Origin: Niallia circulans
Lineage (GTDB): Bacteria > Bacillota > Bacilli > Bacillales > Cytobacillaceae
Assembly: GCF_007273535.1 (NCBI RefSeq)
Contig: NZ_RIBP01000004.1
Coordinates: 1,278,001 to 1,342,000, forward strand
Reading direction: 5' to 3'
DNA: 64,000 nt
In this document: piece after piece, positions 1-64,000 of the stretch
Numbering within the stretch: the first letter of the stretch is position 1
How the letters are laid out: each line of letters begins with the position of its first letter
Notes under the pieces: generated by a model
Seen by the model: only the letters and a program-made list of their open reading frames with translations
Databases searched by the model: none
Told to the model about the DNA's origin: nothing
Made by a program: the position numbers and the translations under genes

Positions 1-2096
1 AAATAATGGCTAAATTGAAAAGTGGTCAAAAGAGAACGGTCTTTTGTGAAATTTTTTCAGGTTTTTCTGTACGTGCAAATGTGGAGGATTTGAACATGCT
101 GACAAGTTATCAAGATGTGGAGCTTGTATCTCAAGTCAAAACATATACAGCAGAAAGCGAAGGACCTGCTAAGATTATCGGCGCAGACTGGATTCAAGGA
201 GTGACGAGAAGCCAATCGTCTGCTTTGACAGGGGAAGGTGTGAAGGTAGGTGTCATTGATACTGGCATTGATTATAATCACCCTGACTTAAGGAGGAATT
301 ATAAAAAGGGCTGGGACTTTGTTGATCGGGATAAAGACCCAATGGAAACTGTCGGGCATGGGCTAAGGGATACGCTTCATGGCACACATGTTGCAGGAAT
401 AATCGCTGCAAAGGGAAAGCTTAAGGGAATTGCCCCGAATGCAGAAGTATATGCTTACAGAGCTTTAGGTCCTGGAGGATCTGGAACAACAGAACAAATA
501 TTGAGTGCCATTGAAAGAGCGATAAAGGATAAAGTGGATGTGCTTAACCTCTCACTTGGCAGTGAGGTAAATGGTCCAGATTTGCCGATAAGCATCGCCT
601 TAAATAAGGCTGTCGATAAGGGAATTGTTGCTGTTGCAGCTGCTGGAAATGCAGGACCTGCTGATTGGACTGTTGGTTCTCCTGGTACTGCGGCAAAGGC
701 GATTTCTGTCGGTGCAACGACACCAAACATGAAGGTGCCTTTTTTAGAGGTGGACGGAGAAAAGATCATTTTAAATAAGATGGATAAGAGTAAAGCGTGG
801 AGTTCTGAAAATGCCTTGGAAATTGTCGAAGGAAAGCTGGGCTATCTGAAGGATTTGCAAAATGTGAAAGGCAAGATAGTGATTATTAAACGGGGTGAGC
901 TCACATTTGGAGAGAAGGCTGAAAATGCTTATAAGGCAGGTGCAAAGGCTGTTCTCATCGCTAATGATATGGATGGACCACTGCTCGGCATGCTTGAAAG
1001 AGAGATTCCGATTCCGGTCGCAGGTGTTTCTAAAAAGGAAGGCAGCCAACTGCAAAGTAAGCTTGGGAAAAAGAAAACTATCTATGCAAAAATCAACAGC
1101 TACTGGGAACAGGATATACTTGCAGATTTCAGTTCAAGAGGACCTGTAACAAGTACTTGGGATATCAAGCCTGACGTCGTCGCACCAGGTGTAGTGATAA
1201 ATAGCACAGTCCCAGGTGGATATCTTGCCCTGCAGGGAACAAGTATGGCAGCGCCTCATGTCGCGGGCGCAGCTGCTCTTTTGCTCGAGGCTCATCCTGA
1301 TTGGAGCCCGGAGGAAGTGAAGGCAGCGTTGATGAATACTGCTCTTCCTCTTAACGACAGGGATGGCAAGCAATACAAGGTGTATGAACAAGGTGCTGGC
1401 AGAATTCAAGTCGATAAAGCGGTGAAAGCAAGTGTATTAGTTATGCCTGGAAGCATGCGCTTCGGAAAGTTTAAGCTAGCAGATCATCTACATGAACATA
1501 CAGCTTATATTACGATTAGTAACAAAGGAAAGTCATCTGAGTGGATTACGTTTAATCAGCCAAGTATACAACGTGGTGTTACCTGGCAATTGCCGCTGTC
1601 CTTAACGCTAGCGGCAGGTGAAACAAAAAAACTGCCCGTTAAGATGATGATAGACAGTGAACTCTTTAAAGATAAGCTTCAAAATGGTGCGATTGAGGTG
1701 AACGCAGGCAAGCAGAAGGTGACAGTACCATACTTGTATGTGCTTGAGGAGCCGGAATATCCGCGCTTAATGGGATTCAATATGGTGCAGGAGGATAACG
1801 GAGGCTTCAGCTATGAGGCATATTTACCTACTGGAGCAGAAGAATTTGGCATTGCAGTCTTTGATAAGGAAACATTGAAGTTCGTGAAGTTTCTGGATTG
1901 GAAAAAAGAAGTAAAAAGAGGTCAAATAAAGGGGGAAATTAAAAAAGAGATTCTGCCACAGCAAGGCATCTATGAAGTTGTCGCATTTGCAAAAAAAGCA
2001 GGAAAAGAAGATGCGGTTAGTGGTCAACTAAGTGTGATAGGAAGTCAGGCAATATATAATAGTGAAGAAAATCATAATGACAAAGAAGATTTGTAA
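1..2096 (+). CDS. Subtilisin-family (S8) serine protease, Vpr-like, 5' truncated by window edge
   Basis: Extracellular subtilisin-type endopeptidase. The frame is still open at the left edge, and the visible protein begins inside what looks like the I9 propeptide, so the signal peptide and true start lie outside the window. Counting from the first visible Met (base 6), the triad is Asp85 (DTGID), His125 (HGTHVAG) and Ser413 (GTSMAAPH), with the oxyanion Asn in AAAGNAGP. A PA domain (about residues 270-360, FGEKAENAYKAGAKAVLI) is inserted between His and Ser, as in Vpr and C5a-peptidase relatives. A beta-rich C-terminal region of about 200 residues follows. Family and triad are seen directly; the Vpr-like label is inference from architecture. 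It precedes the ATP synthase operon on the same strand but is separated by 378 bases and a promoter, so it is probably not co-transcribed. Confidence 0.9.
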   Translation, partial: IMAKLKSGQKRTVFCEIFSGFSVRANVEDLNMLTSYQDVELVSQVKTYTAESEGPAKIIGADWIQGVTRSQSSALTGEGVKVGVIDTGIDYNHPDLRRNYKKGWDFVDRDKDPMETVGHGLRDTLHGTHVAGIIAAKGKLKGIAPNAEVYAYRALGPGGSGTTEQILSAIERAIKDKVDVLNLSLGSEVNGPDLPISIALNKAVDKGIVAVAAAGNAGPADWTVGSPGTAAKAISVGATTPNMKVPFLEVDGEKIILNKMDKSKAWSSENALEIVEGKLGYLKDLQNVKGKIVIIKRGELTFGEKAENAYKAGAKAVLIANDMDGPLLGMLEREIPIPVAGVSKKEGSQLQSKLGKKKTIYAKINSYWEQDILADFSSRGPVTSTWDIKPDVVAPGVVINSTVPGGYLALQGTSMAAPHVAGAAALLLEAHPDWSPEEVKAALMNTALPLNDRDGKQYKVYEQGAGRIQVDKAVKASVLVMPGSMRFGKFKLADHLHEHTAYITISNKGKSSEWITFNQPSIQRGVTWQLPLSLTLAAGETKKLPVKMMIDSELFKDKLQNGAIEVNAGKQKVTVPYLYVLEEPEYPRLMGFNMVQEDNGGFSYEAYLPTGAEEFGIAVFDKETLKFVKFLDWKKEVKRGQIKGEIKKEILPQQGIYEVVAFAKKAGKEDAVSGQLSVIGSQAIYNSEENHNDKEDL

Positions 2097-2311
2097 AAAT
2101 ATCCCTAATATAAAATTAATAGGAAATAATTTGAAAGATATGTGAATTTACTCCTTTTCCGATATAAAATTTTTTGATTCATGATAGAATAAAAAAGAAA
2201 AATTTTACCGGGAAAGGAGAGTTAGTAGAAGACCGTATCAACGCGGTTTGCAACTGGATACAAGATTTTTGGAGATACATGATTTTAACGTTTTTATGTT
2301 GTTAATTACAA

Positions 2312-2341
2312 TTGACATTTGACATAACCTTATTGTATGCT
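2312..2341 (+). promoter_or_regulatory. Probable sigma-A promoter of the atp operon
   Basis: A consensus -35 TTGACA (2312-2317) is followed after 18 bases by TATGCT (2336-2341). A second TTGACA overlaps at 2319-2324 but has no good -10. This is the best promoter in the 378-base gap between the protease and atpI. Apart from the hairpin at 2388-2410, nothing else was recognised in that gap. Confidence 0.5.
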
Positions 2342-2387
2342 TACAAAGTAGATGATAGGGTTTTCAGGGCCTTTTCAAAAAAATATC

Positions 2388-2410
2388 TCTTTTTTGTTCT
2401 GCAAAAAAGA
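2388..2410 (+). other. AT-rich hairpin in the atp operon leader
   Basis: A 9-bp perfect inverted repeat (TCTTTTTTG, then CAAAAAAGA, 5-base loop) lies between the predicted atp promoter and atpI. It is followed by a further T-rich stretch (TATTTTTTG). It could be a weak attenuator, but it has almost no G+C, so termination efficiency would be low. Confidence 0.35.
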
Positions 2411-2474
2411 CTATTTTTTGTTCCCTGATAAGCTGTCTGAAAGAAAGTCTGTTGTCAGGAGATTTGGCTAAATT

Positions 2475-3594
<1,120 letters not shown>

Positions 3595-3662
3595 TCAATT
3601 CCCTTATCTTTAAAAGGTGAAACTATAAAATACACATATTTATATATTTAGGAGGAAAATAA

Positions 3663-3878
<216 letters not shown>

Positions 3879-3893
3879 TAATAGCTTAAAAAT

Positions 3894-3920
3894 GGCGAAG
3901 ACTTTTTCAAAAACTTCGCC
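3894..3920 (+). other. Intercistronic hairpin between atpE and atpF
   Basis: GGCGAAG (3894-3900) pairs with CTTCGCC (3914-3920). The loop itself contains a TTTTT/AAAAA run that could extend the stem. Only a short T-tract follows, so this looks more like an mRNA-stabilising or partial-termination element than a full terminator. Confidence 0.5.
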
Positions 3921-3973
3921 TTTGCTTTATGCAAAAAAAAGAAAGTTGAAGGTAAACAGTTGGAAGGGAGTGA

Positions 3974-6579
<2,606 letters not shown>

Positions 6580-6608
6580 CAAAAGGAAAATCTGATGAAT
6601 GGTGGTGA

Positions 6609-7475
<867 letters not shown>

Positions 7476-7480
7476 TTTAA

Positions 7481-8953
<1,473 letters not shown>

Positions 8954-8959
8954 TCCTAA

Positions 8960-9382
<423 letters not shown>

Positions 9383-9387
9383 TAACC

Positions 9388-9432
9388 AAAAATGCCTCCC
9401 TTTGTTAAAATACAAATTGGGGGGCATTTTTA
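9388..9432 (+). terminator. Intrinsic terminator of the atp operon
   Basis: AAAAATGCCTCCC (9388-9400) pairs with GGGGGGCATTTTT (9419-9431) with one G-T pair and an 18-base loop. The A/T-rich flanks make it able to act in both directions. Confidence 0.85.
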
Positions 9433-9572
9433 CGTTCTAAAAGAGTATGAATAAGGAATGTAGGCTAAAAAGAAATCAAATTGAAAAGAAAATGAAAAAT
9501 AGTGAAACCTTTTATGATGATGAATCGTCAAATAGTAGTTAGCAAGGAAGCTAAAGAAGTGGAGGTAACGCA

Positions 9573-9809
9573 TTGATAGAAGATTTTGGCCAACAGGCAT
9601 TGTTGAGCATCTTAACAAATGTGGTATTTATTGCCCTCGCTTGGTGGGCGTTGCAATCATTGAACATTGAAAAGTTCATCCGTGCAAACAAGGTAGTTCA
9701 AGCAAGAGTATTATATGTATTATTATCGATAATAATTGGGTTGCTTGTCAGTGAATTCTTCCTTAATTATCTTCTTTGGTCACAACAATTGCCATTAATT
9801 ATGCAATAA
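9573..9809 (+). CDS. ywzB: DUF1146 small membrane protein, YwzB-like
   Basis: A 78-residue protein with two hydrophobic segments (about 9-28 and 45-67) separated by a short charged stretch; function unknown. Size, topology and position between atpC and ywmB/murA match B. subtilis YwzB (DUF1146). It starts at TTG 9573 behind GTGGAGGTAACGCA. Confidence 0.75.
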   Translation: MIEDFGQQALLSILTNVVFIALAWWALQSLNIEKFIRANKVVQARVLYVLLSIIIGLLVSEFFLNYLLWSQQLPLIMQ

Positions 9810-10017
9810 GATACATTAGAAGAAACAATTACCAACGAAATAGGTCTTCATACATGTTTTCTTTTGCTCACTTTTTCAGTACAATTCAATTTGCGTGTTG
9901 CTAAAAAATAGTTTGTACGCAAGTCAGAAAAATATTCATGTCAAAAAGTGACGACTATTCGCGAGTATTTCATTCCCCTACTAAGGAAACAATGCTAGTA
10001 AGGGAGAGGAATAAGAC

Positions 10018-10773
10018 ATGAATAAAAAAAGAACAGCATTTTATCTTGTATTAATGATCTTAGTTGGTTTGGCAGCAGTTACAATTGGGAATAAACCAAT
10101 TATCGCGAAAAAACAGCTAGACCTATTTATTATAAATGGAATAATAAACAAGGAACAGAACATTAACGTTACTGAATGGTCTCTGCATGCAAGAGAAAAA
10201 ATGGATAATGTGAAAAGCTTATCAGATGCAAAAGCCGTTAAAGCCGATTTGCAGAAAAAGTTTCCAGATGCGAAATGGACGGAAACGAAAACTGTCAGCG
10301 CTTGGCAAGCTAAGGCTGTTCTGGCAGCTGATGGCAACAAAGAAGAGAGTTTAACTGTCACTGCTTCATTAACAACTCAAACATCCCAATCATATGTTAT
10401 ATATGAAGTGAAAGGGAAGGAGTTGAGTGACCAGTTCAGCAAAAAGCTGGAAAAGGATATAGAAGATAAAGTTTCAGCTATATTTCGAGGAAAACCAACA
10501 ATTTTCTCTTGTATAAAAGGCGAATTCAATGATAAGATGAGTAAGAGTCTGCCTTATTATGTAAACCATTTATTGGATGCTTTTCAAGCGAAACAAATAG
10601 AGGCGTTAGAGGAAGCTGATTTTGTATCAACTTCAGCCATGACGTCTATCTTTGATGAGAAAATTCAGGAAAATGACAAGGTAATGAACTTGCAATTGGG
10701 AATCAGGACACAAGGAATGGGCGGTAAAACTACCTTTGTAGTTGGCACACCCATCATAACGATTGAATATTAA
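10018..10773 (+). CDS. ywmB: YwmB-like exported protein
   Basis: A 251-residue protein with an N-terminal signal or anchor segment (about 8-30) and a mixed alpha/beta body; it should act outside the membrane. Position directly upstream of murA, length and the C-terminal pattern VVGTPIITIEY fit B. subtilis YwmB, whose fold is related to TATA-binding proteins but whose role is unknown. The AGGGAGAGG ribosome site gives ATG 10018. It ends 33 bases before murA and is probably co-transcribed with it. Confidence 0.75.
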   Translation: MNKKRTAFYLVLMILVGLAAVTIGNKPIIAKKQLDLFIINGIINKEQNINVTEWSLHAREKMDNVKSLSDAKAVKADLQKKFPDAKWTETKTVSAWQAKAVLAADGNKEESLTVTASLTTQTSQSYVIYEVKGKELSDQFSKKLEKDIEDKVSAIFRGKPTIFSCIKGEFNDKMSKSLPYYVNHLLDAFQAKQIEALEEADFVSTSAMTSIFDEKIQENDKVMNLQLGIRTQGMGGKTTFVVGTPIITIEY

Positions 10774-10806
10774 TATAGAGACATTGGACGCGGAGGGGAA
10801 TACACT

Positions 10807-12114
10807 TTGGATAAAATCATCGTCCGCGGCGGAAAAAGGTTAAATGGAACGGTTAAAGTAGAAGGCGCAAAGAATGCCGTTTTGCCTGTAATCGCCGCTA
10901 CATTATTAGCAAGTGACGGAAAAAGCATAATTAAATCAGTCCCAACTCTTTCGGATGTATATACAATAAATGAGGTTTTACGTTTTCTTAATGCTGACGT
11001 ATCATTTGCCAACAACGAAGTTACAGTAGATGCATCAAAAGAGTTGAGTGTGGAGGCGCCATTTGAATATGTGCGCAAAATGAGAGCTTCAGTTTTAGTA
11101 ATGGGTTCATTATTGGCTAGAAATGGCCATGCAAGAGTAGCTTTGCCAGGAGGCTGTGCAATCGGGTCTAGACCTATTGATCAGCATCTTAAAGGCTTTG
11201 AAGCAATGGGAGCTAAAGTTCAGGTTGGAAATGGCTTTATTGAAGCATCAGTTGAAGATCGTTTGCAAGGAGCAAAAATCTATCTTGACTTCCCAAGTGT
11301 TGGAGCTACAGAGAACATCATGATGGCTGCAACTTTAGCAGAAGGTACAACAATCATTGAAAATGTAGCAAAAGAACCTGAAATTGTTGATCTAGCTAAC
11401 TTCCTTAATGCGATGGGAGCGAAAGTCAAAGGAGCAGGAACTGGTACACTTCACATTGAAGGTGTAGAAAAGCTATACGGTGCAGAACACACAATTATTC
11501 CTGACAGAATTGAAGCAGGTACATTTTTAGTTGCTGCAGCTATTACAGGCGGAAACGTCCTTGTACAAGGTGCAGTGCCAGAACATCTATCATCTTTAAT
11601 TGCAAAGATGGAAGAGATGGGTGTAGTCTTCAAAGAAGAAGAAGACGGACTTCGTGTAATTAGTGCTGAAAACTTAAAAGCAGTTGATATTAAGACAATG
11701 CCTCATCCAGGATTCCCAACGGATATGCAGTCTCAAATGATGGCATTGCTGCTTCGTGCTCAAGGAACAAGCATGATAACGGAAACTGTATTTGAAAACC
11801 GTTTTATGCATGTTGAAGAGTTCAGACGCATGAATGGCGATGTTAAGATTGAAGGACGTTCTGTTATTATGAATGGACCAACAAACCTACAAGGTGCTGA
11901 AGTAGCAGCTACAGATCTTCGTGCAGCAGCAGCATTAATATTGTCAGGACTTGTTGCTGAAGGCATTACAAGAGTTACTGAGCTGAAGCACTTGGATCGC
12001 GGATACGTGAATTTCCATCAGAAGCTGGCAGCTATTGGTGCCGACATTGAAAGAGTAACAGAAGAAGAGCAAGTAACTTTGAGTGCAACTTATGTTGCAG
12101 ATTTAAATGCATAA
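10807..12114 (+). CDS. murA: UDP-N-acetylglucosamine 1-carboxyvinyltransferase
   Basis: Catalyses the first committed step of peptidoglycan synthesis: transfer of enolpyruvate from PEP to UDP-GlcNAc in the cytoplasm. Length 435. The catalytic loop Cys is Cys117 in [13 protein letters not shown], the residue attacked by fosfomycin. The N-terminal [11 protein letters not shown] and DRIEAGTFL motifs are intact. The start is TTG 10807 behind GCGGAGGGGAATAC. The order ywmB-murA-spoIID identifies it as the MurAA-type paralogue of B. subtilis. Confidence 0.96.
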
Positions 12115-12122
12115 TAAGTAAT

Positions 12123-12168
12123 AAGCAGCTTTATTCATTTCCTTTTGAGATGGATATAGCTGTTTTTT
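12123..12168 (+). terminator. Terminator after murA
   Basis: AAGCAGCT (12123-12130) pairs with AGCTGTTT (12158-12165), and one mismatch further in the stem continues. A run of seven T follows the 3' arm. Confidence 0.65.
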
Positions 12169-12345
12169 TATGCCGTTTTTTGTGTAGATGACTGGTATTG
12201 GTTATGCGAGAGATAGAAGGGGAAGGTAGAGAAGGGTAGTAGATATTATTCAAATACTATGCAAAGAATAAAGATATAGAACAAATCTTAGGTGATTTTT
12301 GTTATCTTTTTCCCCATAAATACAGTCATAAATGCTTGTCCAAAT

Positions 12346-12404
12346 CCATAAGAATGTTTTGTAAGGCATTTTTGCAAGGCAAATCTACATCGTTCTTATG
12401 GAGG
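12346..12404 (+). promoter_or_regulatory. Leader hairpin reaching into the spoIID ribosome binding site
   Basis: CCATAAGAATG (12346-12356) pairs with CGTTCTTATGG (12391-12401), 11 bp with one G-T. The 3' arm covers the first two bases of the spoIID Shine-Dalgarno GGAGG (12400-12404). The structure could limit ribosome access. No convincing sigma-E promoter was found upstream; partial matches such as CATAAATA near 12315 were not accepted. Confidence 0.45.
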
Positions 12405-12410
12405 CTACAG

Positions 12411-13427
12411 ATGATTAAATTCAAACCCTTTATCGCACTAGGAGCCATTCTGTTCAGCATCACCTTATTGCTTCCAGCAATTTTAGTACTACCTTTTATT
12501 TCAGAACGGGGAAATGACACACATGCCCCACCTGCAGAGGAAACTCCAGCAGAAAGTACAGGACCAGCTGTGGAGGTTTCCATCTATAGGGAACAACAAA
12601 AAAAGATAGAAAAAGTTGATTTAGAGGATTATGTTGCCGGCGTTGTGGCAAATGAAATGAATGCAAGCTTTGAACCTGAAGCACTAAAGGCACAGGCTTT
12701 GGCAGCAAGAACCTATATCGTCCGGAGAATGATTTCTGAGACAGAATCAGGACTGCCAGATGGAGCAGTGGTTGGTGACTCCATTACCTACCAAGTATAT
12801 AAAAATAAAGAGGAATTAAAAACGACTTGGCAAAGCAAAGATTATGATTGGAAAATGAAAAAGATTGAGGATGCCGTCCAAGCTACAACAGGACAGATTC
12901 TGACATATGATGGACAGCCGATTGATGCTTTGTTTTTTTCAACAAGCAATGGCTATACAGAGAATTCTAATGACGTATGGGCAAACTCGGTTGCTTATTT
13001 AAAAAGCGTCGAAAGCCCTTGGGATAAAAATTCACCGAAGTTCAATGGCGTAGAAGAGATTAGCATTCAAGATTTTGAAAGCAAGCTTGGCGTCTCTGTA
13101 GGAAGCAGTGCCAGCATTATGACAAGTGTCGAGTATACTTCAGGCAAACGTGTTGCGAAGGCTAATATAAGCGGTAAAGAGCTCACAGGGACTGATATTC
13201 GCGATAAGCTTGGATTGAAGTCAACAGACTTTACAATGACTAGAAGTGGTCAGAGTATTATTGTGACTACAAAGGGCTATGGACATGGTGTAGGGATGAG
13301 TCAGTACGGTGCCAATGGGATGGCAGCAGAAGGCAAGAATTACAAGGATATCGTAAAGTACTATTATAAAGATATAGCTGTGACGAACTCAGAGAGCCTC
13401 CTGACGGCTTATATGGCGAAAAAGTAA
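12411..13427 (+). CDS. spoIID: Stage II sporulation protein D, peptidoglycan lytic transglycosylase
   Basis: Mother-cell membrane enzyme that, with SpoIIP and SpoIIM, degrades septal peptidoglycan to drive engulfment. It cleaves glycan strands already denuded by SpoIIP. ATG 12411 follows GGAGG and gives 338 residues beginning MIKFKPFIAL; the frame extends upstream without support. It has one N-terminal membrane helix (about 7-30) and a SpoIID/LytB domain, with the likely catalytic Glu82 in GVVANEM and the C-terminal motif GYGHGVGMSQYGA. It is followed by a hairpin and then spoIIQ, whose product works across the septum from the forespore. Confidence 0.95.
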   Translation: MIKFKPFIALGAILFSITLLLPAILVLPFISERGNDTHAPPAEETPAESTGPAVEVSIYREQQKKIEKVDLEDYVAGVVANEMNASFEPEALKAQALAARTYIVRRMISETESGLPDGAVVGDSITYQVYKNKEELKTTWQSKDYDWKMKKIEDAVQATTGQILTYDGQPIDALFFSTSNGYTENSNDVWANSVAYLKSVESPWDKNSPKFNGVEEISIQDFESKLGVSVGSSASIMTSVEYTSGKRVAKANISGKELTGTDIRDKLGLKSTDFTMTRSGQSIIVTTKGYGHGVGMSQYGANGMAAEGKNYKDIVKYYYKDIAVTNSESLLTAYMAKK

Positions 13428-13441
13428 TAATGATGTATGGT

Positions 13442-13470
13442 TAAGCTCCCTTGGACACCAAGGGAGCTTA
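13442..13470 (+). terminator. Hairpin terminator after spoIID
   Basis: A perfect 13-bp inverted repeat TAAGCTCCCTTGG / CCAAGGGAGCTTA with a 3-base loop. The following T-tract is weak (CTATTGCTTT), so termination may be incomplete. Confidence 0.65.
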
Positions 13471-13640
13471 CTATTGCTTTACGGAGGCAGTCACACAACA
13501 AAAATAATATTTGAAAAAAAGTTTTTATTTTCATGCATAAAAGAATTCAGATTGTCGAAAAATAAGTTTTAAAAAAAGTTTTTTGAGAATGTATATATTT
13601 ATCATTATCTGTTCAGAATGATTGCTGAGGTGATGATAAA

Positions 13641-14552
13641 ATGAGAGAGGAAGAAAACAAACGTACTTCTCCAAAATCAAAAGTAAAGAATTTCTTTAAA
13701 AAGCGTTGGGCATTTCCAGCTGTTTATATCGCGAGTGCAGCTATTATTCTAACAGGTGTCCTTTGGTATCAAAACAGTGCAAATGAGACAGACAAGTTTA
13801 AGTATGATGCATCAAATCCATCAACACAGCTTGATGACGAACCAGCAGTACCAGTTACAAATGATGTGGAAAACTTCGCATGGCCAGTTAATGATCCAGA
13901 TAATGTAATAACGCAAAAAGGTTTTTATGACAATAGCCAAAGTAAAGAAGAGCAAGTAAACTCTCTTGTGTTCTATGATAATGTGTACCAGCCAAATACT
14001 GGTGTAGATTTAAAAATGGAAGATAACAGTGAATTTGAAGTTCTAGCTTCTTTGAGTGGAACAGTTACTAAAGTATCTGAAGATTCTGTCCTTGGTAATA
14101 CTATTGAAATTGAACATGCAGATGGAATTAAAACATTCTATCAATCTGTGAAGGATATTCAGGTTAAAGAGGGAGACGAAGTGAAAAAAGGTCAATCTCT
14201 AGCTACATCTGGACAAAGCCTATATAACAAAGATGGCGGTGTACACGTCCACTTTGAAATCCGCAAAGCAGATGTTGCTGTTAATCCTATCGACTATTTC
14301 AATAAATCCTTAGCTTCATTAGAAAAAGCTGATACATCTGAAGCAAGCCAAGCTACAGAAGAAAATGAAGTGACACAGGAAAATGCAACAGAAGAAGATG
14401 CTGTATCAGATGATGCAACACAAAATGAGTCCAAAAAAGAAGTAAGTGATGAGTCAACAGATACAACAAATACAGATGCTTCTGATGAATCAACAGATTC
14501 TTCAAGTGATGACGCTGCAGATGAAAGTACTTCAGCAGATCCAAATGCATAA
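13641..14552 (+). CDS. spoIIQ: Stage II sporulation protein Q, degenerate LytM domain
   Basis: Forespore membrane protein whose extracellular LytM domain binds SpoIIIAH across the intermembrane space, acting as an engulfment ratchet and part of the feeding-tube channel. It has 303 residues: a basic cytoplasmic tail, a membrane helix (about 27-45), a LytM domain (about 80-220) and a long acidic Ser/Thr/Asp-rich tail (about 230-303). The HVHFEI half of the zinc site is kept, but the usual His of the HxGxD motif is Asn (NTGVDL), so the domain is probably not an active endopeptidase, in line with B. subtilis SpoIIQ. A sigma-F promoter is expected from the family but was not convincingly seen. Confidence 0.9.
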   Translation: MREEENKRTSPKSKVKNFFKKRWAFPAVYIASAAIILTGVLWYQNSANETDKFKYDASNPSTQLDDEPAVPVTNDVENFAWPVNDPDNVITQKGFYDNSQSKEEQVNSLVFYDNVYQPNTGVDLKMEDNSEFEVLASLSGTVTKVSEDSVLGNTIEIEHADGIKTFYQSVKDIQVKEGDEVKKGQSLATSGQSLYNKDGGVHVHFEIRKADVAVNPIDYFNKSLASLEKADTSEASQATEENEVTQENATEEDAVSDDATQNESKKEVSDESTDTTNTDASDESTDSSSDDAADESTSADPNA

Positions 14553-14563
14553 TGCTTATGCTG

Positions 14564-14605
14564 AGAAGTCCAATTCTTTCGACAGAATTGGACTTCTTTT
14601 TTATT
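14564..14605 (+). terminator. Terminator of spoIIQ
   Basis: A perfect 14-bp stem AGAAGTCCAATTCT / AGAATTGGACTTCT with a 6-base loop, followed by a T-run. Confidence 0.9.
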
Positions 14606-14644
14606 ATTTTGAAGACAAATTTCTCGGGAAATAATAGCAAACGG

Positions 14645-14677
14645 AAAAAGGCATGATGTCTGGAAGGAACATCATGC
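14645..14677 (-). terminator. Terminator of the apbE/ferric-reductase cluster
   Basis: GCATGATGT / ACATCATGC (14651-14659 with 14669-14677), read on the minus strand, followed by CCTTTTTCC. The upstream arm overlaps the last codons of the ferric-reductase-like gene. Confidence 0.65.
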
Positions 14678-15256
14678 TTTCTTTGCAATAACCTGCTTCT
14701 TTTTTAATTGAGTGGCTTGGACGATGCGGAGAATGGTCAGGATGAGGACAGATGATCCTGTGAAGATATAGATGATAAGCATCCATATTGTCTGACTGTC
14801 TGTACCCATAAGAAATCCGTGAAAGAGAGCTGCATAAAATGTTGGGAATGCAAGAAAATGAATGGCTTTCCACACTCTTTTTCCAAGCTTCTTCAGGAAG
14901 TCTGTTGACAACACCAAAAGCAGGAAGCCGTAAAAAGCGAAAATGCCCAATGAAAGGGAGATGACATTATGTTCAACGGTAAATGGTATAAGAATATTAA
15001 AGATGGTATAAGAGGTGTAATCTGTATCGAATACTAAAACGAGACCATGAACCATACCGAACAGCAGGCCGAACCAGCCAGTTGCCTCGTGAGTATTTAA
15101 GATTATTTTTTGAGCTTTTTTTGGAAATATCGGTAGTTTAAAGGTTAAACCTGTCAGCATAGAGATAAACAGTAGTAAATAGGAAGTTATCGCTGCTGCT
15201 CTTGTTACATTCCATATGCTGAATAAGTCACTAACATTGGAAACAAAATCATTCAT
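14672..15256 (-). CDS. Ferric-reductase-like transmembrane haem protein
   Basis: Integral membrane protein of 194 residues with five or six helices and the ferric-reductase-like (PF01794/YedZ-type) pattern. Several histidines lie in helices, including His56 (NTHEATGWFG), His70 (GMVHGLVLVF), His133 and His146 (ALFHGFLMG), candidates for two b-haems. No NAD- or FAD-binding domain is present, so it must receive electrons from the membrane pool or a partner. It overlaps the end of the apbE gene by eight bases, so they form one operon. A transmembrane electron conduit to an extracytosolic flavoprotein is inferred from this pairing. Confidence 0.75.
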   Translation of the reverse strand: MNDFVSNVSDLFSIWNVTRAAAITSYLLLFISMLTGLTFKLPIFPKKAQKIILNTHEATGWFGLLFGMVHGLVLVFDTDYTSYTIFNILIPFTVEHNVISLSLGIFAFYGFLLLVLSTDFLKKLGKRVWKAIHFLAFPTFYAALFHGFLMGTDSQTIWMLIIYIFTGSSVLILTILRIVQATQLKKKQVIAKKA

Positions 15257-16172
15257 ACTGTTTCACTCCTTTGTTTGTATATAGGTGTAAATTACCTCCT
15301 GACAGACATCGATCATCCTCAGTCAGGACGATAAAAGCAATATTTTTATTATCATTAAATCTTTTTAATCCTTCCTCCCATCCAAGAATAAGCAGGCACT
15401 TTGCGATTGCCTCTGCTTCTGTGAGTGTTGGGGCTATGACAGTGACTTGGATTAAATTAGAGGCGCTTGGCATACCTGTCCTTGGATCGACGATATGATG
15501 ATGCCTGCACCCTCCTTCAGTTACCCAATTCCTTTTAACGATAGAGCTTGTCGCAATTCCTGCATTTCTTAGTAATTCAATAGAGGCGATTGTTTCTTTC
15601 GTGCGATATGGATGATCAATCTTTACGACACGCTTTTTATATTCTAATCCCCATGCGCAAATATCTCCTCCTGCAGATATCGCACCTGTCCTTATTCCAT
15701 CCTCCTGCAGCAGCTCTGCAATGCACTGTGCTGTCCAGCCTTTCGCAATGCCGCCTAAATCGATTTTGATGTCCTGCTTTAGAGTTATACTCTTCATACC
15801 GGCATCGATTGATAGAGGGCGAATATTTGCGTTTAATGGTGGTAATGCCTTTTTATCAGGATTTGCTTCTAGCAGTTCAAAGCTTCGGTCATAGCCGAGA
15901 GCGATAAGCTGTTTTCCTAAATAAGGATTATAGACGCCCTTTGTGACTGTATAGTAGAAGTCAGCTATCCTAATAGCCTCAAATAGAATAGAACTGCATA
16001 GAAAAGGGACATTTTTTGTATTGTTTAATTGAGACAGTTCACTTGCCTGATCGAAACGGGATAATGTCCTCTCCGATTTCTTAAACAAGTGAGTGATTTT
16101 TCTTACAGATTCTGCTGGCACATCGAATGTGCGAATCGTTGTATTCATGCATGTGAAGGCTGTTTGCTGCAT
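15249..16172 (-). CDS. apbE: FAD:protein FMN transferase
   Basis: Transfers FMN from FAD to a Thr/Ser of target redox proteins. It has 307 residues with the ApbE signatures DLGGIAKGW, SAGGDICAWG and IVDPRTGMP. Unlike most ApbE proteins it shows no signal peptide or lipobox at the N-terminus (MQQTAFTCMNTTIRTF), so its location is uncertain. The AAGGGGATAATTAT ribosome site supports ATG 16172. It lies between a Ser/Gly-rich membrane-anchored protein and a ferric-reductase-like protein, both candidates for a flavinylation-based redox chain. Confidence 0.88.
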   Translation of the reverse strand: MQQTAFTCMNTTIRTFDVPAESVRKITHLFKKSERTLSRFDQASELSQLNNTKNVPFLCSSILFEAIRIADFYYTVTKGVYNPYLGKQLIALGYDRSFELLEANPDKKALPPLNANIRPLSIDAGMKSITLKQDIKIDLGGIAKGWTAQCIAELLQEDGIRTGAISAGGDICAWGLEYKKRVVKIDHPYRTKETIASIELLRNAGIATSSIVKRNWVTEGGCRHHHIVDPRTGMPSASNLIQVTVIAPTLTEAEAIAKCLLILGWEEGLKRFNDNKNIAFIVLTEDDRCLSGGNLHLYTNKGVKQYE

Positions 16173-16184
16173 ATAATTATCCCC

Positions 16185-16667
16185 TTAAGATGAATGACTG
16201 CGTAGGTCTCCGCTATCTGCTGTACTACCGTTAGATGGAGGCGCCTGGAAGCCTGAACCGCCGCTGAAATTATTTGTCCCACTGTCAGGAACTGTGGCAT
16301 CCTCAGTGCTGCCACCTAGCGTTGAATCAGAGGAACTGTCACTGTCTCCTTGATAATCTCCTGCCCAAGAGTCGCTGCTTCCAGAGGAATTGCTATTCCC
16401 GGAAGAGTAATTGTTCCCGGATGATGAGTCACTGCTGCCAGATCCGCCATCAGGTGTTGTATAGCTGCCGCTGCTGCCATCCTCCTGTGCAAATGGGTTT
16501 TGGCTGCTTGGTGTCTCGCTTTGTTGCCCATTTGTATTTGGTTGATTATTATATGCTGTTTGCTGGCTTGCTCCAGTTGAATTTGTTCCGTTTAAAAAAC
16601 CAATAAATCCTGTAAAAGCTGCAACGCTGGATAGACCTATGATCCACTTTGATTTTTTAGGTGCCAT
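16185..16667 (-). CDS. Ser/Gly-rich membrane-anchored protein of the apbE cluster
   Basis: Unrecognised 160-residue protein. A basic start (MAPKKSK) and one membrane segment (about 9-26) are followed by a low-complexity exterior rich in Ser, Gly, Asn and Asp. Just outside the membrane is TGAS (31-34), which resembles the [ST]GA[TS] core of ApbE flavinylation sites, but the upstream Asp of the extended motif is missing. ATG 16667 fits the GAGGG ribosome site better than the upstream TTG. It is 12 bases from apbE and probably co-transcribed. Confidence 0.7.
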   Translation of the reverse strand: MAPKKSKWIIGLSSVAAFTGFIGFLNGTNSTGASQQTAYNNQPNTNGQQSETPSSQNPFAQEDGSSGSYTTPDGGSGSSDSSSGNNYSSGNSNSSGSSDSWAGDYQGDSDSSSDSTLGGSTEDATVPDSGTNNFSGGSGFQAPPSNGSTADSGDLRSHSS

Positions 16668-16673
16668 ATGCAA

Positions 16674-17071
16674 TTTCCCTCGTTTCTTTTGTCATTATTT
16701 GCTTATAAGGATTGTACGAAAGTTTCCTTAATTATTTCTTAAGCGGTAAATAGATTTTTTAGGTAAGTAAGAGAAAAAAGAAGTAAACCTTGTTCCTATT
16801 CAAAATTTTCTGCATAAACTTTGACCCAAGCTAATAAACTGTTACAAACCTTACAAAGTTGAAGTTTGGAGTGAGGGATCGTTATAGATAAATGGATATG
16901 TAGTCGAGGACATGTTTAATCACGATAAGATCAGAAAGCGTTAAGCTGTCTGCCGCATGAGAGTTAGAGAGTTATCCATGAAAGGAAACGTGCGGGATGA
17001 AGAATTTCGATGAAGCGAAGAGCGAGTCTCATTTCACACTTCTCACATCCAATTTAGGGAGGGCGAGTGGT
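16674..17071 (+). other. Intergenic region upstream of spoIIID
   Basis: About 400 bases between the divergent Ser/Gly-rich gene and spoIIID. It should carry the spoIIID promoter (sigma-E in B. subtilis). CATAAACT near 16813 is the closest -10-like sequence, but its -35 is poor, so no promoter is called. Confidence 0.3.
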
Positions 17072-17344
17072 GTGCACGATTACATCAAAGAGAGAACTAT
17101 CAAGATTGGAAAGTATATCGTGGAGACGAGGAAAACAGTTCGCGTTATTGCGAAGGAGTTTGGCGTATCCAAAAGTACAGTCCATAAGGATTTAACAGAA
17201 AGGCTTCCTGAAATAAACCCGGATTTGGCAAACGAAGTAAAGGAAATTCTTGATTATCATAAATCAATCAGACATCTTCGCGGTGGGGAAGCAACAAAAA
17301 TGAAGTACAAGAAGGAAGAGTTGGAAGGGGAAACAGTACAATAA
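17072..17344 (+). CDS. spoIIID: Sporulation transcription factor SpoIIID
   Basis: Small DNA-binding protein that switches the mother-cell programme from sigma-E to sigma-K by activating and repressing many genes. GTG 17072 follows AGGGAGGGCGAG and gives 90 residues starting VHDYIKERTIKIG, matching the family. The frame runs upstream to 16997 without family support. The helix-turn-helix is at about 22-44 (TVRVIAKEFGVSKSTVHKDL), with a basic C-terminal helix that also contacts DNA. Confidence 0.95.
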   Translation: MHDYIKERTIKIGKYIVETRKTVRVIAKEFGVSKSTVHKDLTERLPEINPDLANEVKEILDYHKSIRHLRGGEATKMKYKKEELEGETVQ

Positions 17345-17389
17345 GACAGAAAATAAACAGACATCAAAAGGCAAGCAAACTTTAGCTAT

Positions 17390-17419
17390 CGATGGAGGAC
17401 AATAACCAACCTCCATCGG
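17390..17419 (+). other. Hairpin downstream of spoIIID without T-tract
   Basis: CGATGGAGG (17390-17398) pairs with CCTCCATCG (17411-17419), loop 12 bases. No T-run follows, so it may act as an mRNA 3' stabiliser ahead of the terminator at 17447. Confidence 0.45.
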
Positions 17420-17446
17420 TAGAAGAAATAAATATTGTAATTTCCG

Positions 17447-17470
17447 GACTTAGCAGGCTAAGTCTTTTTT
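17447..17470 (+). terminator. Terminator after spoIIID
   Basis: GACTTAG / CTAAGTC with a 4-base loop, followed by TTTTTTA. Confidence 0.8.
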
Positions 17471-17985
17471 ATATGTACATACTTATAGGTATCTAACACA
17501 GATTTGTTTCCTGTGCAGTTATATAACAGATAGCTAATAAAAAAAAAGGCTAATCGTTTAAACGAACAAATATGAAAAAATTACATATAAAAATAAGAAA
17601 AAATACGCATATTTTTGACAAAAAGTTACTTCTTTCGTCAACGGTATGATAGAATAGAAAATTAGAGTAGGGCTAATACAAATCTTGTTTTAATAAGGTT
17701 AGAAGGCTTGTGAAGTGTTAGACATACGCTTATCATAAACGAAATTTAGGAAGTTTGTAGCAGTTGTATTTTATATCGAACAACTGTTCTTCTTTCTGTC
17801 ATAGTATTGCTCCAGAATGGTTAAAATAATCCGCTTATTGAATGCTTACATAATTTTAATGAAACTCGGTTCGCTTTTTTGCGTTTAAAATAATGGGAGA
17901 ATATTAACTTTTCATGTAAAGGTCTGTTTATAAAAACAACAAATTGAAAAAACTGAATAATAGCTATAAGGAGGAAGTGTAAAAA
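17471..17985 (+). other. Intergenic region upstream of mbl
   Basis: About 515 AT-rich bases with no open frame that looks coding. TTGACA (17615-17620) and TATGAT (17645-17650) are present but 24 bases apart, too far for one sigma-A promoter. The mbl promoter is therefore not placed. Confidence 0.3.
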
Positions 17986-18987
17986 ATGTTCGCTAGAGAT
18001 ATTGGTATTGACTTAGGAACAGCAAATGTATTGATTCATGTTAAAGGGAAGGGTATTGTTTTAAACGAGCCATCTGTTGTCGCTTTAGATAAAAACTCAG
18101 GCAGAGTGCTTGCAGTCGGAGAAGAAGCGCGCCGCATGGTTGGTCGTACGCCAGGTAATATTGTAGCGATCCGCCCGTTAAAGGATGGGGTTATTGCAGA
18201 TTTCGACGTAACAGAGTCCATGCTTAAGCATTTTATTAATAAGCTGAATGTTAAAGGATTTTTGTCAAAGCCTCGTATTCTTATTTGCTGTCCAACAAAC
18301 ATTACAAGTGTTGAGCAAAAAGCAATTAAAGAAGCGGCGGAAAAAAGCGGCGGTAAAAAGATTTACTTAGAAGAAGAACCAAAGGTTGCTGCTATCGGAG
18401 CGGGAATGGATATCTTCCAGCCAAGCGGTAATATGGTAGTAGATATCGGTGGAGGAACAACAGATGTAGCAGTTCTTTCAATGGGTGATATCGTAACTTC
18501 TTCCAGCATTAAGATGGCAGGGGATAAGTTCGACAGTGAAATCCTGCAGTATGTTAAAAGAGAGTATAAGCTGTTAATTGGCGAAAGAACAGCTGAAAAC
18601 ATCAAGATTAATATTGGAACTGTTTTCCCTGGTGCACGTAAAGAAGAAATGGAAATCCGCGGACGTGACATGGTTTCTGGTCTTCCAAGAACGATTACGG
18701 TTCATTCAGAGGAAATTGAACAAGCATTAAGAGAGTCTGTAACAGTTATTGTACAAGCTGCTAAGAGTGTTCTTGAAAGAACTCCTCCTGAGCTTTCAGC
18801 TGATATTATTGACAGAGGCGTTATTTTGACAGGAGGCGGCGCTCTTCTTCATGGAATTGACATGCTGCTTGCTGAAGAATTGAAGGTTCCTGTTTTAGTT
18901 GCAGAAAATCCAATGGATTGTGTTGCGATTGGAACAGGCATCATGCTTGATAATATTGACCGTTTGCCAAAAAGAAAGCTAGGATAA
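17986..18987 (+). CDS. mbl: MreB-like actin homologue Mbl
   Basis: Bacterial actin that polymerises under the membrane and guides the wall-elongation machinery. It has 333 residues with the actin-fold phosphate loops IGIDLGTANVLI (phosphate 1) and VVDIGGGTTDVAVL (phosphate 2), and the adenosine motif LTGGGALLHGID. The neighbourhood (after spoIIID, before flhO/flhP) is that of B. subtilis mbl rather than mreB or mreBH. The ribosome site is AAGGAGGAAG. Confidence 0.95.
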   Translation: MFARDIGIDLGTANVLIHVKGKGIVLNEPSVVALDKNSGRVLAVGEEARRMVGRTPGNIVAIRPLKDGVIADFDVTESMLKHFINKLNVKGFLSKPRILICCPTNITSVEQKAIKEAAEKSGGKKIYLEEEPKVAAIGAGMDIFQPSGNMVVDIGGGTTDVAVLSMGDIVTSSSIKMAGDKFDSEILQYVKREYKLLIGERTAENIKINIGTVFPGARKEEMEIRGRDMVSGLPRTITVHSEEIEQALRESVTVIVQAAKSVLERTPPELSADIIDRGVILTGGGALLHGIDMLLAEELKVPVLVAENPMDCVAIGTGIMLDNIDRLPKRKLG

Positions 18988-19013
18988 GCTGCTTTTCTAC
19001 TGGTATAGATAAT

Positions 19014-19052
19014 AAAAAAGTCGGCTGTCCATTTTGGAAGCCGACTTTTTTT
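19014..19052 (+). terminator. Terminator of mbl
   Basis: AAAAAAGTCGGCT pairs with AGCCGACTTTTTT (13 bp, 12-base loop), followed by more T. Confidence 0.9.
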
Positions 19053-19083
19053 ATTAAATTTTACATTTTGCATTAAATTCCAT

Positions 19084-19110
19084 TAGATATTTGCAAATAA
19101 CTTCCGATAT
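19084..19110 (+). promoter_or_regulatory. Candidate sigma-D promoter of flhO-flhP
   Basis: TAGA (19084-19087), 15 bases, then TCCGATAT (19103-19110), close to the sigma-D consensus TAAA-N15-GCCGATAT. The placement upstream of two flagellar rod genes fits. The assignment is inference. Confidence 0.5.
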
Positions 19111-19245
19111 AATAAAGGATGAAGTTTATATGCAAGATATGACGTTATTCAACAAATTAATACAAAGATATTAGGAACTTATTTTATAATATATATAGTC
19201 TTACTAAAAAAGCGCACAAAGATATGAAAGAAATGGGGATAGTAT

Positions 19246-20061
19246 ATGTTTAAAGGATTTTATACTGCGGCATCGGGTATGTTGGCACAGCAAAGAAGAA
19301 CAGAAATGCTGACAAATAATATGGCAAACAGTAATACACCGGGATACAAGGCAGATCAATCTGCAGTCCGCACCTTCCCAGACTTGCTGCAGCAAACCGT
19401 TGACACATATTCACAAAACGGGAAAACTACTAAGTCAACGATTGGCTCATTAGGGACTGGAGTGTATATGCAAGAAGCTATCCCAACATTTACTCAGGGT
19501 GATATTACACAAACAGACTTGAAAACAGATATAGCCTTGGTGAATATAAATGTTCCTGGAGATGACAATAATACAGCAGGCTCTATTTTCTTTAATATCC
19601 AAGATGCGAATGGTGAAACAAAATATACGCGCAACGGAAATTTCACTCTTGATGGCCAAGGGTATTTAACAACAGGAAGCGGTTTGTATGTTTTAGATGA
19701 AAATAACGAACGAATTCAGCTGCCAGATGATAATTTTACTGTGTCAAATGAGGGTATTTTAACATCAAGTGCTGGGGATTATCGTCTTGGTGTAAGCTAT
19801 ACAGCTGATCCTAAATCGCTTGTAAAAGAAGGGGACGGCCTATTTCGGGCTGAAGATGGCCAAGCGCTTGAAAGTGCGTATACAGCAGGTGGCGTTTCAT
19901 TTCAATTGAAACAAAACTTCTTGGAAAGCTCTAATGTTGATGCGAGCAGGACGATGACAGACATGATGTCTGCATACCGGTCCTTTGAAGCAAATCAGAA
20001 AATTCTTCAAGCATATGACAAAAGCATGGATAAAGCCGCAAATGAAATAGGGAAAGTATAA
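19246..20061 (+). CDS. flhO: Flagellar rod/hook-basal-body protein FlhO (FlgG family)
   Basis: Distal-rod-type structural protein exported through the flagellar secretion system (271 residues). The N-terminal heptad region (FYTAASGMLAQQRRTEM, NNMANSNTPGYK) and the C-terminal helix (ESSNVDASRTMTDMMSAYR) are the axial-protein coiled-coil ends. It pairs with flhP 48 bases downstream, as in B. subtilis. Confidence 0.9.
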   Translation: MFKGFYTAASGMLAQQRRTEMLTNNMANSNTPGYKADQSAVRTFPDLLQQTVDTYSQNGKTTKSTIGSLGTGVYMQEAIPTFTQGDITQTDLKTDIALVNINVPGDDNNTAGSIFFNIQDANGETKYTRNGNFTLDGQGYLTTGSGLYVLDENNERIQLPDDNFTVSNEGILTSSAGDYRLGVSYTADPKSLVKEGDGLFRAEDGQALESAYTAGGVSFQLKQNFLESSNVDASRTMTDMMSAYRSFEANQKILQAYDKSMDKAANEIGKV

Positions 20062-20109
20062 TAGCAGTCCACTTTAGGAGAAGCAGCCCAATAAGGGGGA
20101 GAGAATGAT

Positions 20110-20952
20110 ATGAACAGAACAATGCTTATTGCTACAAATACAATGACACAATTACAAAAACAAATGGATACAATCAGCAATAATATTGCTAATGTCGATA
20201 CGAATGGCTATAAGAAAAAAAATGCCACATTTACTGATTTGCTTGTACAACAGGTTAATAACCAAACGGATACAACACAAGAGGTTAATCGCCAGACACC
20301 AAACGGTATAAGACAAGGTAACGGAGCAAAGGTAGCACAAACCCAAACGGTTATGACACAAGGGACATTAAAAACAACAAACCGCCAATTGGATACTGCA
20401 TTTACGTCAGAAGGACAGCTTTATCGTGTACTTGTTCAAAATGGCCAGACGTCAGAAGTACAGTACACAAGAGATGGTGCCTTCTACTTGACGCCAGTAT
20501 CAAATACAGAAAACATGCTTGTCACAAAACAGGGATATGCAGTGCTTGATGAAAATAATAATCCGATCATGCTGAATAAAGATGTGAATGAATACTCCTT
20601 ATCTAAAACAGGGACACTTCTTGCTAAGCTTAACAATGGCCAGACTCAAACCGTTGATCTTGGTGTGACTGCTGTCAATTATCCTCAATTCCTCGAAAAA
20701 AAAGGCGATAACCTGTTTGGATTGCCTGCTAACTTAGATGAGCTTAACATGACAAGAGACCAAGTGCTGACTGATTTGGATGGAGCACTTCGAGGTGAGG
20801 TTGCTGTTTCACAGAATGTGCTTGAGCAGTCAAATGTTGATTTGAGCAAGGAAATGGTTAATTTGATGTCGACACAGCGCTCCTATCAATTCCAATCAAA
20901 AGCTATCACTATGGCTGACCAGATGATGGGGCTAGTGAATGAGATACGCTAA
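20110..20952 (+). CDS. flhP: Flagellar rod/hook-basal-body protein FlhP (FlgG family)
   Basis: Second axial protein of the pair (280 residues), needed in B. subtilis to complete the rod before hook assembly. It has the FlgG-family ends (TQLQKQMDTISNNIANVDTN and SNVDLSKEMVNLMSTQRSYQ). The ribosome site is AAGGGGGAGAG. It is 15 bases ahead of the small EpuA-like gene, so all three are likely one transcript. Confidence 0.9.
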   Translation: MNRTMLIATNTMTQLQKQMDTISNNIANVDTNGYKKKNATFTDLLVQQVNNQTDTTQEVNRQTPNGIRQGNGAKVAQTQTVMTQGTLKTTNRQLDTAFTSEGQLYRVLVQNGQTSEVQYTRDGAFYLTPVSNTENMLVTKQGYAVLDENNNPIMLNKDVNEYSLSKTGTLLAKLNNGQTQTVDLGVTAVNYPQFLEKKGDNLFGLPANLDELNMTRDQVLTDLDGALRGEVAVSQNVLEQSNVDLSKEMVNLMSTQRSYQFQSKAITMADQMMGLVNEIR

Positions 20953-20966
20953 GAGGGTGATTATGT

Positions 20967-21248
20967 ATGTCAGCTAATACAAGCAGTCAAGAATTGATAA
21001 AAACACGAGAGCAGTTAAGGGAAGAACGCCAAGACAATAATCAACAAGAGAAACCTTCTTCCAAAAGGCTTGGCAGAATCCGGATGATTCCGATTTGGCT
21101 TCGTTTGATCATCATTATTGCCTTGATAGTTGTAAGCCTGACTGCAGGAGCTGTAATTGGTTACAGTGTAATTGGGAACGGAAAAGCAGGCGACACATTC
21201 AATAAAGACACATGGACACATATAATTGATCTTGTTGATAAAGAATAG
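20967..21248 (+). CDS. EpuA-like small membrane protein
   Basis: A 93-residue protein with a hydrophilic N-terminus (about 1-42), one membrane helix (about 44-68) with an AGAVIGYSVIGNG tail, and a short outer segment. It resembles the EpuA family (PF11772), often mislabelled as an RNA polymerase beta subunit in databases. Function unknown. The ribosome site is GAGGGTGA; a closer ATG at 20963 is out of frame. Confidence 0.65.
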   Translation: MSANTSSQELIKTREQLREERQDNNQQEKPSSKRLGRIRMIPIWLRLIIIIALIVVSLTAGAVIGYSVIGNGKAGDTFNKDTWTHIIDLVDKE

Positions 21249-21264
21249 GCATATAAATATTTTT

Positions 21265-21295
21265 AAAAAGGAAGGGGATTTCCCTTCCTTTTTTA
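21265..21295 (+). terminator. Terminator of the flhO-flhP-epuA transcript
   Basis: AAAAAGGAAGGG pairs with CCCTTCCTTTTT over a 5-base loop, with a T-run. Confidence 0.88.
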
Positions 21296-21349
21296 TAAGA
21301 TAATTTAGTACAATTATACATAACCACATATTAGTAGGAGGTCATAATA

Positions 21350-21784
21350 ATGTTAGATATAAATCAAATTAAAGAAATCATTCCTCATCGTTACCCATTT
21401 TTGCTGGTCGATCGTATTTTAGAGGTTGAGGAAGGCAAGCGTGCAGTCGGAATTAAAAATGTTTCTGCAAATGAAGAGTATTTCAATGGACATTTTCCAG
21501 AATTCCCTGTAATGCCAGGTGTGCTTATTGTGGAGGCTTTAGCACAAGTAGGTGCTGTGGCAATGCTAATTAAAGAGGAAAACAAAGGAAGACTTGCTTT
21601 CTTCGCAGGTGTTGATAACTGCCGTTTTAAAAAGCAAGTATCACCTGGTGATCAGCTTCGTCTTGAAGTGGAAATGACAAGAGTGCGGGGGAACTTCGGC
21701 AAAGGGAAATGTGTTGCTACAGTTGACGGTGAAATCGCTTGTGAAGCTGAAATTATGTTCGCGTTAGGCGATAAGAAGGAATAA
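21350..21784 (+). CDS. fabZ: 3-hydroxyacyl-ACP dehydratase FabZ
   Basis: Dehydrates 3-hydroxyacyl-ACP to trans-2-enoyl-ACP in type II fatty-acid synthesis. It has 144 residues in a hot-dog fold. The catalytic His lies in [12 protein letters not shown] and the catalytic Glu in [12 protein letters not shown]; the N-terminal signature [13 protein letters not shown] is intact. A perfect AGGAGG precedes it and terminators on both sides make it a single-gene unit. Confidence 0.95.
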
Positions 21785-21786
21785 TA

Positions 21787-21832
21787 AAAAGGCATTAGAC
21801 ATTAGCTAGAAGCTGGTGTTTAATGCCTTTTA
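21787..21832 (+). terminator. Terminator of fabZ
   Basis: AAAAGGCATTAGACA pairs with TGTTTAATGCCTTTT (about 14 bp, with a mismatch or G-T pair near the loop), with A/T-rich flanks. Confidence 0.8.
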
Positions 21833-21895
21833 TTATAAAATTCTGGGAAAGTACAATATCATGTAAGTTGTTCTTTTTCTTGGACAAAATATTTA

Positions 21896-21923
21896 TTGAC
21901 CGTAAGTGGTCATTAAATATATA
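21896..21923 (+). promoter_or_regulatory. Promoter with overlapping inverted repeat, upstream of Asp/Asn-rich lipoprotein
   Basis: TTGACC (21896-21901), 16 bases, TATATA (21918-21923). The -35 is part of a short inverted repeat TGACC-N6-GGTCA (21897-21912), an arrangement that could be an operator. Confidence 0.5.
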
Positions 21924-21943
21924 AGGAAAAGGGGACAATACAA

Positions 21944-22342
21944 ATGAGTAAATGGGTGAAGTTGTTAGGTGTTTCTGCAATGTCTGCAATGCTTCTTACT
22001 GGTTGTGGAGATAATGATGATCAAAGTCCGGCACCGGAAGATGATACAACTGTTGAAGACACAGATTCGACGGATAACAATATCATTCCGGACAATAACA
22101 TTATTCCAGATGGTGATGGAAATGACCGTCTCAACAATGATGACGGACTTAACAACAGAAATGGCGATAATGACAACAATATAGATAATGGCGATGACGG
22201 CTTTATTGATGATGACAACAATAACAATAATGACCGTAACACAGACAACGATCTTGACGCCGCAGATGATGACAATGATCCGGGCGAAGACATGATCGAG
22301 GACAAAAAAGATAGAAATGACAAGGATGATAAAGATAGCTAA
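21944..22342 (+). CDS. Asp/Asn-rich lipoprotein
   Basis: Unrecognised lipoprotein of 132 residues. The lipobox is LLTGC with Cys21, followed immediately by an exterior made almost entirely of Asp, Asn, Glu, Gly and Ser (about 25-132), including the repeated NNIIPD. It is very acidic and probably disordered; such a tail could bind cations, but no function is claimed. It has its own promoter and terminator, so it is monocistronic. Confidence 0.85.
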   Translation: MSKWVKLLGVSAMSAMLLTGCGDNDDQSPAPEDDTTVEDTDSTDNNIIPDNNIIPDGDGNDRLNNDDGLNNRNGDNDNNIDNGDDGFIDDDNNNNNDRNTDNDLDAADDDNDPGEDMIEDKKDRNDKDDKDS

Positions 22343-22355
22343 TCCTTTTTTAGGC

Positions 22356-22385
22356 GCAGTCTACTTATGTAGACTGCTTTTTTTA
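22356..22385 (+). terminator. Terminator of the Asp/Asn-rich lipoprotein gene
   Basis: GCAGTCTAC / GTAGACTGC with a 4-base loop, then seven T. It overlaps the 3' end of the convergent ywpF gene. Confidence 0.9.
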
Positions 22386-22820
22386 TTGTGGTTTCTTTTC
22401 AAGGAAAAGCTGTTGTTTGCTGTGCATCAATTCCTTAAACCTTTCAGACAGTGCTTTGCCCTCATAGCCGCTCTCCAGGAGATGATCAAGCAGCATCTCT
22501 GCATAATCCTTGCGATTTCTTTTAAGGCTTCCCTGGAGCAACACACTGATTGTGTCAGTAAATTTACTGATAGAATGTACAATAACTTCAAACGGTGCGG
22601 GGTCATTTTCCTTTTTGGAAATTACAGCATGTACTAGCAGTTTCTGTCCATCGTTTAGAGCATTTTCAAAAAAAGAGTAATCAGGATGATCCATATATAA
22701 TTCAATTAGCCAATTATGATGGTCATCCTCTTTATTGATAATTAATCCATCCAATATTGGTATTACTGTTGCATTTTCACCCTGTAATAATTGTATGGAG
22801 ATAAGTTTGAATGTCTTCAC
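22383..22820 (-). CDS. ywpF: YwpF-like protein
   Basis: Cytoplasmic-looking protein of 145 residues without membrane segments. Its position beside fabZ and features such as MKTFKLISIQLL and the positively charged C-terminus fit the YwpF-like family (PF14183), whose role is unknown. It starts at GTG 22820 behind GGGGAGGCATTTCTA. Family assignment is from memory of gene order and pattern, so moderate. Confidence 0.7.
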   Translation of the reverse strand: MKTFKLISIQLLQGENATVIPILDGLIINKEDDHHNWLIELYMDHPDYSFFENALNDGQKLLVHAVISKKENDPAPFEVIVHSISKFTDTISVLLQGSLKRNRKDYAEMLLDHLLESGYEGKALSERFKELMHSKQQLFLEKKPQ

Positions 22821-23234
22821 TAGAAATGCCTCCCCCTCAAGTCAAAAGCCTACTACTATTATAACTCAGTTTATCGCTCACTCCAAAGGACCCCTATTTT
22901 TCTTTTATCAGATTTTGGGAATTAAATGATTAGCAATTATTTATACCTAACAGTCAGGGGCTGAATATTTGTGTCATTACTATATTGATAAATTATCTAA
23001 CATTTATACCAATATAATTGCAGGAGCAGTTGGTAAAAAACTGTCATCCTGTCATGCCTTCCGTAGATATATGTCGAATGGCAGGGAATACTGCGATAAA
23101 TTACAACTTTCATACCAGTATAATCAGGGGTACAAAAGGACTTTAGCCCCTTAATCAAGTGGGGTAACTGTGATAATTTTATATGGTGTCAATATATTCA
23201 GAAAATAATGAAATATCGGGAGGGGAACCTTGAT
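22821..23234 (+). other. Intergenic region before the large S8 protease
   Basis: About 410 bases. It contains competing GGGG/CCCC/GGGG blocks (around 23126-23165) that could form alternative short stems, but no clear promoter or terminator. A 61-codon open frame at 22969-23154 lacks a ribosome site and is not called. Confidence 0.3.
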
Positions 23235-26200
23235 ATGCAAAAAGGAAAAATATTAGTTTTTGTCATCATGCTATTTATGTTATTTTCCAATAGCGTCTTA
23301 GCTGCTGGCATACCGAACAAGGTAGAAAGTACGAAAGGAAAGGATAATCAGCTAACTGTAAAAAAAATCAACGGCAGTGAAGTGAAAGAGACATATAAAG
23401 ATACTGATACTGTACGGGTTGTCGTTGAGATGACTACAGAGCCAACAGTTGATTATGCCCAAAAGCAGGCCAAGCAGGTGAAGGAGCTGCCAAAAGCAAC
23501 AAAGAAAAAATTGAAAGAGGAGAAGCTGGCTGAGCAAAAGCAAGTTAAGCAAAAGGTAAAAAAGGAAAAAGTGAAATTCACAGAAAGAGAAAGCTTCACA
23601 ACTGTCTTCAACGGGTTTAGTGGTGAAATGCAATATGGTGACATTAAAACAGTGGAGAAGCTGCCAGAAGTAGCTAAAGTACATATCGTCAACAAATATG
23701 AAAGACCAGAAGAAGAGACAGATATGGTATACAGCAAGGAGCTTGTGCAAGCACAAGAGGCTTGGCGTGATTATGGTTTTAAAGGAGAGGGAATGATTGT
23801 TGGTGTTATTGACACTGGCATTGATCCAAAGCATAAAGATATGATTCTCTCAGATGCTACAGAAGGAGAGCTGACAGAATCTGAAGTGAGCAAAGCAAAA
23901 ACAGATAATGGATTGCTTGGAGATTATTACACAGAAAAAGTGCCATATGGTTACAATTATATGGACGAAAACAACGTTATTCAGGATATTGCAGAGGGAG
24001 CGAGCATGCATGGAATGCATGTTTCTGGAACTGTCGGTGCAAATGGCGATGAAGAAAATGGCGGCATAAAGGGAATTGCTCCAGAAGCACAGCTTCTTGC
24101 TCTTAAAGTATTTGGCAACGATCCAAATATGCAGTCTACATGGGGAGATATTTATATTAAGGCAATCGATGATGCGATTATCCTCGGAGCAGATGTTATT
24201 AACATGAGCTTAGGCTCAACAGCAGGTTTTGTGTCAGAGGATTCACCAGAGCAGCAGGCAATCAGTAAAGCGGTTGATAACGGTATCCTCATGTCAATTT
24301 CAGCAGGTAACTCTGCACATTTAGGAAGCGGCTTCGCTAATCCACTCAGCTCTAATCCAGACATCGGTGTTTCCGGTTCACCTGGCTTAAGCTATGACAG
24401 CCTTCAAGTAGCTTCTGTAGAAAACAGCTTCATGAAATTGGACGGCTTTAATTTCAAGGCTGGAGATGAAAATGGACAGGCTGCTTTTTTATCTGCAGGC
24501 AGTGTTCATCCTAATGATGTAAAACAGAAGGATTTTGAGCTTTACTATGCAGGGCTTGGGAAGCCTGAAAACTTTAACAGTGATGCGAAAGGAAAGTACG
24601 CCCTTGTCCAACGGGGAGAAATAGGGTTTGTGGATAAAGCTATAAATGCCCAGAATGCTGGTGCTGCTGGGGTAATCATCTATAACAATACAGATGGATT
24701 TATCAGCATGGCAAGTGATCCAGCAATCAAAATTTCACAGCTGTTCCTTCAGAAAACGGATGGTGATAAACTAGCAGCTGTGTTACAGCAAAAGCAAGCT
24801 GTATCCATTAATTTTGATGGCAGTCAAGTGACAGCAGCTAATCCAGAGTCAGGTAAGATGAGTGCATTTACATCTTGGGGCTTAACGCCAAACCTAGATT
24901 TTAAACCAGAAATCACAGCACCTGGTGGGCAGATATATTCTACGTTAGAGAATAACCAATATGGCATGATGAGCGGAACTTCAATGGCTGCACCTCATGT
25001 ATCTGGCGGATCTGCATTAGTATTGGAAAGAGTAGACAATGAATTTGGTGTCACTGGCTTTGAACGTGTCCGAATCGCGAAGAACCTGCTAATGAATACA
25101 GCAGAGCCTGTTAAGGATATCGGCACGGTAAACAGTGCGTTAGAATGGGATAATCCTTATTCACCACGCAGACAGGGAGCTGGACTAATGCAGCTGCATT
25201 CTGCCCTTCAATCCCCTGTAATGATTACTGAAAATAAAACAAAAGAGGCGAAGGTATCGCTGAAAGAGGTTGGTAACAAGTTCAACTTTACATTAACTGT
25301 AGAGAACTTTAGCGATAGGGCTGTGAAATATGATGTGACAGCTAATCTGCAAACAGATTTTGCTGCATATGGCGAGCTTGGATATAATGCAGATGAATTA
25401 GAGGCACAAAACATTATTGATGGAAGCATCCTAATTGACGGAAAGAAAGAAAAAACAGTAAAAATCGGCGCGAACAAAAGCAAAAAAATCAAGGTGACCG
25501 TAGATTTGAGTAGCGCAAAAGTGGTAGAGCCATCATTGACAGGAAATTTTGAGACGCCTGTTGATATTGATGACGTTTTTGAGAATGGTTATTTTGCTGA
25601 AGGCTTTGTGACATTCACAGACCCGACAGATACAAATGCAGACTTGCATGTTCCTTATGTAGGCTTTAATGGTGATTGGAACAAAGCGCCTATTCTTGAT
25701 GGAATGAAATACGATACAGAATCATTCTATGGTATGGGTGGAGCTGTATCTACAGATGGAGAAGATTTCTCTTACTTAGGATATGACCCTATTAATGACA
25801 AGTTCACCAAGGATGGAATTGCGATTTCTCCAAATGCAGACGGTACGCATGATGATGTCATTCCAGTGCTTTCCTTCCTGCGAAATGCGAAAATCGCAGA
25901 GTTTTCAATTGTCGATAAAAACAAAAAAACAGTGCGCACCCTTCTCACAGAGGAAGAAGTGACAAAGGATTACTATGATGGCGGCAATGGAACATCATAC
26001 AAGCTAGATAGTGATTGGGCATGGGACGGCAAAGTGAACAATAAGCTTACTGACGGTCAATACTACTATCGTATAAGTGCTACTATTGATTATCCTGGTG
26101 CTAAGCCGCAGGTTGTCGATATTCCAGTGAAGGTTGACACGAAAGCTCCTTCTGTTAAAGCAGAGCTGACAGAAGGCAATAAAGTGCTTGAAGTGGCAGC

Positions 26201-27032
26201 GGCCGATGAGAAAAACGGTTCTGGTATTGCTTATGTCGACATTCAAAAGGATGGAAAAACGATATTAGCAAAACCGTTAAGCGCTGATACAGCAAGCTAT
26301 ACGTTACCAGAGGCATTGAATCCTGGTGAAAAGCTAACAGTAATTGCATATGATTATGCAGGAAATACTGCAGATACAGAATTAGAAGCAGCTGACACGA
26401 AAAAGGATACAACAATTCCTGTTATTTTTTTAAATGCCCCAGAAGCACTTGGTGTCTTTAATACATCAAAGGTACCATTCTCTGGAACAATTAAAGATGA
26501 ATCGGCTATCAAGGAATTCACGATTGCAGGTAAAAAAGTAGAAACAACGTTGAATCAGGAGAAGGGCTTGTACGAATTTAGCAGTACAATGTCATTCAAA
26601 AGTGGTGTACACTCTTTTGAAGTGAAAGCAATTGATGCAGCAGATAATACGGCAGTCTTCAAAAGAACCATTATGGTTGATAATGAAAAGGCATCCCTGC
26701 AATTGAGTGGCTTGCCATTAAACCGCATCGTTAAAGCAAACAAGAAAAGCGTATCGGTTGATGTTACAGTTAGGGATAACTTTGATGAGCTGAAGCTAAC
26801 ATTAAACGGCAGTCAGCTGTATGCACAAAAATTCAAAGAGCCATATGCGATGAGAAGTGTGCAAAAAAAGCTCAAAAAAGTTAAGCTTGAGCTTGAGCCA
26901 GGTTTAAATGAATTCACGTTTGAAGCAACAGACCTTGGCGGCAATAAAACAGCCAAAACCGTTTATTTCTACAAGCTAGAAAAAACAGAAAAGCAATCAA
27001 ATAAAACAGTCGTACCAGCAGATAAAGAATAA
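23235..27032 (+). CDS. Large secreted subtilisin-family (S8) protease
   Basis: Extracellular serine protease of 1265 residues, far longer than Vpr (about 806). ATG 23235 follows GGGAGGGG and starts a clear signal peptide ending near SVLAAG; an upstream in-frame ATG (23208) has no ribosome site. A Lys/Glu-rich propeptide spans about 30-160. The triad is Asp193 (DTGID), His259 (HGMHVSG) and Ser583 (GTSMAAPH), with a PA domain at about 410-520. A long C-terminal half of Fn3/Ig-like modules follows, as in C5a-peptidase/lactocepin proteins. No LPxTG, S-layer or LysM anchor is visible, so it is probably released. Confidence 0.92.
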   Translation: MQKGKILVFVIMLFMLFSNSVLAAGIPNKVESTKGKDNQLTVKKINGSEVKETYKDTDTVRVVVEMTTEPTVDYAQKQAKQVKELPKATKKKLKEEKLAEQKQVKQKVKKEKVKFTERESFTTVFNGFSGEMQYGDIKTVEKLPEVAKVHIVNKYERPEEETDMVYSKELVQAQEAWRDYGFKGEGMIVGVIDTGIDPKHKDMILSDATEGELTESEVSKAKTDNGLLGDYYTEKVPYGYNYMDENNVIQDIAEGASMHGMHVSGTVGANGDEENGGIKGIAPEAQLLALKVFGNDPNMQSTWGDIYIKAIDDAIILGADVINMSLGSTAGFVSEDSPEQQAISKAVDNGILMSISAGNSAHLGSGFANPLSSNPDIGVSGSPGLSYDSLQVASVENSFMKLDGFNFKAGDENGQAAFLSAGSVHPNDVKQKDFELYYAGLGKPENFNSDAKGKYALVQRGEIGFVDKAINAQNAGAAGVIIYNNTDGFISMASDPAIKISQLFLQKTDGDKLAAVLQQKQAVSINFDGSQVTAANPESGKMSAFTSWGLTPNLDFKPEITAPGGQIYSTLENNQYGMMSGTSMAAPHVSGGSALVLERVDNEFGVTGFERVRIAKNLLMNTAEPVKDIGTVNSALEWDNPYSPRRQGAGLMQLHSALQSPVMITENKTKEAKVSLKEVGNKFNFTLTVENFSDRAVKYDVTANLQTDFAAYGELGYNADELEAQNIIDGSILIDGKKEKTVKIGANKSKKIKVTVDLSSAKVVEPSLTGNFETPVDIDDVFENGYFAEGFVTFTDPTDTNADLHVPYVGFNGDWNKAPILDGMKYDTESFYGMGGAVSTDGEDFSYLGYDPINDKFTKDGIAISPNADGTHDDVIPVLSFLRNAKIAEFSIVDKNKKTVRTLLTEEEVTKDYYDGGNGTSYKLDSDWAWDGKVNNKLTDGQYYYRISATIDYPGAKPQVVDIPVKVDTKAPSVKAELTEGNKVLEVAAADEKNGSGIAYVDIQKDGKTILAKPLSADTASYTLPEALNPGEKLTVIAYDYAGNTADTELEAADTKKDTTIPVIFLNAPEALGVFNTSKVPFSGTIKDESAIKEFTIAGKKVETTLNQEKGLYEFSSTMSFKSGVHSFEVKAIDAADNTAVFKRTIMVDNEKASLQLSGLPLNRIVKANKKSVSVDVTVRDNFDELKLTLNGSQLYAQKFKEPYAMRSVQKKLKKVKLELEPGLNEFTFEATDLGGNKTAKTVYFYKLEKTEKQSNKTVVPADKE

Positions 27033-27039
27033 TATAACA

Positions 27040-27074
27040 AACCCCGGAGTAGCGTATTCTCCGGGGTTGTTTTT
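27040..27074 (+). terminator. Terminator after the large S8 protease
   Basis: AACCCCGGAG / CTCCGGGGTT, 9-base loop, then GTTTTTG. It may also serve the convergent ywqA gene. Confidence 0.85.
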
Positions 27075-27111
27075 GTTAATAAATCGGGTTGGCCGACTAT
27101 TGATATGTTTT

Positions 27112-29937
27112 TTAGTTAAGAGAAACAAGATCCTTCAAATCATCTGTTGAAAGCTCTGTCAGCCAATTTTCATTTTGAATGATTTGATCATTTAATGTTT
27201 GTTTTTTCTCAAGCATAGCATCTATCTTTTCTTCCAATGTCCCGGTGCAAATCATCTTATGAACATGAACAAACTTTGTTTGACCGATTCTGTATGCACG
27301 GTCTGTTGCCTGGTTTTCTACAGCGGGATTCCACCAGCGGTCATAATGAATAACATGGTTTGCTGCAGTTAGGTTCAGTCCTGTTCCGCCTGCCTTTAAG
27401 GAAAGGAGGAAGATTGGAAATTCATTGTTTTGGAATTGCTGTATAAGTGTATCCCTCGTGTTTTTCGGCACACTGCCGTTCAAGAAAGGCACATCTACAT
27501 TATATTTCTTTTTAATCATAGCCTGAATCATATGACCCATCTCAATATATTGAGTGAAAATCAGACAGCTTTCCTTTTGCTCAAGAATAGCATCAACGAG
27601 TTCAGACAGCTTCTCCATTTTAGTGGAGCGATCAACTAACTGAGCAGGGTTCTCTTCCTTCAAGTAAAGGGCTGGATGGTTGCAAAGCTGCTTCAGCCTG
27701 CTCAGCATTTGCAGGACAAGCCCTTTTCGTTCAAAGCCTGTCAGCTGCTCTATTTTCACGAATGTATCGGAAACAAGCTGTTCGTATAATGCAGCCTGTT
27801 CGGGTGTTAAGCCACAATATTCCTTTTGCTCAAGCTTATCAGGCAGGTTAAGCGCAACCTCCTCATCCTTTTTCGTTCTTCTAAGAAGGAATGGGCGAAT
27901 GAGCGATTGCAGCCGTTCAATTCGTTCTTTTTTATTATCCTTTTCAATCGGGATAACAAAACGCTTTTGAAATTGTCCGATGCTGCCAAGATAGCCATGG
28001 TTCGTAAAGTCAAAAAGAGACCATAATTCATTTAATCTATTCTCCATTGGCGTACCGGAGAGGGCAATATAATGCTTAGCCTTTAATTTACGGACAGCAC
28101 GAGATTGCTTTGTCTGTGAGTTTTTAATGTTTTGCGCTTCATCAATGGAAATCGAGCTCCACGTGACCTGTTCAAATTGCTCAAAGTCAATATGAGATAG
28201 ACCATATGATGTTAAAACAACATCGTAATGCTGCAGCTTCTCAAGGAACTCCTCATCCTTCAAGCGATTCGATCCGTAATGCAAATAGACTTTTAAGGAC
28301 GGAGCAAATCGTTCAATTTCCTTTTGCCAATTTCCCAAAACAGAAGTTGGACAGATAATCAATGCAGGGGCATGCTCTTCTGTTTCTGTTTCCTTAACCT
28401 TCAGCAAGTAGGAAATGAGCTGAACGGTTTTTCCAAGTCCCATGTCATCTGCAAGAATCGCCCCGAATCCGTACTTACGCAAAAATAGGAGCCAGCTCAT
28501 CCCGAGAGTCTGGTAATTTCTTAATTCACCAAGAAACTTTCCTGGCACTTGTTCAAGGGGCAGGTTTTTAACTTCCTTTAATTGGTGAATCATCGTTCGC
28601 CATTGTCTATTTAGTTCAATTTGGATTTTGGCAAATGCTTTCGGATTATCCAGCTCATCAACTGCGTCGTCATCCTGTTGATTCAGCTCCTGCTCAATCA
28701 AGTCTCGTACATGAAGGCCTTCCTGCTCAGCCTTCTTCATAAGATCTTGAATTTGTCTTATGAAGGAAGGGTCAAGCTTAATCCAGCGGCCACGTACGAA
28801 GACAAGTCTGCGCTTTTCCTCGACCATTTGCTTGAATTCCTCTTCAGACAGGGTCACACCATTCATTGAAAAGCGCCAGTTATAATCGAGCATTGCCTGA
28901 AGTCCGACAAAGGAAGGACGGTGATTTGTCGTTGCAACCTTTGCCTTTACCTTCATGCTGGCACTTTTCATTGCTTGCCACCAAGATGGAAGAAGAATGT
29001 CAACACCAAGAGCAAGTAGTGTTTCACTGGCATCTGTCAGAAAGAGCCATGCTTCCTCTTCTGTGAGCTGATTTGTCATCCTGTTCTTCCCTGCAAGCCA
29101 CGGGAAAAGAGAAATCCATCGAGCCTGCTCTTCTGCTATATAGCCTTCATATTCAAGCCATTTAGCTGGAATGCCCTGTTCTTCCATATCAATAACAGTA
29201 TCAGGGTTGCTTTTGGCCTTTAAAAATATATCGATATTCCACGTCTCATTTAGATCAGCAGGCTCCACGAGCTTTATTCCTAATGTAAATGGATAAGGAG
29301 TACTTTTAAGCCCCATCCATTCCTGCCAAGTTTCCTCCGTGAAATAGCGAGACAAACTGGCAGGAGATATATTTGCATTCCGCAAGGCATTTATTTTCTC
29401 GCCAAATGCCTGCTTGCTTTCTTCGTTTGCATTTAAGTATTCATCTAAGGAGTCATGGAACCATTTTTTAATAAATGTTAGGTTGCTGACTCCTTCTAAT
29501 TCCTCCTGCAGCGTTTCTTCCCAGAAGGAATCAGTGAATTCTTCTGTAACACGATTAGGCAGTGCCCATTGAAAGGTGTCATTTTCCCAAGATTGGAAGT
29601 CAGGAATCCACTCTTTATTATAAATCGATTCAAACAGGCTGGGTGCGGCAGATAGACAAACCTGCGCGGTGTCATTCCAATCCCATTCCAAATACCTGTT
29701 AAACCGTTCGTTTGCAAAAAGTGTGACAAGCTGCCACGAATCAAGAGCGATTCCTTCAACACCTTCGACAGTAACTGTGTTTAAAAATGTGCCATAAAAG
29801 CTTTCTTCATGATGTTGGAAAAGAAGGTTTTTCCAGTAGCTTGGATATAGGTATTCGTGATCGGCCTCCCCAGTTAAGAAAAAACCGTTGGCTTTATAAT
29901 AATGAACATTGATTTTTAAATAATTATTCTTCAGCAT
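27112..29937 (-). CDS. ywqA: SNF2-family DNA helicase/translocase YwqA
   Basis: DNA-dependent ATPase of the SWI2/SNF2 group (941 residues). An N-terminal SNF2-associated domain (about 1-430) precedes the two RecA-like lobes. Lobe 1 has Walker A DDMGLGKT (497-504) and the Walker B box DEAQ (599-602). Lobe 2 has FTQYIEMG, LSLKAGGTGLNLT and DRAYRIGQT (motifs IV-VI). The start overlaps ywqB by 14 bases, so the SWIM-domain protein and the translocase are made together as in B. subtilis. The family acts on protein-DNA complexes; the specific role is not established. Confidence 0.93.
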   Translation of the reverse strand: MLKNNYLKINVHYYKANGFFLTGEADHEYLYPSYWKNLLFQHHEESFYGTFLNTVTVEGVEGIALDSWQLVTLFANERFNRYLEWDWNDTAQVCLSAAPSLFESIYNKEWIPDFQSWENDTFQWALPNRVTEEFTDSFWEETLQEELEGVSNLTFIKKWFHDSLDEYLNANEESKQAFGEKINALRNANISPASLSRYFTEETWQEWMGLKSTPYPFTLGIKLVEPADLNETWNIDIFLKAKSNPDTVIDMEEQGIPAKWLEYEGYIAEEQARWISLFPWLAGKNRMTNQLTEEEAWLFLTDASETLLALGVDILLPSWWQAMKSASMKVKAKVATTNHRPSFVGLQAMLDYNWRFSMNGVTLSEEEFKQMVEEKRRLVFVRGRWIKLDPSFIRQIQDLMKKAEQEGLHVRDLIEQELNQQDDDAVDELDNPKAFAKIQIELNRQWRTMIHQLKEVKNLPLEQVPGKFLGELRNYQTLGMSWLLFLRKYGFGAILADDMGLGKTVQLISYLLKVKETETEEHAPALIICPTSVLGNWQKEIERFAPSLKVYLHYGSNRLKDEEFLEKLQHYDVVLTSYGLSHIDFEQFEQVTWSSISIDEAQNIKNSQTKQSRAVRKLKAKHYIALSGTPMENRLNELWSLFDFTNHGYLGSIGQFQKRFVIPIEKDNKKERIERLQSLIRPFLLRRTKKDEEVALNLPDKLEQKEYCGLTPEQAALYEQLVSDTFVKIEQLTGFERKGLVLQMLSRLKQLCNHPALYLKEENPAQLVDRSTKMEKLSELVDAILEQKESCLIFTQYIEMGHMIQAMIKKKYNVDVPFLNGSVPKNTRDTLIQQFQNNEFPIFLLSLKAGGTGLNLTAANHVIHYDRWWNPAVENQATDRAYRIGQTKFVHVHKMICTGTLEEKIDAMLEKKQTLNDQIIQNENWLTELSTDDLKDLVSLN

Positions 29938-31540
29938 GGATCAGTTTACCCTTTCTGCATTCTTCATGAAAGGCTCTTAAACGCTTTGTCCGATCAAGCG
30001 TCATTGTTAAGAACAGCTCAAATTGCTGTTGTTTTTTCAGCTTTTTATAGATAGTTCGCAATTTTTTCATCTGGCGGACAGCAATGCGGTAATGATCTCT
30101 GCTCTTTTGTTCAATATGCTCCTGAATCGAACGGTGATAAAGGGAGAGAAGCAGCTGCTGATCATGTTCCTGCAATGTTTTTATTTGCTCCTTTGATAGC
30201 ATGTCGATACCAAGGCCCATATATGTGTATAAATCGATCCATTTATCAAACTGCTTTTGTTCATACAGAAAGTCCTCGTACTTTCTGTAACTGTAAGGCA
30301 ATGCTTGCATAAAAAGGCGTTCTAAAATGTCCAACCTGTTTTTGGCATGACAAAATGGAGTGGCTGCCCTTATGCTCATACTTGTGAACTCATGGCAAAA
30401 CTCAAATTCATTTTCCTGCTGCAAATAGCTTTTTAGATGCTGGATAAATGGAGTTAAATACAGCTCCAGCCTGTTCCATTCCCGTTTATTGTTTAATATG
30501 TCGAGCCAGTACAGCATGTATGGCATGATTTCCACTTGCAGCTCCTGAATACTATGTCCAGCTTTAGCATCTTCCCTAAGCAATACTTGCAAATGGACAG
30601 CAGCAACCTTTTCGGTGAAAATGGGGGACGTGATTCCCTCCAGTTTACGCAGTTCATCCAGTCGCCATTGTTTTTTTGTAAACAGATTTGTCCATAATAC
30701 CCGATAAATTTGAATACTTTCAAACGAAATTGTTTCGTGAATATATAGAATTTCTGTACTGTCATCCTTTAGTTTTTCCAAAAACAGATCGAAGGAAAAG
30801 GGAAAGGTGAAATTGGCCAGCCTATTCAAATATTCCTGCACTCCTTGCAGAAGATCCTGGAATATATGACGATAATACCGGTTGATGACTCCATCCGCAT
30901 GATTTTTGTCCTTGCTCATGGAAAGAAACAGTTTAAATGTGATAACATGGCCAACTAAAAGGTATAAATATTTCCACTCAGTCTGCTGAGGAGCGGCGTT
31001 TTTTAGTTTACGCATATATATATAGTACATTTCAGAAATGCCAGCAGGCTTATTATTGTTTTCTTCCATTAAGGTTTGGAAGGTATCTGTGAAGAATTCA
31101 ACCCAATCTTGATAATCCGGTTCTTTGTTGGCTGGGTTCTTTAATAGGTCACTTGCACGCATGAGCGGAAGTGCACTCAAATCAACTGGCGCTTTTTTTG
31201 GCGGTTGTCGCCAATCAGACAGCCATGTAGACACTTTTCCTGCCTGCCCAAGTACAGAAAAGAATAAAGCAAGCTGATGCCGGCAGTATCCTTCAGCGAA
31301 GCATGTACAGGTGCTCATAGAAATATCGTGAATGTTCAGCATGGCTTTCGCAGGGTTAACATCTTGAATAATCCCTGTTACTGTCTCATCGTCCAGCTTT
31401 ACCTGTGACACGTAATTTTGCCGATATAGAAGCAGCCCTTTTTCTACAATTTTTTGTGTTAAGGGATCACTTGAATCAAGAGCTTCTTGAAAGTTCTTGG
31501 CACAATGGTTTAAATGCTCTAAATATTGTTCGTGCAGCAA
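29924..31540 (-). CDS. ywqB: SWIM zinc-finger protein YwqB
   Basis: A 538-residue protein with a SWIM zinc motif near the N-terminus: Cys78-x-Cys80 and Cys86-x-His88 (STCTCFAEGYCRH). The rest is helical and charged. SWIM domains bind DNA or protein and are often fused or linked to SNF2 ATPases, matching the overlapping ywqA gene. It begins at TTG 31540 behind GGAGGG. Confidence 0.88.
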   Translation of the reverse strand: MLHEQYLEHLNHCAKNFQEALDSSDPLTQKIVEKGLLLYRQNYVSQVKLDDETVTGIIQDVNPAKAMLNIHDISMSTCTCFAEGYCRHQLALFFSVLGQAGKVSTWLSDWRQPPKKAPVDLSALPLMRASDLLKNPANKEPDYQDWVEFFTDTFQTLMEENNNKPAGISEMYYIYMRKLKNAAPQQTEWKYLYLLVGHVITFKLFLSMSKDKNHADGVINRYYRHIFQDLLQGVQEYLNRLANFTFPFSFDLFLEKLKDDSTEILYIHETISFESIQIYRVLWTNLFTKKQWRLDELRKLEGITSPIFTEKVAAVHLQVLLREDAKAGHSIQELQVEIMPYMLYWLDILNNKREWNRLELYLTPFIQHLKSYLQQENEFEFCHEFTSMSIRAATPFCHAKNRLDILERLFMQALPYSYRKYEDFLYEQKQFDKWIDLYTYMGLGIDMLSKEQIKTLQEHDQQLLLSLYHRSIQEHIEQKSRDHYRIAVRQMKKLRTIYKKLKKQQQFELFLTMTLDRTKRLRAFHEECRKGKLIHAEE

Positions 31541-31700
31541 AAGTAAATCCCTCCAGAAAATCAGCGCAACGGGTTACATGAAAAGCTGATTCATATTTAT
31601 ATTAATCAAGAACTTGGCGTTCGATTCTAAAAAAAGTCCATTTAATAATTATAGCGTTTTTTTGAAGCAGATGGTAGGGAGGAGGCTGGAGAAAAAATGT

Positions 31701-31733
31701 ATAAAAACAGACCAGCCTATCAGAAGGCTGGTC
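31701..31733 (-). terminator. Terminator of the LysM/NlpC-P60 gene
   Basis: GACCAGCCT / AGGCTGGTC (31710-31718 with 31725-31733). On the minus strand it is followed by TGTTTTTA. Confidence 0.85.
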
Positions 31734-31748
31734 TTAAGGATTTTAAAA

Positions 31749-32813
31749 TTAGTATAGGCGCTTAAAGCTGACAAAGTGTTTCTTATAATAGGTATTGTCC
31801 AAGCTTGTTTTTCTTACACCGTCAGAGTCAGCATGTACAAACTGGTTATTGCCGATGTAGACACCGACATGAGAAATTCCTTCTTTATATGTCCCCTCGA
31901 AGAAGACTAAATCCCCAACTGCAGGTACATTCACATAAAAGCTGCGATCATAATATCCTTGTGCAGATAGACGGCTGATTGAATCACCAGTTTGATTAAA
32001 CAAATAGTAAATTAGTCCGCTGCAATCAAAACCAGCTGTTGTTGAGCCACCCCAGGCATATGGTATGCCTATTAAGCTGTTGGCTACAGATAGAAGGCTC
32101 TTGTTAGAGTTGCTGTTGTCCGAAATAAATTCTGGTTTGCTCGCATCCCCTTTATCGACAGAGCTGCTTGTTTCAGTTAAGTTCCCTGTAACCTTTAATT
32201 TTTGACCAGGGAAAATAAGATCTGATGACAAATTATTCAACTGCTTTAGTTTTGCAACGGAAAGATTGTAAGATGAAGCTATTTTACCCAAAGTATCTCC
32301 GCTTTTAATCGTGTATGTACCAGTAGATACAGTTGTCGTGTTATCTTTAGTAGAAGAACTGCCTGAGTTTGCTGAATTATTGTTGTTACTGTTTGAACCA
32401 GAGGAAGATGGTTTAGAAACAATAAGTACATCACCAGGATAAATGATAGTTGAACTAATGTTGTTCCATTGCTTTAATTCCCCTAAAGTAATCGAGAACT
32501 TGTTTGCAATTTTTATCAATGAATCTCCTGATACGATTTTATACGTTTTTGCACTTGTACTTGCTGTCTGTTTGCTTGTAGTATTCTTGGATGATGTATC
32601 TGTACCTGTTACATTAAGTTTTTGGTTAACAAAGATTAAATCGGATGACAAATTATTATCTGACTTCAATTGCTTTACAGTCGTGTTATACTTGCCAGCA
32701 ATTTTGCCAAGCGTATCGCCTTTCTTTACTACATAACTACTAGCCGAGGCGTGGACAGAAAAAGCAGTCGATAAAATAGCAGCAGTAGCAAAGACTGTGA
32801 CTTTTTTCTTCAT
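31749..32813 (-). CDS. LysM and NlpC/P60 D,L-endopeptidase (LytE-like wall hydrolase)
   Basis: Secreted peptidoglycan hydrolase (354 residues). A signal peptide (about 1-26) is followed by three LysM domains (about 27-70, 91-134 and 167-210) joined by Ser/Asn/Thr-rich linkers, then an NlpC/P60 catalytic domain (about 235-354). The catalytic Cys is Cys264 (GFDCSGL) and the His is His315 (ISHVGVYIG). This is the architecture of B. subtilis LytE, which cuts the D-Glu-mDAP bond during elongation. The ribosome site is GGGAGTGAG. The upstream region holds no WalR-type box that I could confirm. Confidence 0.9.
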   Translation of the reverse strand: MKKKVTVFATAAILSTAFSVHASASSYVVKKGDTLGKIAGKYNTTVKQLKSDNNLSSDLIFVNQKLNVTGTDTSSKNTTSKQTASTSAKTYKIVSGDSLIKIANKFSITLGELKQWNNISSTIIYPGDVLIVSKPSSSGSNSNNNNSANSGSSSTKDNTTTVSTGTYTIKSGDTLGKIASSYNLSVAKLKQLNNLSSDLIFPGQKLKVTGNLTETSSSVDKGDASKPEFISDNSNSNKSLLSVANSLIGIPYAWGGSTTAGFDCSGLIYYLFNQTGDSISRLSAQGYYDRSFYVNVPAVGDLVFFEGTYKEGISHVGVYIGNNQFVHADSDGVRKTSLDNTYYKKHFVSFKRLY

Positions 32814-33090
32814 TTTTTTACACTCACTCCCAAATATTATGTTTATATAAAACTATCTTATCATAACGAATCAGCCTATAGTACCCATTTTCATAGAAAA
32901 GTAGGCGGTTTCAAGTAAAAATAGGTAATTACTCATGGTATTTTAGAAGGTTACAGGGGAGGTTAAATGCAGATGTTCGTAATAGGGTGTGGTGGTGTTT
33001 TATATAAAGAAATATTAGGCCGGGATTATGCCGAAACACAAATAATATATAATTTCATCCACATTGGAGACAATGAAGCTCTAGTATATA

Positions 33091-33290
33091 AATAGTTCGT
33101 TTCATTGCGCTGCACACACTCACTTTCCGCAAGGTCTTCACCCTTCCTCTATGTACCTTAGTAATAGAGTGTCCTCTTTTATGTTCTACCATTATTTATA
33201 ATTATTGTAATTAAATAGAAAAAAGTAAATAAAAAAACTGAACTATTGATCGATAACCGATAAAATAGTTCAGTTATAACTTATACGTAA
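33091..33290 (-). repeat. Degenerate, partial copy D of the dispersed terminator-bearing repeat
   Basis: Minus-strand copy related to the elements at 37204, 47533 and 60816. Shared blocks are AGTTCGTTTCATTGC (33094-33108), the TTCCTCTAT...CTTAGTA region, and a 12-bp hairpin AACTGAACTATT / AATAGTTCAGTT (33236-33275) followed on the minus strand by a T-run. The left terminal repeat is decayed and the other end is missing. It starts about 20-30 bases after the stop of the minus-strand regulator gene. The rest of the 32814-33310 gap shows nothing recognisable. Confidence 0.6.
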
Positions 33291-33310
33291 ATAAATTTTT
33301 CTCAACCTCA

Positions 33311-34189
33311 TTAGGAATGCTCTTTCCAACTGTCTATCTTCTCTTGAATATATTCGGTATATCGGGTATCCTTTACTAATTGAAAAATAAGAAGAGCTTC
33401 TTTCATATAATTGCTGGCAAGGTTATATTTCTCCTGCATTTCGTAGTTAAATCCGATATGATAGTGAAAATGGGCAAGAAGATAAAGGTTGTCCTTTTTG
33501 ATCGCCCAATCGATTCCCTTTTTACAATAAGTTATAGAGGATTCATATTTATTTAAGTCTGTCAGTGATTTAGCAATGTTGAAGAAAAGTCTGCTTTTAA
33601 TGGTGGCATCCTGCAGGTGAGGAATTTTTTGCAACTGAGACAATGCCTTGCAATATATTTGCAACGCTTCCTCATTAAAACCTTCTTCATAATAAAAAAT
33701 GCCTCTGCTGACGAAGATTTCTATTTCCTTTTCCGTAAAGACCTTGTCGTATGTCAAAGCAATAGCTTCATCGATAAGCTTAAGTGCCTTTTGAAAATCA
33801 TGATCTACTTCATAAACATAGATGGCTTTGTGCCAAAGAAGAATTTGATAGTGTTTCTTATTGCGGGTAAATAACGGGTTTTTCTCTTCAGCTTCGACAA
33901 TCTGTTTAATCGTCTCGTAATCAGTATTTCGCCTTGCAGCTTTTAATTGTTCGCTTGTTTCAATAACATAATCTAGTCTTGGAGTTGTGCCGATATCAAA
34001 GAAGTAGTTTACGTCTATACCTAATCTTTGCGAGATTAAGTATAATGTGGAAGATAGCGGAAGAACCTCGCCTTTCTCTATTTTACTGATTTGCGCTTGT
34101 GTGCAGATGTTATGTGAAAGTTCCTTTTGTGAAAGGCCTACTTGTTTTCGCAATTCCTTTATTTTCTCTCCGACAGCTGAAAAATCCAA
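33311..34189 (-). CDS. XRE-TPR regulator of the PlcR/RRNPP type
   Basis: Cytoplasmic regulator of 292 residues: an XRE helix-turn-helix (about 8-60, LSQKELSHNICTQAQISKIEKG) followed by tetratricopeptide repeats to the end. Length and layout match PlcR-like RRNPP sensors, which change DNA binding when an imported peptide occupies the TPR groove. It starts at TTG 34189 behind GGGAGTGA. No papR-like secreted peptide gene is visible on either side, so the ligand is unknown. A degenerate repeat hairpin follows the stop codon. Confidence 0.8.
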   Translation of the reverse strand: MDFSAVGEKIKELRKQVGLSQKELSHNICTQAQISKIEKGEVLPLSSTLYLISQRLGIDVNYFFDIGTTPRLDYVIETSEQLKAARRNTDYETIKQIVEAEEKNPLFTRNKKHYQILLWHKAIYVYEVDHDFQKALKLIDEAIALTYDKVFTEKEIEIFVSRGIFYYEEGFNEEALQIYCKALSQLQKIPHLQDATIKSRLFFNIAKSLTDLNKYESSITYCKKGIDWAIKKDNLYLLAHFHYHIGFNYEMQEKYNLASNYMKEALLIFQLVKDTRYTEYIQEKIDSWKEHS

Positions 34190-34307
34190 TTCATCACTCC
34201 CTAAAAAATATTCCTAAAGTTATATTTTTGTGCATCTACATGTAAAAAAGCCTAAAAAAGGGGCTATATCACTTAAAATCAGTCATAATCGCGAATACAC
34301 CTATTTA

Positions 34308-34528
34308 TATAATATGTTTTAATAGATTATATCGCAATATATTAAGAATATTTTGCTTTTTAAAGAAGTGCCCACCTACGCCTTCTTTAAGCAAGGAGCA
34401 CTATATGCCTTAATTGAGCACTTTTAATAGAAGCTATTGTTTCTATTAAACCCCATTTATCTGTTTTACGAGTAGTCCTTTTATCTCCAATTTTCTGCCG
34501 TTTTCTTTCTGAGAGCGGTCTTTTTTTT
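34308..34528 (+). ncRNA. Candidate structured RNA with three stem-loops and a terminator
   Basis: In the 481-base gap between the regulator and the sensor kinase, a TATAAT (34308-34313) precedes ordered structures. Stem 1 is TTAAAGAAG / CTTCTTTAA (34360-34390). AGTGC (34367-34371) can alternatively pair with either of two GAGCACT copies (34396-34402, 34416-34422). Stem 3 is TTTAATAGAA / TTCTATTAAA (34423-34450). A terminator lies at 34498-34528. No coding frame fits. Promoter and RNA are inference. Confidence 0.4.
34498..34528 (+). terminator. Terminator closing the candidate RNA upstream of the sensor kinase
   Basis: CCGTTTTC pairs with GAGAGCGG (8 bp, two G-T), loop 5, then TC and eight T. 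No protein gene ends here, so it must end a non-coding or leader transcript. Confidence 0.65.
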
Positions 34529-34632
34529 GTTTATTAATGAAAAACCCACCCCTAATCAACAGCTAACCCAATAATAACTACTCCCGCAATTGGTATGAAT
34601 ACTTAAGGCAATTTAATCCTCGCTGTTCTATC

Positions 34633-34641
34633 TGCTATAAT
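34633..34641 (+). promoter_or_regulatory. Extended -10 promoter of the sensor kinase operon
   Basis: TGCTATAAT (TG-n-TATAAT) lies 30 bases before the kinase start. The -35 region (TTAATC) is weak, as is usual for extended -10 promoters. Confidence 0.5.
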
Positions 34642-34670
34642 AGGGAAAAAACTGTTGGGAGCAAAACCAT

Positions 34671-36269
34671 ATGAGAAAAAGATGGAGCCTGTTCGCTACC
34701 ATTATGACACTTATCAGTGCTGTCGTCATTTTCTCTCTACTAATGACAGATATATTGATAAGCAATCTGCTGAATGATCATACCAAAAACAGCCTTGAGG
34801 AAAAGGCGTTAATGATAGCCAGAGTTATGGCAAAAACAGAGCTTGTGACAGATGCTCTTGAAGGAGATGAAGCTGCTCTTAATAAGATACAAGCTTATAC
34901 AAGTGACATACAGGAGCAAAATGGAGTAGAATTTATCGTAATTCTAAATATGGACGGAATTCGCTTAACACATCCAGATGTCCGAAAAATAGGAAAGAAG
35001 TTTCAGGGCGGTGACGAGACTGAAGCAATGTCAGGAGAAGAGCACACAAGCACTTCAGAAGGAACATTAGGGAAGTCCTTGCGGGCCCTTACCCCGATTT
35101 ATTCAGATGATGGAACACAGATTGGTGTAGCGGCAGTTGGGATTTCGCTTGCTAAGGTCAATGAAGTATTGTCTGAAGGCAAATGGATTATTGTATATGG
35201 ATCATTACTGGGGTTAATTGCAGGCATTGTTGGTGCTTACATTCTGGCGAGCTATATTAAAAGAGTGATGTTTAACCTTGAACCAGCCGCTATCGCTAAA
35301 CTGCTCCAAGAGAGAAGCGCGGTCATCAATTCTGTCAGAGAGGGCATTATAGCAGTAGATATGCAAGGGAATATTACGCTTGTGAACCAGTCGGCCATCG
35401 ATTATTTACAAAAGCTTGGATTGAACACAAACCCAATCGGCTTACCAATAAGCAGCTATATTCCTTCCAAAGGACTTGATCGTGTTTTGGCAAAAGGAGA
35501 GGAGCAGCTTGATGAGGAGCTGACTATAAATGGCACAACAATCCTTGTTAACAGGGTGCCAGTTAAAGTCGATAAAACAATAGTCGGCGCATTGTCCACC
35601 TTTAGAGACAAGACTGAAATAAAGCAATTATCCGATCAGCTTTCAGGTGTAAAAACATATGCAGAAGCATTACGGGCACAATCCCATGAATTTATGAATC
35701 GTATGCAAGTTATCATCGGCATGCTTCATATGAAAAATTACGACAGGCTCAAGGAATATCTTGATGATATAGTCGATCAGCAAAGCGGAGATATTTCTGC
35801 GATTACAAGTAATATTAAAGATCCTGTTATAGCAGGACTTCTTCTCGGAAAGCTAAGTTATGCAAGAGAAAAAGGAGCAGTTTTGAATATTAGTATTATG
35901 ACAGTTGTTCCTGAATTAACGGCAGCAGTTTCATACGAAATTATAACGATACTAGGGAATTTACTGGATAATGCTTTAGATGCAGTCGAAAACAGTTCAA
36001 CAAAGGAAATTGAATTAAAGTTTGCTAAGACCGGTGGAATGATTGAAATGATAGTGAAGGATACAGGTAAAGGGATAACAATAGAGGAAGAGGCTTATAT
36101 CTTTGAAAAGGGCATTTCCTCAAAGGGAGAGAACCGCGGCTTCGGTCTTTATTTGGTCAGTGAGAGCTTGCGAAAGCTGAACGGAAAGATAGAGTTGGAA
36201 AGTGTTCCTGATAAAGGGACAACATTTAAAGCAAGTATCCCATATGTAAAGGAGGAAAACGGAAGGTGA
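34671..36269 (+). CDS. DcuS/CitA-family sensor histidine kinase
   Basis: Membrane sensor kinase of 532 residues, of the group that senses citrate, malate or C4-dicarboxylates. Two membrane helices (about 9-30 and 170-192) flank an extracytoplasmic PDC sensor domain. A cytoplasmic PAS domain (about 215-320) and an SPOB-type kinase core follow, with phospho-accepting His339 in AQSHEFMNRMQVI. The ATPase N and G boxes are NLLDNALDAVE and GFGLYLVSESL. The stop overlaps the response regulator start in GTGA. No transporter or metabolic target lies next to it, so the ligand cannot be named. Confidence 0.88.
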   Translation: MRKRWSLFATIMTLISAVVIFSLLMTDILISNLLNDHTKNSLEEKALMIARVMAKTELVTDALEGDEAALNKIQAYTSDIQEQNGVEFIVILNMDGIRLTHPDVRKIGKKFQGGDETEAMSGEEHTSTSEGTLGKSLRALTPIYSDDGTQIGVAAVGISLAKVNEVLSEGKWIIVYGSLLGLIAGIVGAYILASYIKRVMFNLEPAAIAKLLQERSAVINSVREGIIAVDMQGNITLVNQSAIDYLQKLGLNTNPIGLPISSYIPSKGLDRVLAKGEEQLDEELTINGTTILVNRVPVKVDKTIVGALSTFRDKTEIKQLSDQLSGVKTYAEALRAQSHEFMNRMQVIIGMLHMKNYDRLKEYLDDIVDQQSGDISAITSNIKDPVIAGLLLGKLSYAREKGAVLNISIMTVVPELTAAVSYEIITILGNLLDNALDAVENSSTKEIELKFAKTGGMIEMIVKDTGKGITIEEEAYIFEKGISSKGENRGFGLYLVSESLRKLNGKIELESVPDKGTTFKASIPYVKEENGR

Positions 36270-36973
36270 TTTCGGTATTAATTGTAGAAGATGATCCAAT
36301 GGTGGCTGAATTTAACAAGCAGTTCCTGCAAGAGCTGAATGGCTTTAAAATCGGCGGTGTTGCCAATAATGTGGATGATGCGATAGAGATAATAAAGAGG
36401 GAAAGCATCGATTTAGTACTACTTGATGTGTTTATGCCTGGAAAAAGCGGACTGGAGTTTCTTTCCTACATACGGGAACTGAACGAAAACATGGATGTCA
36501 TCCTTATAACAGCCGCATCTGACATGGACCATATCCAAACAGCGCTTCGCTTAGGAGCAATCGATTATATCATTAAACCATTTAAATTTGAGCGTTTTAA
36601 GGAATCATTGATGAATTACGTCCAAAAGAAGGAGTTTATGAAAGAGCAAACGAAGGTCAGCCAAAGTATATTAGATGAGCAAATTCTGAACCGTGACCAA
36701 AAAGGTGCAAGAGCAGAATTGCCGAAAGGGTTGACAAAAGAAACATTGAAGATTGTCTGGGCGGCAATAGAACTACAGCAGGAGCAAGAGTTCACGACAG
36801 ATATCATCGCAGACGAAACAAAGATATCAAGAGTTTCAGTAAGAAAATACCTCAATTTTCTTAACGAGCAGGATATCATTAAAGTAAGACTGACATACGG
36901 AAGCATCGGCAGACCAGTTAACGTTTATTATACGAACCCAAAAAGGATTGGCTGGCTTGAGCAGTTTTTGTGA
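36266..36973 (+). CDS. DcuR/CitB-family response regulator
   Basis: A 235-residue regulator: receiver domain (about 1-120) with phospho-accepting Asp54 (LLDVFMPGKSG), acidic pocket Glu8-Asp9-Asp10 (VEDDP) and Lys in IIKPFKFE. A C-terminal helix-turn-helix (about 175-215, TKISRVSVRKYLNFL) is typical of CitT/MalR/DctR. It starts at GTG 36266 inside the kinase stop and is translationally coupled to it. A copy of the dispersed repeat with a terminator-like hairpin lies 231 bases downstream. Confidence 0.88.
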   Translation: MISVLIVEDDPMVAEFNKQFLQELNGFKIGGVANNVDDAIEIIKRESIDLVLLDVFMPGKSGLEFLSYIRELNENMDVILITAASDMDHIQTALRLGAIDYIIKPFKFERFKESLMNYVQKKEFMKEQTKVSQSILDEQILNRDQKGARAELPKGLTKETLKIVWAAIELQQEQEFTTDIIADETKISRVSVRKYLNFLNEQDIIKVRLTYGSIGRPVNVYYTNPKRIGWLEQFL

Positions 36974-37203
36974 TTAGTAGGTGAAAGCAGTCTTGGTTGT
37001 CTGCTGGTAAGGAAAGGGGATATTGATTTCCGCTTTAGTGCTACGTTGCGCCCGAGGAAGTACAGGAAAGTTTGCTTTTAGTCTCGGCTGTTTTCCTAAT
37101 GTAAGTAGACGTTTCTTCTATCCGTTCCAATCTATTTATTGTTTAAATGGAGTTCATTCTTATTGAATAGATTAGAGGCTGCAATTAGTTTGCAGTATAA
37201 GAG

Positions 37204-37524
37204 AAGAGGCTGGGACATAAGTAAGTGAATCTGTATAAAATCCGAACTATTTAATCATCAATCAACGATTAAATAGTTCGGCTTTTTTGTGTTTTTAAGT
37301 TTTGATACACTGATTAGAAAACTTAGTGGAATGGAGCGGAGGTCACTCGACTCCTGCGGGAAATAGAGGACGCTTTAGACCCCGCAGGCGAAGACGAGCG
37401 CGCAATGAAACGAACTAATTTTAAACCCAAATTCTATTTAGTCACGTGTTTCATTTTTTAAATTTAGATGTAATTTTATTATTCGTGTTTAGAAAGGTTA
37501 TCTTTTGTTTTGTCCCAGCCTCTT
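37204..37524 (+). repeat. Copy A of the dispersed terminator-bearing repeat (best preserved)
   Basis: A 321-bp element with perfect 14-bp terminal inverted repeats AAGAGGCTGGGACA / TGTCCCAGCCTCTT. Near the left end is a 15-bp hairpin (CCGAACTATTTAATC, 37242-37256, with its complement at 37267-37281) followed by a T-run. The core contains TTAGTGGAATGGAGCGGA, a CCTGCGGG/CCCGCAGG stem, and CAATGAAACGAACTAATTTT. No open frame encodes a transposase, so it is MITE-like. It lies 3' of the response regulator on the same strand. Bases 36974-37203 show only a weak resemblance to other Bacillaceae intergenic repeats. Confidence 0.85.
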
Positions 37525-37575
37525 TTCTATTTACTGTTGTCGGTTTAAAGACATTGATTAAAAACCTGTACTATT

Positions 37576-37965
37576 TTACAAAAACCGCTTTCTCGTATCC
37601 TTCGTCGGCAGCATACAATGCTCCCTTTTGCCAAACCATTTATATCTATTTTTAGCGACATAATTATAGAGCGGATCTCTTAGAAATGCAGGGATGATTT
37701 TAAAGACATAAAGAAGCTTCCAGGCTCCACGTAAATGGCGACAGATTTGCAGAGCGGCAGCTGACTTTTCATAAAGTCTGCCATTTTCAATAAGAATAAC
37801 ACTATTCATCGATAATTCCTGATTGAATGGACGGAGAAGCTGCTGACCCTTTTCCTCCTGCAGCGGAGCAAAGGAAAAATAAGCTTCAGGATCCCTTTTT
37901 ATAATAAATTGGACAGCGCCATTGCAAAGATTGCAGACACCATCAAATAATATGACTGCTTTCAC
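37576..37965 (-). CDS. DCC-family thiol-disulfide oxidoreductase (DUF393, YuxK-like)
   Basis: A 129-residue protein of the DUF393/DCC family. The N-terminal motif DGVCNLC holds the CxxC pair Cys11/Cys14 in a thioredoxin-like fold. A second conserved stretch is LYVFKIIPAFLRDPLYNYVAKNRYKWFG, split over about 86-113. Substrate unknown. It starts at GTG 37965 behind AGGTGG. It is a single gene between the repeat and the divergent penicillin-binding protein gene. Confidence 0.85.
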   Translation of the reverse strand: MKAVILFDGVCNLCNGAVQFIIKRDPEAYFSFAPLQEEKGQQLLRPFNQELSMNSVILIENGRLYEKSAAALQICRHLRGAWKLLYVFKIIPAFLRDPLYNYVAKNRYKWFGKREHCMLPTKDTRKRFL

Positions 37966-38213
37966 TTTACCACCTGCGTTTCTAGCTTTTTATATTACTC
38001 TAACATGTGCTTTATAAGATTTCATTTCTTTTCCTAATATAAGGGCTAAATATTACAAGAAAATGACAGATTGTCTTATAATATTATTGAAGCATAGCAA
38101 GTGTCAGTTCACAAAACATCGTGGTAAACTGTTAATTTTTTGTGGACTGTTGTAATATTCTTTTAATTTAAGTGTAAAAAATGGTACGCTAATGTTAGGA
38201 GGGGAAAAGGAGA

Positions 38214-40217
38214 ATGAAGAAACTATTTTGGCTATTGCCGATGATTCTAATTGCGATATTGGCTGGATGTAATAATGATGAGCCTACCCCAGATGAGAGG
38301 CTTTCCCAATACATAAAGCTTTGGAATGATCAGAAGTTTGATGAGATGTATAACTACCTGTCTTCCGATGCGAAGAAGTCAGTTTCTAAGGAAGAGTATG
38401 TATCCCGCTATGAGAAACTATACAGTGATTTGGAGATTTCAGACTTAGATGTTTCCTATAAAAAGCTGTCAGACGACCAAAAGGATGACAATAAGAAAAA
38501 AGAGACTGCAGAAATTCCGTTCACTGCAAAGATGAACAGCGTCGCAGGCGAGATTAACTTTGACAAAGATGCGAAGCTTGTCAAAGAGGAACGAGACAAG
38601 GAAGACAACTGGTATATTCATTGGGATACAACGTATATCTTTGCCGATTTAGGCGCAGATGACAAAGTATCTTTAGAGACGGTTCCTGCAGAGCGCGGGG
38701 CTATTATGGATGTTCATGAAAATCCATTGGCGATGAATGGCATCATTTATCAAATCGGCCTTGTACCAGAGCAAATGGAGAATGAAACAACAGAAGTTGA
38801 GAATTTAGCGAAGTTGCTTGATATTAAAAAAGAGACTATAGAAAAGGCGTTAAGTGCAGATTGGGTACAACCTAACCTGTTTGTGCCAATTAAGAAATTA
38901 GCGACAGGCGATCAAGCATATCTTGAAAAGCTGTTTGCTCTTCCAGGTGTACAGAAACAGGATGTTGCTGGAAGGATTTATCCTTATGGTGAGGCAGCGG
39001 CCCACTTAATTGGTTATATTGGCAACATTACGGCTGAAGAGCTGGAAAAGCAAAAGGGCAAAGGATATACTGGCTCTGACGTTATCGGAAAAAGAGGCTT
39101 GGAGCAAGTCTATGAAGAAAAACTAAGAGGCACAAATGGTGCGACGATAGCTATTAAGAAATCAGATGGCACGACAGTAACCTTGGCAGATAAAGAAGTT
39201 AAAAATGGAGAAAACATCATGCTGACAATTGATGGAGATCTTCAAAAGAAAATATATGATGAAATGGATGGAGAGGCAGGATCAGCAGCTGCCATAAATC
39301 CGACAACTGGTGAAACGATGGCTCTTGTCAGCAGCCCGTCCTATGATCCAAACAAGGTTGTCGCAGGTTTAACGACATCAGAGCAAGAGGACTATAACAA
39401 CAATAAACTGGAGCCCTTCACAAATCGCTTTAAGAATACTTATGCTCCAGGCTCTGTGCTGAAGCCGATTGTCGCAGCGGCAGCATTGACAGAAGGTGTT
39501 ATCACACCAGAGCAACAGCGGAAGATTACGACAAAGCAATGGCAAAAGGATAAATCTTGGGGCAATTATTATGTAACTAGAGTGCATACTAGCAGTGCAC
39601 CAGTTAATCTGGCAGATGCCCTGCTTTACAGTGATAACATTTACTTTGCGCAGACAGCATTAGATTTGGGCAAGGATAAATATACAACAGAGCTGAAGAA
39701 ATTCGGTTTTGAAGAGGATTTCGATTTTGCTTACCCTATCACGAAAGCAACAATTGGCAAGCTTGACAGTGATATTCTCTTAGCTGATTCAGGCTATGGC
39801 CAAGGTCAAGTTCAAACAAGTGTTATTCAGCTTGCGACAGCGTATACACCATTTGTTAACGACGGCAATCTGATTAAACCTGTTCTTCTCCAAGATGACA
39901 AGAAGGGGACTGTTTGGAAAGAGGGAGTTATGAGCAGCAGTACTGCTAATACCATTTCCGATGATTTGCAGCAGGTCATTGACAATCCAAGCGGAACAGC
40001 TCGTGCCGGCAAAATTAGCGGCATGACATTTGCTGGAAAAACAGGCACAGCAGAGCTGAAGGCAAAGCAAGGTGAAAAAGGTACAGAAAACGGCTGGTAT
40101 GTAACATATGATAAGAAGGATAAAGATATCCTTATTGCCATGATGATTGAAGGTGTGCAAGACAAGGGTGGCTCAAGCCATGTCGTGAAAAAAGTAAAAA
40201 ATATTCTCGAAGACTAG
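38214..40217 (+). CDS. pbpC: Class B penicillin-binding lipoprotein (PBP3/MecA type)
   Basis: D,D-transpeptidase that cross-links peptidoglycan outside the membrane (667 residues). The lipobox LAGC makes Cys19 the lipidated residue, so it is a lipoprotein like B. subtilis PbpC. An NTF2-like MecA N-terminal domain (about 25-145) and a dimerisation domain (about 150-330) precede the transpeptidase domain. Active-site motifs are Ser414-VLK, SDN (473-475) and KTG (609-611). Proteins of this shape in Bacillus contribute low-affinity beta-lactam tolerance; that is family knowledge, not shown here. It is monocistronic with a strong terminator. Confidence 0.92.
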   Translation: MKKLFWLLPMILIAILAGCNNDEPTPDERLSQYIKLWNDQKFDEMYNYLSSDAKKSVSKEEYVSRYEKLYSDLEISDLDVSYKKLSDDQKDDNKKKETAEIPFTAKMNSVAGEINFDKDAKLVKEERDKEDNWYIHWDTTYIFADLGADDKVSLETVPAERGAIMDVHENPLAMNGIIYQIGLVPEQMENETTEVENLAKLLDIKKETIEKALSADWVQPNLFVPIKKLATGDQAYLEKLFALPGVQKQDVAGRIYPYGEAAAHLIGYIGNITAEELEKQKGKGYTGSDVIGKRGLEQVYEEKLRGTNGATIAIKKSDGTTVTLADKEVKNGENIMLTIDGDLQKKIYDEMDGEAGSAAAINPTTGETMALVSSPSYDPNKVVAGLTTSEQEDYNNNKLEPFTNRFKNTYAPGSVLKPIVAAAALTEGVITPEQQRKITTKQWQKDKSWGNYYVTRVHTSSAPVNLADALLYSDNIYFAQTALDLGKDKYTTELKKFGFEEDFDFAYPITKATIGKLDSDILLADSGYGQGQVQTSVIQLATAYTPFVNDGNLIKPVLLQDDKKGTVWKEGVMSSSTANTISDDLQQVIDNPSGTARAGKISGMTFAGKTGTAELKAKQGEKGTENGWYVTYDKKDKDILIAMMIEGVQDKGGSSHVVKKVKNILED

Positions 40218-40219
40218 TC

Positions 40220-40258
40220 AAAAGCCTGTAAGGGATTCACTCCTTTACAGGCTTTTTT
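40220..40258 (+). terminator. Terminator of pbpC
   Basis: AAAAGCCTGTAAGGGA pairs with TCCTTTACAGGCTTTT (16 bp, one G-T), 5-base loop, then T. Confidence 0.9.
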
Positions 40259-40333
40259 AACTAGAACAGCAAAAAATAATGGTATTGTTTTTCCTTATGA
40301 AATTTTTTCCACTATTTTAAAGCGGTAAAAAAA

Positions 40334-40362
40334 TCATCATTCCGTCATTTCGCTCATACATT
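40334..40362 (+). promoter_or_regulatory. Candidate sigma-E promoter of spoVR
   Basis: The -10 CATACATT (40355-40362) is a perfect sigma-E match, 14 bases after TCATCAT (40334-40340) in the -35 position. It also satisfies CATANNNTA, the sigma-K pattern. It lies 29 bases before the start codon. In B. subtilis spoVR is sigma-E dependent. Confidence 0.6.
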
Positions 40363-40391
40363 AATTTAAGACGGTGAAGGGAGAGAACGGA

Positions 40392-41807
40392 ATGAATGAA
40401 GTAGAGCAGAAAGAACTTCAATACGCCATCGAAGAAATCACAGAAATCGCTACTGGCTTTGGATTGGACTTCTACCCGATGAGGTATGAAATTTGTCCTG
40501 CAGATATCATTTACACATTCGGCGCCTACGGCATGCCTACACGTTATTCCCATTGGAGCTTTGGCAAGCAATTTCATAAGATGAAGCTGCATTATGATTT
40601 AGGCTTGTCTAAAATATATGAGCTTGTCATCAATTCAAATCCTTGCTATGCTTTTTTGCTCGACAGCAATTCACTTATCAACAATAAGCTGATTGTTGCC
40701 CATGTATTGGCCCATTGTGATTTTTTCAAAAATAACGTCCGCTTCCAAAATACAAAAAGAGAAATGGTAGAAAGTATGGCGGCCACTGCCGACCGTATCC
40801 GTCAATATGAGATTTTATATGGCAAGCATGAAGTGGAAACATTTCTAGATGCGGTTCTTGCCATTGACGAGCACATTGACCCGAGCTTAATGAGACCAAA
40901 GCTTGCTTGGACGATGGATGATGTGGAATATGAGGAAGTGGAAGAAACCATCGGAACACCGTATGATGATTTATGGGGCTTAGATTCCCGCAATAAACCG
41001 AAGCAGGAAAAAAAGAAAGTCATAAAAAAATTCCCGCCGCAGCCGGAAAAGGACCTGTTGCTGTTTATTGAGAGCTTCAGCAGAGAGCTGAAAGAATGGC
41101 AGCGTGATATCTTAACAATGATGAGAGAAGAAATGCTGTACTTCTGGCCGCAGCTTGAAACAAAAATCATGAACGAGGGCTGGGCATCCTATTGGCATCA
41201 GCGAATAGTCAGGGAGCTTGATTTGACGAGTTCTGAGGCAATTGAATTTGCCAAGCTGAACGCAGGTGTTGTACAGCCATCCAAAACAGGCATCAACCCT
41301 TATTATCTTGGTCTGAAGATATTTGAAGACATCGAGGACCGTTATAATAATCCGACAGATGAGATGAAAAAACGCGGCATTAAGCCAAACTCTGGCAGAG
41401 AGAAAATGTTTGAGGTCAGAGAAATCGAATCAGATATCTCCTTTTTAAGGAACTATTTGACGAAGGATTTAGTAACAAGAGAAGATATGTACTTATTCCA
41501 AAAGCAAGGCAGAGAATATAAAGTTGTCGATAAAGGCTGGGAGCAGGTAAGGGATCAGCTTGTCAGCATGAGGGTTAACGGAGGCTTCCCATATATTACT
41601 GTTAACGACGGCGACTATTTAAAAAACGGCGAGCTGTACTTAAAGCATGGCTTTGAAGGCATTGAACTTGATTTGAAGTATTTAGAGAAAGTACTTCCGT
41701 ATGTTCACCAGCTTTGGGGCAGAAATGTTCATATGGAAACAGTAGTTGAAGATAAGAACATCCTGTATACGTATGACGGCAAAGCATTGCATCGTAAATA
41801 TTTGTGA
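40392..41807 (+). CDS. spoVR: Stage V sporulation protein R
   Basis: Mother-cell sporulation protein involved in spore cortex formation in B. subtilis; its biochemical activity is not established. It has 471 residues. ATG 40392 is preceded by AAGGGAGAG; an upstream in-frame GTG (40374) is less likely. Conserved features include [14 protein letters not shown] and [12 protein letters not shown], with His, Glu and Asp residues that look metal-binding. A sigma-E-type promoter precedes it and a terminator follows. Confidence 0.94.
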
Positions 41808-41822
41808 AAAAAAGTAAGAGGT

Positions 41823-41852
41823 GAGGTTCGCAAGCGCGAGCTTCTTTTTTTA
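41823..41852 (+). terminator. Terminator of spoVR
   Basis: GAGGTTCGC pairs with GCGAGCTTC (9 bp, two G-T), loop AAGC, then seven T. Confidence 0.75.
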
Positions 41853-41945
41853 TGTGAAAATCATCTACAGACAAAAGGAAGGAAAAATGCTGTTTCATCA
41901 AGAATTAAGTAACAAATGCATGTATGGAGTGAGGGAGATTTGCAA

Positions 41946-42974
41946 ATGGGTGAGACATATACAAAACGGAAAATTATGATTACAGGCTACGGAACTGTAG
42001 CAAAAGAGTTTGTGAAAATGATAATGGAACAGCAGGAGCAATATCTGGAGTCATACAGTTTTTATGGACAGATAGTTGGGATAATAGGCTCAAAGGGCAT
42101 GATTTATGAAGAAAATGGCATAGATTTAGTAACATTGCTTTCCTTCGGCAAAGGGTCACTGGCTCTGCAGCAATATGCACAGCAAAAGCAAATCTCCATT
42201 CAAGCACCAGAGTTAAAGGGAGATGTGCTAATCGAATGCTCTCCAACCAACTTAGAAACAGGTGAACCGGCATTGTCCTATATGAAAGCTGCCATCACAG
42301 AGAACATGGATATTATTTCTGTCAGTAAAGGAGCGCTTGTACAGGCACTGCCAGAGCTTAAGAAGCTGGCTGATAGCAACGGCTGCCGCATTAAATACAG
42401 CGGAGCGACGGCAGCAGCACTTCCAACACTTGATATTGGTGAATATAGTTTGGCAGGCAGCCGTATAACTGGAATTGAAGGCATATTGAACGGAACCTCC
42501 AACTTCATTTTGACAAGTATGTCGGAGGATAATCTCTCCTTTGATGAAGCACTTAAGCTTGCCCAAGAACGAGGAATTGCAGAAGCCAACCCAGCACTGG
42601 ATGTACAAGGATATGATAGTGCCTGCAAAATCCTGTTACTGGCAAACGGCCTGTTCCATAAAACATGGACCTTGAACGATATAAGTATTGAAGGCATTGA
42701 AAAGGTCTCGAAGGCAGATATGCAATTTGCAAAAATTAACGGGAATGACATTAAGCTTGTGGCAAGTGCAAGATCTATTAACGGCACAGTGACACTTCAA
42801 GTAAAACCTGAAATTATTACAGCAGATAATCCACTGATTAATGTGAAAGGAACAAACAAAGGAATTTTGTTTCATACAGAGGAAATGGGGACAATTTGCT
42901 GTATAGGCGGGGCATCTCACCCAAGAGGAGCTGCAGCTGCAGCGATTAAGGATATGCTGAATTTGTACCGTTAA
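41946..42974 (+). CDS. Homoserine dehydrogenase family protein, ACT-less
   Basis: NAD(P)-dependent oxidoreductase of the homoserine dehydrogenase family (342 residues), converting aspartate semialdehyde to homoserine if canonical. The dinucleotide loop is TGYGTVAKEF, the catalytic-region Lys is in SVSKGALV, and the family motif is GILNGTSNFILTSM. The C-terminal ACT regulatory domain of the usual Bacillus Hom (about 430 residues) is missing. ATG 41946 is preceded by GAGGGAG; the in-frame ATG 41916 has no ribosome site. It stands alone, away from thrB/thrC, so it may be a paralogue with another role. Confidence 0.8.
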   Translation: MGETYTKRKIMITGYGTVAKEFVKMIMEQQEQYLESYSFYGQIVGIIGSKGMIYEENGIDLVTLLSFGKGSLALQQYAQQKQISIQAPELKGDVLIECSPTNLETGEPALSYMKAAITENMDIISVSKGALVQALPELKKLADSNGCRIKYSGATAAALPTLDIGEYSLAGSRITGIEGILNGTSNFILTSMSEDNLSFDEALKLAQERGIAEANPALDVQGYDSACKILLLANGLFHKTWTLNDISIEGIEKVSKADMQFAKINGNDIKLVASARSINGTVTLQVKPEIITADNPLINVKGTNKGILFHTEEMGTICCIGGASHPRGAAAAAIKDMLNLYR

Positions 42975-42986
42975 TAAGTTTACATC

Positions 42987-43020
42987 AAAACCGGCCCCCA
43001 AATAGGAGGCCGGTTTTATT
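42987..43020 (+). terminator. Terminator of the homoserine dehydrogenase gene
   Basis: AAAACCGGCC / GGCCGGTTTT, 11-base loop, then ATTAT. Confidence 0.85.
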
Positions 43021-43143
43021 ATCGAGATAACGTAAAAGCTACAAGGAGGCATATGATTACTTTCCGCTAACATTGCAGGCGAATGCATGCCGGAAAAGTT
43101 TCAATCAGATACGTGATGCTTATATATTTTCGGCATTGCAAAC

Positions 43144-43335
43144 TTACAGGGCGGATTTTTGGGCAGCCAATCTCTGATATCTGACAATGTAAGTATCAAG
43201 CTGTTCACTGATTTGAAGTGTACCAGGATCATTAAGACCTCTATCGCTTCCTGCTTTAATCAGTTCTAGCTTTAAAGATTCAATATCTTGCAGCAGCTCG
43301 CTCATACTCTCCTTATTATCTTTTTTCGCTATCAT
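43144..43335 (-). CDS. Spo0E-like aspartyl-phosphate phosphatase
   Basis: Small helical protein (63 residues) of the Spo0E family, which dephosphorylates Spo0A-P to delay sporulation. The signature SEQLDTYIVRYQ (about 43-54) matches the conserved SQxLD motif of the second helix. The AGGAGTAATC ribosome site supports ATG 43335. It is monocistronic. The exact target among phospho-regulators cannot be told from sequence. Confidence 0.85.
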   Translation of the reverse strand: MIAKKDNKESMSELLQDIESLKLELIKAGSDRGLNDPGTLQISEQLDTYIVRYQRLAAQKSAL

Positions 43336-43519
43336 AATGATTACTCCTAGGTATCAATCTTTGTACTTATTCTAACAAAATAATTTGGAAAAATTAAGTG
43401 TTTTTATAAGGAAATTTACATAAATTGAAAACAATTATTAAAGATGGGAGGAAAACATGCTTTAATTTTAAGGAGGCACAATCATTTCCGTTGGGCAAAG
43501 GAAAAACATTATGTGTTCA

Positions 43520-43535
43520 TGTAAGCGCTTTTACA
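43520..43535 (+). promoter_or_regulatory. cre site (CcpA operator) of the licBCAH operon
   Basis: TGTAAGCGCTTTTACA is a near-perfect palindromic catabolite-responsive element, 157 bases before licB. It predicts CcpA repression by preferred sugars. No LicT-type antiterminator site could be identified in the rest of the 356-base gap, and the promoter is not placed. Confidence 0.8.
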
Positions 43536-43691
43536 TTAAGATAAGGACATAAGGTAATACAGCAACAAACGGAATGCAAAAGCATATACGACAAGAAATA
43601 CAAAACATAAATGACTTAATATAGTGTATGCGCTAAGCATTCTAAAAACTTTTTTCATCATACAATTTTAATTTCTAGGAGGAATTATATT

Positions 43692-43997
43692 ATGAATATC
43701 TTATTATGCTGTGCTGCAGGAATGTCTACGAGTCTATTAGTAACAAAAATGGAAACTGCTGCAAAGGAACAAGGAATTGAATGCAAAATCTGGGCTGAAA
43801 GTGCAGATGCAGTAAAAAGCCACATCGATAACGCAGATGTATTATTGCTTGGACCACAAGTTCGCTATTTGCTTCCACAAATGAAAAAACTTGGTGCAGA
43901 AAAAGGAATTCCAGTAGATTCTATCAACATGATGCATTATGGAACTTGCAACGGTGCAGAAGTATTGAAATCAGCTATTAACCTAGTTAACAACTAA
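43692..43997 (+). CDS. licB: PTS beta-glucoside/cellobiose IIB component
   Basis: Cytoplasmic phosphotransfer domain of a lactose/cellobiose-family PTS (101 residues). The phosphorylated Cys is Cys7 in [14 protein letters not shown]. It accepts phosphate from IIA and passes it to the sugar bound by IIC. It is first gene of the operon, with an AGGAGG ribosome site, and is controlled by the upstream cre. Order B-C-A-H is that of B. subtilis licBCAH. Confidence 0.92.
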
Positions 43998-44017
43998 AAT
44001 AGGATAAGGTGATAAAT

Positions 44018-45346
44018 ATGAATAAGTTCTTAGCCTTCTTAGAAGAAAAATTTATGCCTTTTGCAGCCAAATTGGCTGCTCAAAGGCACTTAGGCGCATT
44101 AAAAGACGGTATCATCTTGGCAATGCCGATGATCATCATCGGTTCAGTATTCTTAATTCTAGGTTATCTGCCAATTCCGGGCTATGCAGACTTTATGGCA
44201 AGAGTATTCGGAGATGCTTGGCTAACAAAAATCTCTTATCCAGTTGACGCTACATTCAATATGATGGGTCTGATTGCAGCATTCGGTATTGCTTACAGAC
44301 TAGCTGAAAGATATTCACTAGACGCTATAACAGCAGGGGTTATCTCACTATGTGCTTTCCTTTTAGCAACACCATTTAATGTTCCCTTCTTAGCAGAAGG
44401 TGCAACAGAATCAGTAGCAGTAACAGGCGCTATCCCAGTAGCAATGATGGGAAGTAAAGGATTGTTCGTAGCAATCTTAATCGCATTGTTCTCAACAGAG
44501 GTTTACCGCTTTATCATCAACAAAAACATGGTAATTAAAATGCCTGACGGAGTTCCGCCAGCAGTAAGTAAATCATTTGTCGCTTTAATTCCGGGCTTTA
44601 TTGTAATCGCTATCATTTGGGTAATTCGTTTAGTTGTAGAATATTTCGGTATCAACAGTATACATGATATTGTAACACTATTACTTGGCAAACCGCTTGG
44701 CTTATTAGGTGGATCACTTATCGGTTCTATCATCGCATATGGATTGGTAATGCTGTTATGGTCTGCAGGTCTTCACGGTACAAACATCGTTGGTGGGGTT
44801 ATGAACCCAATCTGGCTGTCAAACACAGATGCTAACAAAGCTGCTTTCCAAGCAGGAAAAGAGCTTCCAGAGATTTTCACAGCACAATTCTTTGAAGTAT
44901 TCATCAATATCGGTGGATCTGGAGCAACATTCGCATTCGTTCTTATGATGGTACTGTTTGCACGAAGCAGACAAATGAAGGATTTGGGTCGATTATCAAT
45001 CGGACCGGGAGCATTTATGATTAACGAACCAGTTATTTTCGGTACACCAGTCGTAATGAACCCATTATTGATCATCCCGTTCTTCTTAACACCAATTATA
45101 ACAATCACAGTGACATATTATGCAATGAAACTTGGCTTTGTGGCAAAACCAGCAGGAATCGCAATCCCTTGGACAACGCCGCCGCTAATCGGTGGATACT
45201 TGGCAACAGGCGGAAAGCTATCCGGTGCAATTATGCAGCTTGTTAACATCGGAATTGCGTTTGTACTTTACTTCCCATTCTTCAGAACTTGGGATAAGCA
45301 AAAACTAGCAGAAGAAAAAGGTACAGAATTCACAAAAGTAAGCTAA
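44018..45346 (+). CDS. licC: PTS beta-glucoside/cellobiose IIC permease
   Basis: Membrane permease that binds and imports the beta-glucoside (442 residues, about ten helices). Family motifs include DGIILAMPMIIIGS and WSAGLHGTNIVGG, and the conserved loop around residue 330 contains GPGAFMINEPVIFG. ATG 44018 follows AAGGTGA 21 bases after licB. A large hairpin separates it from licA. Confidence 0.92.
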   Translation: MNKFLAFLEEKFMPFAAKLAAQRHLGALKDGIILAMPMIIIGSVFLILGYLPIPGYADFMARVFGDAWLTKISYPVDATFNMMGLIAAFGIAYRLAERYSLDAITAGVISLCAFLLATPFNVPFLAEGATESVAVTGAIPVAMMGSKGLFVAILIALFSTEVYRFIINKNMVIKMPDGVPPAVSKSFVALIPGFIVIAIIWVIRLVVEYFGINSIHDIVTLLLGKPLGLLGGSLIGSIIAYGLVMLLWSAGLHGTNIVGGVMNPIWLSNTDANKAAFQAGKELPEIFTAQFFEVFINIGGSGATFAFVLMMVLFARSRQMKDLGRLSIGPGAFMINEPVIFGTPVVMNPLLIIPFFLTPIITITVTYYAMKLGFVAKPAGIAIPWTTPPLIGGYLATGGKLSGAIMQLVNIGIAFVLYFPFFRTWDKQKLAEEKGTEFTKVS

Positions 45347-45365
45347 TAATTAGTTGCGAATTAAT

Positions 45366-45404
45366 GTGCGAGTATTTTTGGAAACGCTTCAAAAATACTC
45401 GCAC
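45366..45404 (+). other. Stable intercistronic hairpin between licC and licA
   Basis: A perfect 15-bp stem GTGCGAGTATTTTTG / CAAAAATACTCGCAC with a 9-base loop. No T-tract follows on the plus strand. The loop region (TGGAAACGCTTCAA) resembles a weak cre. It probably stabilises or processes the mRNA, allowing different IIBC and IIA/LicH levels. Confidence 0.6.
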
Positions 45405-45453
45405 ACCATACTTAATAATTTTTACATTCTAAAATAGAAGGGTTGATTATACA

Positions 45454-45783
45454 ATGGCTAATATGGAAGAAACAGTATTCCAGATTATCCTCCACGGGGG
45501 AAACGGAAAAAGCTGCGCAATGGAAGCAATTGCTGCTGCTAAAGAAGGAAACTTCGAGCTTGCTAAACAAAAGATGGAAGAAGCTGCAGAAGCACTTAAT
45601 GATGCCCATCATATCCAAACATCCCTTATTCAAAATGAAGTAAGAGGAAACAAAATTGAGGTATCCCTGTTAATGGTGCATGCACAGGATCACTTAATGA
45701 ACGCAATAACGCTTAAAGATTTAGCACAAGAAATTATTGATTTATATGAACTTGTTAAAACTCCTGGAGGTGTCCAAAAATGA
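45454..45783 (+). CDS. licA: PTS beta-glucoside/cellobiose IIA component
   Basis: Helical phosphocarrier of the lactose/cellobiose family (109 residues). The phosphorylated His is His76 in MVHAQDHLMNA, with Asp79 as the family's metal ligand. It receives phosphate from HPr and passes it to LicB. The stop overlaps the licH start by four bases (ATGA), so the hydrolase is translationally coupled. Confidence 0.92.
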   Translation: MANMEETVFQIILHGGNGKSCAMEAIAAAKEGNFELAKQKMEEAAEALNDAHHIQTSLIQNEVRGNKIEVSLLMVHAQDHLMNAITLKDLAQEIIDLYELVKTPGGVQK

Positions 45784-47108
45784 CAAACGGAATTAAAATT
45801 GCCACTATTGGCGGAGGATCAAGCTATACACCAGAACTAGTAGAAGGTTTCATTAAACGTTACGAGGAATTACCTATCAGAGAACTATGGCTTGTTGATA
45901 TTGAAGCAGGTAAGGAAAAGCTTGAAATCGTTGGTAACCTGGCAAAACGTATGATTGAAAAAGCAGGCTTGCCAATTGAGGTGCATTTGACACTTGACCG
46001 CAGAGAAGCACTTAAGGATGCAGACTTTGTTACAACACAATTCCGTGTCGGCCTACTTGATGCTCGTGCGAAAGATGAAAGAATTCCGTTAAAATATGGC
46101 GTGCTTGGCCAAGAAACAAACGGACCTGGCGGATTGTTCAAAGGCTTGCGAACAATTCCTGTTATTTTAGATATTTGTAAGGATATCGAGGAGCTATGCC
46201 CGAACGCTTGGCTGATTAACTTCACAAACCCAGCTGGTATGGTAACAGAAGCAGTTCTGCGCTATTCAAACATCAAAAAAGTAGTCGGTCTGTGCAATGT
46301 TCCAATCGGTATGGAAATGGGTATCGCGAAGCTTCTAGATGTTGATCATTCAAGAGTCCGCATTGACTTCGCTGGATTAAACCATATGGTATACGGCTTA
46401 GATGTGTATGTCGATGGAGAAAGCGTGAAGGATAAAGTAATCAACCTTCTAACAGATCCAAATAACAGTTCATTTGTTAAAAATATCGAAGGTCTTGGCT
46501 GGGAGCCAGAATTCATTAAAGCATTAAATGTGCTTACATGTCCTTACCATATGTACTACTATAAAACGAGTGAAATGATTGCTAAAGATCAAAAGAACTC
46601 GAAAAGTGAAGGAACTCGTGCAGAAGTCGTGCAAGCACTTGAAAAAGAATTGTTTGAGCTTTACAAAGATCCAAACCTTGCTATTAAGCCACCACAATTG
46701 GAAAAACGCGGAGGAGCATACTATTCTGATGCGGCAGTACGTTTGATCAATTCTATATACAATGACAAACGCGATATTCAGCCTGTTAATACAATCAATA
46801 ACGGAGCTATCGCTGGCATTCCGAATGACTCTGCAGTTGAAGTTTCCAGCATCATTACAAAGGATGGTCCAAAACCAATCGTAATGGGTGAGCTTCCAGT
46901 AGCGGTAAGAGGACTTGTACAACAAATTAAATCCTTTGAAAGAGTTGCAGCAGAAGCAGCAGTAACAGGTGACTATGACAAAGCAATCCTGGCTCTTACA
47001 ATCAACCCGCTATCTCCATCAGATACGGTTGCGAAGGAAATTGTTGACGAAATGCTTGAAGCACATAAAGAGCATTTACCACAGTTCTTCAACAAGGTTG
47101 AAGCATAA
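45780..47108 (+). CDS. licH: 6-phospho-beta-glucosidase, GH4 family
   Basis: NAD- and metal-dependent glycosidase that splits the 6-phospho-beta-glucosides delivered by LicBCA (442 residues). The N-terminal Rossmann motif is ATIGGGSSYTPELVEG. The metal ligands are the Cys of GLCNVPIGM and the His of FAGLNHM, both present. GH4 enzymes act by oxidation-elimination rather than ordinary hydrolysis. It is the last gene of the operon, with a terminator directly after it. No licR regulator gene accompanies the operon here. Confidence 0.92.
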   Translation: MTNGIKIATIGGGSSYTPELVEGFIKRYEELPIRELWLVDIEAGKEKLEIVGNLAKRMIEKAGLPIEVHLTLDRREALKDADFVTTQFRVGLLDARAKDERIPLKYGVLGQETNGPGGLFKGLRTIPVILDICKDIEELCPNAWLINFTNPAGMVTEAVLRYSNIKKVVGLCNVPIGMEMGIAKLLDVDHSRVRIDFAGLNHMVYGLDVYVDGESVKDKVINLLTDPNNSSFVKNIEGLGWEPEFIKALNVLTCPYHMYYYKTSEMIAKDQKNSKSEGTRAEVVQALEKELFELYKDPNLAIKPPQLEKRGGAYYSDAAVRLINSIYNDKRDIQPVNTINNGAIAGIPNDSAVEVSSIITKDGPKPIVMGELPVAVRGLVQQIKSFERVAAEAAVTGDYDKAILALTINPLSPSDTVAKEIVDEMLEAHKEHLPQFFNKVEA

Positions 47109-47115
47109 TATTACG

Positions 47116-47142
47116 AAAAGGACGGGAAACCGTCCTTTTTTT
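47116..47142 (+). terminator. Terminator of the licBCAH operon
   Basis: AAAAGGACGG / CCGTCCTTTT with a GAAA loop and a T-run. Confidence 0.92.
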
Positions 47143-47252
47143 GTTGTCCTAGATTGAGATAGTAATAGAACTTGTTAGCCAGGCTAAGGCAACAAAGAAG
47201 GCAAAGGAAATTTCCTTCCCTTGCCTTTGCGATAAAAAATATATAATAGCAA

Positions 47253-47372
47253 TTAAACAGCGGCTTCCTCTGTATTGTCTTTTTGTGTAAATAAATAAGC
47301 TAAGTAGGAGTGAAGCTCAAACTTTTCATTAATGATAAAATCCTTTACATCTAATTTCGTCATCTTATTCAT
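47253..47372 (-). CDS. 39-residue small protein with strong ribosome site
   Basis: Unrecognised. Starts MNKMTKLDVKDFIINEKF, continues with the hydrophobic/aromatic stretch ELHSYLAYLFTQ and ends KDNTEEAAV. The start codon is preceded by AAAGGAGGAATTGACG, a near-perfect Shine-Dalgarno at proper spacing, which is the main evidence for translation. No Cys, no signal peptide and no clear membrane helix. It is isolated between licH and the repeat cluster, with a G+C-richer inverted repeat (about 47198-47227) downstream. A regulatory peptide or small sporulation protein is possible; no function is claimed. Confidence 0.55.
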   Translation of the reverse strand: MNKMTKLDVKDFIINEKFELHSYLAYLFTQKDNTEEAAV

Positions 47373-47467
47373 CGTCAATTCCTCCTTTGTAATACCATTC
47401 TTTCCAAACTAGCAAACTGTTATACATATAAATAGAAAAAAGTTTACTAGATGATAAAAATAGAAAG

Positions 47468-47510
47468 GTCGAGTATGCTTCGCTCCATTTCACTAAGTTT
47501 TTAATTATTG
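47468..47510 (-). repeat. Fragment of the dispersed repeat, next to copy B
   Basis: On the minus strand, ACTTAGTGAAATGGAGCGAA and ACTCGAC match the core of copies A-C. It lies 22 bases beyond the outer end of copy B in the same orientation, so it is a remnant of an earlier or tandem copy. Confidence 0.6.
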
Positions 47511-47532
47511 CCTTTAGATCAATAACATAAAA

Positions 47533-47842
47533 AAGTGGCTGGGATAAAACAAAAGATAACCTTTCAATACGCGAATAATAAAATTATAACTAAATTTAAA
47601 AAATGAAGGTTGTGTCTAAATAGAATAGGGAGTTAAAATTAGTTCGTTTCATTGCACGCGCGTCCTCGCCTGCGGGGTCTTATCCTTTCCTCTATTTCCC
47701 TTAGTAGTCGAGTGGCCTCCGCTCCATTCCACTAAGATTTCTAATTATTGTATTAAAACTAAAAATAAAAAGACCGAACTACTTAATCTGATTAAGTAGT
47801 TCGGTCTTTGCGCTGATTCACATACTTATGTCCCAGCCTCTT
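47533..47842 (-). repeat. Copy B of the dispersed terminator-bearing repeat
   Basis: A 310-bp minus-strand copy. The end near the exonuclease gene is the perfect terminal repeat (TGTCCCAGCCTCTT on the plus strand, ending 47842). The other end has two changes (AAGTGGCTGGGATA). The hairpin is the strongest of all copies: a 19-bp perfect stem with loop CTG (47769-47809), followed on the minus strand by T-rich sequence. The core shares AGTTCGTTTCATTGCACGCG and GCCTGCGGGGTC with copy A. It begins 45 bases after the stop of the minus-strand exonuclease gene. Confidence 0.85.
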
Positions 47843-47886
47843 GAATTAGAGTTACATATTTGTGTTGACCTCGTAAGCATCAGTTG

Positions 47887-48834
47887 TTATTGTAGCAAAC
47901 GCAGAAACTGTTCTTCGTTAACAACCTCAATATCCTGGCCCTTTTCTTTTAGCTCGTAAGCTTTCTTTTCCTTTGTGCTGATGCCTGTGGCACCGACAAG
48001 CTGTTTGTCTTGAACACCAACGACAAGATAGTTCGTTTTCCCGCTAACACCGCTTTTGACAAGACCGCCTGCATCCACTACCTTTTGCATCGCTTCTTTT
48101 CTGTCCAATGTTGCTAAATCTCCTGTGAAAACAACATTTTTGCCAAACAATGCATGTGACTCATCAAAGGTTTCGGTAGTTGCGGCAATTTCAGAAATTG
48201 ACACAGAATTGAACTTTTTCGTTGGTTTTGGTGCTGGTCTTTTTTTGCTGAAGGAAATCTGCGGCTTTAATTCTGTAAATGGCTTAACAGCAATGCGCTT
48301 ATTTGTCTTAAAATAATCCGCAAGACAAGCTTCGTCCATCGCCTTAATACTTGCGATAACTAATTCAGCACAAGCTATCGCATCTGCTCCAGCATGGTGG
48401 TGATCCTCCAATTTAACACCAAATCTAGCAGTGCGAGCCTTTAAGGATTGTCGTATCCCTTCCCCTCTACAGGCTGCCGTGCTTATTGAAATGCTGTCAG
48501 CATAACGAAGCGTTGGTATTGGAAGACCGTATTTCATCAAACAGCTATGCAAGACACTCATATCAAATTGTGCATTATGTGCAATCAGGAGCTGATTTTC
48601 CAACTTGTCCTTCAGCTTTTCCCAAACTTGATCAAAGGTTGGTTCCTCCTGTACATCAGCTGCTGTTATCCCGTGAACAGCGACAAATCTTTCGTTAAAT
48701 CTTAACACAGGCGGCTTAATAAGATAATAATCTGTCTTTACCACCTGATTGTTTTCAACATAAGCAAGTCCGATCGAGCAGGCACTGTCCATTTCTTCAT
48801 TCGCAATCTCAAAATCTATTGCAATAAAATCCAT
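47887..48834 (-). CDS. DnaQ-like 3'-5' exonuclease with C-terminal BRCT domain
   Basis: DEDDh-family exonuclease (315 residues). Motif I is FIAIDFEIAN and motif III is HHHAGADAIAC (about residues 1-170). A linker rich in Lys, Pro and Ser (about 190-230) leads to a BRCT domain (about 235-315) like that of DNA ligase (GKNVVFTGDL, GGLVKSGVSGKTNYLVVG). ATG 48834 follows GTGAGGAGTG; the in-frame GTG 48849 overlaps that ribosome site and is rejected. A DNA repair or proofreading role is inferred. The copy B hairpin probably terminates it. Confidence 0.88.
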   Translation of the reverse strand: MDFIAIDFEIANEEMDSACSIGLAYVENNQVVKTDYYLIKPPVLRFNERFVAVHGITAADVQEEPTFDQVWEKLKDKLENQLLIAHNAQFDMSVLHSCLMKYGLPIPTLRYADSISISTAACRGEGIRQSLKARTARFGVKLEDHHHAGADAIACAELVIASIKAMDEACLADYFKTNKRIAVKPFTELKPQISFSKKRPAPKPTKKFNSVSISEIAATTETFDESHALFGKNVVFTGDLATLDRKEAMQKVVDAGGLVKSGVSGKTNYLVVGVQDKQLVGATGISTKEKKAYELKEKGQDIEVVNEEQFLRLLQ

Positions 48835-48975
48835 CGTATCACTCCTCACAAAAACTTCTCTTTATAATAATATACCACGTATGTTTGATAGATTGATATT
48901 CCTGAACTGGTGCAAATAATTCCAACATGCAATATATCTTCATAAAAGAGAACTACTTATATGAATTTCCAATTT

Positions 48976-49017
48976 GCAATCATATATTATTATTCTTGAA
49001 TAATAATATATGATTGC
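48976..49017. other. Perfect 19-bp inverted repeat with 4-base loop
   Basis: GCAATCATATATTATTATT (48976-48994), loop CTTG, exact complement 48999-49017. It lies in the divergent gap between the exonuclease and phosphatase genes. No T-run follows on either strand, so it is not a standard terminator; it may form an RNA hairpin or DNA cruciform. Confidence 0.6.
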
Positions 49018-49136
49018 ATGGTGGCGCTTCCAGGTGGAGTTATTACTTTTTCTGTACATTCAGTCATATAATGGATATGCTTTGTACAACCCCTTAATTT
49101 AAAGGGTGAAATTTACCTCTAAAAGGAGAATCAAGG

Positions 49137-49193
49137 ATGACAATTTTAATAAATAGGAAAAGGTTATTTCAACTGGATTTTACTGTTACCTAG
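49137..49193 (+). CDS. Possible 18-residue leader peptide upstream of the phosphatase gene
   Basis: MTILINRKRLFQLDFTVT, preceded by AAAAGGAGAATCAAGG and ending at TAG 48 bases before the phosphatase start. Only the ribosome site supports it; there is no run of a single amino acid that would mark an attenuator. Confidence 0.3.
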   Translation: MTILINRKRLFQLDFTVT

Positions 49194-49241
49194 TGATGGA
49201 TGCAGCGGTGGTATATGGATTATTTGGAGGAGAGAGGCAGG

Positions 49242-50087
49242 ATGAAGCATTTACAGAATAATGGTTTGGAGCTAAAGTTCGACTGGCTTGCCAACTTTCG
49301 GGATGTTGGCGGGCGAAGCGGTTATGACGGTGAAAGGATGGGGTTTGGTCTCGTTTTTCGGTCTGAGGAATTATCTAAGCTGTCGAAGGAAGATATAAAC
49401 AAAATAAAGCGTTTAGGAATAAAAACCATCTGTGACTTCAGAACGGATGCAGAGCGGAAGTCGAAGGTAAGCAGGCTTAATGAAAAGCATGGAATAAAAG
49501 TGATCGCACTTTCCATGAACGACAAAAGCAGGGAGTTTACCCGCAAAGAGTTTTTTAGATTTCTCGTTATGGGAACAAAGGAAATTAACTTTGAGGATAT
49601 TATGCATGACATGTATAAATATATGGCCTTTCAATGTAATCAGGAGCTCAAGCAAATGATTGAGCTGTTAGCACATCGTGAAAACTATCCGATATTAATT
49701 CATTGCACTGGCGGAAAGGACCGTACTGGCTTTATGTCAGCAATACTGCAGCTGGCAATTGGCATAAATTATGAAGAGGTAATGGCTGATTATCTCCATT
49801 CCAATAACCTGATTGGTCCAAAGATGAAAAAACTGGAGAATGTATTACGGTGGATCAGCCTTTTTAGAGTGTCATCTGCACGCCTCAGACCAGTTCTTGA
49901 GGTGCGGCGTGAATATTTACAGCCTGTATATGAAGCAATTATTCAAGAATATGGGACAATAGAAAATTATCTGCAGACAGCATGCGGCATCTCCACACAA
50001 ACGCTTAAAAGCATGAGAGCGCTGCTGTTAGTGAGTGATGATAAGATAATTAAGGAGGAGCCTTATGCAAGAATTGTTCTTCGTTAA
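49242..50087 (+). CDS. Tyrosine-protein phosphatase family protein
   Basis: Dual-specificity-like phosphatase of the PF13350 group (281 residues). The P-loop is HCTGGKDRTG with nucleophile Cys155 and Arg161. The N-terminal signature NFRDVGGRSGYDG is typical of this group. ATG 49242 follows GGAGG (49226-49230); the earlier in-frame ATG 49200 lacks a site. Its 3' end overlaps the next gene by 23 bases, so they form an operon. The substrate (protein tyrosine or phosphoinositide) is unknown. Confidence 0.85.
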   Translation: MKHLQNNGLELKFDWLANFRDVGGRSGYDGERMGFGLVFRSEELSKLSKEDINKIKRLGIKTICDFRTDAERKSKVSRLNEKHGIKVIALSMNDKSREFTRKEFFRFLVMGTKEINFEDIMHDMYKYMAFQCNQELKQMIELLAHRENYPILIHCTGGKDRTGFMSAILQLAIGINYEEVMADYLHSNNLIGPKMKKLENVLRWISLFRVSSARLRPVLEVRREYLQPVYEAIIQEYGTIENYLQTACGISTQTLKSMRALLLVSDDKIIKEEPYARIVLR

Positions 50088-50946
50088 AGATTATAAACAG
50101 AATGACAGTTTGCGGAAAAGCTTTTCAGAACTTGCGGTTAATATTTTTGGAATAAGCTTTGAAGACTGGTATGTAAAAGGCTTTTGGAATGAACGTTATA
50201 TTCCCTATTCCTTTTGCGATAATGGAAAGGTCGTTGCGAATGTATCAGTTAATCTCGTTGATTTAATTGTGGCAGGACAGCTAAAAAAGGCTGTGCAAAT
50301 CGGTACGGTCATGACACATCCAGACTATAGAGACAGAGGGCTTTCACGCTTTCTTTTGGAAAAGGTACTTGCTGAATTCGAGAACGAAGTAGACCTGTTT
50401 TATCTTTTTGCCAATCATGAGGTGTTGGAGTTTTATCCTAAGTTTGGATTCAATAGAGTAGAGGAGGCAGAGTACTTTATTGAAATTGATAATGCATGCG
50501 CGTTGCCTGTCGAGATGCGAAAGCTGGATGGCAAAGGCTTGGAAGATCTACAATTTATTCGGGATTTTGCAATAAAGCGTAAATCCTTGTCACAAGTCTT
50601 TTCAACAGAGCAAACGAGTGGGATTTTGCTTTTTTATTGTTTAAATGTATTTCATGACCAGATATACCTTTTAGAAGAGGAGAAAGTGATTATCATCTGT
50701 GAGAAGGATGGAAACAAGCTTCATCTGTATGATGTAATTGCAAGCTATGCTGTGGATATGGAAGAGCTCCTTGTGAAAATAACTGCTTTGGGAACGACAG
50801 AGGTTATCCTTCATTTTACTCCAGAGAATTTAAGTGGCTTATTAAGCAGGAAGGCTGTTGAAACGGAGGATGTACTTTTTGTGAAAGTGACTGGGGAAGG
50901 TATCTACCCAGAAGGTGTTAAGCATCCTGTTATGGCGAAAGCATAA
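50065..50946 (+). CDS. GNAT-family N-acetyltransferase, two-domain
   Basis: A 293-residue protein with an N-terminal GNAT domain (about 1-150). The acetyl-CoA loop is the stretch IGTVMTHPDYRDRGLSRFLL and a later core strand is FYPKFGFNRV. A C-terminal half of about 140 residues resembles the second domain of Eis-like acetyltransferases. The AAGGAGG ribosome site lies within the end of the phosphatase gene. Substrate unknown. Confidence 0.8.
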   Translation: MQELFFVKDYKQNDSLRKSFSELAVNIFGISFEDWYVKGFWNERYIPYSFCDNGKVVANVSVNLVDLIVAGQLKKAVQIGTVMTHPDYRDRGLSRFLLEKVLAEFENEVDLFYLFANHEVLEFYPKFGFNRVEEAEYFIEIDNACALPVEMRKLDGKGLEDLQFIRDFAIKRKSLSQVFSTEQTSGILLFYCLNVFHDQIYLLEEEKVIIICEKDGNKLHLYDVIASYAVDMEELLVKITALGTTEVILHFTPENLSGLLSRKAVETEDVLFVKVTGEGIYPEGVKHPVMAKA

Positions 50947-51011
50947 ATCTATTTTAATATAATGAAATGTTAAAGATGTCTGGAAGATATAATGATAGAG
51001 GTGGTGCTGTA

Positions 51012-51704
51012 GTGGCAAAGGAAGGACTATCCTTAGAGAGAATTATCTTTATCGGCAGAACTTTTAAAGAATACATGGATATGTTCTCATTAAAGCTAGA
51101 CGATTTGAAGGGTAAAAAAATTTTAGATTGTCCTGCAGGTGCTTGTTCCTTTACAGCAGAAGGGGCAATGCATGGTCTTAATATCATGGCGGCAGACATT
51201 GCCTACTATCATCAGAATCAAGACCTGTATGAAAAAGGACTTGAAGACATAAAGCATACTGTTGATTCCCTTGAAAAGGTCAAGGACCACTATGTTTGGA
51301 ACTACTTTCAAGATATTTGCGGCTTGAAAGCAAGTCGAAAAGAGGCGCTGACTGCTTGTTATAAGGACAGAGCAAATAATCCTGCAAGATATTTAGCGTG
51401 TACCTTGCCCTCACTACCATTTGCAGCAGAGGAATTTGATATTGTGCTGTCAGCTCACTTTTTATTTACCTATGCAGACAGGCTCGACAAGGATTTTCAT
51501 TTTGCTGTAATTGACGAACTCCTCAGAGTCGCTAAAACAGAAATTCGCATCTTCCCGACAGTTGATTTAGATGGAAACAGATATGCCTATTTAGATGAAG
51601 TGATTAGTCGCTTAGCAGCAAAGGGTCATAAAGCAGAAGAGCGGAAGGTTGGGTATGAATTTCAGAGAAATGCTGATACGATGCTGAGAATTGTGAAGGT
51701 ATGA
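51012..51704 (+). CDS. SAM-dependent methyltransferase
   Basis: Class I methyltransferase-like protein. Motif I is ILDCPAGACSFTAEG and motif IV is FDIVLSAHFLFTY. GTG 51012 has an AGAGGTGG ribosome site at good spacing and gives 230 residues. The frame also contains ATG 50967 without a site, which would give 245 residues. Substrate unknown. It overlaps the following GNAT gene's possible start by four bases. Confidence 0.78.
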   Translation: MAKEGLSLERIIFIGRTFKEYMDMFSLKLDDLKGKKILDCPAGACSFTAEGAMHGLNIMAADIAYYHQNQDLYEKGLEDIKHTVDSLEKVKDHYVWNYFQDICGLKASRKEALTACYKDRANNPARYLACTLPSLPFAAEEFDIVLSAHFLFTYADRLDKDFHFAVIDELLRVAKTEIRIFPTVDLDGNRYAYLDEVISRLAAKGHKAEERKVGYEFQRNADTMLRIVKV

Positions 51705-51745
51705 GGCTTTTAAATAAGCGATTTAGAAGGGAATCCAGAAATAAG

Positions 51746-52210
51746 ATGAAAGCTACTAAAATGACAAAGGCATGGGCGGAGGAAATTCTCGACTGGAATT
51801 ACGAGCCACCGTATGACTTTTACAACGATAATAATAAAGAAGAATCAATGAAGGAGCTGCTTGAAGCACCTTATTTTGCCGTTTTAAATGATAGTGGAAA
51901 CTTGGCCGGCTTCTATTGCATTGGTTATGCTGCACAAGTGCCTTTAGGCTATCTTTTCGGCGCTTATCAGGAGGACTGCGTAGACATTGGTTTAGGCATG
52001 AAGCCTGAGCTGACTGGTAAAGGAAATGGTGGAAGCTTTATTCGGTTTGTTTTGGAGCAGGTTAAAGGGAGTAAGTCTATCCGATTAACGGTTGCTGACT
52101 TTAATGAGCGGGCAATTACTCTTTATGAAAAGGTAGGCTTCCAAAAGACATATATGTTTGCTGGGGAAGAGCTGAATTTTATTGTTATGAAAAAAGGTCC
52201 ATTTAACTGA
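51746..52210 (+). CDS. GNAT-family N-acetyltransferase (RimI-like)
   Basis: Single GNAT domain; the acetyl-CoA loop is GMKPELTGKGNGGSFI and the C-terminal core is NERAITLYEKVGFQKTY. The domain alignment begins at MKATKMTKAW (ATG 51746, 154 residues). The alternative ATG 51701, overlapping the methyltransferase stop (ATGA), would add 15 basic residues. The start is therefore uncertain. Substrate unknown. Confidence 0.75.
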   Translation: MKATKMTKAWAEEILDWNYEPPYDFYNDNNKEESMKELLEAPYFAVLNDSGNLAGFYCIGYAAQVPLGYLFGAYQEDCVDIGLGMKPELTGKGNGGSFIRFVLEQVKGSKSIRLTVADFNERAITLYEKVGFQKTYMFAGEELNFIVMKKGPFN

Positions 52211-52342
52211 AAATTGAACGATTGTAACGGCAGGAAGAGTTTATCCATATAAACCCAATAATAAACTAGTGAAATAGAAAAAATTGGAACAAATCCCTGC
52301 TCTTCTGTTAAAATATAGGTATTGTAGCAGAGGAGGATCATA

Positions 52343-53095
52343 ATGGAAACCGTTCATGGTAAACGAAGAAGGGCTTTCTTGCTTAGTGATATTGCTGGTG
52401 CGGGTTTTTTAGTTGTTGTTTATATGGGGTTAATCCTGTTTTTGGACAGAAATATGTATGCGTTTACTACTAATTTAGCTTATTGGGTTGTTTTTTGGTG
52501 CTGCGGGGCTCTTTGTTCCTTGTTGATTGGTCAGGTTATTTCGAGCCGTCCGAGCTGGAAGCTGCCTGTATATATAGCTGTATTCGCTGTGTTTTTTCTG
52601 CTTCTCCAGCAAACACATTCCATTGCTCTTACGGGGCTGTATGGTGCGATTTGTACCTTGCTCCTTTATTTTGGAAAATATTTAGCTAAGAACATCAAGA
52701 CTTTTAAAATAAGCTTTTGTGTTATTCCGCTGGTTTTGCTGCTTTTTCTATTCCTTCTTCCAGATACAACAGTAAAAAAAGAATGGAATGAAGTTGTTGG
52801 CCAAAATTCCTATTCTGCTTATTTTTTATATTTTAATGGAGAAAAGGAAATACCAGTTGAAGCAAAGGCAGGAGAGGAGCTGCGTGTGAAAGTACAGGTG
52901 CAAAATGAAAATGGCGGTGGCTACAGCTATTATATTGTTGATGGTCAAAACAGAACCCTTTCACAATTACAGGAAGAAAGTAGGGAGCTGAAGCTTAATA
53001 TCGAGAAGACTGGAACATATACAATCGTATTGAAAGGGAACGGTTTACGCGGCGGTTTTGATGTAGAATGGCAGCAGCGCCAGCAAGATACGTAA
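52343..53095 (+). CDS. Membrane protein with C-terminal extracytosolic domain
   Basis: Unrecognised, 250 residues. Five hydrophobic helices (about 14-35, 42-65, 72-90, 92-110 and 123-142) are followed by a hydrophilic beta-rich domain (about 150-250) containing EIPVEAKAGEELRVKVQVQ, probably outside the cell. The AGAGGAGGATC ribosome site is strong. Its stop overlaps the start of the metallophosphoesterase gene (TAATG), so the two are co-expressed. Confidence 0.75.
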   Translation: METVHGKRRRAFLLSDIAGAGFLVVVYMGLILFLDRNMYAFTTNLAYWVVFWCCGALCSLLIGQVISSRPSWKLPVYIAVFAVFFLLLQQTHSIALTGLYGAICTLLLYFGKYLAKNIKTFKISFCVIPLVLLLFLFLLPDTTVKKEWNEVVGQNSYSAYFLYFNGEKEIPVEAKAGEELRVKVQVQNENGGGYSYYIVDGQNRTLSQLQEESRELKLNIEKTGTYTIVLKGNGLRGGFDVEWQQRQQDT

Positions 53096-53928
53096 TGAAC
53101 AAAAGGAAACTGTTGATCATAACTCTCCTTCTGCTTTGCGTCGTGGTATTTTCCTATTATCAAAATAACAGGCTGTCGATAAGCAGCTTTACCATTACAT
53201 CAGAAGAATTAACTGGTAATGGCTTAAAAATCATTCAACTATCTGATTTGCACAGCAAGGAATTCGGAAAAAATCAGCATCGGCTAGTTACTAAAGTAAA
53301 AGCATTAAGTCCTGATATCATTGCCTTTACCGGTGATATTATTGATAAGGATAAATATGATGAAAAGACAGTGCTATCCTTGCTTAAGCAGCTTGAGGAA
53401 ATAGCGCCAACCTATTATGTCACAGGCAATCATGAATATTGGTCAGGAAAATATGACCAATTGGAAAAGGTTATCAAGTCAACTGGTGTTATCATTTTAC
53501 ATAATCAGAAGGAGAAGCTTGAGTTGAACGGAACAACGTTTTTCCTCGCAGGTATTGATGACCCAGCCATAAGCAGTGAAGCAACGGCAGTAACTGTTGA
53601 GACAGAGCTGGCAAAAACCTTAGAGAGTGTGAAAGAGCAGGAATTTGTTGTGCTGCTGTCACATCGGCCTGAGCTTTTTTCCGTCTATGCTAAACATAAT
53701 ATTGATCTTGTTCTTTCAGGGCATGCTCACGGCGGCCAGATTAGAATTCCATTTGTGGGTGGTTTGGTTGCACCTGACCAAGGCTTTTTACCAGAGTTCT
53801 CAGCAGGTAAATATGAACAAGACGGTACAGCAATGATTGTCAATCGCGGACTTGGGAACAGTATTATTCCGCAGAGGGTGTTCAATACTCCAGAAATTGT
53901 TGAGATTACTATTAAAGGGAAAAAATAG
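53095..53928 (+). CDS. Membrane-anchored metallophosphoesterase
   Basis: Calcineurin-like phosphoesterase of the YkuE/YpbG group (277 residues). An N-terminal membrane anchor (about 5-22) is followed by the dimetal motifs LSDLHSKEF, FTGDIID, GNHEY, LLSHRPE and SGHAHGGQ, in that order. ATG 53095 overlaps the upstream stop codon; an earlier in-frame ATG (53068) would lie inside that gene. Likely substrates are phosphodiesters at the membrane surface; not determined. Confidence 0.85.
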   Translation: MNKRKLLIITLLLLCVVVFSYYQNNRLSISSFTITSEELTGNGLKIIQLSDLHSKEFGKNQHRLVTKVKALSPDIIAFTGDIIDKDKYDEKTVLSLLKQLEEIAPTYYVTGNHEYWSGKYDQLEKVIKSTGVIILHNQKEKLELNGTTFFLAGIDDPAISSEATAVTVETELAKTLESVKEQEFVVLLSHRPELFSVYAKHNIDLVLSGHAHGGQIRIPFVGGLVAPDQGFLPEFSAGKYEQDGTAMIVNRGLGNSIIPQRVFNTPEIVEITIKGKK

Positions 53929-53933
53929 ACAGA

Positions 53934-53962
53934 AGGATGCGGATAGCCGCATTCTTTTTTTA
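53934..53962 (+). terminator. Terminator after the metallophosphoesterase gene
   Basis: AGGATGCGG / CCGCATTCT, loop ATAG, then seven T. Confidence 0.85.
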
Positions 53963-53967
53963 TGCCG

Positions 53968-53996
53968 TTGACATTTTACACATAATTACATAGAAT
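53968..53996 (+). promoter_or_regulatory. Strong sigma-A promoter of the DUF2087/GIY-YIG pair
   Basis: TTGACA (53968-53973), exactly 17 bases, TAGAAT (53991-53996). A short inverted repeat AAACAAA / TTTGTTT (53999-54023) just downstream could be an operator. Confidence 0.75.
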
Positions 53997-54057
53997 AAAA
54001 ACAAACAAATTTAAGTTTTGTTTATAAAAATACAAACTTTTAATCGGAGTGTTTGTT

Positions 54058-54810
54058 ATGAACGAGGATATTTTTAGTAATGCATCACTTGAGGAATTGA
54101 AAAAAGGCTATAAAGAGGATACGGATGCCTTTGTGTGCCTGTTATGTGGTGAAGTAATTGAAAAAGGAATTATTTATCCTTATCAAGAGGTGTTATACGA
54201 GGCAGAAAGATATATGAAGCTTCATATGGAAAGAAACCATCAATCTGTGTTTGATTATTTAATCGGTCTTGATAAGAAAATTACTGGTTTGACCGAGCAT
54301 CAAAGCAATCTGTTGGGCTTGTTTTATCAAGGGAAAAGCGATGTGGAGGTACAAAAGGAACTGGAAATTGGCAGTGCCTCGACGATTCGTCATCATCGGT
54401 TTGTGTTAAAGGAAAAGGAAAGACAGGCAAAAACGTTTCTTGCTTTAATGGAGCTGTTAAAGGAAAAGGATAATCATGCACCAAGCTTCATACCAGTCCA
54501 TAAGACGGCAAAAATGGTAGATGACCGTTATAACATTACAGAGGAAGAGCAGGAGAAAACAGTCCGCAAGTATTTTGAGGACCAGCTGGAAGCCAGGCTG
54601 AAGAAATTCCCGTTAAAGGAAAAGCAGCGCCTTATTATTTTGCGAGAAATTATTAAACATATAGACAATGACAAGACCTACAGCGAAAAGGCATTAAATG
54701 ATATTTTGAAGCCAATTTATGAAGATTATGTTCTAATCCGCAGATTAATGATCGAGTACGGTTTTATCGACAGAAAAGATGACGGAAGCGAGTATTGGGT
54801 TAAAAAATAA
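54058..54810 (+). CDS. DUF2087-domain regulator with LuxR-like HTH
   Basis: A 250-residue protein. The N-terminus carries a CLLCGEV ... HMERNH pattern (about 27-63) that looks like a C2H2 zinc site. A LuxR-like HTH follows (about 77-115, LTEHQSNLLGLFYQGKSDVE). The C-terminal domain (about 165-250) is DUF2087-like, with FPLKEKQRLIILREI and VLIRRLMIEYGFIDR. ATG 54058 follows CGGAGTG. A strong promoter with a possible operator suggests tight regulation. It lies 17 bases before a GIY-YIG gene. Confidence 0.75.
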   Translation: MNEDIFSNASLEELKKGYKEDTDAFVCLLCGEVIEKGIIYPYQEVLYEAERYMKLHMERNHQSVFDYLIGLDKKITGLTEHQSNLLGLFYQGKSDVEVQKELEIGSASTIRHHRFVLKEKERQAKTFLALMELLKEKDNHAPSFIPVHKTAKMVDDRYNITEEEQEKTVRKYFEDQLEARLKKFPLKEKQRLIILREIIKHIDNDKTYSEKALNDILKPIYEDYVLIRRLMIEYGFIDRKDDGSEYWVKK

Positions 54811-54827
54811 ATAAGCAGGTGAATGAA

Positions 54828-55169
54828 ATGGACAGAAAAAAGGAATTGAAGCAGCTTTATAAGGAAACGCCGATTGAGGCAGGTATTTACCTTATTAAAA
54901 ATACTGTAAACGGCAAGCTGTTTGTCGGCAGCACCCGGAATCTCAAAACATTAAATGGGGTGAAATTCAGCTTGGAAAACGGTGGGCACATGAACAAAGA
55001 GCTCATTGCAGAGTGGAAGCAGTTTGGAAAGGACATATTCACTTTTGAGGTATTGGAGGTTTTAAAGAAAAAGGACGATCCTTATTTTAATGAAAAAGAA
55101 GAATTAGGAAAGCTTGAGGAAAAGTGGCTCGAGGAGCTGCAGCCATTTGGTGAACGAGGCTATAATTAA
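54828..55169 (+). CDS. GIY-YIG nuclease-domain protein
   Basis: A 113-residue single-domain protein. The GIY half is present (EAGIYLIKN); the YIG half reads FVG (KLFVGSTRNL), followed by the conserved Arg. Glu residues near EKWLEELQPFG could complete the site. Catalytic activity is uncertain. ATG 54828 is preceded by CAGGTGA. It is co-transcribed with the DUF2087 regulator, a pairing seen in Bacillus genomes. Confidence 0.75.
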   Translation: MDRKKELKQLYKETPIEAGIYLIKNTVNGKLFVGSTRNLKTLNGVKFSLENGGHMNKELIAEWKQFGKDIFTFEVLEVLKKKDDPYFNEKEELGKLEEKWLEELQPFGERGYN

Positions 55170-55200
55170 GAAGGATAGGTATCAAATCTATCCTTCTTAA
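55166..55200. terminator. Bidirectional terminator between GIY-YIG and Nudix genes
   Basis: A perfect 13-bp inverted repeat TTAAGAAGGATAG / CTATCCTTCTTAA. Each end overlaps the stop codon of a convergent gene. Confidence 0.8.
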
Positions 55201-55622
55201 TGTTGCGATAGTATGTAGGGAACAGAATGTTGTACTGGCAATGCTCCCCGCTGTTCCGCAGTCATAAATAGATATTGCTCTGCTGCTTGAACATCCATCC
55301 AAGTAATTGCGTCGATTTCATCAGGCTGCTGAATCTCCATTTTTCCACCGATGATGTTGCCGTTAAAGGTGAAAAAGACTGTATGATGGCCTCTGTCTGG
55401 AAAGAATTTCTCTGTTATGGTGGTGATGCCACAAGTCTCTATTTCTAATCCTGTTTCTTCCTTCACCTCACGGATTGCTGCAGCGGCAAGTGTTTCGCCC
55501 TGTTCAACCGCCCCTCCAGGCAGTGTCCAATAGGAACCATTACTGCCAATGTTTCGAACCATAACAATACGCTTCTTCTCTTCATCAAACAGCTGCACAT
55601 ACACAACATCGACTCGCTTCAT
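55197..55622 (-). CDS. Nudix hydrolase
   Basis: A 141-residue Nudix-fold pyrophosphohydrolase. The Nudix box is intact, running from [14 protein letters not shown] to [11 protein letters not shown] (about 36-60). The substrate (for example oxidised nucleotides) cannot be told. The AAGGAGG ribosome site supports ATG 55622. It is convergent with the GIY-YIG gene. Confidence 0.88.
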
Positions 55623-55768
55623 TTATAAAAACCTCCTTAACTAATTTATTATCACTCTTTCAGATTACGATACATACGGCAAAAGAGAAAGGTGGAATGA
55701 TACAATATATGGTAACGGAGCTGTTGTATTTGTCCCCAGAAATATCTATCAAACGATAGGAGCATTTT

Positions 55769-56011
55769 TTGTACTTTGTTTCTATCACATTAATCCTTCG
55801 TTTGCTGCCCTTAGTGGAGAGCTTTATTGCTAATATTCTCGCTAAAATAATAATTGGACTGCTGCTCGTTTTTATTATTTTGCAAGTATTAGCTAGAAAT
55901 CAAAACTGGACGATAAAGCTCAAAGCATGGTGTGAAAGGTATAAAATCAGCTTGCCAGTTTTATATATTGTTTATATTGGCATCTATTTTGTAATTAGTG
56001 TCTTTATTTAA
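55769..56011 (+). CDS. Small membrane protein
   Basis: Unrecognised, 80 residues. Two hydrophobic segments (about 1-43, probably two short helices, and 60-80) flank a basic loop (NWTIKLKAWCERYK). TTG 55769 follows ATAGGAG at acceptable spacing. It is monocistronic, before the dinB-like gene. Confidence 0.6.
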   Translation: MYFVSITLILRLLPLVESFIANILAKIIIGLLLVFIILQVLARNQNWTIKLKAWCERYKISLPVLYIVYIGIYFVISVFI

Positions 56012-56082
56012 ACGATAGTCAGGAAGGGAAAAACGGAAAAAAGCAGAATCAAATAAGAGAGATGAAAAAAGGAGTGACAGGA

Positions 56083-56598
56083 ATGAAACCAGCAATTACC
56101 GATTACCCAGAGTACTATCAAAATTACGTTAGTCTAGTGCCTAAAGGAGATATTATTCAAATCATAGAAAGTCAGCTTGAGGAAACAAAGAGTCTACTTG
56201 CCGGCATAACCAAAGAGCAGGCTGACTTTCGATATGCGGAAGGGAAATGGAGTGTTTTAGAGGTTGTCGGCCATGTGATGGATACGGAAAGAATTATGAA
56301 CTATCGCATTTTACGAATGGCAAGAGGCGATCAAACACCGCTTTCCGGGTATGATGATGAAATGTATGTGGAAGCGTCCCTCTTTTCAAGCAGAACAATT
56401 GCAGACCTTTTGGCAGAATGGACGATTGTGAGAGCTGCAACTGTTGCCTTGCTTAAAGGGTTACCTAAGGATGCTTGGGAAAGAACAGGATTTGCCAATA
56501 ATGGTGAATTTACCGTCAACTCTATCGCCTATATTATTGCAGGCCATGAGCGCCACCATGCAGGGCTATTGAAGTCGAGATATTTGCTTGAAGCTTAA
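56083..56598 (+). CDS. DinB-family putative metalloenzyme
   Basis: A 171-residue four-helix-bundle protein of the DinB/YfiT superfamily. The metal-site histidines are visible in VVGHVMDTERI and AGHERHHAGLL. Members include bacillithiol S-transferases and thiol-dependent enzymes; which activity applies is unknown. ATG 56083 is preceded by AAGGAGTGACAGG; an upstream in-frame ATG (56062) overlaps the ribosome site. Confidence 0.82.
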   Translation: MKPAITDYPEYYQNYVSLVPKGDIIQIIESQLEETKSLLAGITKEQADFRYAEGKWSVLEVVGHVMDTERIMNYRILRMARGDQTPLSGYDDEMYVEASLFSSRTIADLLAEWTIVRAATVALLKGLPKDAWERTGFANNGEFTVNSIAYIIAGHERHHAGLLKSRYLLEA

Positions 56599-56621
56599 AT
56601 AATGGGTTATTGAAACAGCAC

Positions 56622-56651
56622 AGGGACTGGAGTCAATTCAGTCCTTTTTTA
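56622..56651 (+). terminator. Terminator after the DinB-family gene
   Basis: GGACTG / CAGTCC (56624-56629 with 56639-56644), extended by two weaker pairs, followed by a T-run. Confidence 0.75.
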
Positions 56652-56754
56652 ATTTCTAAATCGAAGCTGCCGATGATTGCCATAGAAATATTCCGCTTTT
56701 GTGATGGATGTGGACATAATAAAATAAAAGGAGCAAGAGAAGGAGGTTTTTATA

Positions 56755-57720
56755 ATGAAGGCATTATGCTTTATGCAATTTGGACCGAAGGAAGTGTTAA
56801 AGCTGATGGAGGTGCCAGATCCAATCGTCCAAGAACACGAGATAATAGTTCGAACAAAAGCAATAGGCGTTAATTATGCAGATATATACAGAAGGAAAGG
56901 CAATTATCATCTTGAAGGAGAGCCGCCGTACATTCTTGGTTATGAAGGGGCCGGAGTTGTGGAAGCAGTTGGTGCTGGAGTAAAGGATATTAGCGTTGGT
57001 GACCGGATTGCTTTTGCAGATGTTCCTTATGCCAATGCTGAATTAGTAGCAGTTCCTGCCGATAAAGCGATTCCTGTTCCTGCTGATATTACTTTTGAAG
57101 AAGCGGCAGCAGTTTTGCTCCAAGGGTTAACAGCACAGTATTTGTCTGCAGACAGCTTTACTGTGAAACAAGGAGACTTCGTGGTTGTTCATTCAGCCGC
57201 TGGCGGTGTTGGACAGCTGCTTGTGCAATTGGCAAAGCTTAAAGGCGCGGTAGTTATTGCGATTGCTTCGACATCAGAGAAGGCGGCAGCAGCAAAAGCG
57301 GCAGGAGCAGACCACACATTAACATATGAAGGAGACTGGATTGCTGCAGTTAAGAAGCTGACAGAAAAAACAGGCGCAGATGTTGTTTATGATGCTGTTG
57401 GGGCAACATTAATGCAGAGCTTTGAGGCAGCAAAAACAGGCGGGACGGTCGTATTTTACGGGATGGCTGGAGGAGATCCGCCATTGATTGATCCGCGTAT
57501 GCTCATGGATACAAGCAAAACGCTAACAGGTGGAGATTTGTGGAATGTTCTTCAAACAAGAGCAGACAGAATCAGCCGTTCTGGCGAACTGTTTCAGCTA
57601 ATGGCAGCAAATCGGCTCCTGCTCCCGCATATAACTACTTTTCCGTTAAGCGAGGGACAAGCTGCTCATGGTCTATTGGAAAGCAGACAAAACATCGGAA
57701 AAATAATCCTCCTGCCGTAA
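56755..57720 (+). CDS. NADPH:quinone oxidoreductase (zinc-independent MDR family)
   Basis: A 321-residue medium-chain reductase. The N-terminal catalytic domain contains IGVNYADIYRRKGNY and lacks the zinc-binding residues of alcohol dehydrogenases. The Rossmann domain begins VHSAAGGVGQLLVQLAK. It likely reduces quinones or enones with NADPH. The AAGGAGG ribosome site is strong. Convergent with the following GNAT gene. Confidence 0.88.
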   Translation: MKALCFMQFGPKEVLKLMEVPDPIVQEHEIIVRTKAIGVNYADIYRRKGNYHLEGEPPYILGYEGAGVVEAVGAGVKDISVGDRIAFADVPYANAELVAVPADKAIPVPADITFEEAAAVLLQGLTAQYLSADSFTVKQGDFVVVHSAAGGVGQLLVQLAKLKGAVVIAIASTSEKAAAAKAAGADHTLTYEGDWIAAVKKLTEKTGADVVYDAVGATLMQSFEAAKTGGTVVFYGMAGGDPPLIDPRMLMDTSKTLTGGDLWNVLQTRADRISRSGELFQLMAANRLLLPHITTFPLSEGQAAHGLLESRQNIGKIILLP

Positions 57721-57744
57721 GGGCTGGAGGATAACGATTAGCTA

Positions 57745-58131
57745 TTAATCCAAATAAAGCACACCACCAGCTGACACAGTAAATCCAGTTGTTCTGTAAA
57801 AGTTGGCATTATGCTCATCAAAGGAAACAGTCAAAATACCTAATCCAAAGCTTTTTGCCTCTTCAATCAAAGTCTTCACGAGCTCTACGCCAATTCCTTG
57901 TTTTTGCCTGCTTGGGTGAACGATAATATCCTCTAAATATCCATGCTCAAGTCCCATTCCACAAACATAGCCGAAAGCGATTAGCTTGCCAGCTTCATCC
58001 CTGGCTCCTGCCCAGAAATTACATCTTTCAAACAGGGCAGGGTAATCCTTGTCCCGTCTGCCCCAGCCGACAGCCTCCCGTAAATCTGGGACTTCATTAT
58101 CTTGAATCGGAAGATTGACCATTATTCGCAC
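57745..58131 (-). CDS. GNAT-family N-acetyltransferase
   Basis: Single GNAT domain of 128 residues. The acetyl-CoA loop is VHPSRQKQGIGVELV and the C-terminal core is NANFYRTTGFTV. GTG 58131 has GGAGGG at good spacing. An upstream TTG (58137) is too close to it, and ATG 58122 is a further option. Substrate unknown. Confidence 0.8.
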   Translation of the reverse strand: MRIMVNLPIQDNEVPDLREAVGWGRRDKDYPALFERCNFWAGARDEAGKLIAFGYVCGMGLEHGYLEDIIVHPSRQKQGIGVELVKTLIEEAKSFGLGILTVSFDEHNANFYRTTGFTVSAGGVLYLD

Positions 58132-58278
58132 GAGCAATTCCCTCCATAATGTTTATAAATAACTGCTATAAAGCTATTATAAAGGAATAAATATAGGCAA
58201 CCGACTATTTTTTTGCAAAAAAAGAATCTTTATGAAGGTACATTCGTATAGTTACATCATGAGAGTGGGGTGATAAGT

Positions 58279-58662
58279 ATGGGAAAAACAAAAACAGTTA
58301 TGACAGGCATTTTATCAACGGCTGTCCTAATTGGGATTACAGGCTGCAGCAGCAGCGGGACAGCGACAGGCAATTCAAACAGCAATAGTGATATCCCGCC
58401 AGTTCCAGATGATACGAACTGTACAAATTGGGAATGGGATGATGATGATGGCGTTTGGGAATGTGAGGACAGCAATTCCCGCTACTACGGCCATTATTTT
58501 TATGGCGGCAAATATTATAATTCCAAGTCCTCCTTGTTGAAGAATACAAGCTACAAGAAGCAACAGCAATCAAGCAGCCCCAGTTCGAGTGTGAGCGGCG
58601 GCAGTGACTCAACAAACAAAAGCAGCGGCTTCGGCAGCGGGAAGAAGAGCTACGGAGGCTAA
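58279..58662 (+). CDS. Lipoprotein of the DUF350/ATP-grasp operon
   Basis: A 127-residue lipoprotein. The lipobox ITGC makes Cys23 the lipidated residue. The exterior has a DDDDGVWECE stretch, a Tyr/Gly-rich YYGHYFYGGKYY segment and a Ser/Lys/Gly-rich tail. In position it corresponds to the YgiB/YjfM (DUF1190) lipoproteins found with YjfL and YjfC in enterobacteria, though sequence similarity could not be tested. ATG 58279 follows GGGGTGA. Confidence 0.75.
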   Translation: MGKTKTVMTGILSTAVLIGITGCSSSGTATGNSNSNSDIPPVPDDTNCTNWEWDDDDGVWECEDSNSRYYGHYFYGGKYYNSKSSLLKNTSYKKQQQSSSPSSSVSGGSDSTNKSSGFGSGKKSYGG

Positions 58663-58687
58663 TAAATGTTAGGAAGGAAGTGTAAAA

Positions 58688-59086
58688 GTGAACTTATATC
58701 TTAATTTCGGTTCTTATTTAGGAGTAGCAATCTTGCTGCTTGTCATCGGTATTCTGTTATTTATGTTAAGTACGCCAAAAATAAACGAAATGAGGCTTAT
58801 CGCTGAAAAAAACGTCAGTGCAGCACTTTTGCTTGGCGGTAAGGTGATTGGACTTGCGATTGTATTAGGAGCGGCAGCTGAATATTCTGTTTCACTTATA
58901 GATATGGCAATCTGGGGAGCAATCGGAATTGTTTCGCAAATTATCGTATTTGTGTTGGCAGAGGTGGTGACAATCCGCTTTAGCATCAGCAATGCTATTA
59001 AAGAAGATAACCGGGCAGTTGGTGTGATGCTGTTTTCGTTGTCACTTGCGATCGGCTGGATTGTGGCAAAATGTCTGTCCTATTAA
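58688..59086 (+). CDS. DUF350 membrane protein (YjfL-like)
   Basis: A 132-residue membrane protein with four hydrophobic helices (about 8-28, 45-66, 70-95 and 108-130) and the DUF350 pattern LLLGGKVIGLAIVLGAAAEYS. Function unknown. It typically co-occurs with glutathionylspermidine-synthase-like ATP-grasp enzymes, as here. It starts at GTG or ATG within the AGGAAGTGTAAAAGTG context; the operon continues 15 bases later. Confidence 0.8.
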   Translation: MNLYLNFGSYLGVAILLLVIGILLFMLSTPKINEMRLIAEKNVSAALLLGGKVIGLAIVLGAAAEYSVSLIDMAIWGAIGIVSQIIVFVLAEVVTIRFSISNAIKEDNRAVGVMLFSLSLAIGWIVAKCLSY

Positions 59087-59101
59087 TGAGGGAGATGTAG
59101 A

Positions 59102-59557
59102 ATGAAGAAACTGACGTATTTTATAGACAAAGGGAATGGCCAATATGATCCATTTTATGAATATGATGTTCGGGATGTCGGTGTTGATGAGCTGTATGCA
59201 CGGCAATTATGCACATACCTCATCCTAAGAGGACAGCAATATGAGCTTGTTTCCAATGAGATGGATGGCAATGAAGAGATACTCGTTATCGAGGATAGAG
59301 GCAGAAATGTATCGGTTCTTGATGAAAAGAGCTACAGAGGCCAAGGTATTCATATAGAGTTCAGGAACCATCGTGAAACAGATAACTACAAGCTATTATC
59401 TCATATCCCGATTGCAAGCCACTTTGAGGTAATCCGCTATTTATTGAAGGATATCATTGATGTGCCTGCTGTTGGCCAAATGGAGGTAACATCAACAGAA
59501 ATTGATGAGGACAGAGGCGTTTATGTCCTGTACGTAAAGGACTTGGAGGAGGAGTAA
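59102..59557 (+). CDS. Unknown cytoplasmic protein of the DUF350/ATP-grasp operon
   Basis: Unrecognised, 151 residues, no membrane segment or signal. It has an acidic C-terminus (VKDLEEE) and mixed alpha/beta pattern. Its conserved position between the DUF350 protein and the ATP-grasp ligase suggests a partner or substrate-handling role. It ends two bases before the ligase start, so the two are translated together. Confidence 0.7.
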   Translation: MKKLTYFIDKGNGQYDPFYEYDVRDVGVDELYARQLCTYLILRGQQYELVSNEMDGNEEILVIEDRGRNVSVLDEKSYRGQGIHIEFRNHRETDNYKLLSHIPIASHFEVIRYLLKDIIDVPAVGQMEVTSTEIDEDRGVYVLYVKDLEEE

Positions 59558-59559
59558 GG

Positions 59560-60789
59560 ATGGATCGCCATATAATAGACAGAAGGCGCTTCTATTCACA
59601 GATAGACAGCTTTTGGGCAGACCTTTACGGGGAGGAGTATGCCCTTTACGATGTGCACTTGTTAGAAAGAGGAGAGGTCGAAAAGATTCGTCTTATCAGT
59701 GAAAGGGTTGGCTATATTTTCTTCAAGGCTTGGAGGCTTTTGAAGGAGGTACCAGACAGGACATTCCGGGAAATGGGCTTCCCAGAAGAGGTGTTTTCCT
59801 TCCTGCGCCTTGACACGATGGAACAGGCCAGCGTCATTTCAAGGCTGGATTTAATTCCTTATAACGGCAGCTATAAATGCATTGAAATCAATGCAGATAC
59901 GCCAACCTTTATCAAGGAGCTGTTTTCCATTAATGCCAAGGTTTGTGCTGAGTTCAAGGTGGAAAATCCAAATGCAGGTATGGAGGAGGCGCTAAGGAAT
60001 GCTGTGCGCACTGCGATAAAAGCAGCAGCGAAAATAAGTGGCAAGGCAAGCCCGACTGTTGCCTTTACTGCTCATGATGACAATATTGAAGACAAGGAAA
60101 CGATTCTTTATTTACAGGAATTATCAGAGACGCTTGGAACATACATACCGCTGCATATGCTGCAAATTGAAAGAGGCAAAGGGCTGTTTGATGTGGCTGG
60201 AAATCAGATTGATATACTGTACAGACAAACCTTTCCGATTGAAAACCTTATCCTTGATGAGGATGAGGAGGAAAATAAAATCGGTATGTGGCTGTTAGAG
60301 TTAGTTGAGGAAGGAAAGCTGTCCATTATCAATCCTCCGTCTGCATTTCTCCTGCAAAACAAGGCAGTTCAAGCAGTGATTTGGAGCCTTCATGAGCAAC
60401 AGCACGCCTTCTTTACAGAAGCTGAGCATCAGTGGATAGAAAATTACTTGTTACCAACCTATTTAGAACCTGATCCATTTATAGAACAAAACACAGCTTA
60501 TGTGAAAAAACCGGCATTTGGCAGAGAAGGAGACACTGTTGAAATCTACAAAGGAAGCGGCAAGCTATCAGCCGCAGACCCGCAGCAATCATATACCGAC
60601 TTCCTGCCAGTCTACCAACAATACGTCGAGCATCCAAAAGCACCAATCCAAACAGAAAAAGGCAAGCAAGAAGCAAATCTCCTCGTCGGCAGCTTCCTAC
60701 TCAATGGAAAACCATCAGCCATCGGACTCCGAGCTGGAGGGACAATAACGAATAACTTGTCTTATTATTTGCCTGTTGGAGTACGTTGA
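59560..60789 (+). CDS. Glutathionylspermidine-synthase-like ATP-grasp ligase (YjfC/YgiC family)
   Basis: A 409-residue carbon-nitrogen ligase of the GSP_synth family without the N-terminal amidase of E. coli Gss. Recognisable elements are the pre-ATP-grasp region (FYSQIDSFWADLYGEEY), the nucleotide-binding stretch VKKPAFGREGDTV and a C-terminal AGGTITNNLS. Family members join an amine or peptide to a carboxylate using ATP; the substrate here is unknown. The strong GGAGGAGTAAGG ribosome site lies at the end of the upstream gene. Copy C of the dispersed repeat begins 27 bases after the stop. Confidence 0.85.
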   Translation: MDRHIIDRRRFYSQIDSFWADLYGEEYALYDVHLLERGEVEKIRLISERVGYIFFKAWRLLKEVPDRTFREMGFPEEVFSFLRLDTMEQASVISRLDLIPYNGSYKCIEINADTPTFIKELFSINAKVCAEFKVENPNAGMEEALRNAVRTAIKAAAKISGKASPTVAFTAHDDNIEDKETILYLQELSETLGTYIPLHMLQIERGKGLFDVAGNQIDILYRQTFPIENLILDEDEEENKIGMWLLELVEEGKLSIINPPSAFLLQNKAVQAVIWSLHEQQHAFFTEAEHQWIENYLLPTYLEPDPFIEQNTAYVKKPAFGREGDTVEIYKGSGKLSAADPQQSYTDFLPVYQQYVEHPKAPIQTEKGKQEANLLVGSFLLNGKPSAIGLRAGGTITNNLSYYLPVGVR

Positions 60790-60815
60790 TTAAGTGGAAT
60801 ACTGGATAATAAGGA

Positions 60816-61126
60816 AAGAGAATGTGACATAAATTTATAACATTGATTGAAACCAAACTATTTAGTGTTTATGGATTAATAGTTTGGTTTTTGTGTTTTT
60901 ACGGTTTATATACAATAATTAAAAACCTTAGTGGAATGGAGCGGAGAACACTCGACTCCAGCTTCCTCCCCGCGGAAAGCGCGAGGACGAGCGCGCAATG
61001 AAACGAACTAATTTTGTAACCATATTCTATTTATATCCCGAAGCTCCATTGTTTCAAAGTTAGCTGTAATTATTATTTATTATTCGGATTTATAAAAACT
61101 ATCATTTGTTTTGTCCCATTGTCATT
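60816..61126 (+). repeat. Copy C of the dispersed terminator-bearing repeat
   Basis: A 311-bp plus-strand copy with degraded terminal repeats (AAGAGAATGTGACA and TGTCCCATTGTCATT). The hairpin AAACCAAACTATT / AATAGTTTGGTTT (60850-60890) is followed by a T-rich run. Core blocks TTAGTGGAATGGAGCGGA and GCAATGAAACGAACTAATTTT are identical to copy A. The hairpin sequence differs from copy A yet stays paired, which points to selection or concerted change on structure. It fills the gap between the ATP-grasp operon and the metallopeptidase gene. Confidence 0.8.
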
Positions 61127-61133
61127 ACTAATG

Positions 61134-62039
61134 TTATTTTAAATAAAAAATAATATTATCCTTATCTTGTTGGCTAAGATCAGAAACTGTATCTATATAG
61201 GACAGCCATTCCTCCTCCAGCTCTGTCAAAGACTTATGTAACACAGAAGATACAGAAGCTTCCAAGTCCTCCGTATTATAAATTTTGAACAGCTCTTCAA
61301 AAGAGTATTGATTAATGATGAATTGTACAAAGGAACCTGCTTCTACATAACTAATCCAAGTTTTATAACTCGTTTGAGTGTTACCTTCAATACTGAAATA
61401 ATTCATGGCCGTTTCGGGATTACCCAGTTTACTTAGACTAATGACCTCTTGTTTCCCCATAAGATATTTGACAATTTTATCAGGATTAACAGAGTTATTG
61501 GGAAAAACACTTTTATCTGGTTCTAAATAAAACTGCAAAAAAACAGCCAAACCCTCTTGTGTAAGAAAACCATAATTACCATAAAACTCATTGTTATTGC
61601 TGTTTCCAAACCCAAATAACGTATGTGAAAGCTCATGTACTAATAAATAATTATCACTATACATGTTGTATAATACAACTTTGTTCTTTTGAGCATAGCT
61701 AATTAAATTACTTTTATTAAGCTCAATCAGTATTTTCTTTGGTGGAGTATAAGTCGGGGAGTCATTTAACTCCATCATTTTTTTATAGACTATTTTTAAT
61801 TCATCTGTAAGTTTATTGATTTTATTAGAGCTTAATCCACTGTTAATGATTACAAACTTCCTGTTTTCATCATTCACGCTTATGTTCAGCTCTCTTTGTT
61901 CAATTAGTCCATCTTCATTATATGTATCGCTTACAGCTTCCGTTTGTCTATTAACAAGTAATAAGGCGGTCATTATTAATGAAATAAGTAATATAATGAC
62001 TAAACTTCTTTTAAATATGCTGTTCTTCATCTTCAACAA
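61134..62039 (-). CDS. Membrane-anchored HExxH zinc metallopeptidase
   Basis: A 301-residue protein with an N-terminal membrane anchor or signal (about 10-30). The zinc motif is HELSHTLFGF, with the third ligand Glu probably in TQEGLAVFLQ about 25-30 residues later, a gluzincin arrangement. Otherwise unrecognised. It starts at TTG 62039 behind AAGGATTAAA. Its DNA is visibly more AT-rich than the core genome. The start is eight bases after the small membrane protein gene, so the two form an operon. Confidence 0.75.
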   Translation of the reverse strand: MLKMKNSIFKRSLVIILLISLIMTALLLVNRQTEAVSDTYNEDGLIEQRELNISVNDENRKFVIINSGLSSNKINKLTDELKIVYKKMMELNDSPTYTPPKKILIELNKSNLISYAQKNKVVLYNMYSDNYLLVHELSHTLFGFGNSNNNEFYGNYGFLTQEGLAVFLQFYLEPDKSVFPNNSVNPDKIVKYLMGKQEVISLSKLGNPETAMNYFSIEGNTQTSYKTWISYVEAGSFVQFIINQYSFEELFKIYNTEDLEASVSSVLHKSLTELEEEWLSYIDTVSDLSQQDKDNIIFYLK

Positions 62040-62047
62040 TTTAATCC

Positions 62048-62242
62048 TTACCTCTTATGTTTATTTTGATATATATAATCATTTGATTTTGCAGAATAAT
62101 AGTTAGTTATTCCTCCAATAATTAATATGGCAAAAGACCCTATTCCAAAACCAATTTGATATTTACCAACAATAATAAATCCAACCGTACTAATGATTAA
62201 TAATGTAATCAAAATAATGAAAAAAACCTTAAGTTTATTCAA
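62048..62242 (-). CDS. Small two-helix membrane protein upstream of the metallopeptidase
   Basis: Unrecognised, 64 residues: two hydrophobic helices (about 5-25 and 30-48) and a basic C-terminus (YQNKHKR). It starts at TTG 62242 behind GAGAGGGAATTCGC, from a strong promoter at 62277-62305. It could help to place or restrain the metallopeptidase; that is inference from operon structure. Confidence 0.65.
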   Translation of the reverse strand: MNKLKVFFIILITLLIISTVGFIIVGKYQIGFGIGSFAILIIGGITNYYSAKSNDYIYQNKHKR

Positions 62243-62276
62243 GCGAATTCCCTCTCAACAAGTTATTTTGACAATC

Positions 62277-62305
62277 AATATATATAATATTAACATAAAT
62301 GTCAA
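62277..62305 (-). promoter_or_regulatory. Promoter of the metallopeptidase operon inside an inverted repeat
   Basis: On the minus strand TTGACA (62305-62300), 17 bases, TATATT (62282-62277). The region is flanked by the inverted repeat TTTTGACA ... TGTCAAAA (about 62266-62307), so the -35 has a mirror copy downstream of the -10. Confidence 0.65.
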
Positions 62306-62929
62306 AAAATTAGAAATTAACGAAAAATAATCTCTGCTGATAATGATTGAATAATTAATATTTTGAAATAGTAAATAGGTAGAATGCTTTATTTTGTGAT
62401 TTTGAATACTATTATTAGAAATCTAAGTGGAATGGAGCGGATATTTCTTTATAGTTGACTTAATACTTTTACTTGAAATAGTTTTTCATCTACAGGTAAT
62501 TGTTAGTGAAACTACCACTCTTTATTAATAATAATATTGTCCTATATTGTTGTGGAAAATTAGAAATTGATATCTATATAGTATAACCAATCCTATCTAA
62601 CTCTGATAAAAACTTGTTTAGTATATAGTAAATAGAAAATTTCAATTTTAAATGAATTAGGTGAATATGTTTAGGTTATGAAACAATGTGACTTTTTCTA
62701 CATTTATGACACACAATTGTACCATTGTCTAAATTTGTCGAAATAACTAAATAATTGACTAAATATTGTATAGTAGGAATTAAACAAATATGTAAGGGGT
62801 GGTTATAAAAAAGTTACAAAGTATGAATTAGAAACACAAGAGATGAATGTTGTTCAGTCTGTGTATGTTGTTGAAAAAAATAATATTAAGCACAATTTCT
62901 TACCCTAAATATTACAAGGAAGTGATATT
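62306..62929 (+). other. AT-rich intergenic region with remnants
   Basis: About 620 bases of very AT-rich DNA. It contains a 23-base fragment of the dispersed repeat (62419-62441) and an open stretch without start codon (62777-62899) that may be a decayed coding remnant. A TTGACT (62755-62760) and TATAGT (62769-62774) are too close to form one promoter. Confidence 0.35.
62419..62441 (+). repeat. 23-bp fragment of the dispersed repeat
   Basis: AATCTAAGTGGAATGGAGCG plus three more bases matches the start of the core block of copies A-C. Neither hairpin nor terminal repeats remain. Confidence 0.55.
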
Positions 62930-63799
62930 TTGAAAAGAACGAGTTTCTTAAAGAAAGTGACAATATTAACCGTGTCTACATTAATCTTCACCTCAATATC
63001 TCCAATTAGCAGTTTAGCAAGTACCCCATCCTATGTTGAATCAGAACTAACAGACGTAAAATTTAACACTGAGTTAAATCAAGATATGCTGAATGAACAA
63101 GAGAAAAAAGAGATTGTAGAAGAAAATCCTTTAGATAATAAAGTTTTATCTGATGAGTTTGATCTTGTAAAAGAAACTGAAAATACTCCGTCTTTACAAG
63201 AAATGACCAGTGAAGAAGAGAAATTGTTTTATGAAATAGTAGATGAGCAAGTTCAACTAGCAGGAATAACTAATCCAAATGATCAAACAATATTTAAAGA
63301 TACTTTGATTAACTTTTTTAATGAAGACTCCGAAAGCTATAATAATTTGGAGAAAGCTCAGTTGCAATTAGAAGAGAGTATTATAAAAAGTGTTGATGAA
63401 AATGAGAAATCTAATCTGGTTTCTTTCTTACAAAATGCTACAATTTCAACTTTTGGAGTAGAAACAGCAAGTGCTTTATCTAATCCTTTTAAAGGAAAAA
63501 TTAAAGTAAGTGTCAAACTTGCAGGAGCTACCTTTAATACTATTCTTGGGATTGCTATCGGAGGAGGCGCGGGGCTTATACAATCATATATTATTAAAAA
63601 GGGGAAAAATGAGGCTAAGAAGCTGTTTACCAAAACAGTTGTTAGCCGATTAAAAGCTTGGGGTGCACCTAAACTAGCGACTGTAGTAGGTGTTTCTGTA
63701 ATAACTGCTTTAAATTATTTAGATGTTGGGACTGCTATTGCTAAGGAAATAGATAAAAGAGATTCTAAGAAGAAAAGTGGATATATCGAAATTTATTAA
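62930..63799 (+). CDS. Secreted protein with glycine-rich hydrophobic C-terminus
   Basis: Unrecognised, 289 residues. A signal peptide (about 1-30, ending near SSLAS) is followed by an acidic helical region (about 35-165). A Gly/Ala-rich amphipathic to hydrophobic part follows (about 180-275), with TILGIAIGGGAGLIQSYII and a second hydrophobic stretch around KLATVVGVSVITALNYL, plus clustered Lys. TTG 62930 follows AAGGAAGTGA. A membrane-active effector or bacteriocin-like protein is suggested by the C-terminus and the adjacent small membrane peptide. This is inference; no known toxin domain was recognised. Confidence 0.75.
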   Translation: MKRTSFLKKVTILTVSTLIFTSISPISSLASTPSYVESELTDVKFNTELNQDMLNEQEKKEIVEENPLDNKVLSDEFDLVKETENTPSLQEMTSEEEKLFYEIVDEQVQLAGITNPNDQTIFKDTLINFFNEDSESYNNLEKAQLQLEESIIKSVDENEKSNLVSFLQNATISTFGVETASALSNPFKGKIKVSVKLAGATFNTILGIAIGGGAGLIQSYIIKKGKNEAKKLFTKTVVSRLKAWGAPKLATVVGVSVITALNYLDVGTAIAKEIDKRDSKKKSGYIEIY

Positions 63800-63823
63800 T
63801 ATATATGGAGGTGTAATTTACTA

Positions 63824-63988
63824 ATGAAAAAAATGATTGGTGTATTCATTGTAATAGTATGGATTACAATATTCTATTACCTTTTCAACATGATAATGCC
63901 TAAAGGTATATTATACGTTATTATTGCATTTCCGACTGTATTATTCACCTCCATCTATATACTAAGAAAATTTCAAATAAAAATTTAG
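63824..63988 (+). CDS. 54-residue two-helix membrane peptide, possible immunity protein
   Basis: A short, highly hydrophobic protein: helix 1 (about 4-21, IGVFIVIVWITIFYYLF), a short loop with NMIMPKG, helix 2 (about 27-46) and a basic end (RKFQIKI). ATG 63824 follows GGAGGTG, 24 bases after the secreted-protein gene, so both are on one transcript. Size, topology and position resemble immunity peptides of small bacteriocin operons. Not otherwise recognised. Confidence 0.65.
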   Translation: MKKMIGVFIVIVWITIFYYLFNMIMPKGILYVIIAFPTVLFTSIYILRKFQIKI

Positions 63989-64000
63989 AACCAAGTCTAA

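Follow-up and report, generated by a model that had tools for sequence, protein, structure and literature searches.

The closest described systems are IS1272 and TnSha1, IS1182-family elements of staphylococci whose targets are hairpins, several of them confirmed as transcription terminators, and whose insertion is described in the available text as a blunt deletion of part of the stem-loop with no target duplication and no consensus in the target sequence (PMC4923244). Both carry a transposase, and TnSha1 also a passenger gene; TnSha1 was mostly single-copy in the strains sequenced in that study, and one target was hit in both orientations (PMC4923244). Among other elements, IS1397, ISKpn1 and ISPsy8 are located in REP hairpins, ISPsy8 at the symmetry axis of the palindrome with a 3-bp direct repeat (PMC1525189), and the IS1447 subgroup of the IS3 family, widespread in Firmicutes, has 3–4 bp direct repeats (PMC6211511). 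The repeat of Niallia circulans considered here is very probably a transposase-less miniature of the IS1182 family that swaps a terminator hairpin for itself and supplies a hairpin of its own. Like IS1272 and TnSha1, as far as the available account of them goes, it hits hairpins, with the stem-loop lost and the target not visibly duplicated; unlike them, it is 320–360 bp long, lacks a transposase, occurs in dozens of copies, brings a terminator hairpin with it, shows a strong orientation bias (40:7 in tandem gaps) and usually removes the hairpin from base to base. Hairpin targeting with stem-loop deletion is already published for the IS1182 family (PMC4923244, in the text available), and what is new is a MITE that does so at scale and brings its own replacement hairpin. 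Among the papers listed in literature searches, none was found to describe this repeat or a terminator-swapping MITE, and in a search by the element end sequence all of the matches listed were unrelated.

The window, the whole stretch of 64,000 nucleotides of N. circulans DNA that was analysed, contains four copies of the repeat (A–D) at about the positions proposed in the initial annotation, and two more fragments (Table 1). The repeat is a real, non-autonomous, MITE-like element with ends GAGGCTGGGACA...TGTCCCAGCCTC, a terminator hairpin near the left end and a GC-rich core. The perfect 14-bp terminal inverted repeats (TIRs) claimed for the best copy were recovered in copy B (AAGAGGCTGGGACA/TGTCCCAGCCTCTT, inside a 21-nt 90% match), and TIRs stand at both ends in most of the 26 full copies aligned from the genome. 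Two core sequences had been described as shared, of which CAATGAAACGAACTAATTTT is present in all four copies with 0–2 mismatches (four window matches at ≤3 mismatches, against 0.02 expected from shuffles), whereas TGGAATGGAGCGGA is exact in copies B, C and D and in the fragment at 62428 and has no match in copy A at ≤3 mismatches. A search of the window with the 4227 families of Rfam gave nothing at gathering score.

Table 1. Copies and fragments of the repeat, and native terminators in whose place sister genomes (G005, G002) have it, in the N. circulans window
Feature	Position	Strand	Remarks
Copy A	33032-33277	-	Degenerate, without clear TIRs; hairpin 33236-33275
Copy B	37201-37527	+	Full-length element
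Copy B, parts	37204-37217; 37237-37286; about 37324-37402; 37511-37524		Left TIR; terminator hairpin; GC-rich core; right TIR
Copy C	47530-47843	-	Full-length; hairpin 47769-47809
Copy D	60813-61122	+	Full-length yet diverged; hairpin 60850-60890
Fragment of a second element adjoining copy C	47468-47530	-	20.5 bits
Fragment, start of the element core	62389-62441	+	25.7 bits
Native intrinsic terminator hairpin GCAGTCTACTTATGTAGACTGC	22356-22377	+	Element in place in G005; hairpin kept in G002
Native terminator hairpin GGATAGGTATCAAATCTATCC, in a convergent gap	55173-55193	.	Element in place in G005 and G002

Like bacterial MITEs generally, the element is short, non-coding, bounded by TIRs and dispersed in many copies; it contains no transposase gene, and its TIRs and further parts are common to an autonomous IS. 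MITEs usually produce a target duplication. Here, the pairs of filled and empty sites differ from that pattern in that the target hairpin is absent rather than the target duplicated, with the reservation that a few duplicated bases could hide inside the A- and T-runs.

All four window hairpins fold better than their shuffles (z −4.0 to −10.0). Of 69 uninterrupted left ends in the genome, 66 reach a folding energy of −7 kcal/mol or lower, 64 are equalled by no more than 5 of their 100 shuffles, and 46 pass a stricter test for a stem and T-run. The hairpins differ between copies and yet remain paired, as had been proposed: two-sided changes maintain 5 of the 11 pairs among the 26 aligned genome copies, and the two-sided pairing score was matched by 3 of 500 shuffles, a figure that kinship among the copies can inflate. 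With a stable hairpin followed by a T-run, the element has the form of an intrinsic terminator and probably stops transcription.

Mobility, MITE-like character and the terminator had all been anticipated and were borne out; what had been missed is the replacement of an existing terminator. Comparison with sister species indicates that the element stands in for a predicted native intrinsic-terminator hairpin, with the flanks kept, rather than adding a terminator to a gene. Within the window, a sister is without the full element at five sites, three of which are clean exchanges (22356, copy B and 55173); at the copy B site, G002 holds the native terminator AAACCCTAACAATGATGG...CCATCATTGTTAGGGTTT instead, between conserved flanks. 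A search of the relatives' loci for remnants with the left-end model removed copies C and D from the clean exchanges. At the copy C site, the G002 hairpin CCCGAACAAGTAT...ATACTTGTTCGGG lies beside a TIR-like remnant, and the model scores weakly there (22.8 bits, E 0.2), so that G002 probably has a decayed element there, and a third relative, G006, has an unrelated native terminator. At the copy D site, G002 has the native terminator GAAAGAGTGGTAGTTGCGAAACTACCACTCTTTT after the stop and ~370 bp extra before the shared right flank, which confines the support for replacement to the left junction; G006 has a native terminator there too. In the gap of copy A, both G005 and G002 have an oppositely oriented element.

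In the genome that contains the window (G000), 42 elements were probed, of which 36 had a right end, and for 30 of these 36 an ortholog without the element was available from G005, G002 or G006. Sites passed the automatic tests where the ortholog had a hairpin and T-run, the hairpin arms were missing in G000, and the right flank aligned to the post-hairpin sequence; 24 of the 30 comparable sites passed every test. Doubt attaches to two of these passes: the hairpin at p4 is poor, and at p41 the remnant search revealed that the hairpin of the relative resembles that of the element (R1 E 0.62). Six sites failed, among them p33, as well as p5 and p9, which look replaced by eye. Both arms were retained in G000 at 5 of the 30 sites, every one with arms ≤8 bp. 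As a control, a second element-free relative kept both arms (≤2 mismatches) at 24 of 26 sites. The exchange is exact at C4:2261484, where G005 reads TAG, AGCAGGCGGATAAATATCCGCCTGCT, GTTTTT and G000 reads TAG, GAGGCTGGGACA...TGTCCCAGCCTC, GTTTTT.

The same junctions bear on whether the element merely inserted just past the stop codon, with later decay of the redundant native terminator. Redundancy would relax selection on the native hairpin, and at C4:2815587 (p37) a native terminator is retained together with a left-end fragment 47 bp past the stop. Decay is nonetheless highly improbable, as the right flank resumes the post-hairpin sequence with no decayed hairpin (identical at 50/50 aligned bases in p20, 47/47 in p18, 48/49 in p19 and 47/50 in p15), and the stop-to-element distance equals the stop-to-hairpin distance within 2 bp at 18 of the 24 passing sites (within 5 bp at 21). 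In addition, the element can reach the stop codons on both sides in convergent gaps (−1/−1 at C4:381333, −2/0 at C4:1239741), and therefore no space is left for hairpin remains. The reverse history, in which the element was lost and the hairpin arose in its place, is barely credible. Window position 55173 (native in G000, element in G005 and G002) would fit either polarity, but the native hairpin is common to two other species at the 24 of 26 control sites, and the native hairpins differ between sites and hence are no excision scars.

The link to the IS1182 family comes from an autonomous IS (C3:747250–748993) with the same GAGGCTGGGACAAAAC ends as the MITE and a transposase that scores 347 with NF033551 (cut-off 270); no facing stop lies near this IS, and it was left out as an empty-site test. 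One IS1182 transposase frame in G000 is free of internal stops. The GAGGCTGGGACA(A/T)AA ends are common to the MITE and IS1182-family elements; many related IS copies in that family show these ends, each with a hairpin on its inner side, and an 8-copy element of G139 (transposase 41–42% identical) has the GC-rich core of the MITE between transposase and terminus. Related IS1182 copies also lie close to genes: for 18 of the 24 with ends found, a facing stop is at most 26 bp away (two of the 18 have identical flanks). Orthologs of another IS1182 insertion (L390) were retrieved; L432 and L435 (G003, G004) have palindromes past the stop, with divergence too great for an exact junction. We infer that an IS1182-family transposase moves the MITE and that its substrate is hairpin DNA, either in cruciform shape or single-stranded. 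The left-end model has 57 matches in G005 and 52 in G002, and among the 10 candidates scored per genome no P0001-like transposase reached E 1e-60 in either, so that no present mobiliser is seen there.

That both sisters lack an IS1182-type transposase at this threshold would suit recombination or template switching, without a transposase, between hairpins of like A-run, stem and T-run form, as would the terminator-like element ends (AAAAAGAGGC...GCCTCTTTTT) and the outer stem that these share with some targets (AAAAAGAGG/CCTCTTTTT at C4:381333). This route is very unlikely given that the exchanged unit is bounded by the same 12-bp termini as full IS1182-family elements and that the target hairpins vary between sites; the same outcome is also known for IS1272 acting as a transposon, in the text available (PMC4923244).

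Orientation was tabulated for the 76 places, in the retrieved stretches of G000, at which the left end is retained. The hairpin end points toward a stop at 67, at ≤10 bp in 37 of them, toward a start at 8, and is undecided at one; the strong bias that had been proposed is thus present, while the claim that the hairpin always faces the stop does not hold. Copies B and D are flanked by convergent genes, so that either orientation turns one end toward a stop, and the four window copies alone therefore carry little weight on this point. Orientation relative to the upstream stop in tandem gaps, the check suggested by the initial annotation, gave 40 co-oriented and 7 opposite copies (binomial p about 1e-6). 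One of the 40 was copy B, which is really between convergent genes and was misread by the gene caller; the corrected count is 39:7 (p 1.8e-6). With profile score as a gauge of the age of opposite copies, orientation was 12:4 at ≥300 and 28:3 below (hand tally, Fisher p 0.21). The autonomous IS1182 relatives were 8:6 (Fisher p 0.057 against 40:7), from 14 one-sided loci picked by hand, with one duplicate and three loci that have a stop on either side set aside, and the contrast is suggestive only. Strong bias in the MITE and hardly any in its autonomous relatives hints at selection, and the bias may reflect the survival of copies whose hairpin adjoins a stop codon.

Taken at the sequence level, the shared ends, the exchange of element for hairpin between sisters, the kept pairing and the orientation bias point to the following course for the transposase-less IS1182 miniature. 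IS1182-type transposition into a terminator hairpin would delete the hairpin, in many cases from one base of the stem to the other, and would leave the element directly between the flanking A-run and T-run with no duplication of the target. Because the element carries a hairpin and T-run just inside its left end, the adjoining gene would retain a terminator, and terminators would in effect be swapped. The taking of a terminator site in return for a terminator is a possible account of how a mobile element can spread within a compact genome and do little damage. The many natural swaps between sisters would constitute a natural experiment on changing the terminator of a gene, and whether the transposase recognizes the hairpin in duplex DNA or as single strand during replication becomes directly testable.

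The hairpin of the MITE is itself a target. An IS3-family element was found in seven copies in G000, and unexpectedly every one of them lies in the loop of a MITE hairpin and has 3-bp direct repeats. Its OrfB has an rve domain and scores 293.6 bits with NF033516 (cut-off 160), and OrfA alone scores 70.9 bits, below that cut-off. As with ISPsy8, an element sits in a hairpin with a 3-bp repeat, and unlike IS1397, ISKpn1 and ISPsy8, in the portion of the source available (PMC1525189), the targets are the MITE hairpin and, for relatives, terminator-like hairpins of Bacillota rather than REP sequences. The loop invader resembles the IS1447 subgroup in being an IS3-family element with a short direct repeat and differs in that its ends start with TG, while IS1447 ends start with TA and no terminator-loop target is described in the available text (PMC6211511). 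A second, unrelated IS clade is thereby pointed to as a user of terminator loops. It is an evenly balanced proposition that intrinsic terminators of Bacillota form a standing transposon niche filled in two opposite ways, with IS1182-type elements and their MITEs removing and replacing the hairpin, so that a single family can give dozens of genes a terminator in common, and an IS3 clade entering the loop with a 3-bp duplication, MITE hairpin loops included, and that selection for the terminating orientation makes the MITE a portable terminator drifting toward a host part. In other Bacillota, the loops of terminator-like hairpins harbour many relatives of the IS3 element, and 3-bp repeats were found at 35 of the 51 relatives for which both ends were located.

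The four copies of a MITE-like repeat proposed in the initial annotation (transposase-less; the MITE below) lie about where it had placed them and share blocks beyond chance, with perfect 14-bp terminal repeats in copy B, as described there, and a degenerate copy A. From left to right, the MITE comprises GAGGCTGGGACATAAG, a hairpin preceded by an A-run and followed by a T-run, AT-rich sequence, the GC-rich core (TTAGTGGAATGGAGCGGAGGCCACTCGACTCCTGCGGG...), CAATGAAACGAACTAA, and the right end TTTTGTCCCAGCCTC. Because the A-run precedes and the T-run follows the stem, the hairpin is possibly bidirectional as a terminator. That the hairpins differ in sequence yet remain paired was borne out, with all four folding better than shuffles and two-sided, pairing-keeping changes in 5 of 11 stem pairs (scored on 26 aligned copies from the source genome). 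Of the 69 left ends that no insertion interrupts, 66 reach a folding energy of -7 kcal/mol or better, and 46 also pass a stricter stem and T-run test. A 39-codon reading frame with a good ribosome site (47253–47372, minus strand) lies between the gene at 45780–47108 and copy C.

Two sister species (G005 and G002) are about 91–96% identical to the window over long alignments, and three sites were clean exchanges of element for terminator (table). Two further sites lacking a full element in G002 were not clean. At copy C, the G002 hairpin is probably a decayed element, judging from the adjoining TIR-like remnant and weak model match; at copy D, a native terminator follows the stop codon in G002, but with ~370 bp extra before the shared right flank. 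In the gap of copy A (32990–33330), the element is oriented oppositely in the source genome and both sister species (L271–L284), reflecting either inversion or independent replacement.

Coordinates of the MITE copies, exchange sites, and associated insertion sequences (window positions unless a contig, C3 or C4, is named)
Feature	Position	State
MITE copy A	33032–33277 (-)	
MITE copy B, exchange site	37201–37527 (+)	Source genome and G005, element; G002, native terminator
MITE copy C	47530–47843 (-)	
MITE copy D	60813–61122 (+)	
Exchange site	22356	Source genome and G002, native terminator; G005, element in its place
Exchange site	55173	Source genome, native terminator; G005 and G002, element
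IS1182-family element (transposase P0001)	C3:747250–748993	
IS3-family copy L052	C3:54884	
IS3-family copy L053	C3:437373	
IS3-family copy L054	C4:2117421	
IS3-family copy L055	C3:594967	
IS3-family copy L056	C3:6114	
IS3-family copy L057	C4:350643	
IS3-family copy L058	C4:2261591	

Outside the window, 42 copies were probed using the 3' ends of the genes upstream of them (matches listed: G002, 40; G005, 40; the further relative G006, 28; stretches fetched: 100, as 40, 40, and 20, respectively). Twelve were set aside, six without a profile right end and six without an element-free ortholog. All automatic replacement criteria were passed at 24 of the 30 comparable sites. The six failures were p5 and p9, both replacements in appearance by eye, p33, where the relatives keep an element remnant (38.7 and 39.3 bits to R1, the left-end model), p8, p25, and p38. 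Two passing sites are doubtful, p4 for its poor hairpin and p41 because the relative's own hairpin resembles that of the element (E 0.62). The other 22 have native hairpins of 18–29 bases, with a left residue that matches the relative's to within 2 bp at 18 sites and to within 5 bp at 21. In a second element-free relative, used as a control, both arms of the hairpin are retained at 24 of 26 sites, compared to 5 of 30 in the source genome (in each case with arms no longer than 8 bp), which also fixes the direction as MITE gain in the source genome's lineage. Two sites where terminators stand back to back are informative. At C4:2117088, the source-genome element replaces the hairpin of the left gene, while G005 and G002 retain a hairpin at that position and carry an opposite-oriented element at the right gene's terminator; at C4:641235, the left terminator was replaced in the source genome and the right in G002, again in opposite orientations.

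Copy B as query gave at least 50 matches in the source genome (best 40 of 123 candidates scored), and a search with a covariance model built on the left 106 positions yielded at least 87 at E 0.01 or better (best 150 of 5106 candidates scored), some being reverse readings of one hairpin. A profile over merged stretches identified 81 elements or fragments, 76 of which have the left end (the profile match beginning no later than position 60); true copy number may be higher. Elements or fragments occur in tandem at C4:3017657–3017807 and C4:3069462–3070033, which suggests that a MITE can follow or enter another. The left-end model had 20 matches at E 1e-6 in the distant G027 (same order, other family) and none in 3 of 12 other same-genus genomes searched, a spread that is patchy or horizontal.

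The claim that the hairpin end always faces a stop codon holds for 67 of the 76 left ends (40 in tandem gaps, 27 convergent), but eight face a start (7 tandem, 1 divergent) and one is undecided; for copies B and D, facing a stop is automatic as both lie in convergent gaps. Distance from stop to element was ≤10 bp in 37 of 67 (median, 8). Right ends facing a stop were ≤10 bp away in 12 of 30 cases, while none of the 25 facing a start lay within 30 bp. Gene calling relied on a simple script that missed the gene after copy B, such that the tandem tally of 40:7 includes this copy (39:7 if corrected); autonomous IS1182 copies were at 8:6 (p = 0.057), in a comparison that mixes species. The bias of the MITE, against little in the autonomous copies, would be most simply explained by selection for copies with the hairpin next to the stop codon.

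One IS1182-family element with the same ends as the MITE is present in the source genome, and among 151 genomes from the source organism's taxonomic family, 25 contain transposases like its P0001 (E 1e-60 or better). Many of the fetched IS1182-family elements have GAGGCTGGGACA ends with a hairpin just inside each. Ends were located at 24 of 35 loci, with a facing stop (reading frame ≥60 codons) within 26 bp at 18, two of which have identical flanks. An 8-copy element in G139, whose ends are related (GAGGCTGACTC...GGGACACCCTC) and whose transposase is 41–42% identical to P0001, holds the GC-rich core of the MITE between transposase and one end (six rows matching column by column, two shifted by one base). 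Given these shared ends and core, the MITE appears to be an IS1182-family element lacking the transposase. Counting against this origin, the left-end model has 57 matches in G005 and 52 in G002, and no P0001-like transposase at E 1e-60 was found among the 10 candidates scored per genome. The core resembles a repeat widespread in Bacillaceae; with the core inside the IS1182-like element at L400, L414, L418, L422, L424, L426, L428, and L430 (G139), isolated occurrences of the repeat may be remnants of elements of this kind.

As described for IS1272/TnSha1 (PMC4923244), hairpins are targeted, the stem-loop is partly deleted with blunt joining and without target duplication, 5 of 7 targets are backed as terminators by RNA-seq, and both orientations are inserted; this mode of insertion is therefore already known for the IS1182 family. 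A literature search found no account of a MITE inserting this way or of a terminator-for-terminator swap. For the MITE, a transposase would join the element ends to both sides of an extruded hairpin, the hairpin would be lost in place of target duplication, and repair would seal the MITE between the A-run and T-run. An IS1182 copy at L419 (G056) lies between apparently retained stem halves (AACCCCATAAAAA...TTTTTATGGGGTT), thus hairpin removal may not always be complete.

All seven close copies of an IS3-family element found in the source genome (98.6–100% DNA identity; table) sit in the loop of a MITE terminator hairpin, with 3-bp repeats. The closest precedents are the insertions of ISPsy8 and IS1397 into REP sequences (PMC1525189); terminator loops were not found named as the target of this IS3-family clade in a literature search. 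Among named relatives on Bacillota contigs (L163–L240), the analysis covered 66 of 80 loci and located both ends in 51, with 3-bp repeats at 35. A stem surrounds the insertion at 29 of the 51 (loops ≤14 or 18 bases a side) or 23 (≤9), each threshold being one that 1% of mismatched flank pairs reach (0.5 expected). Relatives of this IS3-family element were observed in loops of terminator-like hairpins across many Bacillota genera, the stem-bearing rows including Bacillus, Lederbergia, Neobacillus, Paenibacillus, Exiguobacterium, and Clostridium.
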